Assembly: GCF_019599405.1 (NCBI RefSeq)
Contig: NZ_RKLQ01000003.1
Span: 1-64,000, forward strand
DNA: 64,000 nucleotides
Source: Haloarcula salinisoli
GTDB lineage: Archaea; Halobacteriota; Halobacteria; Halobacteriales; Haloarculaceae
Direction: 5' to 3'
The position numbers were made by a program, and so were the translations under genes. This document shows positions 1 through 64,000 of the stretch, piece by piece (positions within the stretch are counted from its first letter, which is position 1; every line of letters begins with the position of its first letter). The notes beneath the pieces are model-generated. The model worked only from the letters and a program-made list of their open reading frames with translations. It had not been told where the DNA came from and searched no databases.

Positions 1-203
1 GGCTGCCACTGGTGTACCGGTTGTTCGAGAGAGCACGTGCCGGGTAGCCACGCAGCACGGGGTAAGAGCTGAACGCATCTAAGCTCGAAACCCACTTGGA
101 AAAGAGACACCGCCGAGAGTCCGCGTAAAAGACGCGGTCGATAGACTTGGGGTGTACGCGCCGAGGTAACGAGGCGTTTAGCCCACGAGCACTAACAACT
201 CAA
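1..203 (+). rRNA. 23S ribosomal RNA, 3' end (partial)
   Basis: The window opens inside the 3' part of the large-subunit rRNA. The run from about 50 to 130 (ggtaagagctgaacgcatct, then aagctcgaaacccac) is the conserved end of domain VI, and the 3' end falls near the stretch ending in cactaac at about 200. The exact mature end is estimated. The order 23S, 5S, tRNA-Cys is usual for haloarchaeal rRNA operons. Confidence 0.93.
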
Positions 204-347
204 AGCCATCATTCATACGCACTGTGACTCGATTCACCGACGAACCGCTCGTCACTGAACGAGTCCAGGCGCAAACTGGATCGCACGTACAATACATCTG
301 CCAACTGAGAGCGGTATACCATCACGGTTCGACTCCGTGACTCAGCG

Positions 348-469
348 TTAGGCGGCCATAGCGGTGAGGTTGCCTCCCGTACCCATCCCGAACACGGAAG
401 ATAAGCTCACCAGCGTTTCGGCGAGTACTGGAGTGCGCGAGCCTCTGGGAAATCCGATTCGCCGCCACC
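348..469 (+). rRNA. 5S ribosomal RNA
   Basis: About 122 nt. Hallmarks are the 5' strand ttaggcggccata, the universal loop cccatcccgaacacggaag at 382-400, gtactggagtgcgcgagcctctggga at its 3' side, and the closing strand gattcgccgcc that pairs with ggcggcc to make helix I. It lies about 145 nt after 23S and is co-transcribed with it. Ends are judged from helix I and may be off by a base or two. Confidence 0.95.
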
Positions 470-476
470 ATTCATT

Positions 477-514
477 AGCCACCGAGGAGAGTCATCTCTC
501 CCCGGTGGCTTTTC
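477..514 (+). terminator. rRNA operon terminator-like hairpin
   Basis: AGCCACCG at 477-484 pairs with CGGTGGCT at 503-510, extended inward by GGAGAG/CTCTCC around a short loop, and is followed by TTTT. It sits 7 nt after the 5S 3' end. Such a strong stem plus a T-run fits termination or processing of the rRNA transcript. Confidence 0.65.
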
Positions 515-563
515 GTATTTATATGGTACATCTAACTACGCCGTTGCGAAGAGAGACATCTGT

Positions 564-821
564 ATGACGCGCGAGGTCAAGCTCAACGAGCTCACCGAGT
601 TACTCGAATCGGCATCTTACCCGCTCTCGGTCGAGAGGGCACAGTCGGAGTTCAGCGACGTACGCCTGCAGTACGCGGACGGCGTCGAACCCCTCGACGA
701 GGTGCTGGGCCGTCTGGAAGACGACCAGTTCGACTCCGCCGAAGAGGCACAGTCGTCGATTTTCAACACGGTCCCCGTCGAGGGTGTGGGCGAACCCGGT
801 CAGTCCGAGGGAGAGGGCTAG
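564..821 (+). CDS. Small acidic haloarchaeal protein, DUF5789-like
   Basis: An 85-residue acidic protein, MTREVKLNELTELLESA..., ending in a GEPGQSEGEG tail. From memory it matches the short haloarchaeal DUF5789 family, with the pattern 'VKL..L..LLE.A.YP', a middle 'LADG..L...', and a C-terminal 'VGEP.QSEG'. No enzymatic motif is visible and the function is unknown. A TATA-like tttatat at 518-524 lies about 42 nt before the ATG, giving a short leader. It stands alone between the rRNA terminator and tRNA-Cys. Acidic codon bias and a clean start support a real gene. Confidence 0.75.
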   Translation: MTREVKLNELTELLESASYPLSVERAQSEFSDVRLQYADGVEPLDEVLGRLEDDQFDSAEEAQSSIFNTVPVEGVGEPGQSEGEG

Positions 822-867
822 CGGAATTCGCTACCCTTAAGCGAGCGACTCATTTACGAACAAGTGC

Positions 868-943
868 GCCAAGGTGGCAGAGTCCGGCCTAACGCAGCGG
901 CCTGCAGAGCCGCCCATCGCCGGTTCAAATCCGGCCCTTGGCT
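868..943 (+). tRNA. tRNA-Cys (GCA)
   Basis: The acceptor strand GCCAAGG (868-874) pairs with CCTTGGC (936-942), with discriminator T at 943. The anticodon loop CTGCAGA gives GCA. The T arm is CCGG-TTCAAAT-CCGG. No intron is seen and CCA is not encoded. A cttaag box about 28 nt upstream fits its own promoter. Confidence 0.95.
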
Positions 944-1145
944 TTTCTGTGACGAACGGACGTGAGGAGCGAAAGCCACGCCGATTTGAATCATGAGAGA
1001 CGAACGGAGTGAGTCTCTCTCCGGTTCAAATCCGGCCCTTGGCTTTTCTGTGACGAACAAAGTCCTGAGCGACGGCTACCGAACGGCCGCGATTTGAAGC
1101 AGGGAGGTGCCTCTCTCCGACTGGGGTTCAAAACTGACCCTAGTA
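920..1145 (+). repeat. Decayed tandem copies of the tRNA-Cys 3' end
   Basis: The last 24 nt of tRNA-Cys plus 14 nt of flank (920-957) recur exactly at 1021-1058, a 38-bp perfect repeat with a 101-bp period. A more decayed third copy is visible around 1112-1140 (ctctctccg, then ggttcaaa). The copies lack the 5' half of a tRNA, so they are not tRNA genes. They resemble leftover att-type or slippage duplications at a tRNA 3' end. The spacer at 951-971 also occurs downstream of tRNA-Lys. Confidence 0.8.
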
Positions 1146-1334
1146 GTGCAAACAGAGCCAACACAGTGACTCCGGGAACCCGTTCGCCTACTCTCCCGGC
1201 AAATAACCAGGAACCGGTTCACGCGATGCAACCAACTCTCAGAGGACAGTATCATATATGTTTGGAGTTCGTTAATTTTTTTTAAATCAGGCAGTAATAT
1301 AGAAGGTGCACCGCCTCAAAATAGGTGATAGATT

Positions 1335-2228
1335 ATGTTGAAAATAGGGGAAAACGGGTGTCCACCGGTGTGTTCCGAGTGTGAGGGTAATTTACGGGAA
1401 TCGAATGCAGAAATCGTGTGTTCTGACTGTGGCCTTGTGGTCGGCTCCACCGAGTTGGATATGTCTCCGAAACGGAGCAACTCGGATACGGAATCGTCGG
1501 ATCGTCGAACAGGCGCGCCGATGACGGACGCGCGCCACGACAGGGGTCTCTCGACGAAAATCGGGTATGGCACGGGCATCGAGGTGTCCGGTTCCAAACA
1601 GCGACAGTTCGCCCGGCTTCGCCGCCAGCACAACCGTGCGCGTTTCCCGTCGAAGCGCGAGCGGAACAAAGTGTACGCGTACACGGATATCAGACAGTCG
1701 ACATCGGCCCTCGAGCTCCCGGACTCGGTTCGTGACCAGGCCTGTGCGCTGTTCGATTCCGCGCAGTCTGCCGACCTGTTGTACGGACGCTCCATCGAGG
1801 GGTTCGCCGCTGCGGTAGTGTACGCTGTCTGCCGAATGCAGTCGCTCGCTCGCACCAGGTCCGAGGTGGTGTCGGCTTCCTCCGCGACGATAGACGAACT
1901 CAACGCTGCATACGACGCGATGAACAGGGAACTCGGGTTACCGGTCGGTCCGATAGACCCCAGAGAGTATCTGGCGCGGTACGCGTCCTCCCTGGATCTG
2001 GGCATCGCCGTCGAAAACAGCGCTCAGGAGAAAGTCGGCGCGCTCAGGGACGCCCATCTCATCGGTGGGAAAAACCCCCGCGGCGTCGCCGCAGCGTGTC
2101 TCTATCAGGCCGCCCAGGATGTGAGCGTCGGTGTCACACAGGAGGCGCTGACTGAGGTCGCAGATATCTCCCGTCTGACTATCCGGTCGACGCTTTCGGA
2201 CCTCGAGTCGCTCGGCGCGGACGATTGA
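1335..2228 (+). CDS. tfb: Transcription initiation factor IIB (TFB) paralogue
   Basis: A 297-residue TFB. The N-terminal zinc ribbon has the pairs CSEC (residues 14-17) and CSDC (30-33). The B-reader/linker region follows, then two cyclin-fold repeats (about 110-195 and 205-295), the second containing GKNPRGVAAACLYQA. TFB recruits RNA polymerase to TBP-TATA complexes, and haloarchaea use several paralogues for global gene control. This one is divergent: there is an Asp/Ser-rich linker after the ribbon, and the B-finger is weak. It stands immediately ahead of a pilus-like gene cluster, so a dedicated regulator is possible. It is followed after about 105 nt by the MinD-like gene on the same strand. 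Confidence 0.9.
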   Translation: MLKIGENGCPPVCSECEGNLRESNAEIVCSDCGLVVGSTELDMSPKRSNSDTESSDRRTGAPMTDARHDRGLSTKIGYGTGIEVSGSKQRQFARLRRQHNRARFPSKRERNKVYAYTDIRQSTSALELPDSVRDQACALFDSAQSADLLYGRSIEGFAAAVVYAVCRMQSLARTRSEVVSASSATIDELNAAYDAMNRELGLPVGPIDPREYLARYASSLDLGIAVENSAQEKVGALRDAHLIGGKNPRGVAAACLYQAAQDVSVGVTQEALTEVADISRLTIRSTLSDLESLGADD

Positions 2229-2334
2229 TATCGCCGTGCCGATGGCGTCATGCCCCATCGGATAGCGGCGGCGTTGGCAAACGCCGGGACGGTATCATGT
2301 TCGGGTTGAAAAGCAATGACGACACAATCTAGTT

Positions 2335-3615
2335 GTGATAGCTATTGCCGGCGCAAAAGGTGGGTGTGGGAAGACCACGACGACACTCGGTCTCGCGCGG
2401 GCGTTCGACAGGGACGGCCGCCCGTCGTTCGTCATCGACGGCGACCAGCAACTCCCGAACGTCCACGTCGCGGCCGGGGTCGACCGCGACCCGACCGTTG
2501 CCGCTCTGCAAGACGGTGACGATACCTCCGAGGTCGCCCAGCCACTCCCGGACGCGGCCAGGGCGGGCGTACTGACGGCGCCGCAGGACCCGGACCTGGT
2601 GGACCTGGCGTCGTTGCTCGACCGGGTTCCGACCGGAGTCGAATCGTTCGTCGACTGTCCGGCGGGAGCGGGGCCGGACGCTGCCGAGCCGATATCGGCA
2701 GCGGACGTGGTCGTCATCGTGACGACCGGGACCGAACGGAGTCTCACGTCGGCCGCAAAGACGGCCGATATGGCCCGCGAGCTCGACACGCCGGTGGCGG
2801 GCGCGGTGGTAAACAAGTGCGATGAGGTCCCCCTCGCGTTCCAATCGACGTTCGACGTTCCGTTGCTGGGGCGGGTGCCACCGTGTCAGTCGCCACAGCA
2901 GGACCATCGTGCTCGGGCTGCCTACGATCATATCGCTGCCGAATTGCTCTCCAGGCTCGAGGCACCGCCAGCGCCGCCGGAGTTCCAGCAGATACGGCTC
3001 CCGCTTGGTCTCGAAACCGTCGACAGGGAGCTGGGCGGCGGCATCCCGGCGGGGTCCGTGGTCGCCTTCAGTGCGGACCCGGGTGCGCCCTCGGAGCTGT
3101 TGTTACACGCGACCACGCGCGCCAGAGGGACGCTCTATCTCACGGTCGACCAGTCCTGTGAGGAGATCCGGGCCGCCCTGTCGGACTCGGTCGTCCAGAC
3201 TGGCGACCCGACGATTCGGAAACTCGAGGGGCCGTCGATGCTCGCGGACGCGAAAGCGCTGCTCCGTCGGCTTCCGAGCCAGGTCAACGTCATCGTCGAC
3301 ACGATGGACCGCCTGGAGCAACACGACCAGGAAGCCTACCGTGATTTCCTGGGCACGCTGTCGGATGCAGTGGCGACCACGGACAGTATCGCGTTGTTGC
3401 ACACGCTGGATCGCAGCCCGACGCCGAGAAACCGTGTGACGACCGAACGCTTCGCCGACCTCGTCCTACGTGTCGACAGGGAGCAGTCCGGGAGCGCGAC
3501 CAGCTATCGGTTCTCGGTGCCAAAGACCGAGGCGGACGAGATGATAACCCCGTCGGACGGTATCGACCTGACCGATACCTTCTCCGGACGGCGGTCCGCT
3601 CTCAACGACGACTGA
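2335..3615 (+). CDS. MinD/ParA-like ATPase fused to a RadA/KaiC-like domain
   Basis: A 426-residue protein with a GTG start. Residues 1-210 are a ParA/MinD fold with the deviant Walker A KGGCGKTT (residues 8-15), IDGDQQLPN (switch I region) and SFVDCPAGAG (Walker B). Residues 220-410 look like a RecA/RadA/KaiC core, with LGLETVDRELGGGIPAGSVV, but the P-loop is replaced by SADPGAPSE, so this half probably cannot bind ATP normally. In Tad and type IV pilus systems MinD-like proteins (TadZ/CpaE) position the machine, and the degenerate RadA-like half recalls ArlH of the archaellum. That role is inferred from the neighbours. The fusion is unusual. Confidence 0.75.
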   Translation: MIAIAGAKGGCGKTTTTLGLARAFDRDGRPSFVIDGDQQLPNVHVAAGVDRDPTVAALQDGDDTSEVAQPLPDAARAGVLTAPQDPDLVDLASLLDRVPTGVESFVDCPAGAGPDAAEPISAADVVVIVTTGTERSLTSAAKTADMARELDTPVAGAVVNKCDEVPLAFQSTFDVPLLGRVPPCQSPQQDHRARAAYDHIAAELLSRLEAPPAPPEFQQIRLPLGLETVDRELGGGIPAGSVVAFSADPGAPSELLLHATTRARGTLYLTVDQSCEEIRAALSDSVVQTGDPTIRKLEGPSMLADAKALLRRLPSQVNVIVDTMDRLEQHDQEAYRDFLGTLSDAVATTDSIALLHTLDRSPTPRNRVTTERFADLVLRVDREQSGSATSYRFSVPKTEADEMITPSDGIDLTDTFSGRRSALNDD

Positions 3616-3768
3616 TACTGCCTGCTGTCCGTTCGTCCCGATAGCCATTGCTGTCAGTTGTGAACAGTCGACCGTATGCCGTTTTGCCGGGCCCGTGACA
3701 CTGGACGCCGTCGCTTCGGTGCTATGCTATGGTGAGAAAGCGACGTGGGAACACTGTGCCCGTATCGC

Positions 3769-6700
3769 TCAGCAGAACGTATCGGGGGTCTGGTCCGGGC
3801 CGAACAGCCGCTTCTCCTCGTCGACGCGGAACTTCAACATGTCGACAGACTGTGTTCCGTTGTAGATGCCCTGTGTGCTGTCGCCACAGGTGTACTGGGG
3901 CGTCCCGCTGGACGAGAGGACGACCGAGCTACGCGGTGAGAGTCGGTCGCCGAGTTCACGCTGTGCGGCCTCGGTCCCGATGAAGACGTTGACCGTCTCG
4001 GCGCGGTAGTCGTCGGTCGTGAGCTTCGACCGGAAGTGGTCCCAGTCGGCGCCGTTCTCAGCCAGCGCGATGAGGAAGGTGTAGCCGTCGTAGTTGACTC
4101 GCAACATCGGGGCCGTCCCGGCGCTGTCCGCTTCGATGACGGTGACGTTCGTATAGCCCAGGACCACCTCCTGTGCGTACGAGACGTCTCTGGTCCCGGA
4201 TATATTCTGGTCGGTGACCTCGTACGAGCCGCCGGATTGGTGCAGCGACGCCAGGTTGGTGTTACTGGTCTGCTTCGCGGAGTAGTCGATGTTGCCCTCG
4301 ACCCGCTTGTCGAAACTGCTGGATCCCTGGAAGTACGGGTCGGACCCACCCGGCCGGGCCTGTACGAACAGCGTCTTGTCTCTGGACGTGTGACGTATCT
4401 CGCTCTCGATGGCGACGACGTGGCCGTCCCCGCTCGGGTACACCTCTACTTCGAGCTGGTTGTCGTCACAGCCCGTCCTGATGTCGTCCTCATACTTGAC
4501 CGCGGGGCACTCGGCGCCATCGTAGGACCCCTGTCGCATCGAAATCGCGGCAGCCATGGCAACCTCGCGCGAAATAGTGACGGTCATCCCTGTATTCTCC
4601 TCTGGGTTGACTGCATCGGGAATCTTCGTTTTCTGCTTGAGGTTCATAAATTTCGAGAGTCTCAGGCCATCGTACTCAGCATCAAGCTGCTCTCGGAACC
4701 TACCACGGGATCGCTTCAGATCTTCGCCTTTTTTGTCGAACCGTCTGAGCCCTCTGGTATTTCCATCAGCCAAGTAGTAATCACGTTTGTAACGCTTGTT
4801 TGCCTCGAGTTTGATATCGAAGTCTTTCACCTGCCTTTTGAGGGCTTTAACCGCGGGGCTATTCCTTGCGTTCTTGGAGGCGATGCCCCATCTGGCCCGG
4901 TCCACAGCCCGTCCGGCCCCGACCGCGGGCGCCTTCTTTATGTTATCCATTGGTGTGATCAGGCGGTCCCTGATCTTATCTTCAAAGGTTCCGAACCCAT
5001 CTGGGTATTTCTGCTCTAGCTTTTTGCGATCTCTATTGCCCTTCGCGAATCTGGCGGGCTGCAACAACCCGGCAGCCATCTCGCCGTACACGCCCGCGTC
5101 CGCACAGTTCGCGTTCGCTCTGCTCGGCTCTCTCGGCATTGACCCGACTTCGGGCCACGTCGGCGTGCAGTCGAGGAAGGGATTCAGGTCCACGCCGATG
5201 TAGTCACCGATACCCTTGCTTCCTTGCCTTAGTACACCCCCACCGACCGTCACCAGCGGGAGCCCCATCTCCCAGTCGAACGCGATGGGCTCGACGCGGC
5301 CGACGTTGCGCCTGACGCCGTTGAACGACAGCGAGACGGGCTGGGCCTGGCGGACGTACGAGGTGTTGGCGACGTGGTTCTCCGGGGCGTTCGGTTGGAC
5401 CATGAAGCGGGCGTACTGTCCGTTCATATTGTAGGTCCCCGCGTTTAGCGACAGGACCCAAAACGGTGGAGCCGGGACGATGAAAGGGTACCCGGGATTA
5501 GGCAGGGGGTATACCTTTCGCATCGCCAGCCCGGTGTAATGGACGCCCTCGGTGTCTTCCCGTATCTCGTCTTTCGCCGTCGCGCCGTCGACCGAACCCG
5601 GCGGATTCGGGACGTGACTGAGCCAGGTGGGGTCGGCGTCCACCTGATAGTTCGAGTTGCTGTTGGACGAACCATTGATAATGTTGCCGGTCCCGCCGTC
5701 TATGCTGAACGGATTCGAGGCGTTATCTTTGGCACTCTTGTAGCCTTCGTGCATCGTGTCCGGCGTGTTCGGCCCGTTCTTGGTCTGCAGCACCGAATTG
5801 ATCTTTTTGATTCGTTTTTGGGTGCGATTTTGTGTTTTGTTGATATACCAGTTTACCGTCTCGACCCATCGCTTCCGCAGTTCGGCGAGGCTCTTGGTCG
5901 CCGGCGTCCGGTACTGTCCGGACCGTCCGTACTGTCCGTTGACCCTCGTGCCGTTGTAGACGAGCGCATCGGCTTCTGTGTCGTTTATCTTTAGTTCCTC
6001 GAACGTGTCATGGCTTTGATTGAGAAGCTCGGTGACAGTGGTGTTGTCTGTCGTGGCGTTGTATGCAGCTTTCCGGGTCTCGTTGAGCTCATCGATGAGC
6101 CAGTCCTGGAACGGAGTCCGCCTGTTCGTCGGTGGGCTGTGTGCCTGCGTCGACACCGAGGTGCTGATGACGTTGGTAACCTCGGTCTCGAACTCCCCGG
6201 CGGAGGTGACGTTGGTGTCCATGTTGTTCTCGAGAGACGATTCGATCTGGCCCGAGTTCGTGTTCTGCTGGTTCGAGTTGCCGCTGTAGCAGAAGAGAAC
6301 GGACGAATACGAGGCGTTCCGGTACGTCGGGTACCTGTGTGTGGTGTAACTGGTTGGCGGACAGTTCGGGTACTTGACGCCGGGCTCGTCGACGGTGGTG
6401 TTGAGACTGACGGTGGAATTCATCCTGGTCGTCGCGCTGAAGTTCACGTTTTTGACCCAGACCCCGGCCTTGCTGTCCTCGCGTATCGTCACCGGGAGGG
6501 TGATATCGTACGACCTGGTTCCGGACGTCGTGTTGCTGGTGACGCTGACGTTGCCGGCGGTCACGACCGTCAGGTTCGACGACTGGTTTAGCTGTCCCTG
6601 TGACAGTCGGGCGTTGTCCAGGCCCGACCCGACGGTGTACGTGTCGTTGATGACGTCTCTAACCTCGTCGTCGAGGCTCTGGTTACCCCAGAGCGCGTTG

Positions 6701-8004
6701 TTGGGCGAATCGATATCGATACCGAACTGGTTTGACGTGTTGTTCTGGGCCCGCCTCTGACGCACCCGGTTTCGCTGGCCTTGGACGCTGCTGCCGTACG
6801 TGCCCGGCCTACCTAACGTCTGTCCGGTCACGTTCTGGAACGCGATCCGGCCCACGCTGTCGCGGGAGAACTTGAAGGATTTGTCCCCTTGGGCCGTTTC
6901 GGCCCGGGAATCGAACTCGCTTTTGGTGAGCATATTGCCCGACTGGTTCGAAGTGGCCCAGTCCCTACTTCGGTTCACCATCTGTTCCTGGAAGTCCTTC
7001 GAGATGGAACTTCCCGTGGGGAACCCACTGTTTGTCTCTGCCTTTGATTTCAGTTGCGTACAGAGAGCTTCCGGTGCGAAAACGTCGACGGGGGAGGCCG
7101 CTGAACTGAAACGGGAGGCATAGAAGAGGCCCAGACAGCCCCCAGCAATGTCTGGTGCGTTCGTATTGGGGGTGGTTCCGTACACGTTCCGCATACTGTC
7201 GTATATTAACAAATTGGCGTACTCACGCATCTCCAGGTCGGTGATCAGCTTCTCGAAGAATCGCTCCTCCCACCTTGACGGAGCCAAGAATCGCTCGGGG
7301 ATGTGCTTCGCGTAGATAACTCCCGACAGCGTCGCCCACATCTTGCTTTTTGTCTCGGAAAACGAGGCCTGGAACTCCTTCGTCTTCTCGTGCATATTGA
7401 AGACGGCCGACTCGGTGGTGGTGTTCATATCTATCGTCCCGCTGGAGACCTGTTCACCGTCCTCGTAGACGGTAATCGACCGTTTACTGACATTCAAGAA
7501 GATGTATTCGACGGCCGTGTCTGAGCCCTTTTCGTGGCGCGTCATCTCGACTCTGTCTATGGCGTCGTTCAGGCTCGATTCGTTGTAGCGGGCTGGTGGC
7601 AATCCGATGTCGATGGTGACGTTCGCGCCCCGGAGCCGGGACTGCTGGCGCTCAACACGCTGGATACGTTTCTGCAGATTGAGGTAATACCGGAGTTTCA
7701 CGTACCGCTCGAACGTAGCGCTGTTACCCAGTGCCCGACCGGCGGCGTTGCCGGCCGGGTCCGTGACCGGTTTCTCGCCCGCCTTCTCAAGGGACTCCCT
7801 GGCGGCCTCTTTCATCGCCGCTTTGACGGCGCCTTTGGTCTCCGTGACCGCCTGGCTGGGTTCCCGGACCGTCTCTGGCTCTGACTCCTGTTGGAGCCAG
7901 TAGATGACTGTTGCACTGGAGAGCAACAGTAGTGCGGCGATTACTGCGAACGGTACGCGAGCACGGCGGTCATCTGCGAGTGCGATAGTGTTCTGTCGTT
8001 TCAT
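3769..8004 (-). CDS. Giant single-pass surface protein of the pilus-like locus
   Basis: 1411 residues. A short basic N-terminus (ADDRRARVPF) precedes one hydrophobic segment at about residues 18-36 (VIAALLLLSSATVIYWL), resembling a class III (pilin-type) signal. The rest is extracellular in character, with many N-x-S/T sequons, Asn/Gln/Ser-rich stretches, a basic helical part in the last third (KRYKRDYY...KGEDLKRSRGRF) and few Cys. The ATG at 8004 lies 2 nt after the stop of the upstream gene, so it is preferred to a GTG at 8013. It may be a pilus tip or minor pilin/adhesin. I believe the family is catalogued only as a haloarchaeal DUF in the 7280s; no function is known to me. Confidence 0.8.
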   Translation of the reverse strand: MKRQNTIALADDRRARVPFAVIAALLLLSSATVIYWLQQESEPETVREPSQAVTETKGAVKAAMKEAARESLEKAGEKPVTDPAGNAAGRALGNSATFERYVKLRYYLNLQKRIQRVERQQSRLRGANVTIDIGLPPARYNESSLNDAIDRVEMTRHEKGSDTAVEYIFLNVSKRSITVYEDGEQVSSGTIDMNTTTESAVFNMHEKTKEFQASFSETKSKMWATLSGVIYAKHIPERFLAPSRWEERFFEKLITDLEMREYANLLIYDSMRNVYGTTPNTNAPDIAGGCLGLFYASRFSSAASPVDVFAPEALCTQLKSKAETNSGFPTGSSISKDFQEQMVNRSRDWATSNQSGNMLTKSEFDSRAETAQGDKSFKFSRDSVGRIAFQNVTGQTLGRPGTYGSSVQGQRNRVRQRRAQNNTSNQFGIDIDSPNNALWGNQSLDDEVRDVINDTYTVGSGLDNARLSQGQLNQSSNLTVVTAGNVSVTSNTTSGTRSYDITLPVTIREDSKAGVWVKNVNFSATTRMNSTVSLNTTVDEPGVKYPNCPPTSYTTHRYPTYRNASYSSVLFCYSGNSNQQNTNSGQIESSLENNMDTNVTSAGEFETEVTNVISTSVSTQAHSPPTNRRTPFQDWLIDELNETRKAAYNATTDNTTVTELLNQSHDTFEELKINDTEADALVYNGTRVNGQYGRSGQYRTPATKSLAELRKRWVETVNWYINKTQNRTQKRIKKINSVLQTKNGPNTPDTMHEGYKSAKDNASNPFSIDGGTGNIINGSSNSNSNYQVDADPTWLSHVPNPPGSVDGATAKDEIREDTEGVHYTGLAMRKVYPLPNPGYPFIVPAPPFWVLSLNAGTYNMNGQYARFMVQPNAPENHVANTSYVRQAQPVSLSFNGVRRNVGRVEPIAFDWEMGLPLVTVGGGVLRQGSKGIGDYIGVDLNPFLDCTPTWPEVGSMPREPSRANANCADAGVYGEMAAGLLQPARFAKGNRDRKKLEQKYPDGFGTFEDKIRDRLITPMDNIKKAPAVGAGRAVDRARWGIASKNARNSPAVKALKRQVKDFDIKLEANKRYKRDYYLADGNTRGLRRFDKKGEDLKRSRGRFREQLDAEYDGLRLSKFMNLKQKTKIPDAVNPEENTGMTVTISREVAMAAAISMRQGSYDGAECPAVKYEDDIRTGCDDNQLEVEVYPSGDGHVVAIESEIRHTSRDKTLFVQARPGGSDPYFQGSSSFDKRVEGNIDYSAKQTSNTNLASLHQSGGSYEVTDQNISGTRDVSYAQEVVLGYTNVTVIEADSAGTAPMLRVNYDGYTFLIALAENGADWDHFRSKLTTDDYRAETVNVFIGTEAAQRELGDRLSPRSSVVLSSSGTPQYTCGDSTQGIYNGTQSVDMLKFRVDEEKRLFGPDQTPDTFC

Positions 8005-8006
8005 AG

Positions 8007-9356
8007 TTACCACGTCGTGACGACGATATCCACTTTCCCAGTCGAGATACTGCTCCGAATCGCCGATTCGTCGGTTCCGTAGATGTCCCGGACGAATATC
8101 TTCTGCTTGAACACATCGGTGAGTATCGTGTTTAGCTCCCCTGTATCGGGTGAATCACTGGTGCTTAGCCGCGCGTATACTCTGTATGCCAGACCCGGAG
8201 AGGTGCCGGCACCGGTGAGGAGTATAAGTCGCATGTACAGGTCTTCCCGGTATGTCTGGCTTGGTTTACCGCGGTCGAACTCGTACTTCGATTCGGCCGA
8301 GGGGAAATACCCCTCGACGATTGCCGCGCCGATAGACTCCGAGAGTCCGCCGGTGTACGTGCGGTTCCTGACTTCCTCGGCCGTGGCCATGCCGCTTGGC
8401 ATCACCAGCGTCGCGGTGCTGACATCCGCGTTTCTGGGCGGCTTCTCGCCTATGCCGACGGAGCCGGAGATGTACGGTCTGGCGCCGTCGGGCCGCGCGT
8501 ACGGCTGCCAGTTCGCTTGTATCTGGTAGTTATCGGTGCCCTGCCGGAGCGTCTCGTCTATTTTCGCTTGTATCTTCTCGTCGTAGTTCGTCCGGACGAG
8601 CTGGAGTGAGCTGTCGCCGACTCTCAGTTTCGACTCGTCGACGGGGTTGTAATGCTGGTCGAGAAGGTCCTCCGCGACCGCGCCGGTCGGGTTACACTTG
8701 ATGCTGTTTGTCTGGGACCGATTGAGTTTCCGCATGTGTTCTCGGGCTGGTTTCCCGTCACTGTTCAGGTACTGCTGTTGCAGCCGGTCAGAACTGTTCA
8801 CCTTGCTCTTTTTGAGTACGGGGACCCTCCCCGAGAAGTTGTAGAACTCGTCTTTGAGCCCGGTGAACCTGTAAATCCGGTGCTCTTCTTCGAGTCGGTA
8901 GTCGCTGGTGTAGTAGCTGTCCGGGTACCGGCGGTCGTTCGCGGTTTGCCCCGGATTGGAACTCCTGGCGAACCGGTCGTCTTCCTTGACCGCCCCCTGA
9001 TAATCCTTCACGACGGTGATACACGGCGGCAGGTAGCTCAGCCGCTGTTGGTTCGGGTTCGCCCTGATAGTCGCGTTCAGCAGGGCTGCGCGCTTCAGGT
9101 GGTAGGCCAGCGTCCCCGTCTCGGTGAACCTGTACACGTTCGGGCGCTTGTTGCCCAGTGAGACCCTGACAGTGTAGTTGATCTCGACGGTCGTCGTCGA
9201 AAGGAGGGTGGCTATCTCGTCGGGCTCTTCGGTGTCCGGGGGCTGTTCCGGCGATGAGTTCTGATAGAGAAAAATCATCGTGATGCCGGCGCTCAACACC
9301 AGCATCGCGATGATGACGTCGATGGACGTACTGACCGCTCGGTTCTGGGGTCGCAT
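8007..9356 (-). CDS. Pilin-like secreted protein (449 aa)
   Basis: A single N-terminal hydrophobic helix (IDVIIAMLVLSAGITMIFLY, residues 13-32) follows NRAVSTS, which resembles the haloarchaeal prepilin motif (K/R)-A/G-x-S cut by PibD. The remaining about 415 residues are hydrophilic with several N-glycosylation sequons. It is translationally close to the giant gene downstream (2-nt gap to the ATG at 8004), so the two are probably one operon and may sit in one filament or envelope complex. No enzymatic motif is seen. The family is haloarchaeal and uncharacterised as far as I know. Confidence 0.78.
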   Translation of the reverse strand: MRPQNRAVSTSIDVIIAMLVLSAGITMIFLYQNSSPEQPPDTEEPDEIATLLSTTTVEINYTVRVSLGNKRPNVYRFTETGTLAYHLKRAALLNATIRANPNQQRLSYLPPCITVVKDYQGAVKEDDRFARSSNPGQTANDRRYPDSYYTSDYRLEEEHRIYRFTGLKDEFYNFSGRVPVLKKSKVNSSDRLQQQYLNSDGKPAREHMRKLNRSQTNSIKCNPTGAVAEDLLDQHYNPVDESKLRVGDSSLQLVRTNYDEKIQAKIDETLRQGTDNYQIQANWQPYARPDGARPYISGSVGIGEKPPRNADVSTATLVMPSGMATAEEVRNRTYTGGLSESIGAAIVEGYFPSAESKYEFDRGKPSQTYREDLYMRLILLTGAGTSPGLAYRVYARLSTSDSPDTGELNTILTDVFKQKIFVRDIYGTDESAIRSSISTGKVDIVVTTW

Positions 9357-9672
9357 TAGGTCAGGGCCACCACGTCGCTGTCGCGCTCGAACGAGCTCCC
9401 GCGGACTCGTTCGCTACTCGCCTCCCGGTCCTGATTTCGACGCGTCCTCGAAACGGTTTATCACTCTCAGACCGCTGTGTGATGGACCGACGCCATTCGT
9501 CGCGTCGACGTTGGCCGAGCTTCGGCATACTATAATTGCTACACCATATCACTTAAACTAAAACACGGTAGTACTGAACGATGTCGGGTCCGGTCGCACT
9601 CGCGCCCGTCAGACGGATACCATCGTGGGATTCGTCTGACCGGTGTGGGCGATACCACTCCACGAGTCCGTC
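9357..9672 (-). promoter_or_regulatory. Spacer with promoter and hairpin inside the pilin-like cluster
   Basis: This 316-bp gap holds an 8-bp inverted repeat GTCAGACG (9606-9613) / CGTCTGAC (9631-9638), which may end or stabilise the upstream pilin mRNA. It also holds an AT-rich box, ttagtttaagtga on the minus strand (about 9548-9561), that looks like the promoter of the 449-aa/giant-protein operon. Confidence 0.5.
9361..9528 (-). CDS. Possible small leaderless ORF ahead of the 449-aa gene
   Basis: MPKLGQRRRDEW... is 55 codons, very Arg-rich and unlike the acidic proteome. Support: a TATA-like tttaag at about 9552-9557 lies 27 nt before its ATG, and its stop lies 4 nt before the 449-aa gene. 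Against: codon use is not haloarchaeal, and other frames give equally plausible short peptides, such as one ending in FERDSDVVALT whose TAA overlaps the next ATG. This may instead be a 5' leader or the eroded remnant of a minor pilin gene. Confidence 0.25.
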   Translation of the reverse strand: MPKLGQRRRDEWRRSITQRSESDKPFRGRVEIRTGRRVANESAGARSSATATWWP

Positions 9673-10146
9673 TCACGCCACGCCGACGTGGAGTCGGGCC
9701 CCTTTCACCTCCTGTGGCCCGTACCGGACGCTGATGGGGCGACTGCTGGTGTTGGCGTGGTCCGGAATCGGCGTCTCGCTGTAGCTCGCTGCCGTTCCGT
9801 CGGATTCGAACTTGACGTGTTCTTCCAGCTGTTGTTCCCCGGTGTTGTTCGTGTACGTGATGGCCACGTACGTGGTCCGGCCCTGCGGGAGGGTCTCAGT
9901 CGAGATGGCGTTTTCGAGCCCGACGCTCCTGTCGTACGCACCGGCGTTGGCTATCTCGTCCCAGATGCGTTGCAGCGCTGGTTCGCTGACGTCCCGGTCG
10001 GCAGACATATCGCTGGTGATGGCGCTGGAGTACCCCATGTACAGCGCGAGCGCAAGCGAGAACATCGCCACCGAGATGAGGACCACGACCGGCGAGGAGG
10101 TCCCGCGCGTGTCAGATTCAGAAACCGACGATAATAGTCCGCTCAC
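9673..10146 (-). CDS. Pilin-like protein (157 aa)
   Basis: Short polar N-terminus, then RGTSSPVVVLISVAMFSLALALY (about residues 14-36), which closely fits the haloarchaeal prepilin pattern (RG-x-S-P followed by a hydrophobic helix). The C-terminal about 115 residues would be the exposed domain, rich in Thr/Ser and ending in beta-like strands (ISVRYGPQEV). Its start codon lies 29 nt inside the end of the preceding gene, so the pair is translationally coupled. It is a candidate minor or major pilin processed by PibD, an inference from N-terminal form and context. Confidence 0.8.
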   Translation of the reverse strand: MSGLLSSVSESDTRGTSSPVVVLISVAMFSLALALYMGYSSAITSDMSADRDVSEPALQRIWDEIANAGAYDRSVGLENAISTETLPQGRTTYVAITYTNNTGEQQLEEHVKFESDGTAASYSETPIPDHANTSSRPISVRYGPQEVKGARLHVGVA

Positions 10147-10606
10147 CGTCTATCACCACCGTTGTCACTCTGAGTGTCCCACTGGCCTCGCTCCACTGCT
10201 CGTTGCCTTCCGCATCCGCGGTCGCTGCATCCGTCCTGTCGAGAAACGCCTGCTTGTCGTCGAAGACGTCCTGCCACTGCTCGCCGGCCAGCACTTTCCC
10301 GAGTTTCTCGTAGTGGGTGTCCCCGACGGTGACGGGCACCATCGTCCCGAAGGCGATCGATTCGTGGTTCTCCCCGCCCTCGTTTCTGAGCCCGAACCGC
10401 TTGGCACCCGCCCGGACCTCCTTGGCGTTGTGTTCGTGCTCCAGATGGGTCCCCCCGCCGCGCCCGGCCGCGTCGTCTATCGTGTTCGCGGCCGCGTCCG
10501 CGTCCGGCGGTGGTATCGACTGCATCGAGAGCACTGCCCCCAGCAGCGTGAACGTAATCATCGCCAGGCCGGCGTACATCACCCATCGGTCGGCGAAGGC
10601 CTCCAT
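10118..10606 (-). CDS. Pilus-locus protein with N-terminal membrane anchor (162 aa)
   Basis: One hydrophobic segment at residues 10-27 (YAGLAMITFTLLGAVLSM), then a hydrophilic domain with a GRGGG linker and an acidic C-terminal half. A TATA-like gtatttaaac at 10627-10636 is centred about 27 nt before the ATG, so it probably has a leaderless mRNA of its own although a MinD-type gene lies 67 nt upstream. The function is unknown; membership of the pilus-like machine is inferred from conserved-looking organisation. Confidence 0.78.
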   Translation of the reverse strand: MEAFADRWVMYAGLAMITFTLLGAVLSMQSIPPPDADAAANTIDDAAGRGGGTHLEHEHNAKEVRAGAKRFGLRNEGGENHESIAFGTMVPVTVGDTHYEKLGKVLAGEQWQDVFDDKQAFLDRTDAATADAEGNEQWSEASGTLRVTTVVIDGERTIIVGF

Positions 10607-10673
10607 GCTTTGATTCGCGCCCGATAGTATTTAAACGAAAGAACTGGGGGGCCAGCCTGCTGGCGCCGCTCTC

Positions 10674-11363
10674 TCAGCTCGACGTCCACTCGCGGTTCCG
10701 CTGGAGAATCCACCCGAGTTCGGCGAACTGCTCGGTCGCCGGATTCTCCGGGGCGTACTCGGTTATCAGTCGGTCGCGTTCCTGTGACTCGGCGATGGCG
10801 GTCTGTTCCGGAATCGCGACGGCCGACGCGTTGAACCGGTCCTGAACCTCCTCGAGTGACGACTGTACGGCGTCTCCCTCTGAGTGGACCTTGTTGAGGG
10901 CCACGGCGGCGATGGGCGTGTCCAGGTCCAGCGCCAGCTCCTTGGTCTTGGCAGCGTCGGCCAGCGCGGTCGGCTCCGGCGTCGTGACGAGCACCGTGGC
11001 GTCGGCCAGCTCGAGTATCGTCCCGACGTCGCGGGCCAGCCCAGCGGGGCTATCGATGAGTACGTTTCCGTGTCGCCGTTCGAGCGTCTCGACGACCGAT
11101 TCGAGCTTCGAGAGGTCAGACGCGCGGGCCCCCTCTAGGGACCGGCCACACGGGAGGACTGTGAGCGAGTTGAACTCTACCAGCGCTTCGGACGGGTCGG
11201 CGCGACCGGCGAGCACGTCGTGGAGGTCCGGACCCGTCGTCTGGGGCAGGTCTGCGTTCGTCAGGTCGCCGTCTACGACCACCGCGTTCAATTCGACACC
11301 CAGATTCATCGACACTGTCGTCTTACCGACCCCGCCTTTGCCTCCCGACACTGCCAGTCTCAT
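10674..11363 (-). CDS. MinD/ParA-type ATPase of the pilus-like locus
   Basis: A 229-residue SIMIBI ATPase. Deviant Walker A GGKGGVGKTT is at residues 7-16 with the signature Lys; VVDGDLTNAD is at about 29-38; LIDSPAGL carries Walker B at about 92-99; and ALNKV supplies the base-specific Asn/Lys. Unlike the fusion at 2335-3615 it is a complete canonical MinD. Its start lies 1 nt after the stop of the upstream 119-aa gene. By analogy with TadZ/CpaE or FlhG it may place the secretion machine; this is inference from neighbours. Confidence 0.88.
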   Translation of the reverse strand: MRLAVSGGKGGVGKTTVSMNLGVELNAVVVDGDLTNADLPQTTGPDLHDVLAGRADPSEALVEFNSLTVLPCGRSLEGARASDLSKLESVVETLERRHGNVLIDSPAGLARDVGTILELADATVLVTTPEPTALADAAKTKELALDLDTPIAAVALNKVHSEGDAVQSSLEEVQDRFNASAVAIPEQTAIAESQERDRLITEYAPENPATEQFAELGWILQRNREWTSS

Positions 11364-11364
11364 C

Positions 11365-11724
11365 TTAGTTGTCCACCGAGCTGATTCCCCGTGGCGGCGC
11401 CCAGTCCGTGAGCGAGTCCACCGGGTTGTCCCCCGCCGCTTCGGAGTCGACCCGCTTCAGGTCGGTGACCGTCAGTGCGGGCGATTTCGGCGCCGCGGGG
11501 CTCGCAAAGCCCAGACCGAGCGTATCCCCGGGCCTGATAGTCGCTTCCCACACTCCATCGCGCCACTCGGGAACGACCGTCCCATCGCGCTTTGGCGGCC
11601 ACGTCGGCCCGTCCAGCGTGCTCTCCAGGCGAGCCCTGTGGATGGTCGTGCGGGTGTTCGTGACGGCTCCTCGCACGAACGTGACACCGTTTTCCCGACG
11701 ACAATCCGTTTCGACTTGCATCAT
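11365..11724 (-). CDS. Uncharacterised 119-aa haloarchaeal protein (pilus locus)
   Basis: No membrane segment, with a beta-rich character: VETDCRRENGVTFVRGAVTN, then ...GVWEATIRPGDTLGLGFASP. This pattern resembles a small immunoglobulin- or CARDB-like fold, which is a weak inference. Its ATG follows an AT-rich promoter box (ttaaaagc region at about 11740-11750 on the minus strand), and it heads an operon with the MinD-type gene (1-nt gap). Function unknown. A second ATG one codon later is equally possible. Confidence 0.7.
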   Translation of the reverse strand: MMQVETDCRRENGVTFVRGAVTNTRTTIHRARLESTLDGPTWPPKRDGTVVPEWRDGVWEATIRPGDTLGLGFASPAAPKSPALTVTDLKRVDSEAAGDNPVDSLTDWAPPRGISSVDN

Positions 11725-11836
11725 GCAGAAGAAAACGCTTTTAATTCAATAAAACTCTTCGGTGACGGAAGGCGTCTCCGTGCTGCTAGCGGTACCCGCG
11801 TTCAGGTTTAAACCATATCGCGGGACCACTGTGGTT
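11725..11836. promoter_or_regulatory. Divergent promoter region of the pilus-like locus
   Basis: Two promoters face outward. On the plus strand TTTAAA at about 11807-11813 is centred 27 nt before the ATG at 11837. On the minus strand an AT-rich block (11737-11753) precedes the ATG at 11724. This arrangement would let one regulator, possibly the nearby TFB, control both arms. Confidence 0.6.
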
Positions 11837-13765
11837 ATGCTGGACAGCAACTCGGAGTATTCGCTTGGCTCTCTGGCAGCCAGGGCTGGATTCGACGGGT
11901 ACTTTGATTCGGACAGTGCCGACTCGGCGGAGACCAGTCCCATCGAGACCAGATGGGACGAGCGGCAACTGACTATCGTCACCGACGGAACCAGCTGGGA
12001 CCTCGCAGACGACGCGGCCGACCGTCGAACCGTCGTCGAGGCACTTCAGGACAGGACTGCGACCCAGCTCACGGTCGAGTCGGACAGTCTCGAATACGTC
12101 TACGACGACCGCACGCTCGACCTGTTCGCCGCGGCCGCACAGTACCACGACCTGGCCAGCAACCGCGACGGCCAGCTGGCCGAGGAGGTCGTGACCGACC
12201 CGCTCACGGTCGGCACGAAGCTCAGAGAGCGGTCCGGCCCCATCGTCGAGGTCGGCCAGGAGTCCGGGCTGCTGGCGGCCACCGACGGTATCGACAGCTA
12301 CGAATCGCTCGTCGACCCGATGGTGGGACTGACAATCGCTGGCTATCACGTCAAAAATACGCTCCCGACGGGCGCACAGCTTCGGACCACCCGGACACTC
12401 GATACCCAGAGCAAGGTACGTATCTACGACCGCCCGGACAACATCCCGCTGTACTACATCGACCTGGTCGACCTGAATCTCTCCGGCGACAAGCGGCGGC
12501 TCCTCGTCGACGCGTACGAGGCCATCGCCCACGGAGAGGTGTCGGGCGACAAGGCCGCCTCGGAGGCCATCGAGTACGTCACCGAGGACACAGACGACCC
12601 GCTGCTTGCGTCAATACTGCGGAAGTACACCACCGGATACGGCATTCTCGAGGAGTTCTTCTCGGACCCGGAGATAACCGACGTGTTCGCGACCGCCCCC
12701 ATCGACATCAATCCGCTCCGGGTGACCGTCGACGGGGAGTCGATGGAGACGAACATCCACTACTCGCCGACCGGGGTTGGCTCTCTCGGGTCGCGGATTC
12801 GCCGGACGAGCGGCCGCGCCTTCTCGCGGGCCGCGCCGACCGTCGACGCGACGGCGGACCTGAACAACGGTGTCGGGCTCCGCGTGGCCGGCGTCACCGA
12901 CCCCGTCTCGGAGGGTGTCGCCTTTGCGTTCCGAGAGAAATCCGACGACAAGTTCACGCTGCCGGCGCTGATAAAGAACGGGACGATGTCCGCCCAGTCT
13001 GCCGCGTTCCTCTCGATCGCCATGGACCGCAACGCTGCGGCGCTCATCGCCGGGACCCGTGGCGCCGGGAAGACGACACTCCTGGGCACGCTGCTGTACG
13101 AACTTCGCCCCGAGACGCGCACCGTCATCATCGAGGACACGCCGGAACTCCCGGTCAGGCCCTTACAGGAGGTCGGTCGCGACATCCAGGCGCTCCGGAC
13201 CGGCGACGAGGGCGGGCTCGAACTGTCGCCTGCGGACGCACTCCATACGGCCCTGCGACTCGGTGACGGCGCGCTGGTCGTCGGCGAAATCCGCGGCGAG
13301 GAGGCCCAGGTCCTCTACGAGGCGATGCGTGTCGGTGCGAACGCCAACGCCGTGCTGGGGACCATCCACGGTAACGGCGCCGAGGACGTCTACGAGCGGG
13401 TCGTCTCCGACCTCGACGTCCCGCCCTCGTCGTTCGGCGCGACGGACCTCGTCGTGACGATGCAGTCCTACGAGACGCCCGACGGTCGCAAGCGGCGGCT
13501 CTCGGCCATCGAAGGCGTCATCTCCGACGGTGAGGGCAACATCTCTTTCGAGTCACTGTACACCTACGACGGGCAGCGAGCCTCCCCGACCGGGCGGGTC
13601 CAGCGCGGTGAGAGCCGCTTTCTCGACGCCATCACGGCGCCAACGGAGAGCTACGCCGACCTCCTGACGGCGGTCGACGAACGCAGCGACCACCTCAAGA
13701 CGCTCGCGATGGACGGCCGCACCAGTCCCGAGGAAGTCGCCAGAGCGTACGTCCAACATCGGTGA
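11837..13765 (+). CDS. Type II/IV secretion (VirB11/TadA-like) ATPase
   Basis: 642 residues. The N-terminal about 240 residues are a poorly conserved adaptor; the secretion ATPase core spans about 260-560. Walker A GTRGAGKTT is at about residues 403-411, the Asp box IIEDTPEL just after, Walker B as GALVVGEIRGEE at about 480-491, and the His box GTIHGN at about 508-513. It should power assembly of the pilin-like proteins encoded opposite. The ATG at 11837 is chosen over an upstream GTG (11762) because TTTAAA lies 27 nt before it. It overlaps the next gene by GTGA. Confidence 0.92.
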   Translation: MLDSNSEYSLGSLAARAGFDGYFDSDSADSAETSPIETRWDERQLTIVTDGTSWDLADDAADRRTVVEALQDRTATQLTVESDSLEYVYDDRTLDLFAAAAQYHDLASNRDGQLAEEVVTDPLTVGTKLRERSGPIVEVGQESGLLAATDGIDSYESLVDPMVGLTIAGYHVKNTLPTGAQLRTTRTLDTQSKVRIYDRPDNIPLYYIDLVDLNLSGDKRRLLVDAYEAIAHGEVSGDKAASEAIEYVTEDTDDPLLASILRKYTTGYGILEEFFSDPEITDVFATAPIDINPLRVTVDGESMETNIHYSPTGVGSLGSRIRRTSGRAFSRAAPTVDATADLNNGVGLRVAGVTDPVSEGVAFAFREKSDDKFTLPALIKNGTMSAQSAAFLSIAMDRNAAALIAGTRGAGKTTLLGTLLYELRPETRTVIIEDTPELPVRPLQEVGRDIQALRTGDEGGLELSPADALHTALRLGDGALVVGEIRGEEAQVLYEAMRVGANANAVLGTIHGNGAEDVYERVVSDLDVPPSSFGATDLVVTMQSYETPDGRKRRLSAIEGVISDGEGNISFESLYTYDGQRASPTGRVQRGESRFLDAITAPTESYADLLTAVDERSDHLKTLAMDGRTSPEEVARAYVQHR

Positions 13766-15492
13766 GTCAGATGGCAGGCACACTCAGAGACGCGCTCCCG
13801 ATATTCGCGAAGCTCTACCCATGGGAGGTCGATACCAGCGACGCGCTCGCCGACGCGCTCTCGTATCTCTACTGGGACGAGTCCCCGGAGACCATCGTCA
13901 AGGCGGGCTATGGCGCCGGATTCGTCGCGTTTCTCCTCACGACACCGCTGTTGCTGATATCGCTGCCGCTGCCGGCCATCTTCGCCGTCATGCTGGCCCT
14001 GACCGCGGCGACGATTCACGCCGTCCACTCGCTACCGTCGATACTGGCCGCCGTCCAGCGAACGGAGGACCTCGGGCAGGCGCCGAATCTCATCGGTCGA
14101 ATCGTCCTGCGGATGAAGATACAGCCGTCGATCGAGAGCGCGGTCCGGTTTGCGGCCGACACCGGCGAACAGCCGCTGTACGACCATCTGAACGAACACA
14201 TCGAGCGGTCGATTGGCTCGCCCCGGAGCGGACTGCTGACCTTCGCCGAGGAGTGGGGCGACGAGTTCCCGTCGCTGCAGCGCTCGGCCCACCTGCTCAA
14301 CACGGCACAGGACGCCAGTCCCGAGAAACGCGAAGAGACACTCGACAGGGCCCTCTCCGCGATGCTTAGGGGTACGCAAGACCAGATGGCCGAATTTATC
14401 GAGACGATTCGTCGCCCGACGACCGCCCTCTACGCGTTCGGTATCATGCTTCCCCTGGCCCTCGTCGCCCTGATGCCTGCGGTCTCCGTCGCCGGTATCT
14501 CTGTCGGAATCGAGGCGTTCGCCGTCGTCTATCTTATTTTGCTTCCAAGCCTCATCGTCGCCGCCAGCGTCTGGCTGCTCACCCGGCGACCGGTCGCGTT
14601 CCCGCCGCCGGACGTCTCGCGAGGCCATCCCGACGTCGAGCGCCCCTGGTACGTCGCCTTCGGTCTCGCGCTGCTGGTCGCCGGCCCTGCAGCCGCTGTC
14701 ACGGTCTTGCTTAACGTCTCGTACATCGGTCACATCGCCGCCGTCGGCATGGCTCTCGGGCTCGTCCTCTACCTGCACTACGAGCCGGTAGTCGAGGTCC
14801 AGGAGTGGATACACGACGTCGAGAACCACCTCGTGGACGCGCTCTATACGGTCGGCCGACAGGTCGACGACAGCGAGGCGGTCGAAGCCGCTATCGCCAC
14901 CGCCGGTGACCGACTGACCGGCCAGACCGGCGAGATGTTCGAGCGGGCCGCCGGCCGCCAGGAACGGCTCCACCTCACGGTCAAGCAGGCGTTCCTCGGA
15001 CGCTACGGTGTCCTCGATGAGATTCCGAGTCCGCGGGCGCGGGCGACCGCGGCGCTGCTCGCTATCGCGGCCGAAGAGGGACAGCCCGCGGGCGAGACCA
15101 TCGTCTCGATGTCGGACCACATCGAGGAACTCCAGACGGTCGAACAGAACGCAAAGCGGGAGCTGTCACAGGTAACCGCGACACTGCAGAACACGGCGAT
15201 GATATTCGGCCCCGTCGTCGCCGGCGCGACTGTCGCCCTCGCCGACGCGATGTCGAGCAAGGGCGTCACGTTCGGTAACCTCTCGACGCAGGCGACCTCG
15301 CTCTCTATCGGACCGCTCGCCGTCGTCGTCGGCATCTACGTGCTCCTGCTCAGTGTCCTGCTTCAGCCCCTCTCTATCGGGCTTCGGCACGGACTCGACG
15401 GCCCGCTAATCGGGTTCGAGACCGGCAAATCGATGCTCGTCGCCACCCCGCTGTACGTCATTACGGTGTTTTCCGTCGGCGTGCTCGTCTAG
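13762..15492 (+). CDS. Type II secretion F / TadC-ArlJ-like membrane platform protein
   Basis: A 576-residue integral membrane protein with about nine hydrophobic segments, arranged as two similar halves. Each half has a cytoplasmic helical T2SSF-like bundle (about 100-210 and 360-480) followed by membrane helices. It is the expected inner-membrane partner of the ATPase just upstream. The reading frame starts with GTG overlapping the ATPase stop (GTGA); an ATG three codons later (13771) is also possible. Length fits the double-T2SSF archaeal ArlJ/PilC type rather than single TadB or TadC. Confidence 0.88.
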   Translation: MSQMAGTLRDALPIFAKLYPWEVDTSDALADALSYLYWDESPETIVKAGYGAGFVAFLLTTPLLLISLPLPAIFAVMLALTAATIHAVHSLPSILAAVQRTEDLGQAPNLIGRIVLRMKIQPSIESAVRFAADTGEQPLYDHLNEHIERSIGSPRSGLLTFAEEWGDEFPSLQRSAHLLNTAQDASPEKREETLDRALSAMLRGTQDQMAEFIETIRRPTTALYAFGIMLPLALVALMPAVSVAGISVGIEAFAVVYLILLPSLIVAASVWLLTRRPVAFPPPDVSRGHPDVERPWYVAFGLALLVAGPAAAVTVLLNVSYIGHIAAVGMALGLVLYLHYEPVVEVQEWIHDVENHLVDALYTVGRQVDDSEAVEAAIATAGDRLTGQTGEMFERAAGRQERLHLTVKQAFLGRYGVLDEIPSPRARATAALLAIAAEEGQPAGETIVSMSDHIEELQTVEQNAKRELSQVTATLQNTAMIFGPVVAGATVALADAMSSKGVTFGNLSTQATSLSIGPLAVVVGIYVLLLSVLLQPLSIGLRHGLDGPLIGFETGKSMLVATPLYVITVFSVGVLV

Positions 15493-15564
15493 CGCTATCG
15501 GGCCCTGTCCTCGCGGTATCTCGATTCGGTGAGGCTCCCCGCTCCGCTCACGACGCGGCGGCTG

Positions 15565-16317
15565 TCATTTTTTCAGCCACTCGGGCATCTCGTTGTCGAA
15601 ACTGAGCAGGTTCCCGAACGTTCCGTCGTCGTCTGCCTCGTCCTCGTCGCTCTGAGCGTCGCTCTGAGCGTTGCCCTGGGCGTCGCTCTGAGCGTTGCTC
15701 GCGGGCGAGCCCGAGCCATAGGTTTCGTTCATCCGCTGTTGCTGGGGCGGGAGCCGTTCGGCCGACTGACTGTTCTCGTGGCGGTCGTGGTCGTTGGCTG
15801 CCGGGTCGATCGGCTCCGCACCGTTCGAGGGCTCCGTGGTCGTCGGCCTCCCGGCGGCCGGCTGGTCACTGTCGCCATCGCCGTTCTCTGTGGGCGTCCC
15901 GAAGACGAACTCACTGGGCGTCTCCGACTCCTGTGTCCGCTTTTGGGCCAGCTGTTGCTGGTCTTGCTCCAGGCGCTCGACCCGCTCTGTGAGCGCTTCG
16001 AACGCCTCGACGCTCACCTGTCGTTCGAACGTCTCTATCTTCTTTTCCAGTCTGTCGACGGCCGCAATCGCGGCGTCGGCCCGGTCCTCGGTCTCCTGGT
16101 TGACCGACCTGACGTTTCCGACGTACCCCTCCAGTGACTCCGTCGCCCCCTCGACCGCTACCAGCCGACTTTCGAGCGCTTCTAGCTGCTCGCTCATCTC
16201 GGCAACATCCTCGATAAGCTGTGTAATCTCGCTGATCTCTTCGAACTCCACGTCTCCGTTGGTGACGGTGTTCTCGACTGCGGCCACGCGTTGTTCGAGC
16301 TGCTCGATGGTAGTCAT
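15565..16317 (-). CDS. Coiled-coil protein, probable DUF7310 type
   Basis: 250 residues. The first about 135 are heptad-like (TIEQLEQRVAAVENTVTNGD...LEALESRLVAVEG), a long coiled coil. The rest is a low-complexity linker and a short conserved-looking end, FDNEMPEWLKK. A stretch of QSDAQGNAQSDAQSDE comes from a short DNA repeat (gcgttgccctgagcgtc type, 15647-15705). The ATG at 16317 is preferred because tttatgtttaaa at 16343-16354 lies about 30 nt upstream. It is convergent with the TadC-like gene. I recall it as DUF7310, found beside these pilus clusters; function unknown. Confidence 0.72.
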   Translation of the reverse strand: MTTIEQLEQRVAAVENTVTNGDVEFEEISEITQLIEDVAEMSEQLEALESRLVAVEGATESLEGYVGNVRSVNQETEDRADAAIAAVDRLEKKIETFERQVSVEAFEALTERVERLEQDQQQLAQKRTQESETPSEFVFGTPTENGDGDSDQPAAGRPTTTEPSNGAEPIDPAANDHDRHENSQSAERLPPQQQRMNETYGSGSPASNAQSDAQGNAQSDAQSDEDEADDDGTFGNLLSFDNEMPEWLKK

Positions 16318-16466
16318 GTTAACATTGGTCCGCCGTTCACATTTAAACATAAACCAGCGAACCGCGCTTCACTGCCCACTCATCAATACGGATTTATATC
16401 TGGGAAATAAATGGCCAGTTCGAACGTGACTCGGTCACAGCACCCATCTTGTCTGCGGGCAGTCCT

Positions 16467-16925
16467 ATGATGCGCCACGTCGTGGCGGTGTTGATGACCA
16501 TCGCCCTGGTCTCGGTGTCGCTGCCGGTAATAGACGACGTCGCCGCCGACCGGAGCCAGCAGACCCTCGAAACGGAACTCTCGCAGATTCGGAACTCGGC
16601 AGAGTCACTCAGCCACGAAGAGGAGAACGCGAGAGCCAACACGAGTAATCCGCGACGAATCGTGGAACTGGACTTTCCCGATGCGTCTTTCACAACGAAG
16701 CCGGTAGAGACTGCCCGGATAACCCCGAACCACGACGCCGGTACAACCAGGATAACGTACGCGGTGGTCGGCCGCACCACCAGTCAGATGACTGTCGACG
16801 CCGTCGTCGCCGGTCCAGACAACGGGACCGTCGAACTCGGTGGCGACGAGAAACGGCGGTTCGTCCTCGAGCTCACGCACGATTCGGCAAACAACCGTGT
16901 CGTCGAGCTCCGTCGATACAACTGA
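16467..16925 (+). CDS. Secreted/anchored protein of the pilus locus, probable DUF7311 type
   Basis: 152 residues. An N-terminal hydrophobic stretch (VVAVLMTIALVSVSLPVI) followed by a short helical section (QQTLETELSQIRNSAESL) resembles a minor pilin or an anchored secreted protein. The C-terminal domain is beta-rich. A promoter box tttatat at 16393-16399 gives a leader of about 45 nt. ATGATG offers two starts (16467, 16470); a TTG at 16449 seems unlikely. A 19-codon frame in the leader (16411-16470) ends in a TGA overlapping this ATG. Confidence 0.72.
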   Translation: MMRHVVAVLMTIALVSVSLPVIDDVAADRSQQTLETELSQIRNSAESLSHEEENARANTSNPRRIVELDFPDASFTTKPVETARITPNHDAGTTRITYAVVGRTTSQMTVDAVVAGPDNGTVELGGDEKRRFVLELTHDSANNRVVELRRYN

Positions 16926-17027
16926 GCGGTCGAGCCGGCCCGTGGTCGGTACAGCGTCGCTCCGGGCCACGCGGGTCGTACGGTCGAAAAGTAATCATTA
17001 AACCGCGCCGCGACTGACCGTCTGGAT

Positions 17028-17885
17028 ATGCAACGACGAGCCGCGGCGGCGTACTTCCTGTTCTTCCTCGCCGTCAGTGTCGCAGCCTACGCGTACATTG
17101 GCGTCGCGGAGAGTCAGCGGCCGGCGGTGGAGCTGGAGGGGCCGGAGCTGACGAACGACAGCACCTTCACCAGTGGAGGCCAGACCTACACCGTCTCGAA
17201 CGTCCAGATGTCAGGGGGCGGCGGTGGCCACGGTGGCGGCGGGTCGATGGCCGCAGAGCTCTCGTGGACGAACAACTCCTCGCAGTACACTGGGACGATA
17301 GAGGCCGGGTCGACGGTCACGCAGGACAACACGACCTACGACGTCAGTATCGACAACGCCACGGGCGCGCTGACACTCACCGCCCAGCAGAACGTGACCC
17401 AGCTGCTCCAGGACGACAGCGCGGTGTACGATTCGCTGGCGACCCGTGACGGTACCGACTACGTCGTCTATCGGGCGAACAACTCCACGCAGCCGGTCGC
17501 GGAGTGGCTGCCGGACCCGGAGACCGTGACGTACACGACCGGTGACCAGTACCCCTACCAGGCCGAGGGCGGCACCCAGACGACCACCATCACCAACGTG
17601 ACCAACAGCAGCGCGACGGTCGAGTGGATCGCGCCGCGACAGAACACCGTCGAACTCAGCGAGGGCGGCAACGTCACGCTCGCCGACGGCCAGTACTTCG
17701 CGCACTTCCCCGACCACAGCACTGTCCAGGTCGTCAGTACGGACCAGTACTCACAGTACCAGGAGACCCTGGCCGCACAGAGCTACTTCCACGAGCGCAA
17801 GAACGGCCTCTGGGGTATCTCGATACTCAGCGGCATCGCGTCGGTACTGATGCTCGGGATGGCGTACCTCCCGAACCGCGGCTGA
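17028..17885 (+). CDS. Two-anchor envelope protein with Gly/His-rich insert
   Basis: 285 residues. A signal or anchor helix at about 5-23 (AAYFLFFLAVSVAAYAYIG) and a C-terminal helix at about 262-280 (GISILSGIASVLMLGMAYL) flank an extracellular domain with about ten N-x-S/T sequons and a Gly-rich patch SGGGGGHGGGGS near residue 62. It has a TATA-like region about 30-40 nt upstream and is separate from its neighbours. Function unknown; it may belong to the same cell-surface programme as the pilus genes, but nothing proves it. Confidence 0.75.
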   Translation: MQRRAAAAYFLFFLAVSVAAYAYIGVAESQRPAVELEGPELTNDSTFTSGGQTYTVSNVQMSGGGGGHGGGGSMAAELSWTNNSSQYTGTIEAGSTVTQDNTTYDVSIDNATGALTLTAQQNVTQLLQDDSAVYDSLATRDGTDYVVYRANNSTQPVAEWLPDPETVTYTTGDQYPYQAEGGTQTTTITNVTNSSATVEWIAPRQNTVELSEGGNVTLADGQYFAHFPDHSTVQVVSTDQYSQYQETLAAQSYFHERKNGLWGISILSGIASVLMLGMAYLPNRG

Positions 17886-17987
17886 TACGGGCTGGTGCGG
17901 TCGGCGCCGACCCGCGGTCGGTGCTATCCGTAACTCCACCGAGAAACTCCGCTTTCTACTCGTCGTTCTACGACGGACCCCCGCTCT

Positions 17988-18200
17988 CTACTCGTCGGTC
18001 CAGCTGATATAGGCGAGCACGGCCCCGAGGACGGCCATCAGCAGCGAGCCGAAAATCTGCACGGCTGCGCCGCCCATGGTCGCCTGTGTCGTCCACGGCG
18101 CGCCGATGATGGTCCCCGCCGCAGCGAGCACGAGGAAGACGCCAGCGGCGACACCCAGCGGTTTCAGCGGGTCGTCGAGTCCGTCCGTGAGTACGTTCAT
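17988..18200 (-). CDS. Small two-helix membrane protein
   Basis: 70 residues with two or three predicted membrane helices (VAAGVFLVLAAAGTIIG and IFGSLLMAVLGAVLAYISW). The N-terminus MNVLTDGLDDPLKP is acidic and cytoplasmic in character. Such small haloarchaeal membrane proteins are common and uncharacterised. It is a single gene between the envelope protein and the tRNA-Lys repeats. Confidence 0.7.
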   Translation of the reverse strand: MNVLTDGLDDPLKPLGVAAGVFLVLAAAGTIIGAPWTTQATMGGAAVQIFGSLLMAVLGAVLAYISWTDE

Positions 18201-18239
18201 GTTCCACCGCTGGTCGGTGAGGATGGTAAATCATCCGGT

Positions 18240-18524
18240 CTGTGTCGTTCGCGAGGGTCGATAGGTGAGCGGAGCGAGCCTATCGTGAGTTGAACCGGAG
18301 GAAGACATGCTCGCTCACGTTCGTTCACTGTGCGTGCCTCCCAGGGTTCAACGCCCTCCATAGCTGCTCCGCTCCTCACGTCCGTTCGTCGCAGGAGCGG
18401 GCCGGGAGGGAGTTGAACCACGGAAAGACGATGGTCTCGCTACGCTCGACCCTGCGACTTTCCTGATTCAACTCCTTCCTGCCCGGTTCATTCACCGATT
18501 CGCGATGCTCATCGGTTCATTGCA
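18240..18524 (-). repeat. Decayed tRNA-Lys 3'-end copies and hairpin-rich spacer
   Basis: Downstream of tRNA-Lys (reading the minus strand) the last 22 nt of the tRNA recur exactly at 18398-18419. Further degraded TTCAACTC/GTTCAAC cores appear at about 18470, 18341 and 18288. The block at 18370-18390 is identical, in tRNA-sense orientation, to 951-971 downstream of tRNA-Cys. No gene is visible in this 324-bp gap. The pattern suggests repeated insertion or duplication at tRNA 3' ends. Confidence 0.75.
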
Positions 18525-18598
18525 CGGGCCGGGAGGGAGTTGAACCCCCGACCATCTGGTTAAAAGCCAGACGCTCTGCCTAACTGAGCTACCGGCCC
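18525..18598 (-). tRNA. tRNA-Lys (UUU)
   Basis: Acceptor GGGCCGG pairs with CCGGCCC, with discriminator G. The D arm is TAGCTCAGTTAGGCAGAGC, the anticodon loop CTTTTAA gives UUU, and the T arm is GGGGGTTCAACTCCC. There is no intron and CCA is not encoded. It is preceded by the divergent DUF7119-like gene's 3' end. Confidence 0.95.
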
Positions 18599-18632
18599 TC
18601 GATAGCAGGTGGGGGAACAGGCGGCTAAGTAC

Positions 18633-19298
18633 TTACGGTCCGTCGCCGAGCGTCGATTCCAGTGACTCGGTGACGACCGAACTCGGGTCGGTCGCGTCGA
18701 GGGCGGCGCGCCGTCGGAGTTTGCAGTAGGCGTCGACGTCGATGTCGATGGTGAGCTTGCCGAGCTGGTACCCCTCGGTCGCGAGCGCATCCTCGATGGT
18801 CGCGCCGTCGTTGACGCCGCTGGCGACGGCGCGTATCTGTCGCACTGTCAGGTCGTGGTCCAGCGCGGCCCAGGCAAGCAGGAGACGGGCTTCTCCGGCC
18901 AGGCGGGCGATGTGTTTCGCGGCGGTGGGGGCGATCTCTCCTTTGGCGACGTGGACGCGAATCGAGCGCGGGAGGTCGTGGACACGGGACCACTTTCGGA
19001 TAAAGGAGACGGTGGCGTCGCCGCCGGCTCGCTGTGCTGCGGCCTTGTAAGAGCCCTCGCCGCGGACGAGCGCGGCACACGCCGCGGCGCCCCGAAGCAT
19101 GTAGACGTTGTCGTCCGCGCCGGCGGTGTTCTCGGAGAAGCGCCGCACAGTTTGGGCGGCGAGTTCGAGGCTCTCGGGGTCGTCGGGGTCGAACTCGACG
19201 GCCTCCTCGGCGTGTTGCCCGGTGAAGGTCGGGTCGCCGCGGATGACCGGTTTCCCGACCGGCGACTCCCGGTCGGTCGACGGTGCGTCGTCTGGCAT
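18633..19298 (-). CDS. Haloarchaeal helical protein, DUF7119-like
   Basis: 221 residues, acidic, soluble and mostly helical, with a conserved-looking core (RGDPTFTGQHAEEAVEFD, then FIRKWSRVHDLPRSIRVHVAKGEIAPTAAKHIARL) resembling a ParB-like helix-turn-helix segment: KGEIAPTAAKHIARLAG recalls the ParB HTH, but no ParB nuclease motif is present. ATG 19298 is chosen because an AT-rich box lies about 28 nt upstream and because upstream residues are Cys/His-rich and unconserved-looking. Its function is unknown; DNA binding is a reasonable inference. Confidence 0.78.
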   Translation of the reverse strand: MPDDAPSTDRESPVGKPVIRGDPTFTGQHAEEAVEFDPDDPESLELAAQTVRRFSENTAGADDNVYMLRGAAACAALVRGEGSYKAAAQRAGGDATVSFIRKWSRVHDLPRSIRVHVAKGEIAPTAAKHIARLAGEARLLLAWAALDHDLTVRQIRAVASGVNDGATIEDALATEGYQLGKLTIDIDVDAYCKLRRRAALDATDPSSVVTESLESTLGDGP

Positions 19299-19400
19299 CA
19301 GTACGGCGTTAGCGGTCCCAGCACAAAAGTATCCCGTCCGGGTGTGTGGCACCAGTGCTCGGGCGTCGAGGAGTGCATCTGAACCGTCGGGAAAACTGTG

Positions 19401-19550
19401 CTAGTCGTCCGATGCGCTCTCGCGCTCCTCGGACATGTGTTCCCAGATTTCGGTGCAGCCACAGCCGTCCTCGACGTTGTCGAGGTGGTCGGTGGTTGGT
19501 TCGTCTACTTCGGCGTCGGGTTCGTCGTGTGTCTGGTTTGCGTTCGTCAT
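19401..19550 (-). CDS. Small acidic protein with a CGC motif
   Basis: 49 residues, MTNANQTHDEPDAEVDE..., with a central DGCGCTEIWEHMSEERE. The two-cysteine CGC and the helix after it recur in many short haloarchaeal proteins. Metal or thiol chemistry is possible but undemonstrated. ATG 19550 is preferred to an upstream in-frame start (19610) whose extra 20 residues look untranslated. About 200 bp of apparently empty DNA follows to the next gene. Confidence 0.55.
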   Translation of the reverse strand: MTNANQTHDEPDAEVDEPTTDHLDNVEDGCGCTEIWEHMSEERESASDD

Positions 19551-19816
19551 CGTTTCTGTTGGAGCGACGACGGCGTCGTCGCGTGTCGCTACTCCCTCGT
19601 AACAGCCCACTTACCTTAAGCCCGCACCCTCCTGTAAGAACAACCCACACTGCGGCTTACCGGCAACGCGTGCAGCTACCTTGTACGGCCGCTGACAAAT
19701 CGGGCGTCGTGGTGGCTAGTCACACACACCGCAAGACAGCGGCTGGATAGTTCCGGCACCGGCGAAAGTTGACAGCGCCGATGCCCTCAGGTGTCACGGA
19801 AATCTAATGAGATGTA

Positions 19817-20155
19817 ATGACGACCGACGTTCACCAGTTAGACGACGGCGCGTGGATATCCGTCAACGACTCCCGGGAGGTGAACGTCTCGGACCTGTGG
19901 CTCCTCGCGCAGACGGACTTCTGCGGGTGTGAACTGACCGATTTCCTCGCCGAGGGGTTCGTGAAAGTCGGCGTCGATTACCCGAATATCGAGGCTCGTA
20001 TCGCCGGTCAGTGTATCGCCTGTGGCGAGAGCGGCGTCACGGACTGGCTGACCGTCGGGCGCGTCGTCGACCCCGATTCGGGGGAATTCTACGGCGTCGT
20101 CCACGAGAGCGTCCACTTCCCGGGCAAACACGCCGCCGATGGGGATTCGGAATAG
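19817..20155 (+). CDS. Small cysteine-containing acidic protein (112 aa)
   Basis: An acidic protein with CGC at residues about 37-39 (FCGCELTDF) and CIAC at about 66-69 (GQCIACGES). The four cysteines could bind zinc or an iron-sulfur centre. No known domain is recognised. It stands about 100 bp before the siroheme reductase gene on the same strand, but a TATA-like gtataagg just before the reductase suggests separate transcription. Confidence 0.7.
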   Translation: MTTDVHQLDDGAWISVNDSREVNVSDLWLLAQTDFCGCELTDFLAEGFVKVGVDYPNIEARIAGQCIACGESGVTDWLTVGRVVDPDSGEFYGVVHESVHFPGKHAADGDSE

Positions 20156-20251
20156 GTGGCAATATTTTCCCGTTTCGGGTAGTGGGGGACACGGTTGACG
20201 AGAAGGCGTGTCGTATAAGGTTGGCTCTCTAGGGACCAGACAGAACTATCC

Positions 20252-22015
20252 ATGCCCAGCAAAGTCGAAGGATGGAAAGACGAGGTCTACGGCAACGAGA
20301 TTCGCGAGCACCTCATGGAGTTCGCGGAGGAGGGATGGGAGGCCATCCCGGAAGACGAACACGACGCGTGGTTCGAGCGCTTCAAGTGGTGGGGACTGTA
20401 CCACCAGCGCTCGGGCCAGGAATCCTACTTCATGATGCGTATCGGGACACCGAACGGCGTCATCAAGCCTGGCCAGCTCGAGGTCATCGGCGAAATCGCC
20501 CGTGACTACGCCCGCGGTCCCGCCGACAACCCCGAGTTCGGCCCGGCCGTCTGTGACTGGACGACACGCCAGTCCATCCAGCTCCACTGGATCAAGCTGG
20601 AGGACATCCCGGACATCTTCGAGAAGCTCGAATCTGTCGGTCTTTCTACCCAGCAGGCCTGCGGTGACTCCTGGCGCAACATCGTCGGCTGCCCGGTCGC
20701 CGGCAAGGACAAACACGAACACGTCGACGCCTGGCCCGTCGCCGAGGAGCTCCACGAGACGTTCAAGGGCAACGACGACTACTCGAACCTCCCGCGCAAG
20801 TGGAAAGTCGCTATCACCGGCTGTGACGAGGGCTGTGGTCAGGGCGACATCAACGACCTCGCCTTCGAGCCCGCCGAGAAGAACGGCGAAGTCGGCTTCA
20901 ACGTTCGCGTCGGCGGCGGCCTCTCCCGGAAGGAAGCCCGCCTCGCTCGTGACATCGACGTCTGGGTCCCGGCCGACCAGGCTGCCGACGTCGCCCACGG
21001 GATGTCCGCGCTGTTCCGCGAGTACGGCGACCGCGAGGACCGCTTCAACGCCCGCATCAAGTTCCTCATGGACGAGTGGGGTCCCGAGAAGATGCGCCAG
21101 GTCCTCCAGGACGAGTTCGTCGACTTCGAACTCGAGACCGCCGGCGAGGACATGCGCGAGAAGTACACCTACAACTCCGGCGGGCAGACGGGTCACAACG
21201 ACCACGTCGGCATCAACGAACAGCCCGACGGCAACTACTACGTCGGCCTGAACGTCCTCGTGGGCCGGATGGGCGCCGAGGACACGCTGGAACTGGCCGA
21301 ACTCGCCGACGAGTACGGCTCCGGCGAGGTCCGACTCACCCAGCGCCAGAACGTCATCATCATGGACGTCCCCGAGGACGAACTCGAGGAGCTGAAGAAC
21401 GAGCCGTTGCTCGACGATTACTCCCCGAACCCCTCGCCGTTCATGCGTGGCTCTATCGCCTGTACCGGCACGGAGTACTGCTCGCTCTCTATCGTCGAGA
21501 CGAAGAACCGCCAGGTTCGCTACGCCCGCTGGCTCAAGGACAACGTCGAGCTCCCCGCCGACCACGAGGACTTCCACATCCACCTCTCGGGCTGTACCGC
21601 CTCCTGTGCCCAGCCCCAGATCGCCGACGTCTCCCTGCGCGGCATGAAGACGCGCAAAGACGGCGAGCCCGTCGAGGCACTCGACATCGGCCTGGGCGGC
21701 GGTCTCGGCGAGGACCCGCGCTTCGCGGACTGGGTCGAGATGCGCGTCCCCGCCGACGAGGTGCCCGGTGCAATCAAGAACCTCGTCAACAGCTTCAAAG
21801 AACTGCGCGAGGACGGCGAGACGTTCCGTGACTTCGTCGAAGCGCGCGACGAGGAGACGCTGGCCGACCTCGTGGAGCCCGAGGAGACCGACTACGACGA
21901 CCCGTATATGCACAACACGAAGATGACGTGGTACCCCTACGCGGAAGACGACGAGATGAGCGCCTCGCCCGCGCCAACGGACGGTCAGGGGAACTCGCTC
22001 GAAGCCGACGACTGA
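20252..22015 (+). CDS. Ferredoxin-type siroheme nitrite/sulfite reductase
   Basis: 587 residues, the usual size. Two ferredoxin-like halves (from about residues 45 and 330) and two siroheme/[4Fe-4S] domains are present. The cluster ligands are in CTGTEYC (about 404-410, C-x5-C) and CTASC (about 447-451, C-x3-C). The six-electron reduction of nitrite to ammonia or sulfite to sulfide is expected, with ferredoxin as donor. No nitrate reductase, siroheme or sulfur-assimilation genes lie next to it, so the substrate is undecided. The box tataagg at 20214-20220 supports its own promoter. Confidence 0.92.
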   Translation: MPSKVEGWKDEVYGNEIREHLMEFAEEGWEAIPEDEHDAWFERFKWWGLYHQRSGQESYFMMRIGTPNGVIKPGQLEVIGEIARDYARGPADNPEFGPAVCDWTTRQSIQLHWIKLEDIPDIFEKLESVGLSTQQACGDSWRNIVGCPVAGKDKHEHVDAWPVAEELHETFKGNDDYSNLPRKWKVAITGCDEGCGQGDINDLAFEPAEKNGEVGFNVRVGGGLSRKEARLARDIDVWVPADQAADVAHGMSALFREYGDREDRFNARIKFLMDEWGPEKMRQVLQDEFVDFELETAGEDMREKYTYNSGGQTGHNDHVGINEQPDGNYYVGLNVLVGRMGAEDTLELAELADEYGSGEVRLTQRQNVIIMDVPEDELEELKNEPLLDDYSPNPSPFMRGSIACTGTEYCSLSIVETKNRQVRYARWLKDNVELPADHEDFHIHLSGCTASCAQPQIADVSLRGMKTRKDGEPVEALDIGLGGGLGEDPRFADWVEMRVPADEVPGAIKNLVNSFKELREDGETFRDFVEARDEETLADLVEPEETDYDDPYMHNTKMTWYPYAEDDEMSASPAPTDGQGNSLEADD

Positions 22016-22102
22016 GGACCCATCGCTCGACGCGGTTTTTCCACGCGTTCGCTCGGCACGCGAGCAGCAAGCTTAATCAGCGCCAGTAATCTACTCTCGA
22101 CT

Positions 22103-22491
22103 GGCAGCGGGAGGCCGGCCCCCGTGGCGCGAGCCATGAGGAAAGTCCCCCCACCCGTCGGACAGGTGACCGGGCACAAGCCCGGGGCGGGAGACCGTCG
22201 GCTATGGAACAGCAACGACACGTCGTCCGGGGACCGATGAGGTGTGCGAATCCCGAGCGGCAAGCCAGGGAGAGTTAACCCACCGAGGGCTAACGTGGTG
22301 TGCTGACGCCCACCGCGATATAACGTGGTCCGCCTTCGGCGGTCCACGCTCCCCGGACGGACCGATGGAACGGCGAATCCTCACCGGTGCAAGACCGCGT
22401 CGACAGGTAGTCCGACACCGCGTGTAAGCGCTGGACGCGGTCGCTCAGCCGAATGCCGGCCCGAACAGAAGGGGGCTTACTCCCCGCAGCC
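22103..22491 (+). ncRNA. rnpB: RNase P RNA (archaeal type A)
   Basis: The catalytic RNA of tRNA 5' processing. Conserved region I is gaggaaagtcccccc (22139-22153), and conserved region V near the 3' end is acagaagggggcttac (22465-22480). P1 is formed by GGCAGCGGGAG at the 5' end and CTCCCCGCAGCC at the 3' end. The specificity-domain hairpin GTGGTCCGCCTTCGGCGGTCCAC is visible near 22325-22348. Boundaries are set by P1 and may shift by a few bases. Translated frames here are not genes. Confidence 0.93.
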
Positions 22492-22527
22492 ACAATCTAC
22501 ACGTGCGCCGAGTCCTACCGATAGCCA

Positions 22528-23502
22528 ATGGATAGCCGACGTGCCGGCGTGGTCACACTGCTGGTCCTCCTGGGCGGGCTGGCCGGCTGTGGCGCTGTCG
22601 TCGAACAGGCGGAGTCGCTGACGGGCGGAGACGAGCATCCCTTCGCCGGCGAGACGGTAACTGTCGCTGTCGAGGGCACGGACCGCGAGCGGGCACTGGT
22701 CGCCGACGGGCTGGCCTACTGGGACCACAACGCCAGCGAGTACGCTGGCTTCGACGTCGAGTTCCAGGTGCTGGCACCGGGGGCGACGCCGGAAACCGGG
22801 ACCGACGTGCACCTGCGCTTCGTCGAGACGGTGGGTGCCTGCGGTGACACCGAGTTCCCGGCCGGCTGTGCCCCACGTATCGACGCCTCGACCGGGGTCG
22901 ACCGACCGGCGGCCGTCGAGGTCAGGCGCGGGCTGGCCGACGAGTCGACCCGGCTGGTCGTCCGGCACGAGGTCGGCCACCTGCTGGGCCTCGACCACAC
23001 CGACCGACCGCGCGACGTGATGGCCCACGAGCGTGACCTGGCGACGCTGTCACAGCCCAACGCCACCGAGCGCGCGAACCCGTGGAACGACTCGACGCTG
23101 ACGGTGGCGCTGGGTGGGGCGGGCGAGGTGCGGGACCGCTATCGGGCGGAACTCGACTACGCGCTCGAGTACGTCCGCGAGGGGGGCGACGGGGCGGTTC
23201 CCGCCGACGTCTCCGTCCGCGTCGTCGAGAGCGAGACCGCAGACATCACCGTCAGCCGCGTCTCGGCCGACGACTGCACGGCAGGCGAGGGGTCCTGTCT
23301 GTTCCTCGAAGGGACCGACCCGGACCAGGACGGCGCCATCGAGCGCTACACGAGCGCCGAGATACGGCTCGTCGGGCTCGACACCGACGCCGCGAGCTGG
23401 CACATCGCTTTCCAGCTCGTGGACACGTTCCACACTGGCGACGACCCCGACCGGCTGGACGATGCCGATACGCGCGAGCGCCGCGGTGCGTGGCACGGCT
23501 GA
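22528..23502 (+). CDS. Metzincin-like zinc metalloprotease lipoprotein
   Basis: 324 residues. The lipobox LAGC at about 18-21 indicates an exported lipid-anchored protein. The zinc site HEVGHLLGLDH at about 150-160 is the metzincin HExxHxxGxxH signature, and DVMAHE shortly after could provide the Met-turn, as in matrixins. The C-terminal half (about 190-324) has no recognised fold. It starts 37 nt after RNase P RNA. It probably degrades or processes extracellular protein; the substrate is unknown. Confidence 0.82.
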   Translation: MDSRRAGVVTLLVLLGGLAGCGAVVEQAESLTGGDEHPFAGETVTVAVEGTDRERALVADGLAYWDHNASEYAGFDVEFQVLAPGATPETGTDVHLRFVETVGACGDTEFPAGCAPRIDASTGVDRPAAVEVRRGLADESTRLVVRHEVGHLLGLDHTDRPRDVMAHERDLATLSQPNATERANPWNDSTLTVALGGAGEVRDRYRAELDYALEYVREGGDGAVPADVSVRVVESETADITVSRVSADDCTAGEGSCLFLEGTDPDQDGAIERYTSAEIRLVGLDTDAASWHIAFQLVDTFHTGDDPDRLDDADTRERRGAWHG

Positions 23503-23547
23503 CCTGGCTCCGATGGTTACAAGCCCGCGCCGGGCCCAGTCGCGGGT

Positions 23548-24153
23548 ATGACCGCCGACGACCTCATCGACGCCGTCCGAGACGACCAGCAGACCGAGCT
23601 CTCCCGACTGGGCTCCTCGAAGACACTGTACGCGGACACGCGCGGGGAGATGGAGCCCGACGCCATCCACGCCGCCGCAGCGGCCCGTGAGGCTGCCGCC
23701 GCCGCGACCTTCGAGGCGTGGGCCGACGACGCTGCCGACGCGGCTGGCGCCCTCTTTGCCGACGCCGCGAGCGACGCGAGCGAGCGGCAGGGCGAGACCG
23801 AGCCAGCCGACCGCGAGTTCCATATGCACGAGACGCTCGACGCGCTGGATGCCACTATTGAGCGTCTGGGCGGGCTCGTCGGCTGGACGCTCGTCGACAA
23901 GAAGGTCAAGGAGCAGCTCACCGGCTTTTTCACCGGGCAAGCGGACCCACAGACCGCGAGCAACTACCGCAGCGCCGGTAGCGAGGTCGAGGAACTGCGC
24001 GCTGAGGCCGCCGACCTGCTGGAAGAGACCTGCGAGGGTGACGAGGACTGGGCGGCCGCAGAGGGCGCCGCCATCGACGTGGTCGCTGCGGCCTACGACG
24101 ACTACGTCGAGACGCTCGAAGACCTGGGCGTTAATCCGAAGGACGTCTGTTAA
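23548..24153 (+). CDS. Ala-rich helical haloarchaeal protein (201 aa)
   Basis: A soluble, acidic, helix-rich protein with an Ala-rich stretch (AAAAAREAAAAATFEAW) and a C-terminal EDLGVNPKDVC. I recall similar haloarchaeal proteins carrying an unsupported 'transcription antitermination' label, which I would not trust. No motif is identified. It lies 45 nt after the metalloprotease gene, so the two may be co-transcribed. Confidence 0.72.
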   Translation: MTADDLIDAVRDDQQTELSRLGSSKTLYADTRGEMEPDAIHAAAAAREAAAAATFEAWADDAADAAGALFADAASDASERQGETEPADREFHMHETLDALDATIERLGGLVGWTLVDKKVKEQLTGFFTGQADPQTASNYRSAGSEVEELRAEAADLLEETCEGDEDWAAAEGAAIDVVAAAYDDYVETLEDLGVNPKDVC

Positions 24154-24792
24154 AATATCGGCGCCGCGTCGCGAAGCGGTACCGCGGAGAGTCCGTGCGT
24201 CGTGGACCACCGCAGCAAACAGGAAGCGGGTGACGACTGTCGTTCGGATCGCCACTTCCTGCTGACTCTGTTCGTATTCAGATCAGCCTCCGCACCCAGA
24301 GCTGAAATAACCGTTCCTCCACAAACTGAGGAACTCGCTCAACGACAACGCCATAATGCGACACCTCCTACATGCCCCAGATTGCACCTTAGCATGCACT
24401 AATCAACACAAATTACAATAAAATAAACCTTTTTGTTGCCTGAAAATAAAGGGCTGGATATTCTACACCACTCTTACGGGGGTAACAGGCAGTTCGGTGC
24501 GCCCTGGTCGTGACTGAGACCCGTCTATTGTTGCGATTTTGCGTCTGGACCGATGCTACGGTCGCCGCCAGCCGACGATACGCTTCTGTGTTCCTTCTGG
24601 CCTGTCCGAGCCGGCCGAATCCGAATTCGGTTCGAGAGGTGGCTGCATAATTTCCACAGTCCATCACAGATAAAACGACAGATCCAGTACATAGCAGGGT
24701 TCGTGCAGTGCGGTCACACGAGCCGTTGTCGAAACTGACGACAGTAAATTTCAAGCATAGATTTTATTTGAATATATAGAGTGTTGCCTGTA
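24154..24792. other. AT-richer intergenic region ahead of the ABC pair
   Basis: No convincing gene in about 640 bp. It contains an imperfect inverted repeat ACAGGAAG (about 24218) / CTTCCTG (about 24255), an AT-rich stretch (24395-24460), and at its right end the promoter tttatttgaatatata (24765-24780) that gives a leaderless start at 24793. Short frames on either strand lack haloarchaeal codon use. It may be scar DNA from acquisition of the ABC genes. Confidence 0.5.
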
Positions 24793-25836
24793 ATGAAAAC
24801 AGGGCGCGGAGCCACAGCTACTACCGGGCAGGACTCGGCTGCAGGCGCATCGGAGGGGGTGATACAGCCGATTATATCGGTGGACGGACTGAAAAAATCC
24901 TACGGCGACGGCGATACAGCAGTTGACGCCGTCAAGGGCATCGATTTCGCTATCAGACCGGGCGGCGTCATCGGCATTCTCGGCCCGAACGGAGCCGGCA
25001 AAACGACGCTCATAAAGATGATTCTCGGACTCATCGTCCCGACGGAAGGGACAGTCGAGGTCGACGGGGTGGACGTCCACGAGGACACCACTACTGCCCA
25101 CGAAAAGATGGGCGCGATGCTCGAGGGCGCGCGGAACTCCTACTGGCGACTCTCGGTCCGGGAGAATCTCGAAATTTTCTCCGTTATCGGGGGGAACGAT
25201 TATCGAAAACAACAGCAGCGCATCGATACGTTGTTGACGCAGTTCAATCTGGATGAGAAAGCGGATACGGTCGTTCGAGAACTGTCCCGTGGGCAGAAAC
25301 AGAAGGTCTCGCTTCTGTGCACGTTGGTTCGAAATACGGATGTCGTGTTTCTGGACGAACCGACGCTCGGTCTCGACGTCGAGAGCGGTCGCGAACTGCA
25401 GCGGGAAATCCGCCGACTCTCCGAGGCAGACGGTCGGACTGTTATTATCCTGAGCCACGATATGCGACTCATTCGGTCGCTCTGTGACCGCGTGATGATT
25501 ATGGACGATGGGGAGGTCGTCGAAGACAACACGGTCGAAAACCTTGTCGAGATATTCGACGCGAACGTCCACGAGGTAACAGTCACCGGTGAACTCGATA
25601 AGGAGACGGAGGCCGCTATCGAGTCCGTGTTCACTCTTCTCGGTGTCGAACGAGGGGAGAAGACGACGATACACGTCGAGCTTTCACGGGAGGAGTTCTA
25701 CCAGTTTACGAGGCTACTGGAACGGTCGGGACTGTTGATCGACTCCTTTGACGCACAGGAAGTCGAGTTCGACGATATCTTCCTTCGGTTGACTGATGGG
25801 GCGTCCGACACCGGGCGACTGGGGAGGGAGCAATGA
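24793..25836 (+). CDS. ABC transporter ATP-binding protein
   Basis: 347 residues. Walker A GPNGAGKTT is at about 68-76, signature LSRGQKQKV at about 166-174, Walker B VVFLDEPTLGLD at about 183-194, and the H-loop in LSHDMRL. The C-terminal extension (about 250-340) is like DrrA/CcmA-type exporters. The ATG at 24793 lies about 27 nt from a TATA box. The next gene, the membrane subunit, overlaps it by ATGA, so together they form an ABC-2 exporter. Codon use is more AT-rich than that of surrounding genes, suggesting transfer. Substrate unknown. Confidence 0.88.
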   Translation: MKTGRGATATTGQDSAAGASEGVIQPIISVDGLKKSYGDGDTAVDAVKGIDFAIRPGGVIGILGPNGAGKTTLIKMILGLIVPTEGTVEVDGVDVHEDTTTAHEKMGAMLEGARNSYWRLSVRENLEIFSVIGGNDYRKQQQRIDTLLTQFNLDEKADTVVRELSRGQKQKVSLLCTLVRNTDVVFLDEPTLGLDVESGRELQREIRRLSEADGRTVIILSHDMRLIRSLCDRVMIMDDGEVVEDNTVENLVEIFDANVHEVTVTGELDKETEAAIESVFTLLGVERGEKTTIHVELSREEFYQFTRLLERSGLLIDSFDAQEVEFDDIFLRLTDGASDTGRLGREQ

Positions 25837-26675
25837 GTAACGTTTCAGCGACGGAGTCCGGCGTGGGACAGTCCGACACTGATAGTGGCACGGGCTCGTT
25901 ACTCCTGTTCTGGACCGTTCTCCGGATGAATCTGTTACTGATGATTCGGTACCGACTCAACTTCGTCGCTCAGATAGTCGGTATGTATCTGTTCTTTGGA
26001 GTGATATTTTTCGGCGGCTCGGCTGCCGCCGAGAGCGTCGGTGGTATGAGTGCATTCGGAGGGACGTTCGATGCGATTATCGTCGGCTGGTTCCTGTGGA
26101 CGATGGCCCAGAGCGCCTACGGAAGCCTCTCGTCCGAAATCACGCAGGAGTCACGGTGGGGAACGCTCGAACAACTGTATGTGTCGCCCCATGGGTTCGG
26201 CCGTATTCTGGGGATGAAGGTCCTTGCAAACATACTCCTCAGCATGGTGATGGGGCTGATAATGTTGGTACTGATGTTGGTGACCACCGGACGGTCACTC
26301 GCACTCAACTTCGTGACTATCATTCCAATTACCGTGCTTACGCTCCTGACCGCGGTCGGTGTCGGCTACATCTTTGCCGGACTGGCACTCGTGTACAAGC
26401 GGGTGGGCAGCGTCTCGCAACTCGCGCAGTTCGCTCTTCTGGGATTCATCGCGGCACCGGCCGCCGACGTTCCGCTCCTCAAGCTGCTCCCACTCACACA
26501 GGGCTCCTCGATGCTCCAGCAGTCGATGCGTGCAGGCGTACAGCTCTGGGAGTTTGCACCGCTCGATATCGTGATTTTGCTCGTCGCGGGCATCGGTTAT
26601 CTGACGGCCGGCCACCTGGTGTTCATGTTCTGTTTGAACCTCGCCAGAAAACGTGGCGTGATGGGACATTACTGA
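25833..26675 (+). CDS. ABC-2 type permease
   Basis: A 280-residue membrane protein with six predicted helices and an ABC-2 layout (DrrB/NodJ-like): a first helix after a polar N-terminus, and a central amphipathic SSEITQESRWGTLEQLYVSP, which is the typical conserved patch after helix two. Its start overlaps the ATPase stop (ATGA), so translation is coupled. It acts as the membrane path for the ATPase at 24793-25836. Substrate unknown. Confidence 0.87.
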   Translation: MSNVSATESGVGQSDTDSGTGSLLLFWTVLRMNLLLMIRYRLNFVAQIVGMYLFFGVIFFGGSAAAESVGGMSAFGGTFDAIIVGWFLWTMAQSAYGSLSSEITQESRWGTLEQLYVSPHGFGRILGMKVLANILLSMVMGLIMLVLMLVTTGRSLALNFVTIIPITVLTLLTAVGVGYIFAGLALVYKRVGSVSQLAQFALLGFIAAPAADVPLLKLLPLTQGSSMLQQSMRAGVQLWEFAPLDIVILLVAGIGYLTAGHLVFMFCLNLARKRGVMGHY

Positions 26676-26784
26676 ATCCGGGGAACTACCGCCCCGCGTC
26701 TCGGCAACCGCTCTTCGCGCACTGTGACCGCCGTCGAGCGTGACGACCACGCGGCTCAAGTCCCTCCAGCCCCATCCACGGATA

Positions 26785-28845
26785 ATGAGCGACGCAGGCG
26801 GCCCCCTCTCCATCGACCGTCCGGACGCCGACACCGAGTTCCGCGTCGACGCGCCCTTCGACCCCGCCGGCGACCAGCCCGAGGCCATCGAGCAACTGGC
26901 CGAGGGGTACCGACAGGGGATGGACACCCAGACCCTGCTAGGCGTGACGGGGTCGGGCAAGACAAACACCGTCTCGTGGGTCGTCGAGGAGATACAGCAA
27001 CCCACGCTGGTCATCGCCCACAACAAGACGCTGGCGGCCCAGCTCTACGAGGAGTTCCGGAACCTGTTCCCGGACAACGCTGTCGAGTACTTCGTCAGCT
27101 ACTACGACTACTACCAGCCCGAGGCCTACGTCGAGCAGACGGACACCTTCATCGACAAGGACGCCTCGATCAACGACGAGATAGACCGGCTGCGCCACTC
27201 CGCGACCCGTTCCTTGCTCACGCGGGACGACGTCATCGTCGTCGCCTCGGTTTCGGCCATCTACGGGCTGGGTGACCCGCGCAACTACATCGACATGTCG
27301 CTCTCTATCGAAGTTGGTCAGGAAATCGACCGGGACGAACTGCTGAAACAGCTCGTGGACCTGAACTACGAGCGCAACGACGTGGACTTCACCCAGGGCA
27401 CGTTCCGAGTCCGGGGCGATACGCTGGAAATCTATCCGATGTACGGCCGCTACGCCATCCGCGTGGAGTTCTGGGGCGACGAGATAGACCGGATGCTGAA
27501 AGTCGACCCGCTGGAGGGGGAGGTCAAGAGCGAGGAACCCGCCGCGTTGATTCACCCCGCCGAGCACTACTCCATCCCCGAGCAACGCCTCGAACGCGCT
27601 ATCGAGGAGATAGAGGAACTGCTCGAACAGCGCATTCGGTACTTCGACCGCAAGGGCGACGCCGTCGCCGCCCAGCGCATTGAGGAGCGGACCACCTTCG
27701 ACATCGAGATGATGCAGGAGACGGGCTACTGCTCGGGTATCGAGAACTACTCGGTGCATCTCTCGGACCGCGAGAGCGGTGAAGCTCCCTACACGCTGCT
27801 CGATTACTTCCCCGAGGACTTCCTCACAGTCGTCGACGAGTCCCACCAGACGCTCCCCCAGATTCGCGGCCAGTTCGCCGGAGACAAGAGCCGGAAGGAG
27901 AGTCTCGTCGAGAACGGCTTCCGGCTGCCCACCGCCTTCGACAACCGGCCGCTCACCTTCGAGGAGTTCGAAGCGAAGACCGACCAGACACTGTACGTCT
28001 CGGCGACGCCGGCCGACTACGAGCGCGAGGAGAGCGAGCAGATCGTCGAACAGATCGTTAGGCCGACACATCTGGTCGACCCCGCCGTCGAGGTGGCCTC
28101 GGCGACCGGGCAGGTCGAGGACCTCATGGGCCGCATCGAGGAGCGGACAGAGCGAGACGAGCGGGTGCTCGTCACCACCCTCACCAAGCGGATGGCCGAG
28201 GATTTGACGGAGTACCTCGAAGAAGCGGGCGTCGACGTGGCCTATATGCACGACGAGACGGACACCCTGGAACGGCACGAACTCATCCGCTCGCTGCGGC
28301 TGGGCGACATCGACGTCCTCGTCGGTATCAACCTCCTGCGGGAGGGACTTGACATCCCGGAGGTCTCGCTGGTCGCGATTCTGGACGCCGACCAGGAGGG
28401 GTTCCTTCGCTCGGAGACCACACTCGTCCAGACGATGGGCCGTGCGGCCCGCAACGTCAACGGCGAGGTGGTGCTGTACGCCGACGAGCGCAGTTCGGCG
28501 ATGGACGCCGCCATCGAGGAGACCCAGCGTCGCCGGCGCATCCAGCAGCAGTACAACGAGGAACACGGCTTCGAGCCGACCACCATCGAGAAGGCCGTCG
28601 GCGAGACCAACCTCCCCGGAAGCAAGACCGACACCGGCGGTATCAGCGGCGACGGACCCAGCGACGAGGACGAGGCCACGGCCCAGATACAGCAACTCGA
28701 AGAGCGCATGGAGGAGGCCGCCAGCAACCTGGAGTTCGAACTCGCGGCGGACATCCGTGACCGCATCCGGGAGCTACGCGAGGAGTTCGACCTCGACGGG
28801 GGCGAAGACGAGGGTGGCGTGCCTGCTCCGGGCCCCGAGTTCTGA
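26785..28845 (+). CDS. uvrB: Excinuclease ABC subunit UvrB
   Basis: 686 residues, normal length. Walker [10 protein letters not shown] is at about 52-60, the damage-verifying beta-hairpin region [10 protein letters not shown] at about 106-115, DESH at about 351-354, motif [11 protein letters not shown] at about 549-557, and a C-terminal UVR domain ([21 protein letters not shown]). UvrB loads on damaged DNA from UvrA and recruits UvrC. ATG 26785 is preferred over 26740 because the upstream residues are basic and unlike UvrB. Haloarchaea acquired Uvr genes from bacteria. No uvrA or uvrC is in the window. Confidence 0.97.
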
Positions 28846-28914
28846 GTGGCCGACTGCGGGTTCTCATCTGTTCCGGCCACCCGGGTTTATTTTCGGCGCT
28901 ATCGTTGTGTCGGT

Positions 28915-29403
28915 ATGACCGTCTACGAGACCGACGTGCCGGGCGTCGGCAAGAAGTTCGAAGTGGAGATAGACAGCAGCGAACGGCTCGTCGTGCTGTT
29001 ACACCACGACGGCAAGCGGGAGGTCTTCCACAAGCCCGACCCCGACGCGGACGCAGAGCGACTCTTTACTCTCTCGGGGAAGCTGGCCCGGGAGGTCGGC
29101 GCTATCCTCCAGGGGGCGTACTTCCAGCCCGTCGAGACCGACGAGGTGGAGGTGCCACTGGGCGAGGCCATCATCGAGTGGCTCGACGTGAGCGAGGACG
29201 GCGAGCTCGTCGGCGAGACGCTCGGTGAGGCGAACCTCCGCCAGCGGACCGGGGTTTCCGTCATCGCCATCCAGCGCGGTTCGGACACCGTTCCCAACCC
29301 CGGCCCGGAAGAGACGGTAACCGCAGGCGACATCCTCGTCACGCTCGGGACCCGTGAGGAGCTTGCCGAATTCGAAGCGCTCGTCGAGTCGGACGACAGC
29401 TGA
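28915..29403 (+). CDS. KhtT-like TrkA-C regulatory subunit of a cation antiporter
   Basis: 162 residues. The N-terminal half is a small KhtT-type domain (VYETDVPGVGKKFEVEI), and the C-terminal half is a TrkA-C (RCK-C) domain with LRQRTGVSVIAIQRG and GDILVTLGTREEL. In Bacillus KhtT binds c-di-AMP and controls the K+/H+ antiporter KhtU. The next gene encodes exactly such an antiporter, 1 nt after this stop. Regulation of potassium efflux is therefore expected. Confidence 0.88.
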   Translation: MTVYETDVPGVGKKFEVEIDSSERLVVLLHHDGKREVFHKPDPDADAERLFTLSGKLAREVGAILQGAYFQPVETDEVEVPLGEAIIEWLDVSEDGELVGETLGEANLRQRTGVSVIAIQRGSDTVPNPGPEETVTAGDILVTLGTREELAEFEALVESDDS

Positions 29404-29404
29404 G

Positions 29405-30592
29405 ATGGCCGAGCTGCTGCTCGAAGTCGGCATCGCGCTGACTGCCGTTGCACTCGCCGGTGCGCTCGCCAACCGCGTGGGGCTGTCGGTCATCCCCGCG
29501 TACATCGTCGTCGGTATCCTCGTCGGCCCGAACCCGCCCTCGTCGGTGCTCGGGGTCTCGCTCAATTTGGTCAGCGACAGCGAGTTCATCCAGGTGCTCG
29601 CGGAGCTCGGTATCGTCTTCCTGCTCTTTTTCCTCGGGCTGGAGTTCAGCGTCGACCAGCTGCTGCGCGACCGCGGGCGCATCAGCGCTGCCGGTGGCGT
29701 CGACTTCGCCGTCAACTTCGGTCTCGGCGTGGTCATCGGGTTCGCTTTCGGCTGGACGCTGCTTGAGACGCTGTTTCTGGCGGGCGTGGTCTACATCTCC
29801 TCCAGCGCCGTCATCACCAAGTCGCTCATCGAGGAGGGGTGGATCGCCAACGACGAGAGCGGCCCCATCCTCGGGACACTCGTCTTCGAGGATATCCTCA
29901 TCGCCGTGTACCTCGCGATACTCGCGGCGGTTGCCGGCGGTGGCGACCTCGAATCGGCCGCGCTCTCGGTCGGTACCGCCTTTCTCTTTCTGGGCGGACT
30001 CACCGCCGTCGCGTGGTACGGCTCGGGCTGGCTCGACCGCTTCTTCCGGACCAGCTCCGACGAGCTGTTCATCCTCCGCATCGTCGGCGTGACCACGCTG
30101 GTCGCCGGTGCGGCCCTGGCACTGGGTGTCAGCGAGGCCGTCGCAGCCTTCTTCCTGGGTACCGGTATCAGCCAGACCGCCCACGTCGAGCGCATCGAGC
30201 ACATCGTCGCACCTGCTCGGGACATCTTCGCGGCGGTGTTTTTCTTCAGTATCGGGCTCACGACCGACGTGACCCTCATCGCGGGCGTGGCTGCGTTGCT
30301 CGCGGTCGCGGTCGTCGCGACTACCGTCGGCAAGTTCCTCAGTGGGACGTTCTCGGGACGGTTCTACGACCTCGACCGGCGTCGCTCGCTGCGCGTGGGG
30401 CTGGGACTGGTCCCCCGCGGGGAGTTCTCGCTTGTCATCGCCACGCTGGCGGCCGGTATCGGAACCGGCCGACTAGCCACGGTCTTGCCGGCCTTTACCG
30501 TCGGCTACGTCCTCGTGATGAGCGTCCTCGGGTCGGTGTTGATACAGCAGGCCGACACCATCACTGACGCGCTGGGCGCGCCGTCCGGGTAG
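29405..30592 (+). CDS. CPA2-family K+(Na+)/H+ antiporter, KhtU-like
   Basis: 395 residues, about 12 membrane helices. Typical CPA2 features are GILVGPN after helix two, FFLGLEFS, the helix pair around SSAVITKSLIEEG, and LVPRGEFSLVIATLA near the C-terminus. There is no fused RCK domain, because the regulatory subunit is the separate gene immediately upstream. It would exchange K+ or Na+ for protons across the membrane, which matters for a salt-in halophile. Confidence 0.9.
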   Translation: MAELLLEVGIALTAVALAGALANRVGLSVIPAYIVVGILVGPNPPSSVLGVSLNLVSDSEFIQVLAELGIVFLLFFLGLEFSVDQLLRDRGRISAAGGVDFAVNFGLGVVIGFAFGWTLLETLFLAGVVYISSSAVITKSLIEEGWIANDESGPILGTLVFEDILIAVYLAILAAVAGGGDLESAALSVGTAFLFLGGLTAVAWYGSGWLDRFFRTSSDELFILRIVGVTTLVAGAALALGVSEAVAAFFLGTGISQTAHVERIEHIVAPARDIFAAVFFFSIGLTTDVTLIAGVAALLAVAVVATTVGKFLSGTFSGRFYDLDRRRSLRVGLGLVPRGEFSLVIATLAAGIGTGRLATVLPAFTVGYVLVMSVLGSVLIQQADTITDALGAPSG

Positions 30593-30742
30593 CCCGTGGG
30601 GCCCCTGTCGACCGTATTGTGGGTTTTTCAGATCCGTACCGGCGATACTGGGACAGCCCCCATCACGACAGTATGTATGCAATGTGGCAACGTTTCTCGC
30701 AACCGATAGTTCTATATGGTGGTGTGGTATACCATAGCATGT

Positions 30743-30922
30743 ATGGCGAGCGCACCGAGATCCGACGAGATGTTCGACGAGTTCCTTTCGCAGCGCGGTC
30801 ACGAGGTCGACGACGTTGGATGGGAGGAAAACTACAACAAGAAGCAGTGTCCCGACTGTGGCGGGCTACACGGGTCGGCCGCAAGCGAGTGCTCGGTGTG
30901 TGGCTGGACACCCGTAAACTGA
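30743..30922 (+). CDS. Small zinc-ribbon protein, HVO_0416 family
   Basis: 59 residues with two zinc knuckles, CPDC (about 40-43) and CSVC (about 53-56), after an acidic DEMFDEFLSQRGHEV start. It matches the haloarchaeal HVO_0416 single-zinc-finger proteins as I remember them. Tatatgg at 30712-30718 lies about 27 nt before ATG 30743, supporting a leaderless mRNA and this start. Function unknown. Confidence 0.85.
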   Translation: MASAPRSDEMFDEFLSQRGHEVDDVGWEENYNKKQCPDCGGLHGSAASECSVCGWTPVN

Positions 30923-31036
30923 CCCGGCGTCTCGCGGTTCACTTTTCGCGGTTCGGCGCGCGCCCGTGTGTCCGTCATTCTCGCTGTGACTGAGAGCGAC
31001 GCTACGCTCGTCAGTGGGTATCACCGTGGAGCCAAA

Positions 31037-31069
31037 CCCCGGCCGACTGGGGTCAGGAGTCGGCCGGGG
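31037..31069. terminator. Perfect 12-bp hairpin between convergent genes
   Basis: CCCCGGCCGACT (31037-31048) and AGTCGGCCGGGG (31058-31069) form an exact stem with a 9-nt loop. It lies between the zinc-ribbon gene (plus) and the PadR-like gene (minus), so it could serve both directions. There is no T-run; a processing or folding signal is also possible. Confidence 0.5.
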
Positions 31070-31099
31070 CGTGCTCGATAGAGAGAGAGACGTGGGATG

Positions 31100-31621
31100 T
31101 CAGACAGCGTCGAGTGACGCGTGCAGGAACATCCCGATGACGAAATGCCTGTATGCCGCTTCTTCGATCTGTGACGCTGCCGTTTCGGCGTCGTCGATCG
31201 AGTACTGTTTGGTCTGCACCAGTTCGTGAACGGTGAGCGTGTCATCCGCTTCGAGGTCGTGCAGACGCGGATACACCGTGCCCGGACTCAACTGCGCGTC
31301 GAACTGACGCGACAGTGCCTCCATGAGCCCTGTCCCGTGTGTCTCATCGTCCGACAACGCGATCATCGCGAGCAGGATTTCGTCCAGACTCTGGGTCACA
31401 AGCCCGTCATCGACGGCGACGTCGCCGTCGGCGATATCGTCGATGACCGAAGCCAACAGCGACTCCGGGATGGCGTCACGACTGGCGCTACCATGGGCGG
31501 TTGGGTCGGTCGACCCGACGAGGGGGGTCAGTCGCTCGTCGGCTCGGTCGCCCATCGTCTTGCCCGTCGTCACGCGACGGAGGTTGTCTCCGGACATCGT
31601 TAATCTGGACGCAATCCGCAT
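31100..31621 (-). CDS. PadR-like winged-helix transcription regulator
   Basis: 173 residues. A PadR-type wHTH spans about 75-150, with LDEILLAMIALSDDETHGTGLM, then LSPGTVYPRLHDLEADDTL. An acidic, unstructured about 65-residue N-terminus precedes it. The overall plan resembles the haloarchaeal regulator RosR, but identity is not proven. ATG 31621 is supported by atataaac at 31645-31652, 27 nt upstream on this strand. The gene is divergent from an ArsR-like regulator. Confidence 0.82.
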   Translation of the reverse strand: MRIASRLTMSGDNLRRVTTGKTMGDRADERLTPLVGSTDPTAHGSASRDAIPESLLASVIDDIADGDVAVDDGLVTQSLDEILLAMIALSDDETHGTGLMEALSRQFDAQLSPGTVYPRLHDLEADDTLTVHELVQTKQYSIDDAETAASQIEEAAYRHFVIGMFLHASLDAV

Positions 31622-31644
31622 TAGCGTGTAGCGACGCCGACATC

Positions 31645-31706
31645 ATATAAACCCCTCAGCGTTTTCCGAGCGTGAAACAACCTCCATGCTCGTAAACGCT
31701 TATATG
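31645..31706. promoter_or_regulatory. Divergent promoters of the PadR-like and ArsR-like genes
   Basis: On the minus strand the TATA box is at 31645-31652 (read as GTTTATAT). On the plus strand it is ttatatg at 31700-31706, 26 nt before the GTG at 31729. Both imply leaderless transcripts and fix the starts of the two genes. Confidence 0.7.
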
Positions 31707-31728
31707 AGATGGGGAGTAGGAATGGATA

Positions 31729-32079
31729 GTGGCAGAGGACAAGAGCATCGAGGAAATCCTCGATACAATCGGTGACCAGCACGCCCGACGCGTGCTGGCC
31801 GCCATCAGTCGGGAGGCCCAATCTGCGAAAGACCTCGCCGAGCAGTGCGACCTCTCCCTACCGACCGTCTATCGACGTATCGAGCTACTGGACGAGTACG
31901 ACCTGGTGAAAGACCACACGCTCGTCGCCGAGGACGGCAACCACTACAAGGTGTACGAGTCAAACTTCGAGTCGACGGTCATCTCGCTCGAAGACGAGGA
32001 GTACAAGGTCCGCATCTACCGCGAGGAGAACCTACCCGACCGATTCAGTCAGCTGTGGGACGAGCTAAACCCCGAATAA
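31729..32079 (+). CDS. ArsR-like winged-helix regulator
   Basis: 116 residues from a GTG start. EEILDTIGDQHARRVLAAI and KDLAEQCDLSLPTVYRRIELLDEYDLV form a standard wHTH. The acidic C-terminus (YKVRIYREENLPDRF) resembles haloarchaeal HTH proteins that are regularly paired with a DUF7521 membrane protein, which indeed follows after 23 nt. The pair may sense a membrane signal; that is inference. Confidence 0.85.
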   Translation: MAEDKSIEEILDTIGDQHARRVLAAISREAQSAKDLAEQCDLSLPTVYRRIELLDEYDLVKDHTLVAEDGNHYKVYESNFESTVISLEDEEYKVRIYREENLPDRFSQLWDELNPE

Positions 32080-32102
32080 CCATGGATAGAGGGCACTAAC
32101 CG

Positions 32103-32402
32103 ATGCAAAGCGGGGTCGCTGTCGCGCGCGGGGCGCTCGTACTGATGCGGATGGTCGTGTTCGGGCTCACCCTCGGAATCACGCTCATCAGCTTCCAGGC
32201 CTACCGGAAACGCCCCTCCGAACGGCTCCAGTACGCCTTCGTCGGCTTCGCCTTTATCAGCATGGGCGTCGCCATCACCAGCGTCATCACGCAGCTCTCC
32301 ACCGGCCAGACCGGGGCCCTTGCCGATGTATTCTTCCAGATGGCCGAGACGATTCCGTTCATCATCGGCTTTGCCATGTTGTACGTCTCGCTGTACCGGT
32401 AG
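32103..32402 (+). CDS. Three-helix membrane protein, DUF7521 family
   Basis: 99 residues with three predicted membrane helices (VLMRMVVFGLTLGITLISF, FVGFAFISMGVAITSVI, TIPFIIGFAMLYVSLY) and a conserved-looking QAYRKRPSERLQYAFVGFAF. It lies 23 nt after the ArsR-like regulator on the same strand, a common haloarchaeal gene pair. Function unknown. Confidence 0.82.
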   Translation: MQSGVAVARGALVLMRMVVFGLTLGITLISFQAYRKRPSERLQYAFVGFAFISMGVAITSVITQLSTGQTGALADVFFQMAETIPFIIGFAMLYVSLYR

Positions 32403-32490
32403 GAGATGTGACATGGCATAGTTATATATTCGTTGACAGCAACGTCTCAGTAGATGCTGTCCGCCACCGGGACAGTATCGGAGAGAGGGT

Positions 32491-32649
32491 ATGCCAGAGT
32501 GCCAGAACTGTGGGTCCTTCGTAACGAAGGACTACGTCCGTGTGTTCACGCCGTCCGACACTGATGACCCCCGGGTCTGTCCCGCCTGTGAGGATATGAT
32601 CCGGGACGGGGCGGAGATTCGAGAAGCACGTTCACCACGGCAACCGTAG
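32491..32649 (+). CDS. 52-aa zinc-finger protein, DUF7563 type
   Basis: MPECQNCGSFVTKDYVRVF..., with the cysteine pairs CQNC (residues 4-7) and CPAC (31-34) making one zinc site. It fits the very small haloarchaeal proteins of the DUF7563 type. The promoter box gttatat at about 32420-32426 gives a leader of about 40 nt. No other domain is present. Its role is unknown; nucleic-acid binding or protein-protein contact is likely for such ribbons. Confidence 0.85.
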   Translation: MPECQNCGSFVTKDYVRVFTPSDTDDPRVCPACEDMIRDGAEIREARSPRQP

Positions 32650-32792
32650 CATCGTCACACAACTACGCTGTCGGCTGTCGACCGGTCACCCGCACGCGCT
32701 GGTGCGGGTGGGCTGGGACTGACCATCGGCAGTGTTGCCGCCGTTTTTCCAAAGCACGTTGTTTATTGGGGGGGACCTCTAGTATATGTGCA

Positions 32793-34634
32793 ATGACTGA
32801 TTCGACCACCGAGGTTGTCCGCCTGTTCGGTGGGCCGGGGAGCGGGAAGACGACTGCCCTGCTGGACCGAGTCGAGGAGCTGCTCGAAGACGACGACGTC
32901 GATTTCCGCGACGTACTGGTGGTTTCCTACACCCGTGCGGCGGCCGCCGAAATCCGTGAACGGCTGGCCGAGCGACTCGACGTGACCCCCCGAGCGCTGC
33001 AGGGGAACGTCTGTACGATGCACGCCAAGGCCTACGAACTACTCAATCTCTCGCGGGGCGACGTGGTCGGCGAGAGCGACAAGGAGGAGTTCTGTGACGA
33101 GTTCGGTATCGAGTTCGAGGACGAGTACGAGGGGTCACGGCGGCGGTCGGCCCGCTCGACGACACTCGGCAACAAGATCATCGCGACGAGTCAGTGGCTC
33201 CAGCGCACCCGCCGTGACGTCGCTGACTGGTACGACGTCCCGTTCAAGTGGGACGACGAGGAGGTCCGGCTTCCCCCCGAAATCGACGACAACGCCCAGA
33301 CTGGGAACAAGTACACGCCGACGTGGCCCACCGACGACGACCGCGTCGACGTCCCCGCCGCTATCCGGGGCTGGCGGACCTACAAGGGCGACAACGACCT
33401 CACCGGCTTCGCCGACATGCTCGAACGTGTCGCCCAGCGCTCCCTGCTCCCGAACGTCGATTACCTCATCATCGACGAGTTCCAGGACATCACGACGTTG
33501 CAGTACGACGTCTACGAGGAGTGGAAACCCCACATGAAGCGGGTGCTCATCGCCGGCGACGACGACCAGGTCGTCTACGCCTGGCAGGGCGCCGACCCCG
33601 ACCTCCTGCTCGAAGAAGACGTCACACAGGACGAGATTCTCCCCAACTCCTACCGGCTGCCCTCGCGCATTCTCAACGTCGTCAATCGCGAGGTCCGCCA
33701 CATCGAGAAGCGCCAGGAGAAAGACCTCAACCCCCGCAAGGAGGGCGGCCGCGTCGAGGCGGTCCAGAACCCTTCGATGTTCGACCTGGCACGGAACGTC
33801 ATCGGCACCGTCGACCAGGCCGACGAGACCGTGATGGTCCTCTTTCGGGCGCGCTACCAGATGTTCCAGTTCATCGATGAGTTCATCGACGAGGGCATCC
33901 CCTTCTCGTGTCTGACCGACCAGCGGATGTGGACCGACCGCCTGAGCCAGTACGTCGCCGCCATCGAGGCCGTCGAGAACGACGAGCCCCTCTCCGTGCT
34001 GGAGGCCCGCCGCCTGGCCGATATGCTCGCCGATTCGGCCTTCGGCACCGGCGAGCGCGACGACTTCTTCGACGCGCTGGAGGACATCGAGGAGGACCAC
34101 GAGGCCGACGACATCGCCGAAATCGAGATCGAGCCCGACGTCGTCACCGACCACGTCCCCTTCGTCCCAGACCCCGCCTCCGCCAGCGATATGCTCCGGA
34201 AGGTCACCAACTTCCAGGAGCGCACCGTCGGCGCCTACTTCGCGGGCGAGTACCAGGGGATGGACCCCAACTGCGTCCGTCTGGGCACCATCCACTCCGC
34301 GAAGGGTCGCGAGGCCGACCACGTCTTCGTCGCCACCGACCTCACCGAGAAGGTCGTCGAGCAGATGGCCGCCACGGTCGAGAAAAAGGGTGTCGAGGTC
34401 CCCGAAGTAGAGGAGTTCACCAAACACACGAGCCCCGTGCCCACGCTGACCGACAACGAGCGCCGGGTCTTCTACGTCGGGATGTCCCGCGCCCGCGAAC
34501 GACTCGTCCTCATGGAGAACCTCGTCGACGGCGCGCCGACCCTGCCCATCGACGTGTTGCTGGAGAACGCCCCCTCCGAGCGCTCTATCGAGGAACTGCT
34601 CGACGAGGCCGGCGAAGCCGTCGCCGCCGACTAA
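32793..34634 (+). CDS. UvrD/PcrA-like superfamily 1 DNA helicase
   Basis: 613 residues. Motif I GGPGSGKTT (about 12-20), Ia SYTRAAA, motif II DEFQDI (about 228-233), motif III GDDDQVVYAWQGA (about 253-265), motif IV-like NSYRLPSRI, motif V IHSAKGREADHVFV (about 500-513) and motif VI VGMSRARERL (about 563-572). It is a compact SF1A helicase, probably 3'-5', for repair. ATG 32793 is chosen since tttatt at 32762-32767 is about 28 nt upstream. Not assignable to Rep, PcrA or UvrD specifically. Confidence 0.9.
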   Translation: MTDSTTEVVRLFGGPGSGKTTALLDRVEELLEDDDVDFRDVLVVSYTRAAAAEIRERLAERLDVTPRALQGNVCTMHAKAYELLNLSRGDVVGESDKEEFCDEFGIEFEDEYEGSRRRSARSTTLGNKIIATSQWLQRTRRDVADWYDVPFKWDDEEVRLPPEIDDNAQTGNKYTPTWPTDDDRVDVPAAIRGWRTYKGDNDLTGFADMLERVAQRSLLPNVDYLIIDEFQDITTLQYDVYEEWKPHMKRVLIAGDDDQVVYAWQGADPDLLLEEDVTQDEILPNSYRLPSRILNVVNREVRHIEKRQEKDLNPRKEGGRVEAVQNPSMFDLARNVIGTVDQADETVMVLFRARYQMFQFIDEFIDEGIPFSCLTDQRMWTDRLSQYVAAIEAVENDEPLSVLEARRLADMLADSAFGTGERDDFFDALEDIEEDHEADDIAEIEIEPDVVTDHVPFVPDPASASDMLRKVTNFQERTVGAYFAGEYQGMDPNCVRLGTIHSAKGREADHVFVATDLTEKVVEQMAATVEKKGVEVPEVEEFTKHTSPVPTLTDNERRVFYVGMSRARERLVLMENLVDGAPTLPIDVLLENAPSERSIEELLDEAGEAVAAD

Positions 34635-34889
34635 TTACTCGCCGTTCTCGGAGTCGGACGCCTCGGTCTCGACCACTTTCCCGACTGTCTCCTCCGCGAC
34701 CTTCCCCGGTACGTCCGTCGGCGTCGTGAGATACTCCTCGACGAGGACCAGCCCGACCGCGATGCCGACGTACAACGCTCCGGCGAGCAGTTCCCCGCGA
34801 ATCAGGTGCTCCGCGCCGAACAGCGCTATCGGGATGGCCAGAACGAGTGTGGCAGCCAGCCCAATCGTCTCCAGGATTCCCCGTGCCAT
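34635..34889 (-). CDS. Small membrane protein, DUF7533-like
   Basis: 84 residues: MARGILETIGLAATLVLAIP..., two predicted membrane helices, a conserved-looking VLVEEYLTTPTDVPGKVAEETV, and an acidic tail. It matches a haloarchaeal DUF7533-type protein as I recall. It is convergent with the helicase (stop codons adjacent). ATG 34889 is preferred over 34940 because the upstream residues are basic. Function unknown. Confidence 0.78.
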   Translation of the reverse strand: MARGILETIGLAATLVLAIPIALFGAEHLIRGELLAGALYVGIAVGLVLVEEYLTTPTDVPGKVAEETVGKVVETEASDSENGE

Positions 34890-34967
34890 GGCTAGGGGCT
34901 TGCGACGACGGGAGAAAAGGCCAGCGGGATGGCTCACCAACAGCTGGGACTCCCAAACAGCTTACTG

Positions 34968-35354
34968 ACAGCCAGAAAGCCCCGGCCGTGTCGACTCGGG
35001 GGGCTTGCTGCGCTCCTCGGCCTTCGGCCTGCGGTGCTTGCGTCGCCCGCCTTCGTCGACACGGCCGCCCCTTTCAGTCCACCCGTAGCCAGTTGACCAG
35101 CCGGCATGGGTGGGACTGAAAGGGGCCGACCGCTCGGGGAAGCTCGACGATGTCGCCGAAAGACGGCAGCGCCGTCTTTCGAGATGATGAAAATCGTCGG
35201 CGGCGATTTTCAGATCACAAGCACTGGAAGGAACGAAGTGACTGAAGTCGTTCGAAAGGCGCTGCACGCCTTTCGTGATGACGAGAGACCGGGGGTCTCT
35301 CGAACCACGCACAGCGAGACGCGCGACCCGTGCGGTCGGGGGCTTTCTGGCTGT
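34968..35354. repeat. Hairpin-array element A (387 bp, terminal inverted repeats)
   Basis: The ends are inverted copies: ACAGCCAGAAAGCCCC (34968-34983) and its complement (35339-35354). Inside are GGCCGTGTCGAC / GTCGACACGGCC (34984-34995 / 35055-35066), an imperfect 17/18-base inverted pair starting CCCCTTTCAGTCC (35068-35084 / 35108-35125), then four short perfect hairpins at 35157-35181, 35188-35212, 35253-35275 and 35282-35302. Stretches between them carry GATGATGA, GATCAC and GTGATGACG. No gene is present. It is homologous to element B (51908-52326) in opposite orientation. No transposase lies inside, so if mobile it is non-autonomous. Confidence 0.85.
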
Positions 35355-35432
35355 TCACAGGCACAGTCGCTCAATCACTGACGACTGCTAGCGGGGAGTA
35401 CGTTCTTACCTTCGGACACAGAACGACGAATT

Positions 35433-35924
35433 ATGCTAGTCGGCATCGTCTCGGACACGCACGACAACGGCGAACAGGTCGACGCAGCAGTCGAGGCGTT
35501 CGAAGAGCGGGGGGTCGAGACGGTCGTCCACTGTGGCGACTTCGTCGCGCCCTTCTCGGTGACGCCGTTCGACGGCGACTGGGACTTCTATGCGGTGCGG
35601 GGCAACAACGACGGTGAGTGGGCCGTCGAGGCCACCGTCGACGACTTCGGCACCTACATGGGCGAGATGGGCGAGCTCACGCTGGATGGGCAGGAAGTAG
35701 CGGTGTATCACGGTACCAGCGGGGCCATCGTCGACGCGCTGGTCGAGTGTGGCACCTACGACTACGTCTTCCACGGCCACACCCACGAGGCGGGGACCGA
35801 GGAGTACGAGGGGACGGTGCGGGTCAACCCCGGCGGGATTGCGATTCCGCCCGCGCCGGGCGCGTTCTCGGTCGCGACGCTGGACACCGAAAGCGGCGAA
35901 CTAGAATTTCACGAACTGGAGTGA
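35433..35924 (+). CDS. YfcE/MJ0936-type metallophosphodiesterase
   Basis: 163 residues, standard size. Metal ligands are visible in DTH (residues 8-10), HCGDF (about 33-37), GNND (about 57-60), a YHG step (about 92-94) and GHTH (about 113-116). The family hydrolyses phosphodiesters with Mn2+ or Ni2+ (MJ0936, YfcE); the natural substrate is unknown. The gene follows element A by about 80 bp. Confidence 0.9.
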   Translation: MLVGIVSDTHDNGEQVDAAVEAFEERGVETVVHCGDFVAPFSVTPFDGDWDFYAVRGNNDGEWAVEATVDDFGTYMGEMGELTLDGQEVAVYHGTSGAIVDALVECGTYDYVFHGHTHEAGTEEYEGTVRVNPGGIAIPPAPGAFSVATLDTESGELEFHELE

Positions 35925-35933
35925 CGGTTCGAC

Positions 35934-36359
35934 TCAGTCGGCTGACGCGCCGGCATCTGCTGCCGTGTGCAGCGGGAACTGAAACGAGAAGTCGACGTTC
36001 TCGACACCCTCGCGGAGTTGGGGCTTCTTGCGCTGTCCGTCGACTTCGAACTCGACGACGCCCAGTGATTCGAGCTCTTCGAGGTTCCGATGGACGTCAC
36101 GGTAGTCACGGTCGACGACCGTAGCGGCGTCCTGGATGCTCTCGGGCTGGTGTTCGACTATCGCTTCGATGAGCTTCAGGTTCCGCTCGCGCATCAACTG
36201 CTCGACGTCGCCGTACTCCTCGAAGTTCAGGACGAACCGGACGTCCTGCTCGACAGCCTCGCCGGTTTCGCCCGCTTGGGCACGCCGCAGTCGCTTCTCA
36301 GCCGCGTCGCGGTGGTCATCGCGTTGCTTGAACGTGATTTTGAGTGTGTTTGCTTTCAT
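35934..36359 (-). CDS. HTH antitoxin/repressor, HVO_A0114-like
   Basis: 141 residues. The N-terminal basic segment (NTLKITFKQRDDHRD) is followed by a winged helix (LIEAIVEHQPESIQDAATVVDRDYRDVHRNLEELESLGVVEF) and an acidic tail. It overlaps the upstream TumE-like gene by 4 bp, the usual toxin-first order for this haloarchaeal pair. It should neutralise the toxin and repress the operon by binding the CCCATAG palindrome at 36658-36691; this is inferred. Confidence 0.82.
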   Translation of the reverse strand: MKANTLKITFKQRDDHRDAAEKRLRRAQAGETGEAVEQDVRFVLNFEEYGDVEQLMRERNLKLIEAIVEHQPESIQDAATVVDRDYRDVHRNLEELESLGVVEFEVDGQRKKPQLREGVENVDFSFQFPLHTAADAGASAD

Positions 36360-36637
36360 TGTCGGGATTCCACCTCGTCGACGAATTGTCGCCGGAGCGC
36401 CAGCATTCCGGGGAAGTCGATTTCCTCGACACCGTCGGCCGTGTGGCGCTCGTGGCGTCCGGGCGTCTCGTTCTCGTTATCGTAGCGTAGGATGGTTCCC
36501 CGGCCGTCGGTGTAGCCGTAGTGAAGCGCGTAGCGATAGCCGCTCGGAAACTGGGGGTCGTCCGTCTGCAGTATCTTCCGACGGATGACCGTCTCGCCCA
36601 CACGGTCTTCGACGTCCTCGATAACCGTGTACCCCAT
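36356..36637 (-). CDS. TumE-family toxin (DUF6516-like)
   Basis: 93 residues: MGYTVIEDVEDRVGETVIRRKILQTDDPQFPSGYRYALHYG... The pattern of a short beta-rich start, YRYALHYG, RYDNENE and a C-terminal HHT-like block (GRHERHTADGV...FPGM) matches the TumE-like toxin family. The mode of action in archaea is not established. It is first in a two-gene operon with the HTH antitoxin. It lies 80 bp outside the left att repeat of the azf island. Confidence 0.8.
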   Translation of the reverse strand: MGYTVIEDVEDRVGETVIRRKILQTDDPQFPSGYRYALHYGYTDGRGTILRYDNENETPGRHERHTADGVEEIDFPGMLALRRQFVDEVESRQ

Positions 36638-36657
36638 CGCTACAGTATGATACGAAT

Positions 36658-36691
36658 CCCATAGTGATAGTTCTATGGGGGCGGTCCCATA
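36658..36691 (-). promoter_or_regulatory. Palindromic operator of the toxin-antitoxin operon
   Basis: CCCATAG (36658-36664) and CTATGGG (36673-36679) form an inverted repeat with an 8-bp spacer, and a third CCCATAG follows at 36685-36691. The set overlaps the expected TATA/BRE position of the toxin gene (ATG at 36637). Repression by the antitoxin is the simple reading. Related CCATAGG/CCTATGG half-sites occur in the island at 41088-41119. Confidence 0.65.
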
Positions 36692-36716
36692 GGAACAGTA
36701 TCGAGAGGAAAATTGT

Positions 36717-36832
36717 TCAGACGTCCGGTTCGACGACCCGGTCTTCGCCGTCGAAGTGCGCGGAGTTGTCCTGCGGGCGGTAGTTCAGGGCCTCTTTGGC
36801 GCGGTCGATGGAGTAGTACTTGCGGTCGTTGT
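36717..36832 (-). pseudogene. Orphan 3' end of azf (left att of the island)
   Basis: Encodes NDRKYYSIDRAKEALNYRPQ and onward to the stop after VVEPDV, the last about 38 residues of Azf, without any 5' part. It matches 43857-43971 at 108 of 115 positions. It is the outer copy left when the island inserted into the azf 3' end. Sequence upstream of it (36833-36881) is island DNA, so it cannot be expressed as part of Azf. Confidence 0.85.
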
Positions 36833-36881
36833 GCCTCGCTGCGCTCGGCAAGTCTCGCTCGTCAGTCGGTTCGGAGCAATA

Positions 36882-37925
36882 ATGAACTCGCAACAGAACG
36901 CCCCGGACCAACACGCACAGACACTCGAACCACTGGCACCTGCGGAAGCACAATCACTCTATCTCCAGTCACGACAGGATGAGTTAGCCGACCGTTCACT
37001 CCAGCTCCACGAGAAGCACGTCGGGTCGTTCGTGGAGTGGTACACCGATAAGGCCGGGTCAGAGGCGAATATGAACGACGTGACGGCCCGTACTGTCCAT
37101 GAGTATCAGCTGCACATCAAAGGCGGATTCGCTCAATCTACGGTAAGCATCTATCTCAGTACTGTCCGGCAATTCGTGGAGTTTTGTGAAAGTATAGATG
37201 CTGTAGTGGGCGGGACGTCTCAGAAAATCGTTCTCCCCGACCGCGACCGCAATGCTCGCACTGAAATGCTGGAATCAGACGACGCGACCGCGATACTGTC
37301 GTATCTACGCAAGTACCACTACGCAAGCCGTACGCACGCGCTCATGGCGCTCCTCTGGCACACGGGGATTCGGACGGGGACAGTACGGGCGCTTGATGTG
37401 AATGACTTAGACGCCGAACGCGAGCGTCTACGGATTCGCCATCGTCCCGATACGGATACGCCGCTGAAGAACACTGAGAAGGCCGAGAGATACATTGCAC
37501 TCTCTGCCGAGGTGAGCGAAATTCTCGAAGACTACGCCGATAAGGCCCGCCACGGCGTAACTGACGACCACGACCGAGAACCGTTGTTTACCACCAGACA
37601 GGGTCGGCCAGCGAAGAACTCTATCAGACGGAATATCTACGCAGCTACGCGTCCCTGTGCGACGGGTCGAGGCTGTCCACATAACAAGGACCCAGATACC
37701 TGCGAAGCTGCACAGCGTACCAACGACGCCTGCAAATGTCCCTCTACAGTCTCGGGCCATCCTGTGCGACGTGGTGCTATTACCCATCACCTTCGTCAAG
37801 ATGTACCCGAGAAGGTCGTTTCCGACCGTATGAACGTCTCGCAGGACGTTCTCGATGAACACTACGACCGTCGGACTGAAGACGAAAAGGCAGAGCAGCG
37901 GAGGCAATTCCTCTCTAACGTGTAG
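36882..37925 (+). CDS. Tyrosine recombinase (integrase)
   Basis: 347 residues. A SAM-like N-terminal core-binding domain (about 35-125) is followed by the catalytic domain. The catalytic Arg lies in HTGIRTGTVRALD (about 157-169), the HxxR block is GHPVRRG (about 294-300) and the nucleophile Tyr is in LDEHYDRR (about 329-336). Cysteines in the insert CATGRGCPHNK...CKC suggest a zinc knob typical of haloarchaeal integrases. It should recombine the azf-derived att sites flanking the island. ATG 36882 is chosen because upstream codons are antisense azf and spacer. Confidence 0.93.
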   Translation: MNSQQNAPDQHAQTLEPLAPAEAQSLYLQSRQDELADRSLQLHEKHVGSFVEWYTDKAGSEANMNDVTARTVHEYQLHIKGGFAQSTVSIYLSTVRQFVEFCESIDAVVGGTSQKIVLPDRDRNARTEMLESDDATAILSYLRKYHYASRTHALMALLWHTGIRTGTVRALDVNDLDAERERLRIRHRPDTDTPLKNTEKAERYIALSAEVSEILEDYADKARHGVTDDHDREPLFTTRQGRPAKNSIRRNIYAATRPCATGRGCPHNKDPDTCEAAQRTNDACKCPSTVSGHPVRRGAITHHLRQDVPEKVVSDRMNVSQDVLDEHYDRRTEDEKAEQRRQFLSNV

Positions 37926-38075
37926 CCTCCTTTCGACGTGGCTACGTCACCGAGGCGTTGAACGCCGGACAGCCGAAGAAGGTGACTCTTGATAGGTGGT
38001 GTGATAGAAATATCTTGGAGAAATTCTATCTCTGGTCCAATTTACTAACTAATGCGACCGATTTTCTTTCAGCGG

Positions 38076-38786
38076 TTACTCTTGGTTAGTCTCGACACGA
38101 TTAGCCCTCTGATAGTATGCAATCGCCAGCAGATTGCCTATCACGTACGCACCCCACGCTTGTTTATCAGGTAAGAAGCGAGTGAGTCCTCCTATGAGAC
38201 CGCTGGTTATGAACAGAAGATATGTCTCATCGACCTTCCCGCCGACTACCTGTAATGCTTCATAAGTTCGCTGAAATGCGAACCGAACATGAAACTGATA
38301 AAGGAAATTTTCAATTTCTATATCAAGCCTTCGTTCAGATTCGACAGTCGTTGCATTGTTGGCCTCTCCTAACTGGCTGGGACCGTAATCCACAGAATTA
38401 AAACTTGGTTCTATTTGTCCCGGGATATTCATTTCAGAGAACATACCGGGAGCGTGCGTTAGTTCATGCGACAGTCTGGATAGTGGAAAAGTGATTTTCG
38501 GTAGTTCAACAGCGGAGGCAACCTCTTGGGAGATAGGTTGGCCTACATTCGCCAGCGGGGCCAACTGTTTCGACATATCCAACCCAGCCAGCGGGGCCAA
38601 CTGTTTCGACATATCCAACCCAGCCAATGGGGCTAATTCTTCCGACATATCCAACCCAGCCAATGGGGCTAATTCTTCCGACATATCCAACCCGTTGAGT
38701 GCGAACGACTGAGTCATATCTAACCCAGCAAGAAAAGACAGGTCTTCCGAAATATTTGGATATTCACCGGAGCAGTCGTCAGACAT
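38076..38786 (-). CDS. Membrane protein with 12-residue tandem repeats
   Basis: 236 residues. Residues about 13-80 hold six copies of a 12-residue unit, consensus LAGLDMSEELAP; the central ones are encoded by nearly identical 36-bp DNA repeats. A middle region follows, and the C-terminus has two hydrophobic helices (LLFITSGLIGGLTRFL and WGAYVIGNLLAIAYY). The unit suggests an amphipathic helix or solenoid in front of a membrane anchor. ATG 38786 is supported by a T-rich TATA region about 28 nt upstream. No known domain. A membrane effector of a defence system or a superinfection factor is possible, but unproven. Confidence 0.75.
   Translation of the reverse strand: MSDDCSGEYPNISEDLSFLAGLDMTQSFALNGLDMSEELAPLAGLDMSEELAPLAGLDMSKQLAPLAGLDMSKQLAPLANVGQPISQEVASAVELPKITFPLSRLSHELTHAPGMFSEMNIPGQIEPSFNSVDYGPSQLGEANNATTVESERRLDIEIENFLYQFHVRFAFQRTYEALQVVGGKVDETYLLFITSGLIGGLTRFLPDKQAWGAYVIGNLLAIAYYQRANRVETNQE
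38520..38712 (-). repeat. 36-bp tandem repeats inside the 236-aa gene
   Basis: Units such as GGGGCCAACTGTTTCGACAT plus 16 nt recur four times almost exactly (about 38558-38700), with degenerate units at both ends. They stay in frame and have no unrelated spacers, so this is a coding repeat that can expand or contract by slippage, not a CRISPR array. Confidence 0.85.
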
Positions 38787-38849
38787 CTTTTGTATACTAA
38801 GATTACAATTAAAAAAAGAGTTGCGCCGTATCACTAATTCGGTGGAAGT

Positions 38850-39290
38850 TCACACCGATTTCCAGAGCCTATAGAACAAGAAGAAAAACACGCTAATAGT
38901 CACAAATGGAAGTAGGATTAAAAGTAGAGATTCACCCCAGTAGGTGACAGTCTGACTGCCGAATCTTTGATGTATGAGAACTACCCAAAGAAGCCAAGCA
39001 ACCCCAGCGACACCAATCAAAAGGCTCGCAAAAAATACTTTGATGCCAAACTGCCAGCCAGACTCTGCGTGACTGAGAAGCCAATTCGGAACACTCTCCG
39101 GTGCGCCATATTTTCTCGCCATGAATCCGAGGCCGAGCAAGAAACCGATGACAGTTCCACTCGCCACTCCAAGAACATAATCTACTCTCAGTACTGCTTC
39201 TGCGACAACACCGAGTATTAGTGTGGATAAGAAAGTTCCAAAAAACGCGGCAAGCCAATTACTAAAGTTAGATGAATCAGATTCTGTCAT
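38850..39290 (-). CDS. Four-helix membrane protein of the island
   Basis: 146 residues with about four predicted membrane helices (WLAAFFGTFLSTLILGVVAE; VLGVASGTVIGFLLGLGF; VFFASLLIGVAGVAWLLWVV; LLLILLPFVTISVFFFLFY). It is upstream of the repeat-bearing gene on the same strand (about 60 bp apart), so the two may be one operon of membrane proteins. AT-rich codon use fits the island rather than the chromosome. No family recognised. Confidence 0.72.
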   Translation of the reverse strand: MTESDSSNFSNWLAAFFGTFLSTLILGVVAEAVLRVDYVLGVASGTVIGFLLGLGFMARKYGAPESVPNWLLSHAESGWQFGIKVFFASLLIGVAGVAWLLWVVLIHQRFGSQTVTYWGESLLLILLPFVTISVFFFLFYRLWKSV

Positions 39291-39415
39291 CGGTTGTTAT
39301 CTTCATACGTAGTTCTGAACGAGGCAAAATGTAACCCCCAGTTACCACACTAATTCCAATGAAGTTCGCTCGGTTTGCACCATTTTAAAAGGGGCTCGCT
39401 ACAGAGAGTATAGCA

Positions 39416-40474
39416 ATGGACCGGGACGAGATTGACGAGTACGTCCAGCGGTGTCAGCAGCTTATCGAAGCCTCACCGCAGATGGACGAGGAAAACACGA
39501 AGGTCAAACTCATTCAGCCGTTTCTGGAACTCCTCGGGTGGGACCTCTACTCTACCGAAGTCGCGCTGGAATACACTATCCCGATGGCTTCAGGAAGTAC
39601 GCACGTCGATTATGCTCTTCTCGTAGGGGATTCGCCTGTGGTCTTCGTTGAAGCCAAGCCAGTACGGTCTACCCTCACTGACAGCGAAGTTCAGCAGCTG
39701 CGGAGTTATATGCGACAAGAACTTGATGTGGACTGGGGAATTCTGACCAACGGAAAATCCTTCGAGGTTCTGACCAAGAACCACCGTGGCAACGGAGGAG
39801 AGGAGGTGTCTGTCGCTCAATTTAACCTCGATGACCTATCCGATAACCCCGGTGTGCTGGAACTACTTACGAAGGAGTCGATACGCTCAGGGAAATCGGA
39901 CGAAGTCGCGGAGCAGGTCGCAGAGACAAACCGGGCAATCCGGCATCTACAAGAAAACGAAGACAGCGTCACTAAGGCTGTGAGCGAGGCGGTCGAAAAA
40001 GAGGTTGGAGAACTTACGATTGACCTCGAAGAACAGTCGCGGGAGTTCACACAGAACCTCGTCTCTGTCCTACGAGAACAGCGTCACTTCGTTAGTGATG
40101 AACCTCTATCCAAACCCGATAAGGCCGCGAGAGCATCCGGGGACAAAAACGAAACCACACACAGCACCGAAACACCAGAGGATAGTATCTCTCCAGTGCC
40201 AGATGTCTCTGATTTCAAGACAGATACGGACAAGCGGTTTTATAAACGGCTCAAAAACAAGTCAGATTCACAGCCTGCAGTTTACAGGAGATTAATTAGA
40301 AATGAGGGAAAAGTATCACGACCAAGATTTGATGAATTAGCAGAAAAAGAGGGATTCAATCCGGGTGGTGGGGGACACAATGCCTCTCTGCTGGTCTTGG
40401 AAAGAGTAACAGACGAAATCGAACGCCGAGGGAGGGGTGATGACCAAGTCCTTGTCTGGGTGGGTGAAAATTGA
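39416..40474 (+). CDS. HsdR-N (type I restriction R-subunit N-terminal) nuclease-domain protein
   Basis: 352 residues. The first about 150 residues match HSDR_N: KVKLIQPFLELLGWDL, HVDYALLVGDSPVVFVEAKP with the PD-(D/E)XK residues Asp (HVD), Glu and Lys (EAK), then LRSYMRQELDVDWGILTNG. A coiled-coil middle (about 160-220) and a small C-terminal domain follow. No helicase, HsdM or HsdS is nearby, so it is not a full type I system. A stand-alone nuclease or single-gene defence factor is the likeliest reading. It is flanked by 1.3 kb of non-coding DNA. Confidence 0.82.
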   Translation: MDRDEIDEYVQRCQQLIEASPQMDEENTKVKLIQPFLELLGWDLYSTEVALEYTIPMASGSTHVDYALLVGDSPVVFVEAKPVRSTLTDSEVQQLRSYMRQELDVDWGILTNGKSFEVLTKNHRGNGGEEVSVAQFNLDDLSDNPGVLELLTKESIRSGKSDEVAEQVAETNRAIRHLQENEDSVTKAVSEAVEKEVGELTIDLEEQSREFTQNLVSVLREQRHFVSDEPLSKPDKAARASGDKNETTHSTETPEDSISPVPDVSDFKTDTDKRFYKRLKNKSDSQPAVYRRLIRNEGKVSRPRFDELAEKEGFNPGGGGHNASLLVLERVTDEIERRGRGDDQVLVWVGEN

Positions 40475-41778
40475 GTTAGACCTCACGGAGGGACTATTTC
40501 AAATTTAGATTTGTTAGTATCAGTCTCGGTGAAGGAGCAAATGGATAAGTCACCCAGACAGCAAGGTGGGGTCTTTTCGGGACTACAGAATATTACATAT
40601 GAGCCGAATTCTGGGATATTTGAGGCGCTTTGTTTTATTCTACGTGGGCTATTTTCTTCCACCTGAGACGGATGAAGTCACTTCATACTTCATCTGATGC
40701 GGCCCTGATATGCAATCTACAATGCCAACTTAGCATGGTCCACATATAGGTATAATATATGGTAACTACAGCAGGTATCAACTCAAGTTTAGAATCTCAG
40801 GGACATCACCGATAACCCCGCCTCAGCATTAGAGTCTACATAGGGTTAGACTCTGCAGTAGACAAAGGGTTAGACTCGATAACCCCGCTTCAGTTAACAG
40901 CTTGTCTCTCAGAGGCCAGATATAGATTCAGAGCCGATTAAGCCATGCTATGATACCGCTAATCGCCCCTCAGGCCCGGAAGGTCGCTAATCACACCCAT
41001 CGTCGTTACCGCTTGATTGGCTAAGGCCGACGCTGCAATCGTCCCCTGCAGGAGGAATGCAATTCTAACCCCTCTGTAGCTCTTCCTATGGAGCTTCATA
41101 GGTTTCTATGTCCCATAGGGCGTGATTTAATAGAATTGTCTCAGAGCCCGCTCAGAAGCTTACAAATAGGTCGGTGGCTGGCATAGTGAAACTCTCCTCA
41201 GATATAAGAAATTGACGTTTATTTCGGTATATTCCGATACTTGGCTCATACGTAAGATTAGGGTTGCCGGTCAACTGACTTGCCTGAAAGTTGGCGCGGG
41301 GTTATCGGTTCCAAGCAGCAACGTGCCAATTGCTTGTTCGACCTGATGGACGACGAGTGTGAAGTCGTGGAAGTCTATCCTGACGCATTCTAACACCTCT
41401 ATCGGGCGTAATGTCCCGCACCTATCCCGGCTGTTCGGTCTCAGAACCTTCGGGTTTCCGCAAAAATCTGGTCAAACACACTCAGGATTGAGCGCGGCTG
41501 GTTACTAATAATAAGGGGTGGGGGGTGCCTCTGGTGTTCTAACCGCCCGATTATAACTAATGGGCATATCCGTTCATGCAGCCGGGATTGCTATACTTAT
41601 AATACCATCAGAGTCAGCGCGCAAGAAGCAGCATAACTTCGGTAATCTGCAGTCAGCGTAGACAATTAAACCCGGTCCGAGGCGGGCTTATCGAGTCTTC
41701 CCTCGCATGGGAGATGTTCAAATCGGTGGTAGGCCAGTGGGCCGTAGGACTTCCGTGTGAAGTCATACTTGACTTCGA
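40475..41778. other. 1.3-kb AT-rich non-coding region of the island
   Basis: No complete gene is found on either strand. Repeats: GATAACCCCGC at 40811-40821 and 40878-40888, inverted at 41296-41306; AGGGTTAGACTC at 40842-40853 and 40866-40877; and a run of CCTATGG/CATAG/CTATG/CCCATAGG half-sites at 41088-41119. A coding-like scrap ending ...FDLMDDECEVVEVYPDAF lies at about 41291-41393. Candidates are an origin or maintenance region, a structured RNA, or gene remains. Confidence 0.55.
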
Positions 41779-42675
41779 TTACGGGAATGATTCCCTCCGT
41801 AGAACTGACTCAGCACTACCGTTACTAACCATCTCTTCTACTTCTTCTCTTGTGAAACCGATAATGCGTGGGGCGTCATCATTGTCTAACACATCGTCAT
41901 AAGATGATTTGAACCCGTTCATACTGATAAAGAATGCCTGTTTGACACCGTGCATCCGGTCGATTTCGTTGACTTTTGATTCAAATGAGTCAAAGTCGGA
42001 CAACTCAGCTGGCTCTTTCTGCCACTTATTCTCTACCAATGTAGCGTGACCGAGCGTTCGAAATAGCCAGTCCGGAGCTTCAGCTAAATTAACCAGAACA
42101 TCGATTTCTCCTCTCTTTGCATGGGGATATCTGGAAATAGCATGGACTCCCTCTATCTGTATGAATAAGATGCCGATAAAATGGTCAAACAGCTGACCTC
42201 TATACGAGGCGTTTTCCATCTCCTCCAATTGTCTGTACTTTTTTTCAAGATAAGATTTAGAGACGTCGTATGCTTGCTCAGAAAAGACTTTCAAACTCTC
42301 GTCGAAGCTCAGAAAAAAATCGACACCACCTTCTGGGATTTCATATACAACTTCCCAGTTTGCTTTCTTTCCCATAGAAAATTCTTCACCACACATACAA
42401 CGTTCGACCTCATCAGGGACGTTGCTCTGTTTCTCAAAGACGCCCCCATGAGAAGACGCACAGTTAGGGCATCGCACTTTGAGTTTGGCTTGGAGGATAT
42501 CTTCGTCACACAGGAAAGTGAACGCAGTCAATACGTGTGTCTCAGGGATATCTGCTTCACGCGCCGCTAAATCATGGCGAACATACTTTTGCCCCCTCTC
42601 TCTGGCCTTATTCAGGTACGTTTCCAAGCCCTTCAAGTTTTGATTGGGGATACTCTCCAGTTTCTCCGAGAACAT
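41779..42675 (-). CDS. PD-(D/E)XK nuclease-like protein with zinc ribbon
   Basis: 298 residues. A helical N-terminus is followed by a zinc ribbon, CPNC (about 69-72) and CMC (about 93-95). The C-terminal half looks like an Mrr/restriction-endonuclease fold: GEIDVLVNL (about 189-197; Asp), then TLVENKW (about 213-219; Glu and Lys as E-x-K) and a following beta-helix unit. Its ATG lies 68 nt inside the upstream gene, so the two are translationally coupled. I do not recognise the family. A DNA- or RNA-cleaving effector is inferred. Confidence 0.75.
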   Translation of the reverse strand: MFSEKLESIPNQNLKGLETYLNKARERGQKYVRHDLAAREADIPETHVLTAFTFLCDEDILQAKLKVRCPNCASSHGGVFEKQSNVPDEVERCMCGEEFSMGKKANWEVVYEIPEGGVDFFLSFDESLKVFSEQAYDVSKSYLEKKYRQLEEMENASYRGQLFDHFIGILFIQIEGVHAISRYPHAKRGEIDVLVNLAEAPDWLFRTLGHATLVENKWQKEPAELSDFDSFESKVNEIDRMHGVKQAFFISMNGFKSSYDDVLDNDDAPRIIGFTREEVEEMVSNGSAESVLRRESFP

Positions 42676-43597
42676 TATCTATCACCTCCGTAATCTCACT
42701 AATCTGTTGCTCTTGTTCATACTTAAGAAACGAGATTTTACTTTTATCCCGGTTGATATAGAACTTAGAGCCATCTTTTAATTCAACATAACCCATCCGG
42801 ATTTCCCCTTCTTTTTCTTCGAGTTGACGGATGACGTCTTCGTCCTCTCTGGCATCCATTCTTTCTCCCTCTTCATCGGTTTTAGAGCTGTATCTAACTG
42901 TCTCTACTGTTCGGCCCTCTTCGTCGTTAATACGAATCTTTAGACTGTAGTACTTGTCAACCAATTCTTCTCTAAATTTCTTTTCAAATTCAAGACCAAA
43001 ATCTGGCCGGTAACTCGCAGACGACTCTTCAATCCTTAGCGCGCCCGCAATTTGATTTGCGACCTTCTTAGCTATATTCTCATCAGAGCATCGGATTGCT
43101 ACTAAATCCGTATCATCTCTAATGACCGCAATGGCTCGCCCCCTGATTTCAGTGTTCTGTTCAATACCGGTTTTCGGGTCTGTATCTGCCTCTGACTCAA
43201 TATACCCAAAGCAGAGATACAGACGTCCCTCCAATATCTCCGAGGTTGCAAGATAGGGTTCTCTGACTCCAACTTCTGCCTTTGATTCTGCTATAGAAAG
43301 CTCGCATTCCTCTTCAATAGTCGAGAATGATTTACGCTCAATTCCTGTGATTACAAAATAATTCACGCTCTGCTGTCCAGCATATTTATACTCTAAAATT
43401 AGTTGTTCTATCTCTTCATCAGAGAGCTTCTCTGCCACCTTTCTTCGGGTTCCCGAATTTATATTAGAGATTTTAAAACCGTGAGAATCAATATACCGTT
43501 TAATCGCAGCTACTGGAATATCATAGCGAAGGAGTCGCTCATATCGTTCTTTCTCCCCAGTAGAATCAAAATCAGGGGTAGCACCGGTTCGGGACAT
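42608..43597 (-). CDS. Unknown 329-aa partner protein of the nuclease
   Basis: A soluble, charged protein. The first about 60 residues look like a small helix-turn-helix (YDIPVAAIKRYIDSHGFKISN), the middle is alpha/beta with AVIRDDTDLVAIRCSDENIAKKVANQIAGAL, and the C-terminus has short strands (GYVELKDGSKFYINRDK). It overlaps the nuclease gene by 68 bp and comes first, so it could be a sensor or specificity partner. No family recognised. Its AT-rich codons match the island. Confidence 0.7.
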   Translation of the reverse strand: MSRTGATPDFDSTGEKERYERLLRYDIPVAAIKRYIDSHGFKISNINSGTRRKVAEKLSDEEIEQLILEYKYAGQQSVNYFVITGIERKSFSTIEEECELSIAESKAEVGVREPYLATSEILEGRLYLCFGYIESEADTDPKTGIEQNTEIRGRAIAVIRDDTDLVAIRCSDENIAKKVANQIAGALRIEESSASYRPDFGLEFEKKFREELVDKYYSLKIRINDEEGRTVETVRYSSKTDEEGERMDAREDEDVIRQLEEKEGEIRMGYVELKDGSKFYINRDKSKISFLKYEQEQQISEITEVIDNVLGETGEYPQSKLEGLGNVPE

Positions 43598-43728
43598 ACT
43601 GTTTTATCATCAGTTCCTAATGAAATACTTTCGGTATTTGAGACTATTCAATATCTACTTTGACGTTGTATAATTCAGTCACCCAAAGAATGATATCCCT
43701 TGACGGGGCACTACGAGTGAACCGACGG

Positions 43729-43857
43729 ATGGCGACGACCCACCGATACGCTGTGTATGGCTACAAAATCGACGGCCAACAGAAACACCTACTCTCAGGC
43801 GAGAACGGGAACTCGCTACTGGACTCCGAAAAGGCTGAAGCGGCCTTATCGGCGCTC
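43729..43857 (+). pseudogene. Gene fragment running into the right att repeat
   Basis: A plausible start, MATTHRYAVYGYKIDGQQKH, continues as LLSGENGNSLLDSEKAEAALSALK and then runs into antisense azf, where its character becomes Arg-rich junk until a stop at 44131. It looks like the 5' part of an island gene whose reading frame ends artificially across the att site. In the circular form of the element it would join sequence now at 36833. Confidence 0.45.
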
Positions 43858-44629
43858 AAACGTCCGGTTCGACGACGCGGTCTTCGCCCTCGAAGTGTGC
43901 GGAGTTGTCCTGCGGGCGGTAGTTCAGGACCTCCTTGGCGCGTTCGATGGAGTAGTACTTGCGGTCGTTGTCGGAGATGCCGTAGACGGTCTCGTACTCG
44001 TAGTCGGCTTCGAGCGCGCACTGGTGGATGTGGGCGCAGTCGGGGTAGGAGAGCCACATCGCCTGGCCGCGCTCGTAGTCGATGGGCGGGTGGCCCCGGG
44101 TCAGGTTGCCGATGCGGATGTTACACACCTTGATACCGTACTTGTCGTGGTAGTACCGACCCAGCACCTCGCCGGTGGCCTTCGAGACGCCATAGAGGTT
44201 CCCGGGGCGGGGGAACTCCGTCCCGTCGAGGCGGAAGTCGTCCTCGGGGCGGTACATATCCGGTGTGCGGTCCTGTGTCTCGAAGGAGCCGACGGCGTGG
44301 TTCGAGGAGGCGAAGACGAACTTCTCGACGCCCTCCTCGACGGCGGCCTCGTATATTTTCTGGGTCCCGTCGATGTTGTTCGACAGCACCGAGTCCCACG
44401 GCGCCTCCGGGCGGGGGTCGCCCGCGAGGTGGATGACCGCGCCGACGCCCGAGACCGCCTCTCTGACGTCGTCGGGGTTGTCGACGTCGCCGATGAGGTA
44501 CTCGTGGTTGGGCTGCTCTGCGGGCGGATTGTGGAACATCAGCTTCCAGTAATAATCCTCTTCGAGGCCTTCGAGGATGGCCTCCCCGACCGCGCCGCCC
44601 GCACCTGTGAGTAGAACCGGGTCGTCCAT
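43856..44629 (-). CDS. azf: NAD-dependent glucose-6-phosphate dehydrogenase Azf
   Basis: 257 residues, extended SDR fold. The Rossmann motif GAGGAVG is at about 8-14, HLAGDPRPEAPWDSV at about 67-81, SSNHAVG (catalytic Ser region) about 104-110, YGVSKATGE with catalytic Tyr/Lys at about 142-150, and IGNLTRGHPP after it. This closely matches Haloferax Azf, the 'archaeal zwischenferment' of the oxidative pentose phosphate pathway. ATG 44629 is preferred over 44650. Its last 38 codons coincide with the right att repeat, so the gene stayed intact after insertion. Confidence 0.9.
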   Translation of the reverse strand: MDDPVLLTGAGGAVGEAILEGLEEDYYWKLMFHNPPAEQPNHEYLIGDVDNPDDVREAVSGVGAVIHLAGDPRPEAPWDSVLSNNIDGTQKIYEAAVEEGVEKFVFASSNHAVGSFETQDRTPDMYRPEDDFRLDGTEFPRPGNLYGVSKATGEVLGRYYHDKYGIKVCNIRIGNLTRGHPPIDYERGQAMWLSYPDCAHIHQCALEADYEYETVYGISDNDRKYYSIERAKEVLNYRPQDNSAHFEGEDRVVEPDV

Positions 44630-44761
44630 TCGTATTGGGTGGATAGTCATGACACAATAGGTAGCTTGCGGTTCGGGCATCGCTCCCCGTGTCGACGGCC
44701 CTGGCCAGTCGAGGGGTCGAGAACACGACCTTCTTGGGCTGGCACCACTCACTATACCGGT

Positions 44762-45118
44762 ATGGACCCCACGTCCCCGCAGGTCGCCTGCTTCGAAGCG
44801 GGTATCAAGTTCGGCTCGCTCTACCACCAGTTCGCCGGGACGCCGGTCAGTCCCGACAGCGCCGACTCGCTGGCCCGGGCGATGGAGGAGGCCATCGAGA
44901 ACCAGCCACACTGTGTGGCCGTGACCGTCTCCGTCCGTGAGGAGCCCCTTCGGGCGGCCATCGACGAGTCGGGCGCCGACTACACCGAACTGACCGGGCG
45001 CTTTCTGGACGTCTCGATGACCATCGACTACGAGGGCTGTGTCGTGGAGACGAGCATGGCGATGGAAGATGGCTATCCGCTGATGCAGGTCGATTCGGTT
45101 GTGAACCCGTCTCAATAG
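44762..45118 (+). CDS. mptD: Dihydroneopterin aldolase MptD
   Basis: 118 residues, the size of archaeal MptD: MDPTSPQVACFEAGIKFGSLYHQFAGTPVSP... with a conserved central Glu/His pattern and TVSVREEPLRAAID. MptD converts dihydroneopterin to hydroxymethyl-dihydropterin in archaeal pterin (folate/methanopterin-type) synthesis. ATG 44762 is selected because upstream codons are basic and unlike the family. It diverges from azf. Confidence 0.85.
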   Translation: MDPTSPQVACFEAGIKFGSLYHQFAGTPVSPDSADSLARAMEEAIENQPHCVAVTVSVREEPLRAAIDESGADYTELTGRFLDVSMTIDYEGCVVETSMAMEDGYPLMQVDSVVNPSQ

Positions 45119-45157
45119 TGCGAAAATTTTACACGCGCCCGCTGTGCAGTCCCGATA

Positions 45158-46222
45158 ATGTCCCTCCACGCGATCGACGATATCAGCGACGCGATAGATG
45201 CGACGAAGTCGTTCCTGTTGCCCTTCGCCGCCCGAACCTGGCTCAAACTGGCGGTCGTCGTCTTCTTCATCAGCGGCGGTGGCGGCGGGCTCAACATCCC
45301 CCAGAACAGCGGGAACTTCGGTGGCCAGGACCAGCCCGCCGGTGGCGGCACCGAGCAGTTCTTCGAGGGGGTGCCCTCGACGCTCCATGGGGTGGTGGCC
45401 GAGTACGGGACGGAACTGGCCATCATCGTCGGCCTGGCGCTGACGCTCGTGCTCCTCTTCGCGCTCCTGAGCAACTTCATGGAGTTCGTCTTCGTCGAGT
45501 CGCTCATCGAACGGGAGGTCCACGTCCGACAGTACCTGGTGGCAAACGTCGGTAACAGCCTGCGGTTGTTCGGCTTCCGACTGGTCGTCGCGCTGGTCTC
45601 GCTCACGCTCGTCGTGGGGTTTCTCTACACCATCTTCCTCACCGTCCTCGGCGGGAGTCTGAACAACATCGGTCCGGGGGCGCTGCTGGGGCTGTTTCCC
45701 GTGTTCATCATCTTCTTCCTCGGAATCGGGCTCGTCCAGGGACTGCTCACCGGCTTTACCAACGTCTTCGTCGTTCCGATGATGCTCACGAGTTCTCGCG
45801 GGGTGCTCGGAAGCTGGAAGCGCCTGCTGGGCTCGATGCGGCGGAATATCAAGCAGTATCTCGGCTATCTCGCCTTCTCTATCGTCCTGGGTATCGGCGT
45901 CGGTATCGTCGGCGGTCTCCTCGGGCTCGTCGCAACCTTGCTCCTGGCGATTCCGTTCGTTCTGCTGGGCGCCGCCGTCTTCTTCGGGCTCGGTGGCGGG
46001 CAGGTCGCACTGGCGCTCACCGCCGTCGTCGGCGTGCTGTTCGCCCTCTTCTTGCTGCTGGCGACCAACCTCATCCAGGTGCCCCTACAGGCGTTCATGC
46101 GCTACTACGCGATGCTCGTCCTGGGCGACATCGACGCGGAGCTGGACCCGATCCCCGAGGTGCGGGAGGATATCAGAGTGGACGAGCCCGATGCCGGCGC
46201 GGCACCGTCCGAAGGTATCTGA
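45158..46222 (+). CDS. Polytopic membrane protein, DUF7544 family
   Basis: 354 residues, about six membrane helices, with an N-terminal amphipathic start (MSLHAIDDISDAIDATKSFL) typical of haloarchaeal DUF7544 proteins. A Gly/Asn/Gln-rich extracellular loop at about 40-75 follows helix one. The C-terminus is acidic. It resembles YciC-like proteins in layout but has no catalytic motif. Function unknown. It begins 39 nt after mptD on the same strand. Confidence 0.8.
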   Translation: MSLHAIDDISDAIDATKSFLLPFAARTWLKLAVVVFFISGGGGGLNIPQNSGNFGGQDQPAGGGTEQFFEGVPSTLHGVVAEYGTELAIIVGLALTLVLLFALLSNFMEFVFVESLIEREVHVRQYLVANVGNSLRLFGFRLVVALVSLTLVVGFLYTIFLTVLGGSLNNIGPGALLGLFPVFIIFFLGIGLVQGLLTGFTNVFVVPMMLTSSRGVLGSWKRLLGSMRRNIKQYLGYLAFSIVLGIGVGIVGGLLGLVATLLLAIPFVLLGAAVFFGLGGGQVALALTAVVGVLFALFLLLATNLIQVPLQAFMRYYAMLVLGDIDAELDPIPEVREDIRVDEPDAGAAPSEGI

Positions 46223-46325
46223 TAAGGATAGTTTCGGTTTCTGGAAAACCGGACCACTCGTGTCGTGCGGTTTCACTTTCACTTTCAGGCGGGCTTTTAA
46301 TCCCTTCCCACGTCAAGTGCTACCT

Positions 46326-46763
46326 ATGAGTCAGACCAGCCTGGACGACGACGAGCTGTTCGGCGAGGCGGCAAACGAGATGCGAAGCGACGTCGAGGCG
46401 TCGCTCGCCGAGGCCCGCGGAGCGCTTCCGGACGGCGACGCTGTCTGGGACGTCGACGCCGACAACACGCTGGGGGTGCTCAACGCGCTCAAGGGCGCGC
46501 TGGACGTCGGCGACGCCGAGGACAGTCTACGGGACGCAAAGAAGTGGTACACGATGGGCGAACGCGCCGACGCCTTCGAGGACGCCGACGACCTGGCCGA
46601 GGAGATAGAGACTGTCGAAGACCTCATCAGCGACGTCGAAGACGCCCGCGAGCAGGTCGGCGACCTGACCTCGACGATTCCGCAGCTCCGGAGCACCTTA
46701 GAGGAGTTCGAGGACGCTCCCGAGGCCGACACCGACGCGGACGCCGAAGAGGCCGAAGCGTAA
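46326..46763 (+). CDS. Acidic coiled-coil protein, DUF5790 family
   Basis: 145 residues, strongly acidic and helical: TSLDDDELFGEAANEMRSDVEASLAEARGALP, then TLGVLNALKGALD and heptads to the end. It matches haloarchaeal DUF5790 as remembered. No enzymatic motif. Its stop is adjacent to the stop of the opposite creatininase-like gene. Confidence 0.78.
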   Translation: MSQTSLDDDELFGEAANEMRSDVEASLAEARGALPDGDAVWDVDADNTLGVLNALKGALDVGDAEDSLRDAKKWYTMGERADAFEDADDLAEEIETVEDLISDVEDAREQVGDLTSTIPQLRSTLEEFEDAPEADTDADAEEAEA

Positions 46764-47471
46764 CTATCGCTCTGCAACGCGGTCCAGCAGCGCCAGCAGT
46801 GCCGTCGTCGCCTCCTCCAGCAGCTGCTCGCCACGTTCCTGACTCCCCACACCGGGGTCGCCGACGCAACCGTTCTCGCTGAACTCACTCGTGTCGTAGG
46901 CCAGGTTCACGCCGCTTACCCACTCGCCCCAGCCGTCGGCACCGCCATCGGCGGCGTCGTCGAGCCGGTCCTCGCGGACCAGGTCGGGGTGGGTCGCCTG
47001 CAGGAGGCTCGTCTCGACCGGGCCGCCGTGGCCCATATCCGGCGCGTCGACGCCGTCGAACCAGGTAAAGGCCCACGCGTCGGCCTCGTCGTGGCGCGTG
47101 ATCCGGGCACAGACCTCCCGCAGGGGGTCGACGTTGCCGCCGTGGCCGTTGACGACGACTACGCGGGTCCAGCCGTGGTGGGCGAGGCTGGCGACGGTCT
47201 CGCGGACGTAGTCACGGAAGGTGTCCTCGCTGACCCACAGCGTCCCCGCGAAATCGCGGTGTTCCTCGGCGACGCCGACTTGGATGGGCGGCGCGACGAC
47301 GACCTCGTCGTCGTATTCGGTTTCGGCGGCGTCGGCGACGGCCGCTGCGGTCAGCGAGTCCGTGCCCAGTGGTGCGTGGGGGCCGTGCTGTTCGGTGCTG
47401 CCGACCGGCAGGACCGCCAGGTCGGTGTCCGTGGCCTCGGCTTCGGGCCACGTGGCGTCGCTGAGGTGCAT
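46764..47471 (-). CDS. Creatininase-family amidohydrolase, possibly ArfB
   Basis: 235 residues. Metal-site motifs: PVGSTEQHGPHAPLGTDSL (about 20-38; Glu, His, Asp ligands), GVAEEHRDFAGT, NGHGGNV (about 110-116) and DMGHGGPVETS (about 143-153). In archaea this family includes ArfB, the formylamidase of riboflavin/F420 synthesis, which is a better guess than creatininase; the assignment is not certain. ATG 47471 is the first start before the conserved HLSDATWPE. Confidence 0.85.
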   Translation of the reverse strand: MHLSDATWPEAEATDTDLAVLPVGSTEQHGPHAPLGTDSLTAAAVADAAETEYDDEVVVAPPIQVGVAEEHRDFAGTLWVSEDTFRDYVRETVASLAHHGWTRVVVVNGHGGNVDPLREVCARITRHDEADAWAFTWFDGVDAPDMGHGGPVETSLLQATHPDLVREDRLDDAADGGADGWGEWVSGVNLAYDTSEFSENGCVGDPGVGSQERGEQLLEEATTALLALLDRVAER

Positions 47472-47606
47472 ACGCCGACGTGGGAGCGCGGGCACACAAA
47501 CGTAGGGGGTCCCGGTCGCTGGGTGATAGTGGTTATTGTCGCTTATTTCTGGATAGCGCCGACCCCCGGGTCGGCGCGTACCGGTAAATCGCTACACGAA
47601 TCACTA

Positions 47607-48128
47607 TCAGACGATAGAGTCCGGCCGGGTCTCGAAGTAGTCGAAGACGGCACCCAGCCCGATGCCGTAGACGACGTGGGCAACCAGCGTCAGGATACCG
47701 TACAGCACGAGCGACAGGCCGGTCTGGCCGGTGTAAAAGGCGAGCACGAAGCCGGACCACATCGCTGCGCCGAAGAACGCTCCCGAGACGGGGCTGGACT
47801 CGCCCGGCAGGTAGGCCTTCAGCGACGCAAAGAGGAGCGGCCACGGGACCATCCCGCCGCCGAGAAAGAGCAGGAAGCCAAAGAGGACCGGCGGCACGAC
47901 CTCGCTCAGCCCGAGCAGTTCCATGAGGATGGCGAAGTCGGTCAGTTCGAACGCGCCGACCGACTGGGCGATGAGGAAGACGACGGTCATCATCGCCGTC
48001 CCGACCAGCCCACCGGCCGCGCCCACGACCCCGTCGGCGAGGATGCCTCGCAGACTGTCGAACTCGTTGTCCTCGGCCACCGCGTCGCTGTCCGCCGATT
48101 CACTGAACTCCGGTGGCGTGTCTGGCAT
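47607..48128 (-). CDS. Polytopic membrane protein (DUF6789-like)
   Basis: 173 residues with an acidic N-terminal about 40 residues and about four helices (LVGTAMMTVVFLIAQSVG; VPPVLFGFLLFLGGGMVPWPLLF; FFGAAMWSGFVLAFYTG; LVLYGILTLVAHVVYGIGLGAVF). It is divergent from coxB and often seen near haloarchaeal oxidase genes, so a link to respiratory-complex assembly is possible. Start 48128 is preferred over 48143. Confidence 0.75.
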   Translation of the reverse strand: MPDTPPEFSESADSDAVAEDNEFDSLRGILADGVVGAAGGLVGTAMMTVVFLIAQSVGAFELTDFAILMELLGLSEVVPPVLFGFLLFLGGGMVPWPLLFASLKAYLPGESSPVSGAFFGAAMWSGFVLAFYTGQTGLSLVLYGILTLVAHVVYGIGLGAVFDYFETRPDSIV

Positions 48129-48239
48129 GTATTGACATAGCATGTCAACGGAGAAAAAGGTTCGCGCAACCGGCCGCGGCTATATATGACAGAAGCATGT
48201 CCATAACATCTAATACTTCTTGCCAGAGATTGCCTAGCT

Positions 48240-49055
48240 ATGTCGAGTCACTCGGTACCACGGGCCACCCTCGGCCCGCCGCTCCACGGCGGCGACGTCC
48301 GCGCCCCCGCTGAAGTCTTCGAGAGCATCTTCGAGGTGTTTCTGGTGCTGGGGACGCTGGTCGGGGTCGTCGTCGTGGTCTATACGCTGTACCACGCGGT
48401 CACGTACCGGGCGACCGACGGGGCGGACCCGTACGCCGACAGCGTCGAACGGCCGGAGCTGGGCGAGCTCCCCACGGGCGGCGCGGGCGGGCGGAAGGTG
48501 TTTCTCTCCCTGGGCATCAGCGCCGTCATCGTCCTCTCGCTCATCGGGTGGACCTACATGGAACTGTCCTACATCGAGGACGGGCCGTCCATCGAGGGCG
48601 AGGAGGACCTCCGAATCACCGTCGAGGGGTACCAGTTCGGGTGGACGTTCGTCTACCCCAACGGCTACGAGAGCACGACGCTGCGAGTGCCCCGGAACCG
48701 CGTCGTCAGGCTGGACGTGACCTCCCGGGACGTGTTCCACAACTTCGGCATCCCCGCCTTTCGGGTCAAGGCCGACGCTATCCCGGGCCAGACCACTGCA
48801 GCGTGGTTCACCCACGACGAGACTGGGACCTACGAGGCCCAGTGTTACGAACTCTGCGGGAGCGCCCATTCGATGATGACCGCCGAGGTCGAGGTCGTGT
48901 CTCAGGACGCCTACCGCGAGTGGTACCGCGGGACGGACGAGGAGACTGCGAACGCGACGGCTGCGGGCAACCAGACGGCGCCGGGAACCGCCACGCCGAC
49001 CGAGAACGTGACCGACACACCGACCGCGAACGCGACGGGGGGTGAGCCGGCATGA
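48240..49055 (+). CDS. coxB: Cytochrome c oxidase subunit II (CuA)
   Basis: 271 residues. Two membrane helices (about 27-50 and 83-101) precede the cupredoxin domain. Aromatic EGYQFGWTFVYPNG and the CuA set (His in DVFHNFGIPA; CYELCGSAHSMM at about 202-213) are intact, so it should accept electrons from a blue copper protein such as halocyanin. A Thr/Asn/Pro-rich C-terminal tail (about 240-271) is glycosylation-like. The stop overlaps the next start (ATGAG, 4 bp). Confidence 0.95.
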   Translation: MSSHSVPRATLGPPLHGGDVRAPAEVFESIFEVFLVLGTLVGVVVVVYTLYHAVTYRATDGADPYADSVERPELGELPTGGAGGRKVFLSLGISAVIVLSLIGWTYMELSYIEDGPSIEGEEDLRITVEGYQFGWTFVYPNGYESTTLRVPRNRVVRLDVTSRDVFHNFGIPAFRVKADAIPGQTTAAWFTHDETGTYEAQCYELCGSAHSMMTAEVEVVSQDAYREWYRGTDEETANATAAGNQTAPGTATPTENVTDTPTANATGGEPA

Positions 49056-51592
49056 GCGAGACCCACGACCACGGCCTCCCACCGAAATCCAGCGTCCGGC
49101 GGTGGTTCCTCACGACCAACCACAAGGACGTCGGGGTCCTCTATCTCATCACTGCGCTGTTCTTTCTGGTCTTTGGCGGCCTGCTGGCGCTGCTCTTCCG
49201 TCTGGAACTGGTCACGCCGGGTGCGGACCTGCTGGGTCCGCTGGGGTACAACCAGGCCGTCTCCACGCACGGCTTGCTCATGGTGTTCTGGTTCATCTCG
49301 CCGTTTGCCTTCGGCTTCGCGAACTACGTGGTCCCCTTGCAGATCGGGGCCGACGACCTCGCTTTCCCGCGCCTGAACGCCCTCTCGTACTGGCTCTACC
49401 TGTTCTCGGGCCTGCTGATGGGGGTCTCCTTTTTCCAGGGGTCGACCTTCGCCGGCGGGTGGACGATGTACGCGCCGCTGAACACGCCCGCCTACATCCC
49501 CGGTGAAGGCCTGGGTGCGACCTCGGTGGTGCTCGCGCTCATCATGTTCACCGCCGCCATCACGCTGGGGTCGGTGAACTTCCTGACGACGTTCTACCGG
49601 ATGCGCGCCGAGGGACTGCGGATGCGCGACCTGCCCATCTTCTCGCTCTCTATCAACCTCACCGTCTGGATGATGCTCTTTGCCTTCGCGGCGCTTTTGG
49701 CCGCGCTGATGATTCTGGCCTCGGACCACATCGTCGGGACGAGCTACTTCCAGTACGCCAACGACGGGTCGACGATGGCGACCGACGCCGACAACCCCGG
49801 CGCGTCGCTGCTGTGGGCCCACCTGTTCTGGTTTTTCGGCCACCCGGAGGTGTACATCGTCTTCTTCCCCGCTCTAGGAGTTATGGCCGAGTGCTTCCAG
49901 ACCTTCACCGGCCGGCGGCTCGTGGGCCGGAAGTGGTTCATCATCTCGATGGTGCTCGTGGCCCTCCAGAGCTTCCTCGTCTGGATGCACCACATGTTCC
50001 TCACCGGTATCAACCTCCCAATCAAGACGGTGTTCATGGCGACCACCATCGGCATCTCCTTGCCTTTCGACCTGATGGTGTTCTCGCTCGTCTACACGAT
50101 GGCGAAAGGGCGGGTGCGCTTTACGACGCCGTTCCTCTTCTCGCTGGGCGGGCTGATTCTGTTCATCGTCGGCGGCATCACCGGCGTATTCCTCGGGGCT
50201 ATCGTGCTGGACTACCAGTTCCGGGGGACCTACTGGGTGGTCGCGCACTTCCACTACGTGATGGTCGCGGGCGTCACCGCTCTCGTCGGCGGGCTCTACT
50301 ACTGGTTCCCGAAGATAACCGGGCGGATGTACGACGAACGGCTCGGGAAACTCCACTTCGCCGTCTACTTCGTCGGGTTCAACCTCCTCTATTTCCCGAT
50401 GTTCGTCGCCTGGGAGACGCCGCGGCGGGTGTTCACGTATCCGGCGGGGCTCCAGCTCTGGCACTCGATGGCGACGGTCGGCGGGTTCGTACTGGCTGTG
50501 AGCTTCCTCGTCATGTTCTACAACCTCTACGTCTCGCTGTGGCGCGGCGAGGACGCTGGCGAGAACCCCTGGGACTACGCTACCTCCGCCGAGTGGTCGG
50601 TCCCCTCGCCGCCGCCCCTCGAGAACTTCCCCGGCCTCCCCAGCTACGCCGACGGCTCACTCTCCTTCCTCTCCGACGAGGCGGTCCGCCGGCGCCTGCC
50701 GGGGTCGGGCGTCGCCGCCGACGGGTCGGGGGCCGAGACGGACGGGGGAACAGCGACTGCATCGGGGACTCCAGCGGCGACTGGGACTGCTCACGAGATG
50801 GGTGACGAACACGCCAGCCACGCCAGTCTCTGGCCGTTCCTGATTGCCCTCTGTGGCTTCGTCGCCTTCCTCGGCCTCTCGGGTGTTCGGACCGGGAGCA
50901 CGGTGTACGTCGCACTCGCGGCCGTCGGCGGGGCGGCGACGCTTTGCTCGCTCGTCGGCCTGGCCCGCGAGCCGTTCTCGGCGCCGGAGATGGCCATCGC
51001 CGAGCGGTGGCCCTTCGCCCGCGTCGAGCGACCCAAACTCGGGCTGTGGTTCTTCCTGGCCAGCGACATCGTCCTCTTTGGTGCCTTTATCGGCTCCTAC
51101 GCGTTCGTCCGGGTCGCCTACGGCTGGGAGGCCTGGCACGAACTGATTCCGGCCGCTCACACCACGATGCCCGGCCTCGTCAACACCTACCTGTTGCTCA
51201 CGTCGAGTTTCCTGGTCGTGCTCGCGATGGTCGCCGCCGAGCGCGGGAGCCGCCGCGGCACGACGGCCGCGCTCGCCGGCACGGTCGCCCTCGGTGTCGG
51301 GTTTCTCGTCAACAAGGCCCTGGAGTGGCAGCACCTGTTCCACATCAGTAGCGGGCAGTTCCCCGAGGGATGGGCGCTCTCGACCAACATCGCGTCGTCG
51401 ACGTTCTACCTCACGACGGGACTGCACGGCGCCCACGTCGTCGTCGGGCTTCTCATCTGTGGGTACATGACTGTCCGGGCCTGGAACGGGGCCTACCAGG
51501 GCGAGGACCGCGCTATCGAGTACTTCGGGCTGTACTGGCACTTCGTGGATATCGTCTGGCTCGTCCTGTTCCCGCTGTTCTACATCCTGTGA
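49052..51592 (+). CDS. coxAC: Fused cytochrome c oxidase subunits I and III
   Basis: 846 residues. Subunit I, about 1-560, carries the heme a His (VSTHGLLMVFW, about 71), CuB ligands with the His-Tyr pair HPEVY (about 265-269), WMHHMF (about 311-316) and the AHFHYVM heme ligands (about 399-405). A polar linker (about 560-600, with Gly/Ala/Thr repeats) joins a subunit III domain with about seven helices (about 600-846; AHTTMPGLVNTYLLLTSS, then LHGAHVVVGL). Such fusions are known in haloarchaea and some bacteria. It is the catalytic proton-pumping core of the terminal oxidase. Confidence 0.96.
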   Translation: MSETHDHGLPPKSSVRRWFLTTNHKDVGVLYLITALFFLVFGGLLALLFRLELVTPGADLLGPLGYNQAVSTHGLLMVFWFISPFAFGFANYVVPLQIGADDLAFPRLNALSYWLYLFSGLLMGVSFFQGSTFAGGWTMYAPLNTPAYIPGEGLGATSVVLALIMFTAAITLGSVNFLTTFYRMRAEGLRMRDLPIFSLSINLTVWMMLFAFAALLAALMILASDHIVGTSYFQYANDGSTMATDADNPGASLLWAHLFWFFGHPEVYIVFFPALGVMAECFQTFTGRRLVGRKWFIISMVLVALQSFLVWMHHMFLTGINLPIKTVFMATTIGISLPFDLMVFSLVYTMAKGRVRFTTPFLFSLGGLILFIVGGITGVFLGAIVLDYQFRGTYWVVAHFHYVMVAGVTALVGGLYYWFPKITGRMYDERLGKLHFAVYFVGFNLLYFPMFVAWETPRRVFTYPAGLQLWHSMATVGGFVLAVSFLVMFYNLYVSLWRGEDAGENPWDYATSAEWSVPSPPPLENFPGLPSYADGSLSFLSDEAVRRRLPGSGVAADGSGAETDGGTATASGTPAATGTAHEMGDEHASHASLWPFLIALCGFVAFLGLSGVRTGSTVYVALAAVGGAATLCSLVGLAREPFSAPEMAIAERWPFARVERPKLGLWFFLASDIVLFGAFIGSYAFVRVAYGWEAWHELIPAAHTTMPGLVNTYLLLTSSFLVVLAMVAAERGSRRGTTAALAGTVALGVGFLVNKALEWQHLFHISSGQFPEGWALSTNIASSTFYLTTGLHGAHVVVGLLICGYMTVRAWNGAYQGEDRAIEYFGLYWHFVDIVWLVLFPLFYIL

Positions 51593-51594
51593 CA

Positions 51595-51861
51595 ATGAAC
51601 TGGAAAGGCTACACCCTCGTCTACGTCGGCCTGTTCGTCCTCGCGACGGTCCAGGCCGTCGTCGAGTTCACCGGCTACGTCGACAGCGCCTACTGGGCCG
51701 CGTTCGGGGTCATCATGGTCCTCTCGGTCGTCAAGGCCGTCGGCGTCGCCGCCTACTACCAGCACCTGCGCTGGGAGCCCCGCGCGGTGACCTATCTCGT
51801 CCTCGGCGCGACCCTGACCGCCCTTGCCTTGACTGCCGCCGCGGCGTACTCGATTGTGTAA
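51595..51861 (+). CDS. Cytochrome c oxidase subunit IV-type protein
   Basis: 88 residues with three predicted helices (LVYVGLFVLATVQAVVEF; YWAAFGVIMVLSVVKAVGVAAYYQHLRWEP; VLGATLTALALTAAAAYSIV), the pattern of prokaryotic COX4. The motif AVGVAAYYQHLRWEPR is characteristic. It starts 2 nt after the coxAC stop, so it is the last gene of the coxB-coxAC-subunit IV operon. It probably stabilises the oxidase. Confidence 0.88.
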   Translation: MNWKGYTLVYVGLFVLATVQAVVEFTGYVDSAYWAAFGVIMVLSVVKAVGVAAYYQHLRWEPRAVTYLVLGATLTALALTAAAAYSIV

Positions 51862-51907
51862 TGTTGTACTGAACGTTGGGTTTGTTTTATTCGGCAACGA
51901 CTCAGAG

Positions 51908-52326
51908 AGCCAGAAAGCCCGCGTACTCTCGACCGCCGATAGACTCACTCCGTTCGTCGTTCCAGTGCTTTCGTCGCCGTGCTTCGTCGAGAGCACGCCC
52001 CCTTTCAGTCCCACCCAGACCGATTGGTCAACTGGCTACGGGCGGGACTGAAAGGGGCGTTGTCGGCGTGATCCGATGGAGCTTCGCTCTCTCGAACCAC
52101 GAAGGAAGCGCGTCGTTCGAAAATCGAAGATTTTCGTGATCACGAAAGGCGCTGCGCGCCTTTCGGACGACAGCGAGTCGTGAGACCGAAGCCAGGGCGA
52201 GAGCGAAGTCGTCCGGGAGAGCTACGCTCTCCCGTGATCACGAAAGACCGCTCTGCGGTCTTTCGGACGACTCTCGCGGGCAATCGGACGCTTCGCGTCC
52301 GATGACAGCCGGGGCTTTCTGGCTGT
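51908..52326. repeat. Hairpin-array element B (about 419 bp), inverted relative to A
   Basis: Outer ends AGCCAGAAAGCCC (51908-51920) and GGGCTTTCTGGCT (52312-52324). CCCCTTTCAGTCCCACCC (51999-52016) pairs with GGGCGGGACTGAAAGGGG (52040-52057) around a loop sharing 14 bases (ggtcaactggctac) with the reverse strand of element A. Then come hairpins at 52118-52136, 52143-52165, 52214-52234, 52241-52265 and 52283-52303, linked by TGATCA and GGACGAC. No gene is present. The same modules as element A in another combination suggest a family of mobile or slippage-built repeats. Confidence 0.85.
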
Positions 52327-52365
52327 TCGCTGTCTCTTTCCGCCACGCGTTGTGCCACTCGACTC

Positions 52366-52776
52366 CTACCCGCTCCCCAGCAACTGCAGGGCCACGGCGA
52401 CCAGAAAGAGCGTCCCGGCCACCGTCGCGGACTCGGCGACCGCCAGCGACCGCGGATGGCCCCGGCTCGTCGTCAGGAGGTAGACGCCCCCGAGCAGATA
52501 CGCCACGAGCAGGGCCCCGGCGCCGGCCACGACGGCGGTGGCGACCATCGGTCCCGGGTCGGTGATGTACGCGACGACGCCGCCGACCGCACCCACGACG
52601 AGCACGGCGAAGGCGATGGCCAGCGCCCACGGGTCGTCCCAGAGGCTGTCGGTGTCCCCGCCCCGGGTGGCCGATTCCGCCGGCGAGTAGTCGGCCCAGC
52701 CCCGGTGCCACGCCAGCCAGCCGATGGCGACCACCACCACCCCCATCAGCACCGAACTCGCGAGCCACGATACCAT
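52366..52776 (-). CDS. Four-helix membrane protein
   Basis: 136 residues, with helices at about 1-20, 50-72, 77-100 and 112-134, and a polar ESATRGGDTDSLWDDP loop between helices one and two. ATG 52776 is chosen because upstream codons are unlikely to be translated. The gene faces element B's right end. No family recognised. Confidence 0.7.
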   Translation of the reverse strand: MVSWLASSVLMGVVVVAIGWLAWHRGWADYSPAESATRGGDTDSLWDDPWALAIAFAVLVVGAVGGVVAYITDPGPMVATAVVAGAGALLVAYLLGGVYLLTTSRGHPRSLAVAESATVAGTLFLVAVALQLLGSG

Positions 52777-52921
52777 ACCACGGACTACATGACAGATTAC
52801 TATAGTTCTTTGCGAGGTCGCACCGGTCGCGGCAACGACTACCGCCACTCACTCAACTCCGAGTGAATTTGTAGCAATTGTTGCCGGAAGAAATTTACTG
52901 TGGGTGGTCCTATCACGCGGT

Positions 52922-53080
52922 ATGTCACAGCGGCCGACCGAAACAGACGACGGCAACGACTGGATAGCCCGCCACGCCCGTTGTCGCTCAGACGGGGCGG
53001 GGCCGTCGGTCATCGTCGAGGACGTCGACGACGACTGGGACCGCCGTCACGCGGAGACACGACGGTCACGGCACAACTGA
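52922..53080 (+). CDS. Small 52-aa hydrophilic protein
   Basis: MSQRPTETDDGNDWIARHARC... with a mixed acidic and basic composition (DVDDDWDRRHAETRRSRHN). A TATA-like aaatttac at about 52891-52898 is about 27 nt before the ATG, fitting a leaderless gene. The stop lies 6 nt from the pgk stop on the other strand. No family is known to me, and it may be spurious. Confidence 0.45.
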   Translation: MSQRPTETDDGNDWIARHARCRSDGAGPSVIVEDVDDDWDRRHAETRRSRHN

Positions 53081-53086
53081 ACAGTT

Positions 53087-54298
53087 CTACTCGGCGTACT
53101 CGCGCAGCACTTCGACGCCGACGAGCTCGTCACCGGTGAGCGCGCGGATGTAGGCGCCGCCGGCGATAGAGACGTGGTCGAACGAATCCTCGCTCATCCC
53201 GTACATCGTGATGGCCCGTGAGGTGTCGCCGCCGCCGACGACGGAGAAACAGTCCGTCTCGGCGATGGCTTCCAGCACAGTGACGGTGCCCGTCGCGAAC
53301 TTCTCGTCCTCGAAGACGCCCAGGGCGCCCTTCACGAAGACGGCGTCGGACTCCCGGGCCAGGTCGGCGTACTCTTCGGCGGTGTCGGTGCCGATGTCCA
53401 TGATGCCCAGCCCCTTCTCGTCGACGTCCTCGACGTCGACCTCGACGCGCTCGCCGTCCTCGCCGTAGGCCACGTCGGAGGCGACCGTAATCTGGTCACC
53501 GCGCTCGTCGAGTATCTCCTCGATTATCTCCTGGTTGTTCTCCCACTGGGTGGTAAAGAGGTCCATCCCCTCCACGTCGTAGCCGATGGGGTAGCCCTGG
53601 GCCCGGAGGAACAGCTGGCCGGCGATCCCACCCAGCACGAAGTCGTCTATCTTGTCACCGATGTGGTCGATGACGCCGATGACGTCGGTGGCTTTCGTCC
53701 CGCCCATGGCCATCGTCACCTGGCCGTCGAACTCCTTCTCGGCGATGGACGTGTTGGCCTCGTACTCGGTCTCCATCACGCGGCCGGCGTAGGCGTCCAT
53801 CACGACCGGGAAGCCGACCAGCGAAGCGTGCGAGCGGTGGGCCGCCGAGTAGGCGTCGTTGATGTAGGCGTCGAACTCGGGGGCGAGCGTCTGGACGAAC
53901 TCCGTATCGGCCTTGACTTCGGGCTCTTCCTCGGGGAGCTCGCCGTCAGCCATCCGTGTGTTCTCGAGCACGAGCACGTCGCCGCCGGCCAGGTCGTCGA
54001 TGGCGTCGAGGGCCTCGTCGCCGTACGTGTCCGCGACGTGGTCGACGGCCGAATCGATGTGGCCCGAAAGAATCTCGGCGTGCTGGGAAAGGGAGACGAA
54101 GTCGTCGTCGCCCGGTCGACCCTGGTGGGCCATGACGGCGACGGCGAAGTCGCGGTCGACGAGCTCACGTAGCGTCGCCGCGTGGCGAGCGAAGCGGCGG
54201 TTGTCCTGTACTTCCCCGTCCTCGACCGGCGAGTTCAGGTCGAAGCGGATGAGGACGCGCTGTCCGTCGTCGAGGTCGTCGAGCGTCTGGAACGTCAT
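53087..54298 (-). CDS. pgk: Phosphoglycerate kinase
   Basis: 403 residues. The N-terminal substrate-binding segment has RFDLNSPVEDGEV and MAHQGRPGDDDF, the C-terminal nucleotide domain has GGIAGQLF and GGGDTSRAI-type loops, and the hinge GGTKATD is present. It catalyses the reversible transfer between 1,3-bisphosphoglycerate and ADP. It follows gap by 114 bp on the same strand, so the two glycolytic/gluconeogenic steps are encoded together. The N-terminal SR motif is D-L-N-S-P, a typical haloarchaeal form. Confidence 0.96.
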   Translation of the reverse strand: MTFQTLDDLDDGQRVLIRFDLNSPVEDGEVQDNRRFARHAATLRELVDRDFAVAVMAHQGRPGDDDFVSLSQHAEILSGHIDSAVDHVADTYGDEALDAIDDLAGGDVLVLENTRMADGELPEEEPEVKADTEFVQTLAPEFDAYINDAYSAAHRSHASLVGFPVVMDAYAGRVMETEYEANTSIAEKEFDGQVTMAMGGTKATDVIGVIDHIGDKIDDFVLGGIAGQLFLRAQGYPIGYDVEGMDLFTTQWENNQEIIEEILDERGDQITVASDVAYGEDGERVEVDVEDVDEKGLGIMDIGTDTAEEYADLARESDAVFVKGALGVFEDEKFATGTVTVLEAIAETDCFSVVGGGDTSRAITMYGMSEDSFDHVSIAGGAYIRALTGDELVGVEVLREYAE

Positions 54299-54412
54299 AC
54301 GTGGGAACTCTCCCGCCGCCCGTTTAACGGTTTCCGACTTCCACGGCTCCTACACGGAAAATAATACAGTTGCGACTCGGCAGGCAGAAAAATAACAGAA
54401 TCCGCGAACGGT

Positions 54413-55420
54413 CTATTCTTCGGCGATGTACTCGGCGACGTCGAGCATCCGGTTCGAGAAGCCGTACTCGTTGTCGTACCAGGTGAGAATCTTCGTCAGG
54501 CCGTTGACGATGTTCGTCTGGCCGAGGTCGACCTGCGTGGAGTAGGGGTCACCCAGGATGTCAGAGGAGACGAGCTCGTCGTTCGTGACGCCCAGGACGC
54601 CCTCGAGCTCGCCGGAGGCGGCGTCCTCGAAGGCAGCGTTGACCTCTTCTTCGGTCACGTCGTCTTCGAGGTCGACGACCAGCTCGGTGATGGAGCCGTT
54701 CGGGACCGGGACGCGGATGGCCATCCCGTCGAGCTTGCCTTCGAGCTGTGGGAGGACCTCGGTGGTCGCCTGTGCGGCGCCCGTCGAGGTCGGGATGATG
54801 TTCTCCGCGGCGGCGCGGCGACGGCGGGGCTTGCTGTTGGGGCCGTCGATGAGGTTCTGGGAGCCGGTGTAGGCGTGGACGGTCGTCAGCTGACCGGAGC
54901 TGATGCCGAACTCGTCGTCGAGCACCTTCGCGACCGGCGTGATGGAGTTGGTGGTACAGGAGGCGTTCGAGACGACGTCCTCGCCGTCGTACTCGTCCTG
55001 GTTGACCCCGTAGACGATCTGCTTGACTTCCTTGTCGCCTTTCGGCGGCGCGGAGATGAGCACCTTGTCAGCGCCCGCATCGAGGTGCTGGGCGGCGTCG
55101 TCGTACGTGCGGAAGATACCGGTCGCCTCGAAGGCAACGTCGACGTCGAGGTCGTCCCACGGGAGCTGGGTCGGGTCTGTCTCGTGGAAGACGCCCGCTT
55201 CGAAATCAGTTCCTTCGATGGTCAGGACGCCGTCGTCGACGCTCGCACCGGGGAGCTCGCCCATGACGGTGTCGTACTGGGCGAAGTACTCGACTTCCTC
55301 GTCGTCGATAACGTCGTTGATACCGACGATTTCGACGTTGTCGTTGTCCAGCGAGGCACGCATTACGTTGCGACCGATACGGCCAAAGCCGTTCAGACCG
55401 ACGCGAACTGGGTCACTCAT
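54413..55420 (-). CDS. gap: Glyceraldehyde-3-phosphate dehydrogenase, bacterial type
   Basis: 335 residues. NAD-binding GLNGFGRIGRN is at about 8-18; the catalytic Cys is in SNASCTTN (about 149-156); HAYTGSQ and the C-terminal WYDNEYGFSNR are standard. This is the phosphorylating class I enzyme, not the archaeal class II. ATG 55420 is preferred because the upstream residues (MFIGKTAAFSK...) are basic and unlike the family. It is upstream of pgk, oriented the same way. Confidence 0.94.
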   Translation of the reverse strand: MSDPVRVGLNGFGRIGRNVMRASLDNDNVEIVGINDVIDDEEVEYFAQYDTVMGELPGASVDDGVLTIEGTDFEAGVFHETDPTQLPWDDLDVDVAFEATGIFRTYDDAAQHLDAGADKVLISAPPKGDKEVKQIVYGVNQDEYDGEDVVSNASCTTNSITPVAKVLDDEFGISSGQLTTVHAYTGSQNLIDGPNSKPRRRRAAAENIIPTSTGAAQATTEVLPQLEGKLDGMAIRVPVPNGSITELVVDLEDDVTEEEVNAAFEDAASGELEGVLGVTNDELVSSDILGDPYSTQVDLGQTNIVNGLTKILTWYDNEYGFSNRMLDVAEYIAEE

Positions 55421-55606
55421 TCCTCTAAACAAGCGCGAACCCGGAGTAAAGGGTTTTCGAAGTCGTTTCGAGAAAGCCGCTGTTTTGCCTATAAACACGC
55501 CGGTTTGTCACACTCGCGGCCGTGGGGCTGGACGGTTCTGGCATCCGGGTCACAATTTGGGCCGTCAGAAGGCTTTTGGGACCGTCGCACATACCACTCG
55601 CTACTG

Positions 55607-55993
55607 ATGAGACGGGACGACAACGACGACCCCTTCGACGAGTTCTTCCGAGAGATAGAGCGGATGATGGACGAGATGATGGGCTCGGAAGGGGACGTCC
55701 ACATCGACCGCGACGGCGCTGCCGACAGTGGTGACCTCCACGTCGATGTCCACGAGACAGGCGAGGAGGTCCGCGTCGTCGCCGACATCCCGGGCGTCGA
55801 GAAAGACGGTATCGACCTGAAATGCGACGGGAGCGTCCTCACCATCGACGCCGGGACACACCACCGCGAGTACCACGAGCGTCTCACCCTCCCCAGCAAG
55901 GTCGACGAACACTCCGCCTCGGCGACCTACAACAACGGCGTCCTCGAGGTCACCTTCGACCGCGAAGACGAGTCTGCCGACATCGAACTGTAG
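55607..55993 (+). CDS. Small heat-shock protein, Hsp20/alpha-crystallin family
   Basis: 128 residues. An acidic start (DDNDDPFDEFFREIERMMDEMMG) precedes the alpha-crystallin domain (about 45-128): VRVVADIPGVEKDGIDLKCD, LTLPSKVD and the conserved A-x-x-x-n-G-V-L motif as SATYNNGVLEVTF. An ATP-independent holdase role is expected. ATG 55607 is selected because the long upstream frame is antisense gap. A ggcttttggg box lies about 28 nt upstream. Confidence 0.92.
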   Translation: MRRDDNDDPFDEFFREIERMMDEMMGSEGDVHIDRDGAADSGDLHVDVHETGEEVRVVADIPGVEKDGIDLKCDGSVLTIDAGTHHREYHERLTLPSKVDEHSASATYNNGVLEVTFDREDESADIEL

Positions 55994-56011
55994 GCCCGGT
56001 CTCCGCCACCT

Positions 56012-56887
56012 GTGAGCGAGTCAGTCGCCGACCCGGCACTGGCCTGGGACTGGGGTCCAGCTCACAGCCGTCTTACGCGTTGCTGTCTCTACGTCGCCGT
56101 CGCGCCGATTCTGGGCATGCTGCTTGGCGGCGCCCTCCTCGCTCTCACGCTGCTGCCCACCCTGTTCTCGAACCTCGAGCTTCTCGCGCTAGTCGTCCTC
56201 TTCGCTCTCGTCGGCGGCCCGTTCTCCCTGCTGTACCTCTGGCCGGTGCTCACTGACCGCGACCAGCGGGCAGGCCTGGTCGGCTCGTGGTGGCTCGAAG
56301 GCCTCCGTCCGCTCGGGCTCGCTGTCGCCGCCGTCGGTGGCCTAGGCGCGCTCGTGCTCTCAGTCCGGGTCGCCGCCTACGGCCCGCTGGTCGTCGTCGG
56401 TGTCGCGATGGGTGTTGGATTCCCGGTGACCGGGTTGCTGGCGACGCGCGGTCGCGTCGACCCCGAGGAGCTGACGCTACGCTTCGAGTGGGGCAAGCGT
56501 CGGCCTGTCACAGGCGACATCACGGTCGAGATGTGCAACTGGACGGGGCTTCGACGCTACCGGCTTGGCCCCGTCGCCGTCTGTCTCGCCTCGTACGCGC
56601 CGGGCACCAGCGGCGGCGCGCCACAGCTGTTCGTCGTGCCGGCGTCCGTCGCCAGCGCCGCCCGGGACAGCTTCGAACGCGCGCTCGCTACACCGGTCGA
56701 CGAGCCGGCGCGTGACGGAAATCCGGCCGTCGCCGCCACGCTCGCCGCGTTCGGGCTGGGTACCCTCGCCGTCGGCGCCGGGCTCTGGCTGCTGGCCGAC
56801 CTGCCGAGCGGCATCGGGCTGTGGATAGTGGCAGTCTGTGGAACCTTCGGCGTCCTCTTTCTCGTCCTTGCGGCACGCGAGCGATAA
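56012..56887 (+). CDS. Membrane protein with a cytoplasmic beta-rich domain
   Basis: 291 residues from GTG. Hydrophobic segments at about 26-55, 60-80, 95-115, 122-140, then a soluble beta-rich middle (ELTLRFEWGKRRPVTGDITVEMCNW...YRLGPVAVCLASYAPG) that has PH-like character, then two final helices (about 238-260 and 268-288). It is convergent with the RimK-like gene (stops adjacent). Function unknown. Confidence 0.75.
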   Translation: MSESVADPALAWDWGPAHSRLTRCCLYVAVAPILGMLLGGALLALTLLPTLFSNLELLALVVLFALVGGPFSLLYLWPVLTDRDQRAGLVGSWWLEGLRPLGLAVAAVGGLGALVLSVRVAAYGPLVVVGVAMGVGFPVTGLLATRGRVDPEELTLRFEWGKRRPVTGDITVEMCNWTGLRRYRLGPVAVCLASYAPGTSGGAPQLFVVPASVASAARDSFERALATPVDEPARDGNPAVAATLAAFGLGTLAVGAGLWLLADLPSGIGLWIVAVCGTFGVLFLVLAARER

Positions 56888-57748
56888 TCAGCGCGCCGTC
56901 GTCCGAATCAGCGCTGCCAAATCGTCCCAGAACCCGTCCTCGTACTTCGTCGCCGTGTCGATGGTCGGTCGGGCGTTGGTCTCGTTGACCACCGCTCGGT
57001 CGCCGCTCACGAGCAGGTCCACGCCCAGATAGTCGATCTCCAGCACGTCGGCGGTCCGCTCGGCGAGCCGCCGGAGGTCGGTCGGGAGTTCGACTCCCTC
57101 GGCCACCGCACCGCGGTGGACGTTGTGTTTCCAGCGACCCCGGTCGCGTTCGTCGTCGGGCAGTCGTCGCTCGACCGCGCCGACGTAGTCGCCGTCGACG
57201 ACCATCGCCCGGTAGTCGGTCGCGTCGGGGAGATACTCCTGGACAAGGAACGACTGGTCGCCGGTCGCCCGGTAGTCGTGGACCAGGTCCAGATAGTCCG
57301 CGATGCCCAGGAAGGAATCGAGGTCGTGTGCGGTGGTCACGCCGACGCCGCGGGTCGTGGAGTTGGGTTTGATGACGACCGGCGGGTCCAGTGCCTCGTA
57401 GGCCGCCACCAGTTCCGACTCGTCGGCCGGGTTCGACACCACGACCGATTCAGGGACCGGTACGTCGGCCCGGCCCAGTCGCGTCAGTACGTCGGCCTTG
57501 TTTCGCGACCGGAGGATGGCCTCGCGGTCGTTGACCCACGGGATATCGAGGAAGGCGTCGGCGACGGCCCCCTCCATGATTCGCGAGGGGTAGACGAATC
57601 CCACGTCGTACTCCTCGAAGGGGCTCTCCGTGAGTGAAATCGCACGCTCGCTGGTGGCGACGTGGCCGACCTCGATGCCGCGGTCGGCCAGTGGCTCACC
57701 CATCCGCTCGTAGGTCTCGCTGTTGGTGGCGACCGCGAGGTGGAGCAT
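56888..57748 (-). CDS. RimK-like ATP-grasp ligase
   Basis: 286 residues. ATP-grasp layout: a pre-ATP domain (about 1-85), then DPPVVIKPNSTTRGVGV (the ATP-binding loop with Lys), EYLPDATDYRAMVVDG, KHNVHRGA and VVNETNARPTID (metal site, Glu/Asn). Such haloarchaeal members add amino acids or glutamate to acceptors (RimK/LysX/MptN). The exact substrate is not deducible; CofF/MptN or a lysine-pathway LysX are options. No operon partner. Confidence 0.82.
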   Translation of the reverse strand: MLHLAVATNSETYERMGEPLADRGIEVGHVATSERAISLTESPFEEYDVGFVYPSRIMEGAVADAFLDIPWVNDREAILRSRNKADVLTRLGRADVPVPESVVVSNPADESELVAAYEALDPPVVIKPNSTTRGVGVTTAHDLDSFLGIADYLDLVHDYRATGDQSFLVQEYLPDATDYRAMVVDGDYVGAVERRLPDDERDRGRWKHNVHRGAVAEGVELPTDLRRLAERTADVLEIDYLGVDLLVSGDRAVVNETNARPTIDTATKYEDGFWDDLAALIRTTAR

Positions 57749-57803
57749 ACACCCCCCCCTTCGGGTTCGGGAAAAAAAGCGTGTCCGGTCGTCGATCGGG
57801 TCG

Positions 57804-60800
57804 TTACACTTCGTCCAGTTCCCACTGCTGGGTCTCGTCGCCTTCGTCCGCGGCCGTCCCGATGTTACCGCCCCACCGGTCTCCGGGGTCCTCGACGGTC
57901 ATGACCTCGCCGCTGGCGACGTTCTTGACGACGTAGCCCGTGTCGGCCGATTCGAACGTCCACCGCTGGCTGTCGGAGGGGTCCTCGCCCCCGTCCTGGA
58001 CGACGTTGCCGTCCGAGGCAGCAAGATACCTGTTGCTGTGCTGGGCGGTGATCGTGTAGGCGTCGCCGTCGGGCCGCACCTGGAAGCGCTGGTTCTCGTC
58101 GTCCCAGTCGGCGTACTGGATGACGTTCGCGCCGTCGTCCTGGGAGTTGTACGCCACGTCGGCGACCCGGCCTGTTTCGACGTTGTGGAACTCGTAGACG
58201 CCCGATTTGACGTCGGCACTCTCGTTGTCGTCGGTGGCCTCGACCAGTTCCCACTGCTGTGTCTCGCTGGCTTCGTCCGCGGCCGTGTCGATGGTGGCGT
58301 CCTTGGGCTCGTTCGGGTTCTCTGCGGTCATCACGTCGCCGGTGGCGACGTTCTCGAGGACGTAGCCGGTGTCGGCCGATACGAACGTCCAGCGCTGGCT
58401 GTCGGACGGGTCACCGCTGCCCTTCTGGACGACGTTGCCGTCCGAGGCAGTGAGATACTTCCCGCTGTGCTGGGCGGTGAGCGTGTAGGCGTCGCCGTCG
58501 GCACTCACCTGGAAGCGCTGGTTCTGCTGGCCATTGCTTGGCCACTGGATGAGGTCGGTGCCGTCGGCCTCGGACTCCCCCTCCACGTCCGCGAGCAGGT
58601 CGGTTTCGACGTTGTGCAGTTCGTAGACACCGGACTCGATGTCGGCACTCTCGCCGCCGACGAACTCGAACCAGTTGAGGTTCCACAGCCGCTCGTCGCT
58701 GGTGATTCGGACGACGGTTTCACCCTGTTCGAGTTCGAGCTCGCCGACGGACACGGTCGTCCAGGACTGCCAGCCGCCGGTGTCGTCGAAGCTCGTACTG
58801 ACGCTCTCACCATCGACTTCGACGGTGAAGCTCCCGCCGCCGTCGTCCGAGGCGACCAGCGCCTCGACGGGGTAGGTGCCGGCCTCGGTCACCTCGACGG
58901 TGTACTCCCACCACTCGCCGGCCTCGATCCAGCCGACGAAGTAGCCGCCCTCGGTCGCGTCACCGATGTCGACATCGGTGTCCCGGTATTCGCCGCCTCT
59001 GTTGCCCTCGCCGGTGTCGTTGTAGGCGACGCCCTGGCCGCCCGTGTCGAAGTCCTCGCCCTGGACGCGGCCGGGCAGTTCGTGGGGGCCGTTGTACGGC
59101 GACTGCTCGGGCTCTTTGAGGCTGAGAGTCCCCATCCCGTCTGCGTCGGACTCGGCGAGGCTATCTCCGGTTTTCTCCCCGGCACGGACGCGGAGGGGGT
59201 ACTCCACGGCGTCTAACGAGTCGCTCCCGTCAAACTCGCCACCCTGGGTGACTTTGCTGACCTCCCCGCCCGATTCAGGGGCCGAAAGGACCGTCTGGTC
59301 GGTGCCCGCGGCGGCGGAATCGAAGACGACGGTGACCGAGCCATCGCCGTCGGTGTCGCTCACCTCGCCGGCGACGTAGTAGCCCACGTCGTCGGCGCCG
59401 CCGACCTGGACCGTCGCCGTGTCGGTGTTCGTCAGTTCGACGGTGAACTCGACGGTCTCGTTCACGTTGCCGGTGTAGACATTCTGTCCGAACGTGGCAT
59501 CCCCGTCGGTCACACCGAAGGAGGCCTCCTCGCTGTCGATATAGACGGTCAGCTCGCCATCGCCCTTGGCACTCCAGTCGCTGACCTCGCCGGTGTAGCG
59601 GTAGCTGTCCTGGTGGCCATTGACCTCGCCGGAGATAGTGGTCCCGTCTATCGAGTCGGGGCCGCCGCCGGCGTAGGCGCCTTTCTCGGCGTCTCCGCCG
59701 ACCTCGAACTCGTAGGAGACCGTGGCGTCGGCGGTCTCGTCGACGATGATGGTGCGTTTCTGGGCGACCTCGCTCGGGTCGACGGACTCCCCGTCGATGG
59801 CGAGCTCCGCACCCTTGCTGCCGAAGTACTGGAGGTCGCCGGTGAAGGTGTACTCGTCCGTGCCGCCGTCGACGCGGCCTTTGGCGGTGCTTTCGTCGAC
59901 CGAGTCGTGGTCGTTGATGTCGGTCGGTTCGAGACTCCCGGTGACGCCGAGTTCGTAGTCCCGTTCGAAGCCGTCGACTTCGCCATCCGGGTCAGAGATG
60001 GCGAGGGTGGATTCCTCGCTCCCGCTATCGCCGGCGACCTGCTCGACCGCCGCGGCGGCGTCGATGCGACCCGCCCCGGCGAGACGGTCGGGCTCGCCGA
60101 TGTCGACGGCCGTCTCCGTGAGAATCTCCTCGACCTCGCTCGGGGAGAGTTCCGGGTCCGCGTCCAGCAACAGCCCCACGACGCCGGCCGCGATCGGCGA
60201 GGCCATCGACGTGCCGCTTATTTCCCCATACACGTCGTTAGGCAGTGTACTCAGGATTCGATTGCCCGGGGCGGCGATATCGACTGCCCCCTCGGAGGAG
60301 AACTCGGTGACGTTGTCGTTGCGGTCCGTGGCACCGACGGCGATGACGGAATCGAACTTCGCGGGGTAGCCGACCGCGTCCGGTTTGTCCGGCTTGTCAC
60401 GCGAGTTCGATGCCGAGGAGACCACCGTGACGCCGCTCGCTCTGGCGTCGTCGAAGGCCTCGCGCCAGCCCTGGGGCTCCACCCACTCGCTACCGTCCTC
60501 GGTGAAACCCGGTGACCTGAACGAGCAGTTGATGACGTCTGCCCCCGCTTCGACCGCGTCGGCGACGTCCCGGATAATCGAGTTCCCGTCGTTGAGCTGG
60601 TAGGCCAGCAGCCGGGAGTCGCTCGCGCCGGCGACGCCGACGCCGTTGCCGGTCGTCGCCGCCGCACAGCCGGCGACGTGTGTGCCGTGGAAATCGCCGT
60701 CAGAGCTATCGTAGCCGCCGTTGTCGCCGGTGAACCGGTCGGCAAGGTCCACGTGGTCCGTATCGACCGCACTGTCGATAACCGCCAGCGTGACGTCGGT

Positions 60801-61256
60801 CGACCCCTCCGTCGTCTCCCAGGCGGTCGGTCCGTTGATCTTCTCCAGCCCGTACGAGATTTTCGGGTCGCCCTCGTAGTCCGCCGTCTCGGCGTCCGTC
60901 ATTGCGACCTCGACGGCCGGCGGTTCGTCGGGAATCTCCGGCTCCATCGCCTCCTCGGCGTAGTCGACGCGGTCGTGGGACTCGATACTGTCGATGGGGT
61001 CCTCGACGTCGTCGACCGTGGCCTCGGTGATACTGAGGCGTTCGATGTGGTCCGTTATCTCGTAGCTGTCTGCACCGAGCTGTTCGTCGAGGACCTCCGT
61101 CGCTTTCCCGCGCTCCGTGTCCGGTCCGAAGGAGATGGTGTAGTCGTGGCCACCGTCGCTGGCACTACCGGTGGTAGTGAACCCACCCAGCGCCGCGAGG
61201 AGACCGGTTGTCTGTATGAACCGCCGCCGTCCGACTGTGAGATTGCTGTCTGTCAT
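57804..61256 (-). CDS. Tat-exported subtilase with CBM6-like and two ricin-type lectin domains
   Basis: 1150 residues. A Tat signal (VGRRRFIQTTGLLAALGG, about 8-25) comes first, then a short inhibitor-like pro-region and the S8 catalytic domain. Triad: Asp161 (LAVIDSAVD), His190 (DFHGTHVAG) and Ser350 (SGTSMASP), with Asn284 as the oxyanion residue. About 430-715 are extracellular beta-rich modules with G-x-x-D spacing; about 725-867 is CBM6-like (GEDFDTGGQGVAYNDT...EYTVEVTEAGTYPVEALV); 874-1008 and 1013-1150 are duplicated ricin-type QxW lectin domains. It is probably a secreted protease targeted to glycan- or polysaccharide-rich material. ATG 61256 directly precedes the Tat motif. Confidence 0.9.
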   Translation of the reverse strand: MTDSNLTVGRRRFIQTTGLLAALGGFTTTGSASDGGHDYTISFGPDTERGKATEVLDEQLGADSYEITDHIERLSITEATVDDVEDPIDSIESHDRVDYAEEAMEPEIPDEPPAVEVAMTDAETADYEGDPKISYGLEKINGPTAWETTEGSTDVTLAVIDSAVDTDHVDLADRFTGDNGGYDSSDGDFHGTHVAGCAAATTGNGVGVAGASDSRLLAYQLNDGNSIIRDVADAVEAGADVINCSFRSPGFTEDGSEWVEPQGWREAFDDARASGVTVVSSASNSRDKPDKPDAVGYPAKFDSVIAVGATDRNDNVTEFSSEGAVDIAAPGNRILSTLPNDVYGEISGTSMASPIAAGVVGLLLDADPELSPSEVEEILTETAVDIGEPDRLAGAGRIDAAAAVEQVAGDSGSEESTLAISDPDGEVDGFERDYELGVTGSLEPTDINDHDSVDESTAKGRVDGGTDEYTFTGDLQYFGSKGAELAIDGESVDPSEVAQKRTIIVDETADATVSYEFEVGGDAEKGAYAGGGPDSIDGTTISGEVNGHQDSYRYTGEVSDWSAKGDGELTVYIDSEEASFGVTDGDATFGQNVYTGNVNETVEFTVELTNTDTATVQVGGADDVGYYVAGEVSDTDGDGSVTVVFDSAAAGTDQTVLSAPESGGEVSKVTQGGEFDGSDSLDAVEYPLRVRAGEKTGDSLAESDADGMGTLSLKEPEQSPYNGPHELPGRVQGEDFDTGGQGVAYNDTGEGNRGGEYRDTDVDIGDATEGGYFVGWIEAGEWWEYTVEVTEAGTYPVEALVASDDGGGSFTVEVDGESVSTSFDDTGGWQSWTTVSVGELELEQGETVVRITSDERLWNLNWFEFVGGESADIESGVYELHNVETDLLADVEGESEADGTDLIQWPSNGQQNQRFQVSADGDAYTLTAQHSGKYLTASDGNVVQKGSGDPSDSQRWTFVSADTGYVLENVATGDVMTAENPNEPKDATIDTAADEASETQQWELVEATDDNESADVKSGVYEFHNVETGRVADVAYNSQDDGANVIQYADWDDENQRFQVRPDGDAYTITAQHSNRYLAASDGNVVQDGGEDPSDSQRWTFESADTGYVVKNVASGEVMTVEDPGDRWGGNIGTAADEGDETQQWELDEV

Positions 61257-61542
61257 GTGATGTATCTGTCTGACCCGTTTGGATCGAGCTTCGGTGTGGC
61301 CGGCCCCGTCTCTCTCAGTCTCGCGCACGCACCGCGTCAGTGTCGCCACTACTCGACCGGGGACGCAGCCGTCTCTGTGAACCTGTGCGTTCCTTTTCTC
61401 GGACGTATTGCGTAAAAAGCTATCTTAATTTAAAACTAGTTAGAGGGAAAAAATGCATTACAGGCAATGCAACCTTGAAAATTACAGCTTTTGACCGCAT
61501 GGCAGGATGGCCGAGAGAAGTAACGGACGGTTCGCCGCTGCG
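61257..61542. promoter_or_regulatory. AT-rich spacer with protease promoter
   Basis: The stretch around 61405-61445 (gcgtaaaaagctatcttaat, then ttaaaact) is far more AT-rich than its surroundings and, read on the minus strand, offers a TATA box about 150-180 nt before the protease ATG, so a long leader is possible. No gene is visible. Confidence 0.45.
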
Positions 61543-61743
61543 CTACGACTCGTCGCCACCCCGCCCCGCCGCCAGCAGCCACAGGACGATGACGAGTCCT
61601 TCCAGGCGCGCGGCGGTGTACACCCACGAGCGCAACTCGACGTCCGATTCCGCCGTGGCTAGGTTCATCCAGAAGTCGACGACCTTCCGCGGCGCGAGCA
61701 GTTCTGCCAGCCCCAGCGCCAGTAGCAGCAATCTGAGTGCCAT
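61543..61743 (-). CDS. Small two-helix membrane protein (66 aa)
   Basis: MALRLLLLALGLAELLAPRK... with helix one at about 2-18 and helix two at about 42-58 (LEGLVIVLWLLAAG). The middle KVVDFWMNLATAES pattern recurs in haloarchaeal small membrane proteins. An actattt box about 28 nt upstream supports ATG 61743. Function unknown. Confidence 0.72.
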   Translation of the reverse strand: MALRLLLLALGLAELLAPRKVVDFWMNLATAESDVELRSWVYTAARLEGLVIVLWLLAAGRGGDES

Positions 61744-62169
61744 ACGATAGGTTCGGTCTGCTAGCTGAATACTATTTCTCCGAGACGGACTAGCTGCTGT
61801 CACTCGCTTCGGGAATCTCGGCGCCACTCACGTCAGCCAGAAAGCCCTCACCCGCTCGCGCCCTTCCCTGTGAGTAGCGGATACTGTGGCCGGGAGAGCG
61901 TTTCATCGCGCGATTCGGGGAAGGGCAGGCCTGCCTGAGCGAAAACAAGTCAGTCAGCAAGAAGCATCCGGCGCCAGAGGTGCCGGTTCTACCGCGGCGA
62001 ACCGACCACCGCGCACCTTCGGTGCGCGACGGGAGGTGAAGCCGCGATTTTTCCCCAAGTTTTTGCCCCGGTTGCGGGCCATCGGCCCGCAACCGAACGA
62101 CGTGGCGGCTACGCCGCCACGCAGAACGAGCGCGCCGCAGGCGCGCTCGTGACGGTGCAAAAAGTGGGC
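61744..62169. other. Hairpin-rich intergenic region downstream of rpl10e
   Basis: No gene. A solo copy of the hairpin-array end sequence, CAGCCAGAAAGCCC, occurs at 61834-61847. Towards rpl10e a row of strong hairpins appears: GCGCACC-ttc-GGTGCGC (about 62011), GGTTGCGGGCC-atc-GGCCCGCAACC (about 62071), GTGGCGGC-ta-CGCCGCCAC (about 62102) and GAGCGCGCC-gca-GGCGCGCTC (about 62129). They may end or protect the rpl10e transcript or be remnants of the same element class. Confidence 0.55.
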
Positions 62170-62703
62170 TCAGGAGATAAGGAGCTCTTCGCCCTTCTCT
62201 ACCTTGATGCGGCAGGACGGTGTTATCTTGTTGTAGGCACGGCGGAACGCTTCCTTGACGTGCTCGGCGTCCTCGACGTTGCAGTAGGCGGTAAACAGCT
62301 GCTCGCCGGCGTTCATCCGGGCGGCGGTGCCGACGATCTTCCCGAAGGCGGCCCGCATCCCGTCGGAGACACGGTCGGCGCCGGCGCCGGTCGCCTGCTT
62401 GTTCTCTCGCAGGACCTGGTGGGGGAACTTCCTGAGGGTCATGCGGTAGTCGCCCTCCTCGCCGATGGTCTTGATGAGGTGGCGGTTCGCCGAAAGGCGC
62501 GAGGCCTCCAGCGAGCCGTGTCGGAGCTGGACCTCTTCCTCGACGATGAGGCTTATCTGGACGGGGTACTCGTCCTTGTCTTTGGTCTTGCGACCCATCT
62601 CGTGCTGTGCAATCTTCGAACCGGGGATGCCCGTGATGTACTCGCGCCGGGTGTACGATGGCTTGTCGATGTCCCGGTACATCGAGGCAGGTTTGTCGGA
62701 CAT
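62170..62703 (-). CDS. rpl10e: Ribosomal protein L10e (L16 family)
   Basis: 177 residues, normal length. [31 protein letters not shown] is the classic haloarchaeal start, with [26 protein letters not shown] and the C-terminal [16 protein letters not shown]. It sits near the 5S rRNA and A-site tRNA in the large subunit. ATG 62703 is the only start giving this conserved N-terminus. Confidence 0.96.
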
Positions 62704-62882
62704 AGGTACTCTTGGTGGAGACGTGGCCGAGCGCCCCAATAAGGGCTTCGAAGGGCCCGCGTGCGGATGAGTCGGTGTGACACGCGCCGCGGCGACGCCC
62801 CCCAGCGGCCGCGAACGGCCCGGTAACGTGCGTGTAACCTCGCTTGGGTGTTTATACCGGTCGACCGCCAACGGATAGTACC

Positions 62883-63884
62883 ATGAATATGCTCGTCGAC
62901 GGCGAGTGGCGGACAGACGCGTATCAGAGTACGAACGAGGACGGTGAGTTCGACCGACAGGAGACCAGTTTCCGCGACAGAATCGAGGACGACCCGGACG
63001 CACGCTTCCAGCCAGAGGCCGGCCGCTACCACCTGTACGTCTCGCTGGCCTGTCCGTGGGCCCACCGCACACTACTGGTGCGGGCGCTGAAGGGGCTGGA
63101 CGACGCAATCAGCGTCGATATCGTCGACCCCTATCGGGACGAGGACGGCTGGCAGTTCACGCCCGAGAAGGACGGCTGCACCGAGGACTCCCTCTATGGC
63201 TCGGACTACCTCCGCGAGCTCTACGTCGAGGCCGACCCCGACATGACCGGCCGTGTCACCGTCCCCGTCCTCTGGGACAAACAGGAGGAGACTATCGTCA
63301 ACAACGAGTCCAAGGAGATTCTCCGGATGCTCGACACCGAGTTCGATTCGGTGGCCGAGTACGACGTGGACCTCTACCCCGAGGGCTACCGGGAAGACGT
63401 CGACCGCATCATCGAGGACATCTACGAGCCTATCAACAACGGCGTCTACCGCGCTGGCTTCGCAGACACGCAAAACGCATACGACAACGCCGTTTCCGAA
63501 CTCTTCGACGCGCTGGACCACTGGGACGAGCTGCTCGAAGAACAACGTTATCTCGCCGGTGACCGCCTGACGGAGGCGGATATCTGCATGTTCACGACCC
63601 TCGTTCGGTTCGACGAGGTGTACCACACCCACTTCCAGTGCAACCACAAGCTCATCCGGGAGTACGACAACCTCTGGCCGTATCTGCGGGACCTCTACCA
63701 GACGCCAGGCGTCGCAGCGACAGTCGACATGGACCACATCACCGAACACTACTACACCACGCACCCCGACGTGAGTCCGAAGGGGTTCGTCCCGATCGGT
63801 CCCGACCCCGACTTCGAGGCGGCCCACGACCGCGACGAACTCCCGGGCGACCTGCCCGAGGACCTGCTGGCGACGGCCCGGTAA
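62883..63884 (+). CDS. Glutathionyl-hydroquinone-reductase-like GST (Xi class)
   Basis: 333 residues, normal for the Xi class. The N-terminal thioredoxin-like half has [15 protein letters not shown] with the catalytic Cys in ACPWAH, as in the S-glutathionyl-hydroquinone reductases, and [18 protein letters not shown]. The C-terminal half is all-helical ([24 protein letters not shown]). Haloarchaea use gamma-glutamylcysteine rather than glutathione, so the true thiol is probably different. The TATA box tttatac at 62851-62857 lies about 28 nt before the ATG. Confidence 0.9.
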
Positions 63885-63893
63885 CGCCGCCGC

Positions 63894-64000
63894 TCAGCGT
63901 CCCAGTTTCTCCGCGACCCGTTCCCTGTCGGCCGGTTCGTTGACGTTGTGACACCACCCGTCGAGTTCGACCGTCTCGACGCGGTGACCGCGCTGCCGGA
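63894..64000 (-). CDS. mobA: C-terminal end of a probable MobA (partial)
   Basis: The last 35 codons read RQRGHRVETVELDGWCHNVN, then EPADRERVAEKLGR and the stop. 'W-x-x-NVN-x-P-x-D' is the typical end of molybdenum-cofactor guanylyltransferase or a related nucleotidyltransferase. The gene runs off the window edge, so the assignment rests on this short piece. It is convergent with the GST-like gene. Confidence 0.6.
   Translation of the reverse strand, partial: RQRGHRVETVELDGWCHNVNEPADRERVAEKLGR

Follow-up and report, generated by a model that had tools for sequence, protein, structure and literature searches.

A probable type IV pilus-like assembly locus in a tRNA-Cys island of Haloarcula salinisoli and the MinD-DUF7857 pair inherited with such loci across haloarchaea

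Results

Gene content and extent of the locus

The window (the whole stretch of 64,000 nucleotides analysed from Haloarcula salinisoli) carries an island inserted at a tRNA-Cys gene, with the following features.

868..943, + strand: tRNA-Cys(GCA), an insertion hotspot and the left edge of the island; the site is empty in sister L224
917..1058, + strand: the tRNA-Cys 3' end repeated directly over 41 bp, once at 917-957 and again at 1018-1058 (97.6% identity), a likely integration scar
1335..2228, + strand: TFB paralogue with two cyclin repeats, the zinc ribbon scoring just under the cut-off
2335..3615, + strand: MinD (residues 1 to ~190) fused to DUF7125, KaiC/ArlH-like and without the Walker A lysine
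3769..8013, - strand: DUF7286, a very large extracellular protein with an N-terminal anchor, a candidate tip protein or adhesin
8007..9356, - strand: DUF7284, class III prepilin-like (NRAVSTSIDV)
9673..10146, - strand: DUF7285, class III prepilin-like (TRGTSSPVVV) and a candidate for the main pilin
10118..10606, - strand: DUF7283, N-terminally anchored, without a class III signal
10674..11363, - strand: MinD, partner of DUF7857 (MinD1-type clade)
11365..11724, - strand: DUF7857, a small beta-rich protein that invariably lies immediately upstream of this MinD
11762..13765, + strand: secretion ATPase of the TadA/VirB11 type, probably starting at ATG 11837
13762..15492, + strand: TadC-like membrane platform (T2SSF), with PF00482 below cut-off, adjoining the ATPase in conserved order
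15565..16350, - strand: DUF7310, a cytoplasmic coiled-coil protein
16449..16925, + strand: DUF7311, N-terminally anchored, likely start 16467, the right end of the locus

The initial annotation had recognized the TFB, the MinD fusion, DUF7286, DUF7284, DUF7285, DUF7283, MinD, the ATPase, the TadC-like platform and DUF7310, and had overlooked DUF7311 and DUF7857, both of which belong to the gene set. It had also placed the right limit at 17885, which is too far; the true span is approximately 1335-16925. The 285-aa two-TM gene at 17028-17885 is chromosomal backbone and was ruled out as a pilus component because it is kept in all 10 of the sister regions examined, most of which have no pilus genes.

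The pilus families constitute one conserved operon. Among 60 loci sampled by the presence of the ATPase or DUF7283 only, the order DUF7310-DUF7311-ATPase-TadC-DUF7283-DUF7285-DUF7284-DUF7286 occurs with all eight genes on one strand in 40, and the 105 genomes (of 145) with the ATPase all fall within the 107 with DUF7283. This grouping is far beyond chance expectation. Phyletic co-occurrence, which had been suggested as a check on the gene set, was thus borne out for the operon and, even where unlinked, for DUF7857 and its MinD.

The predicted assembly machine

The ATPase is matched by PF00437 (6.8e-19), by TIGR03819 (1.3e-40, under the cut-off of that model) and by PDB 2oap (1.3e-26), and its matches include TadA, FlaI/ArlI, afGspE and CpaF. 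Translation more likely begins at ATG 11837 than at the frame start, 11762, as most homologues align only from deep inside the longer frame. The TadC-like protein reaches 19.3 bits for PF00482 against a Pfam cut-off of 25.2, and its position beside the ATPase is conserved across loci. DUF7310 is a conserved coiled-coil partner within the operon.

Four proteins had been described as pilin-like, two of them with R-A/G-x-S ahead of the hydrophobic helix. That motif holds (RGTS in DUF7285 and RAVS in DUF7284), and class III prepilin signals are confined to these two of the four. A FlaFind-type motif occurs in 49/53 homologues of DUF7285 and 35/52 of DUF7284, and is rare in DUF7283 (4/55) and DUF7286 (1/54); for DUF7311 the count is 14/52. 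Of the DUF7286 homologues, 45/54 instead carry R-[AG]-R-[VI]-P-[FLY]-A. As had been observed, the locus contains no prepilin peptidase, and a PibD-type peptidase (PF06847, 34.1 bits, above cut-off) is encoded elsewhere in the genome at G000:C2:113225. PDB sequence searches with profiles of DUF7285, DUF7283 and DUF7857 returned nothing significant and no solved structure.

TFB and the MinD-DUF7125 fusion

The TFB paralogue matches PF00382 in two stretches (3.3e-30) and the zinc ribbon PF08271 just under its cut-off (2.5e-5). Its identity agrees with the initial annotation, which had called it the locus's own TFB; such dedication is weaker than proposed, and a pilus-specific role was rejected, since the group is present in 141/145 genomes, including most without the pilus. 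Members of the group lie within ~650-770 bp of DUF7857 in most canonical loci and elsewhere adjoin MinD-DUF7857.

The gene previously read as a MinD-RadA fusion does encode a MinD fusion, and the supposed RadA half is DUF7125, a KaiC/ArlH-like domain. The Walker A lysine of this half is lost in all homologues aligned, which rules out an active RadA. DUF7125 is found in 140/145 genomes and does not track the pilus (Fisher p 0.61). By gene order and MinD relationships, the fusion appears to derive from a pair of the Haloferax volcanii MinD2-HVO_0596 type (PMC11588486): there too a MinD is followed by a DUF7125-like gene, and the MinD halves of the fusions nest among such MinDs (0.99), whereas the pair in the window is fused into one protein and lies beside a pilus locus. 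A search of two 20-kb stretches around the Haloferax DUF7125 gene for a secretion ATPase that would tie this gene to HVO_0596 via PilB1 found none, so that the equation of the Haloferax DUF7125 with HVO_0596 draws on gene order and the published description.

A MinD-DUF7857 pair inherited with the pilus

The complete MinD noted initially was confirmed. Both MinDs carry the deviant Walker A KGGxGKT (as GGKGGVGKTT and GAKGGCGKTT) and match MinD structures. DUF7857 adjoins a MinD in 36/36 loci counted, and those MinDs form one clade. The structure model of DUF7857 (pLDDT 63.5) yields weak beta-sandwich matches only, with E above 1e-3.

DUF7857 occurs in 105/145 genomes, and 103 of these also have the ATPase (Fisher p 4.7e-30). 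The DUF7857-MinD pair is usually unlinked to the pilus locus, sometimes by hundreds of kilobases; in 46 genomes, read by hand, DUF7857 and the ATPase share a contig yet are >100 kb apart. There are four exceptions to the co-occurrence, two with DUF7857 and no ATPase (G045 and the fragmented G121) and two with the pilus and no DUF7857 (G100 and G129). Additionally, the Haloferax genomes G145 and G152 (the latter in 720 contigs) have DUF7283 without DUF7857. Some members of each of six genera (g5, g11, g17, g18, g37 and g41) have neither the pair nor the pilus, and other members of the same genera have both. The inheritance of the DUF7857-MinD pair together with the pilus, though the two are mostly unlinked, is new here.

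These distributions bear on the possibility that both MinDs and the TFB are accidental neighbours or general regulators standing outside the pilus machine. The near-universal TFB and DUF7125 families suit such an account, as does the action of H. volcanii MinD2 on archaella and cell shape (PMC11588486). It is at odds with the tracking of the pilus by DUF7857-MinD without linkage in most genomes (p ~5e-30) and with their joint absence within the six genera, and we consider it unlikely.

Discussion

This kind of locus is already known, having been outlined by Makarova et al. 2016 (PMC4858521). Its assignment as a Tad/type IV pilus-like assembly locus with PibD acting in trans is well supported, and the operon probably encodes a type IV pilus-like, or Tad-like, assembly machine restricted to haloarchaea. 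The haloarchaeal subclade 4F type IV pili, as described in the main text of PMC4858521, share a secretion ATPase and TadC, a pilin set of their own, a large surface protein and a haloarchaea-only coiled-coil protein. This gene content makes the locus a candidate member of the subclade, with DUF7310 a putative counterpart of the 4F partner arCOG07564. That text names TFIIB homologues (arCOG01981) and MinD (arCOG00589) as regulators tied to pilus loci, and describes neither an unlinked DUF7857-MinD partner nor a MinD-DUF7125 fusion. The bacterial Tad pilus likewise has a TadA/CpaF-type ATPase, a T2SSF platform, a MinD-like protein (compare TadZ/CpaE) and anchored minor pseudopilins, but no secretin was found in the locus, and Pfam and NCBIfam searches of it gave no match to a Flp pilin, TadE/F/G or the TadV peptidase. 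The archaellum (ArlI, ArlJ, ArlH) has a homologous ATPase and a KaiC/ArlH-like partner domain, which in DUF7125 differs in having no P-loop lysine and in being fused to MinD. Identity with pil-2 of Hbt. salinarum was judged unlikely, as that 6.9-kb, seven-gene unit (PMC4292770) would leave scant space for DUF7286. The initial impression that no functional study of this gene set exists is plausible, because the literature searched contained no paper naming DUF7283, DUF7285, DUF7286, DUF7310, DUF7311 or DUF7125.

From this gene content we infer filament formation, a function in adhesion or cell contact and roles for both MinD proteins. PibD would trim the class III prepilins DUF7285 and DUF7284, which the TadA-type ATPase on its TadC platform would then extrude as a filament across the membrane and S-layer. 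Three anchored proteins, DUF7283, DUF7311 and the very large DUF7286, may serve as accessory or tip parts, and DUF7310 as a cytoplasmic coiled-coil coupler. The dedicated MinD and its partner DUF7857 would position or switch the machine at the membrane, while the other MinD, whose fused KaiC/ArlH-like domain is dead, might couple to the motor, perhaps in the way that ArlH acts on ArlI.

The same genes could instead build a protein secretion or surface-display system, in which a short pseudopilin piston handles DUF7286 or other cargo and no long pilus is made. Type II secretion is driven by the same type of machinery, and the locus offers no obvious abundant small major pilin; its largest gene encodes the 1,414-aa anchored, extracellular DUF7286, which together with DUF7284 diverges fastest from the sister island (40-42% identity, dN/dS 0.50-0.57). 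Two families of the operon bear class III prepilin signals, however, and pilB-pilC loci elsewhere in haloarchaea function in pili and adhesion (PMC4858521, PMC6491452), so that a dedicated secretion system seems quite improbable next to a pilus-like machine.

Most haloarchaea carry this pilus machine, and the locus in the window is an additional copy that is horizontally mobile. In the same genome the canonical copy lies at C1:355000-374900 and a third set is scattered; the viral contigs searched yielded no relatives. The redundancy of the window copy and its site at tRNA-Cys with a scar repeat would fit a decaying or silent passenger of an integrative element, with the canonical copy doing the work, but this reading is very improbable given that all 12 frames are open and that the collinear island in sister G156 indicates purifying selection on all 12 genes (dN/dS 0.19-0.57).

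By gene order, the DUF7857-MinD pair appears to correspond to the Haloferax MinD1 (HVO_0225) neighbourhood. In Haloferax gibbonsii (L131), TFB, MinD and DUF7857 follow one another in an order consistent with HVO_0226, HVO_0225 and probably HVO_0224, which would make HVO_0224 a DUF7857 protein; in Haloferax these genes are unlinked to the pilus, whereas in the window all lie in one island. In PMC11621097, deletion of all four H. volcanii MinDs gives the same motility defect as deletion of MinD2 and MinD4, which leaves MinD1 without a known phenotype, and MinD1-3 are reported there without a described function or known MinE-like partners; a companion paper deals with MinD2 (PMC11588486). It is conceivable, if somewhat short of probable, that MinD1 and DUF7857 form a dedicated spatial regulator of the pilus across haloarchaea, in which DUF7857 acts as the missing adaptor or as a partner like MinE, while a second adaptor, the MinD-pseudoKaiC fusion, joins a MinD switch to the pilus motor. 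The phyletic pattern separates what is pilus-specific (DUF7857-MinD) from what is merely neighbouring (TFB, DUF7125), and the co-inherited pair offers MinD1 both a specific target and a specific partner candidate. If true, the spatial-regulator reading would supply a role for MinD1, which so far lacks one.

Gene content and conserved order of the pilus locus

The genome holding the window is haloarchaeal (4.03 Mb), and its type IV pilus-like locus comprises 12 genes between the TFB (1335) and DUF7311 (16925):

from 1335: TFB, first gene of the locus
2335-3615, plus strand: MinD fused to DUF7125, second gene, after the TFB
11365-11724, minus strand: DUF7857, upstream end of a minus-strand block
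10674-11363, minus strand: MinD
same block, minus strand, continuing from the upstream end: DUF7283, DUF7285, DUF7284, DUF7286
after the minus-strand block: secretion ATPase, then TadC
last two genes, ending at 16925: DUF7310, then DUF7311

The gene list of the initial annotation was mostly correct, with DUF7857 and DUF7311 overlooked; its right boundary was placed 960 bp too far, and the fusion half it labelled RadA is DUF7125.

Profiles made from the window proteins were searched over 61 sequences, the window plus 60 loci retrieved around ATPase or DUF7283 matches, and matched TadC (55), DUF7286 (54), DUF7285 (53), DUF7284 (52), DUF7311 (52), and DUF7310 (51). In 40 of the 60 loci all eight genes follow the order DUF7310, DUF7311, ATPase, TadC, DUF7283, DUF7285, DUF7284, DUF7286, of which the window locus is a rearranged version. 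The window ATPase falls in a subgroup (support 1.0) apart from its own genus' canonical copy, with members mostly from another haloarchaeal family, plus two plasmids. Haloterrigena plasmids (L009:15827-19595 and L010:14031-17802) carry the subgroup ATPase and TadC without annotated pilin genes nearby.

The source genome also encodes the canonical operon (contig C1:355000-374900) and a third set scattered on C1 near 860k, 1167k, and 1413k. In this third set (L073, L072, and L141), one place holds pilins and DUF7311 without the ATPase, another the ATPase, TadC, DUF7310, and DUF7286, and a third DUF7857-MinD, a fusion, and a TFB. The pilin block lies far from the ATPase-TadC block in two genomes (L121/L120 and L100/L099), and thus the machine seems to tolerate their separation.

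Class III prepilin motifs occur in the majority of DUF7285 and DUF7284 homologues. The N-termini of DUF7283 and DUF7311 carry an anchor, mostly with no such motif. In DUF7286 the conserved sequence is R-[AG]-R-[VI]-P-[FLY]-A, which a FlaFind-type rule rejects. The gene for the prepilin peptidase PibD is elsewhere in the source genome.

An island at a tRNA-Cys hotspot

The genus backbone in sister genomes consists of a 285-aa two-TM gene, tRNA-Lys, and DUF7119, with tRNA-Cys beyond. One sister (G155, L224) has an empty site, as ~230 bp and no genes separate tRNA-Cys from the 285-aa gene; another (G156, L222) has this island too, with gene order unchanged, and others carry different cargo. After the tRNA, its 3' end is directly repeated over 41 bp (917-957 and 1018-1058, 97.6%). 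The tRNA-Cys site is a chromosomal insertion hotspot. In sister G161 (L223:3876-6269) the cargo there is an N6 adenine methylase similar to Eco57I/MmeI enzymes.

When the window is compared with L222, island genes have dS of 0.67-1.29 and dN/dS of 0.19-0.57, and the two backbone genes for which it was measured have dS of only 0.13-0.37; the island alleles are therefore old or exchanged, and under selection. Divergence is greatest in DUF7286 and DUF7284, which are exposed.

DUF7857-MinD as a co-inherited, probable partner of the pilus

Among 145 genomes, DUF7857 and the ATPase each occur in 105 and together in 103, with two exceptions each way (Fisher p 4.7e-30, a test that ignores shared ancestry). 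Both are jointly absent from some members of genera g5, g11, g17, g18, g37, and g41 and present in other members, and in these genera the two are mostly unlinked; genus g12 counts little because the genes are linked there. Haloferax has a looser pattern: of four genomes without DUF7857, DUF7283 is absent in one, a 44-residue remnant in one, and retained in two.

A MinD adjoins DUF7857 in 36 of 36 genes examined, and MinDs beside DUF7857 form one clade (37/37 sequences, support 0.83). The order TFB, MinD, DUF7857 in Haloferax gibbonsii (L131) fits that of HVO_0226, a TFB (PMC7714728), and HVO_0225, which is MinD1 (PMC11588486); the two neighbourhoods are equated by gene order. An extra MinD-like protein, reminiscent of TadZ/CpaE, is encoded a few kb away from DUF7857, its MinD, and the TFB (L131, L132, L134-L138, and L144-L146); its Walker A, GGAGTTR or a similar sequence, lacks the usual lysine.

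Origin of the MinD-DUF7125 fusion

Where DUF7125 stands alone, a MinD precedes it in loci of three haloarchaeal families (L151-L155) and, by motif search, in 19 of 28 named loci, the same arrangement as MinD2 and the DUF7125-like HVO_0596 (PMC11588486). The fusion MinDs form their own clade (0.98), nested in the MinD group of these stand-alone pairs (0.99). In most subgroup loci the fusion lies ~670-790 bp from DUF7857-MinD and occupies the position held by the TFB in canonical loci; L081 and L141 have both. DUF7125 is KaiC-like (PF06745, 3e-8), the Walker A lysine is absent throughout the homologues aligned, and the predicted structure of the fusion is confident in the MinD half only. DUF7125 occurs in 140/145 genomes, and its presence shows no association with that of the pilus.

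The TFB and what is new

The window TFB shares 49-59% identity with one TFB group and about 35% with others. This group often adjoins DUF7857-MinD, yet it is present in 141/145 genomes and retained where the pilus was lost, so a pilus-only TFB is unsupported. The archaellum network of the CsmR study includes the HVO_0226 TFB variant, and unspecified pilin genes are reported there as raised in the mutants concerned (PMC13286277).

Haloarchaeal pili of this type, accompanied by a coiled-coil protein and by TFIIB and MinD associations, are known from Makarova et al. (PMC4858521). New here are the negative outcome for the TFB as pilus-specific, the island nature of the window pilus locus, the origin of the MinD-DUF7125 fusion, and DUF7857-MinD as a trans partner of the pilus.

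Follow-up and report, generated by a model that had tools for sequence, protein, structure and literature searches.

The window analysed here, a stretch of 64,000 nucleotides from Haloarcula salinisoli, carries between a DUF7533 gene and a gene for a calcineurin-like phosphoesterase a block of 387 bp (positions 34968-35354), framed by 16-bp ends that are exact reverse complements of each other (Table 1). A first-pass annotation had described this block as a gene-free array of perfect hairpins and had proposed a non-autonomous mobile element or a structured DNA or RNA, perhaps moved by a Y1-type transposase. The inverted ends, the inner inverted pair and the four separate stem-loops of that description are all present, each of the stem-loops being perfect, and the ORF list of the block holds no gene-like ORF; an ORF of 116 aa that spans the block on the minus strand was judged to be a by-product of the palindromes. 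A tyrosine-recombinase gene and an HsdR_N-like gene lie near the element, which suggests that positions 36756-40471 of the window are a separate integrated region.

Table 1. Features of the element copy and its surroundings (window positions)
Feature	Position	Strand	Remark
UvrD-like helicase gene	32766-34634		neighbour
DUF7533 gene	about 34635-34895	-	neighbour
Left inverted end, 16 bp, ACAGCCAGAAAGCCCC	34968..34983	+	matched by exact reverse complement
Arm A hairpin	34984..35066	.	folding; within-copy stem pairing
Arm A basal stem, GGCCGTGTCGAC / GTCGACACGGCC	34984-34995 / 35055-35066
Conserved central hairpin, GCCCCTTTCAGTCC...GGACTGAAAGGGGC	35067..35126	.
Inverted pair of central hairpin	35067-35080 / 35113-35126
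Arm B hairpin	35127..35338	.	enlarged by four extra stem-loops
Extra perfect stem-loop 1, CGAAAGACGGCAGCGCCGTCTTTCG	35157..35181	.	missing from most other cores
Extra perfect stem-loop 2, TGAAAATCGTCGGCGGCGATTTTCA	35188..35212	.
Extra perfect stem-loop 3, CGAAAGGCGCTGCACGCCTTTCG	35253..35275	.
Extra perfect stem-loop 4, CGAGAGACCGGGGGTCTCTCG	35282..35302	.
Right inverted end, 16 bp, GGGGCTTTCTGGCTGT on +	35339..35354	-	exact reverse complement of left end
Right outer arm, 33 bp (3n)	35355..35387	.	36 bp at the same place in G002
CTAG, putative right unit border	35388..35391	.	border role from orthologous comparisons
Calcineurin-like phosphoesterase gene	35433-35924		neighbour
Tyrosine-recombinase gene	36756-37922
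HsdR_N-like gene	39416-40471
Second full copy	51906-52326		left end slightly diverged; several extra stem-loops
Central hairpin of second copy	51998-52058

Folded as a single DNA strand, the 387 nt reach -132.9 kcal/mol, compared with -83 +/- 4 for shuffled sequences (z = -11.9), and none of 100 shuffles folded as well. In the predicted fold, the two ends pair to form an outer stem, followed by arm A, the central hairpin and arm B. The earlier description had captured the central pair and the four stem-loops and had missed the hairpins of arms A and B. All four stem-loops sit in arm B, which measures 212 bp in this copy versus a typical length of ~87 bp.

The block belongs to a large family in its own genome, where BLAST returned 211 related pieces in 4.03 Mb, the copies being ~75-85% alike. 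A 15-mer from the inverted end has 187 genomic matches at <=2 mismatches, as opposed to 18 for the reversed control. Of 55 collected cores bounded by an inverted end on each side, 41 include the central hairpin; these full cores, amounting to about 40 full copies, span 174-433 bp, mostly ~260 bp, and no recent near-identical pairs were seen. The extra perfect stem-loops are absent from 24 of the 41 full cores, and the window copy is among only four that carry four of them, so that the hairpin array, taken initially as the defining trait, is a decoration of some copies. A further 19 half-elements (for instance, L139, L151, L138 and L199) comprise a single inverted end together with arm A and one half of the central hairpin, with no partner nearby. 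Small stem-loops of the types CGAAAG...CTTTCG and TGAAAATCG...CGATTTTCA, joined by TGATCA or TGATGA, recur in many cores (e.g. L039, L049 and L081) and vary from one orthologous copy to another, so that they may represent a separate, smaller nested repeat.

The constant part of the family is the three-armed fold, composed of the ends, variable hairpin A, the conserved central hairpin and variable hairpin B. Among 79 unique full cores from H. salinisoli and G002, the sister species that was the nearest relative used, the basal stem of arm A is complementary within the copy at 9/9 positions in 60 cores and that of arm B in 61, whereas strands taken from different copies pair in this way in 2.3% and 3.4% of cases, respectively. 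Arm A and arm B of one copy never gave a 9/9 match in the 79 cores. Thus, each arm is self-pairing, with stems that vary in sequence but preserve their pairing; as judged from this covariation, the stem structure of both arms is evidently constrained, which lends weight to the initial suggestion of a structured DNA or RNA.

Relatives of the element extend well beyond the species. A search of haloarchaeal genomes, a step proposed already in the first-pass annotation, covered 60 genomes belonging to the genus, the family or the order and recovered relatives in 55 of them, including 47 of the 47 genomes of good quality and 22 of 26 genera. A scan for the 16-mer end gave exact ends in named haloarchaea, among them Haloarcula, Halomicroarcula, Halorussus, Haloarchaeobius, Halorhabdus, Haloparvum and Halovenus; scattered bacterial matches in the same scan were taken as chance. 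Diverged matches were found on plasmids of Natrinema, Halobaculum, Natribaculum and others. Phage records yielded no match, and the central motif was absent from all IMG/VR viral contigs, among which the 16-mer end matched nine times. In a single case seen, in Halorussus amylolyticus (L229:6006-7663), a gene for a luciferase-like monooxygenase (PF00296) occupies precisely the central-hairpin loop, in the manner of a cargo gene of the element. The exact strings TTTCAGTCCCACC and AGCCAGAAAGCCCC were not found in open-access full texts and, judged from that literature, the family is apparently undescribed.

Comparison of orthologous sites between H. salinisoli and G002 showed that the mobile unit is larger than the 387-bp block. 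The host sequences share ~92% identity as far as a border, which is often CTAG; from there to the inverted end the sequences are unrelated or strongly diverged (for instance, at L063/L289, L059/L290 and L042/L311), and the core differs too. Accordingly, the replaceable unit reaches past the inverted ends, which lie 24-90 bp inside the border: the ends recognised in the first-pass annotation are real, and an outer arm beyond each of them also belongs to the unit. Many units have CTAG on both sides. To the left of the window copy, the CTAG at 34892 was not taken as the border, since it is host sequence present also in genomes whose sites contain no recognisable element.

Some sites occupied in one sister species are nearly empty in the other (536 vs 14 bp; 452 vs 2 bp), the orthologous site of the second window copy is nearly empty in genome G008 (62 vs 530 bp), and the same CTAG carries different arms and cores in different genomes. 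Empty sites and target duplications had been suggested as worth looking for; the former were found as near-empty sites that differ by a few bases, none being perfectly clean, and no clean or consistent duplication was seen at the compared sites. The near-empty sites could be deletions. Many copies with the same ends, their presence in other genera and the alternation of occupied with unoccupied or differently occupied sites support the proposal of a non-autonomous mobile element with fixed ends.

The window locus illustrates a further property of the family. The sister genome retains both ends of the old copy, the left one truncated (ACTGACAGCCCC) and the right one as GGGGCTTTCTGGCTGTTCACAG, and between them lies the succession GCTAGC, arm, end, mini-core, end, arm, GCTAGC; here, the older palindrome has a new unit at its centre. 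Such nesting is common. In 17 of 73 arms of H. salinisoli and 15 of 62 arms of G002, CTAG is followed at a distance of exactly one base by a second inverted end (<=5 mismatches), compared with 0-1 in the shifted control, which indicates that ~23% of the CTAG-bounded units sit within the palindrome of an older copy. Inverted ends are also stacked at an exact 45-bp spacing, for instance eight at C2:324 kb and five in Haloarcula rara; the stacks at L047:2911-3434 (three plus five ends) and L178:1496-1691 (five ends) have near-identical spacers and decaying outward copies. Repeated nesting, with or without tandem expansion, explains such stacks. The border motif itself is found at about half the expected frequency in the loci of the own genome (244 vs 519 expected), and many border CTAGs coincide with stop codons of host genes, some being common to two convergent genes. 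At L038, the sequence immediately after the CTAG border, read by eye, codes for a TnpB-like C-terminal stretch and has a terminal palindrome of its own, so that an IS1341-type element appears to share this site.

These observations bear on whether the family acts at the RNA level, as a terminator or a regulatory or structured RNA spread by recombination rather than as a transposable unit. The copies are intergenic, often between convergent genes, and share a strong conserved fold, as such an element might; but they also lie upstream of divergent genes, form a near-symmetric palindrome without a fixed strand, and replace one another and nest at orthologous sites. Furthermore, no Rfam family matches the block, the best score being far below the gathering threshold. 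We consider this reading extremely improbable.

The outer arms, although hypervariable in sequence, follow a length rule. For 70 of 74 ends in H. salinisoli, 58 of 62 in G002 and 20 of 27 in other Haloarcula, the number of bases between the inverted end and the first CTAG is divisible by three; among arms of at least 24 bp, 114 of 129 have a length of 3n (binomial p ~1e-38 against one third, relatedness of the arms being ignored). Their composition is likewise periodic in steps of three bases (at outward position 0, C.46, T.27, A.17 and G.10), and this periodicity ends abruptly at CTAG; genomes outside Haloarcula display a weaker pyrimidine periodicity (.63/.46/.37). At the same site, the arms of H. 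salinisoli and G002 mostly have either one length or lengths that are 3, 6, 12, 18 or 33 apart, even where the arm sequences are unrelated. The rule is as strong next to convergent genes as next to divergent ones or in other gene arrangements and, being independent of whether the neighbouring gene points toward or away, belongs to the element. Where a host gene stops at TAG, its frame is mostly that of the inverted end (24/4/1); this was judged a by-product of CTAG being the border at 3n, and a frame linkage to host genes was rejected. Triplet slippage was likewise rejected, adjacent identical triplets not being enriched, and no pairing was seen between left and right outer arms. Adenine mutagenesis of the kind driven by DGRs, brought to mind by the NNY-like pattern, was judged unlikely by eye, because in orthologous arms the changed triplets also alter the third base and the arm lengths differ.

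One explanation of the rule would be that the outer arms are translated tails, read outward in an open frame that crosses the inverted end (as GFLAV) and stops at the TAG of CTAG. The first stop in the outward frame GGC TTT CTG GCT GTn is indeed the TAG of CTAG in 65 of 135 ends, in-frame TAA and TGA are rarer than expected (16 vs 27.9 +/- 4.5), and arm lengths of the sister species differ mostly in threes. However, the inner side shows neither a consistent start codon nor an open frame, the codon preferences are not those of haloarchaea (GAA>GAG, AAA>AAG, with only a weak G at the third position), and both ends of each unit would need to encode a tail, which renders translation distinctly unlikely. 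A somewhat better, still tentative, possibility is that the ends are read by a machinery counting in three-base steps, for which the arm would be free in sequence as long as it keeps to 3n and to a pyrimidine-N-purine lattice. More speculatively, the ruler could be a RecA/RadA- or DnaA-like filament, with three bases per subunit, that measures from the folded core to the cut site. We know of no transposition ruler of the three-base kind and, to our knowledge, the triplet rule has neither a precedent nor an explanation in known transposition chemistries. In any case, it places a sharp constraint on whatever recognises the ends.

The search for a mobiliser covered matching ends 0.5-4 kb apart in the collected loci, which enclosed no transposase; the sole clear gene between such ends was the luciferase-like monooxygenase in Halorussus. 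On one reading, the family would be a palindrome-associated (PATE-like) element that an IS200/IS605 Y1 transposase mobilises in single-stranded form, CTAG serving as the target oligonucleotide. H. salinisoli and G002 encode one Y1_Tnp gene each, and the PATEs of Haloquadratum share the near-terminal palindromes, the heterogeneous terminal sequence of 20-50 bp and the conserved terminal oligonucleotide (PMC3119063). By contrast, the near-complete, copy-rich genomes G001, G008, G025 and G033 contain no Y1_Tnp gene, and the family is symmetric, with true inverted ends and, in many copies, CTAG on both sides. IS200/IS605 elements have no true terminal inverted repeats. We regard this reading, which overlaps with the mover initially proposed, as unlikely, and a Y1 transposase as the obligatory sole driver was rejected on account of the Y1-free genomes rich in copies. 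A MITE of a DDE transposase of the IS630/Tc1 or IS5 type, inserting at CTAG or TA with a short target duplication, would fit the inverted ends, the lack of genes and the CTAG at both borders of many units. Yet the conserved ends lie well inside the border and not at it, no parent element was found in the collected loci, and neither H. salinisoli nor G002 has a DDE_3 (IS630-type) domain, so that this origin is highly doubtful.

Taken together, the evidence favours the view that gene-free palindromic mobile elements, moved in trans, probably form a family spread across the haloarchaea, and that the block is the core of one such copy. The full unit, often bordered by CTAG, reads outer arm, 16-bp inverted end, hairpin A, central hairpin, hairpin B, inverted end, outer arm; orthologous sites may carry the unit, be nearly empty or hold another unit instead, and many units are found at the palindrome centre of an older copy. 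With a palindromic target, a folded core and no clear duplication, the enzyme would more likely act on cruciform or single-stranded DNA. We envisage that the unit is moved as a folded molecule, either a cruciform or a single strand, by a candidate enzyme that would recognise the conserved ends and the fold and join at CTAG, with cruciform-prone DNA, such as an existing copy, as the preferred target. The four stem-loops of the window copy would be later, nested additions.

Structured mobile repeats of archaea have been described in detail mainly in Haloquadratum; the family adds to archaeal genomes a mobile repeat that is class-wide, highly structured and self-nesting. Among the known systems, MITEs are similarly small, gene-free and intergenic and have inverted ends, but the present elements have no parent transposon with the same ends in the collected loci, their ends are not at the border and no defined duplication accompanies them. 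The bacterial REP/REPIN-RAYT systems also form high-copy intergenic palindromes in composite arrangements. REPs, however, are 20-40 bp long with a GTAG or CGTC tag (PMC3733652), whereas the units here are three-armed, measure 250-400 bp and are bordered by CTAG, and Y1 is missing from several carriers.

The closest parallels come from Haloquadratum walsbyi. In its PATEs, palindromes lie near the ends, the terminal sequence is heterogeneous over 20-50 bp and the target oligonucleotide is conserved (PMC3119063). The family resembles them in the palindromes near the ends, the heterogeneous terminal stretch of that length and the short conserved oligonucleotide at the border, whereas PATEs lack inverted ends and resemble IS605 transposons, in contrast to the exact 16-bp inverted ends found here. 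The SMR-A repeats (HqIRS42/43/55) are ~110 bp long, have inverted ends, no target duplication and an enigmatic mobiliser, and insert within the near-terminal palindromes of PATE/IS605 elements (PMC3119063). Shared with these are the absence of genes, the prominent inverted ends, a length too short for a transposase and the tens of copies. In the present family, no consistent target duplication was seen, CTAG often stands on both sides, and the insertions into palindromes are into those of its own kind. The cores described here are, however, longer (174-433 bp versus ~110 bp) and three-armed, and they are flanked by hypervariable 3n outer arms; the comparison with HqIRS42/43/55 is one of descriptions. 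The family combines traits of SMR-A and of PATEs without demonstrably sharing all that defines either, and the best reading would be a palindromic element mobilised in trans that resembles the SMR/PATE repeats of Haloquadratum.
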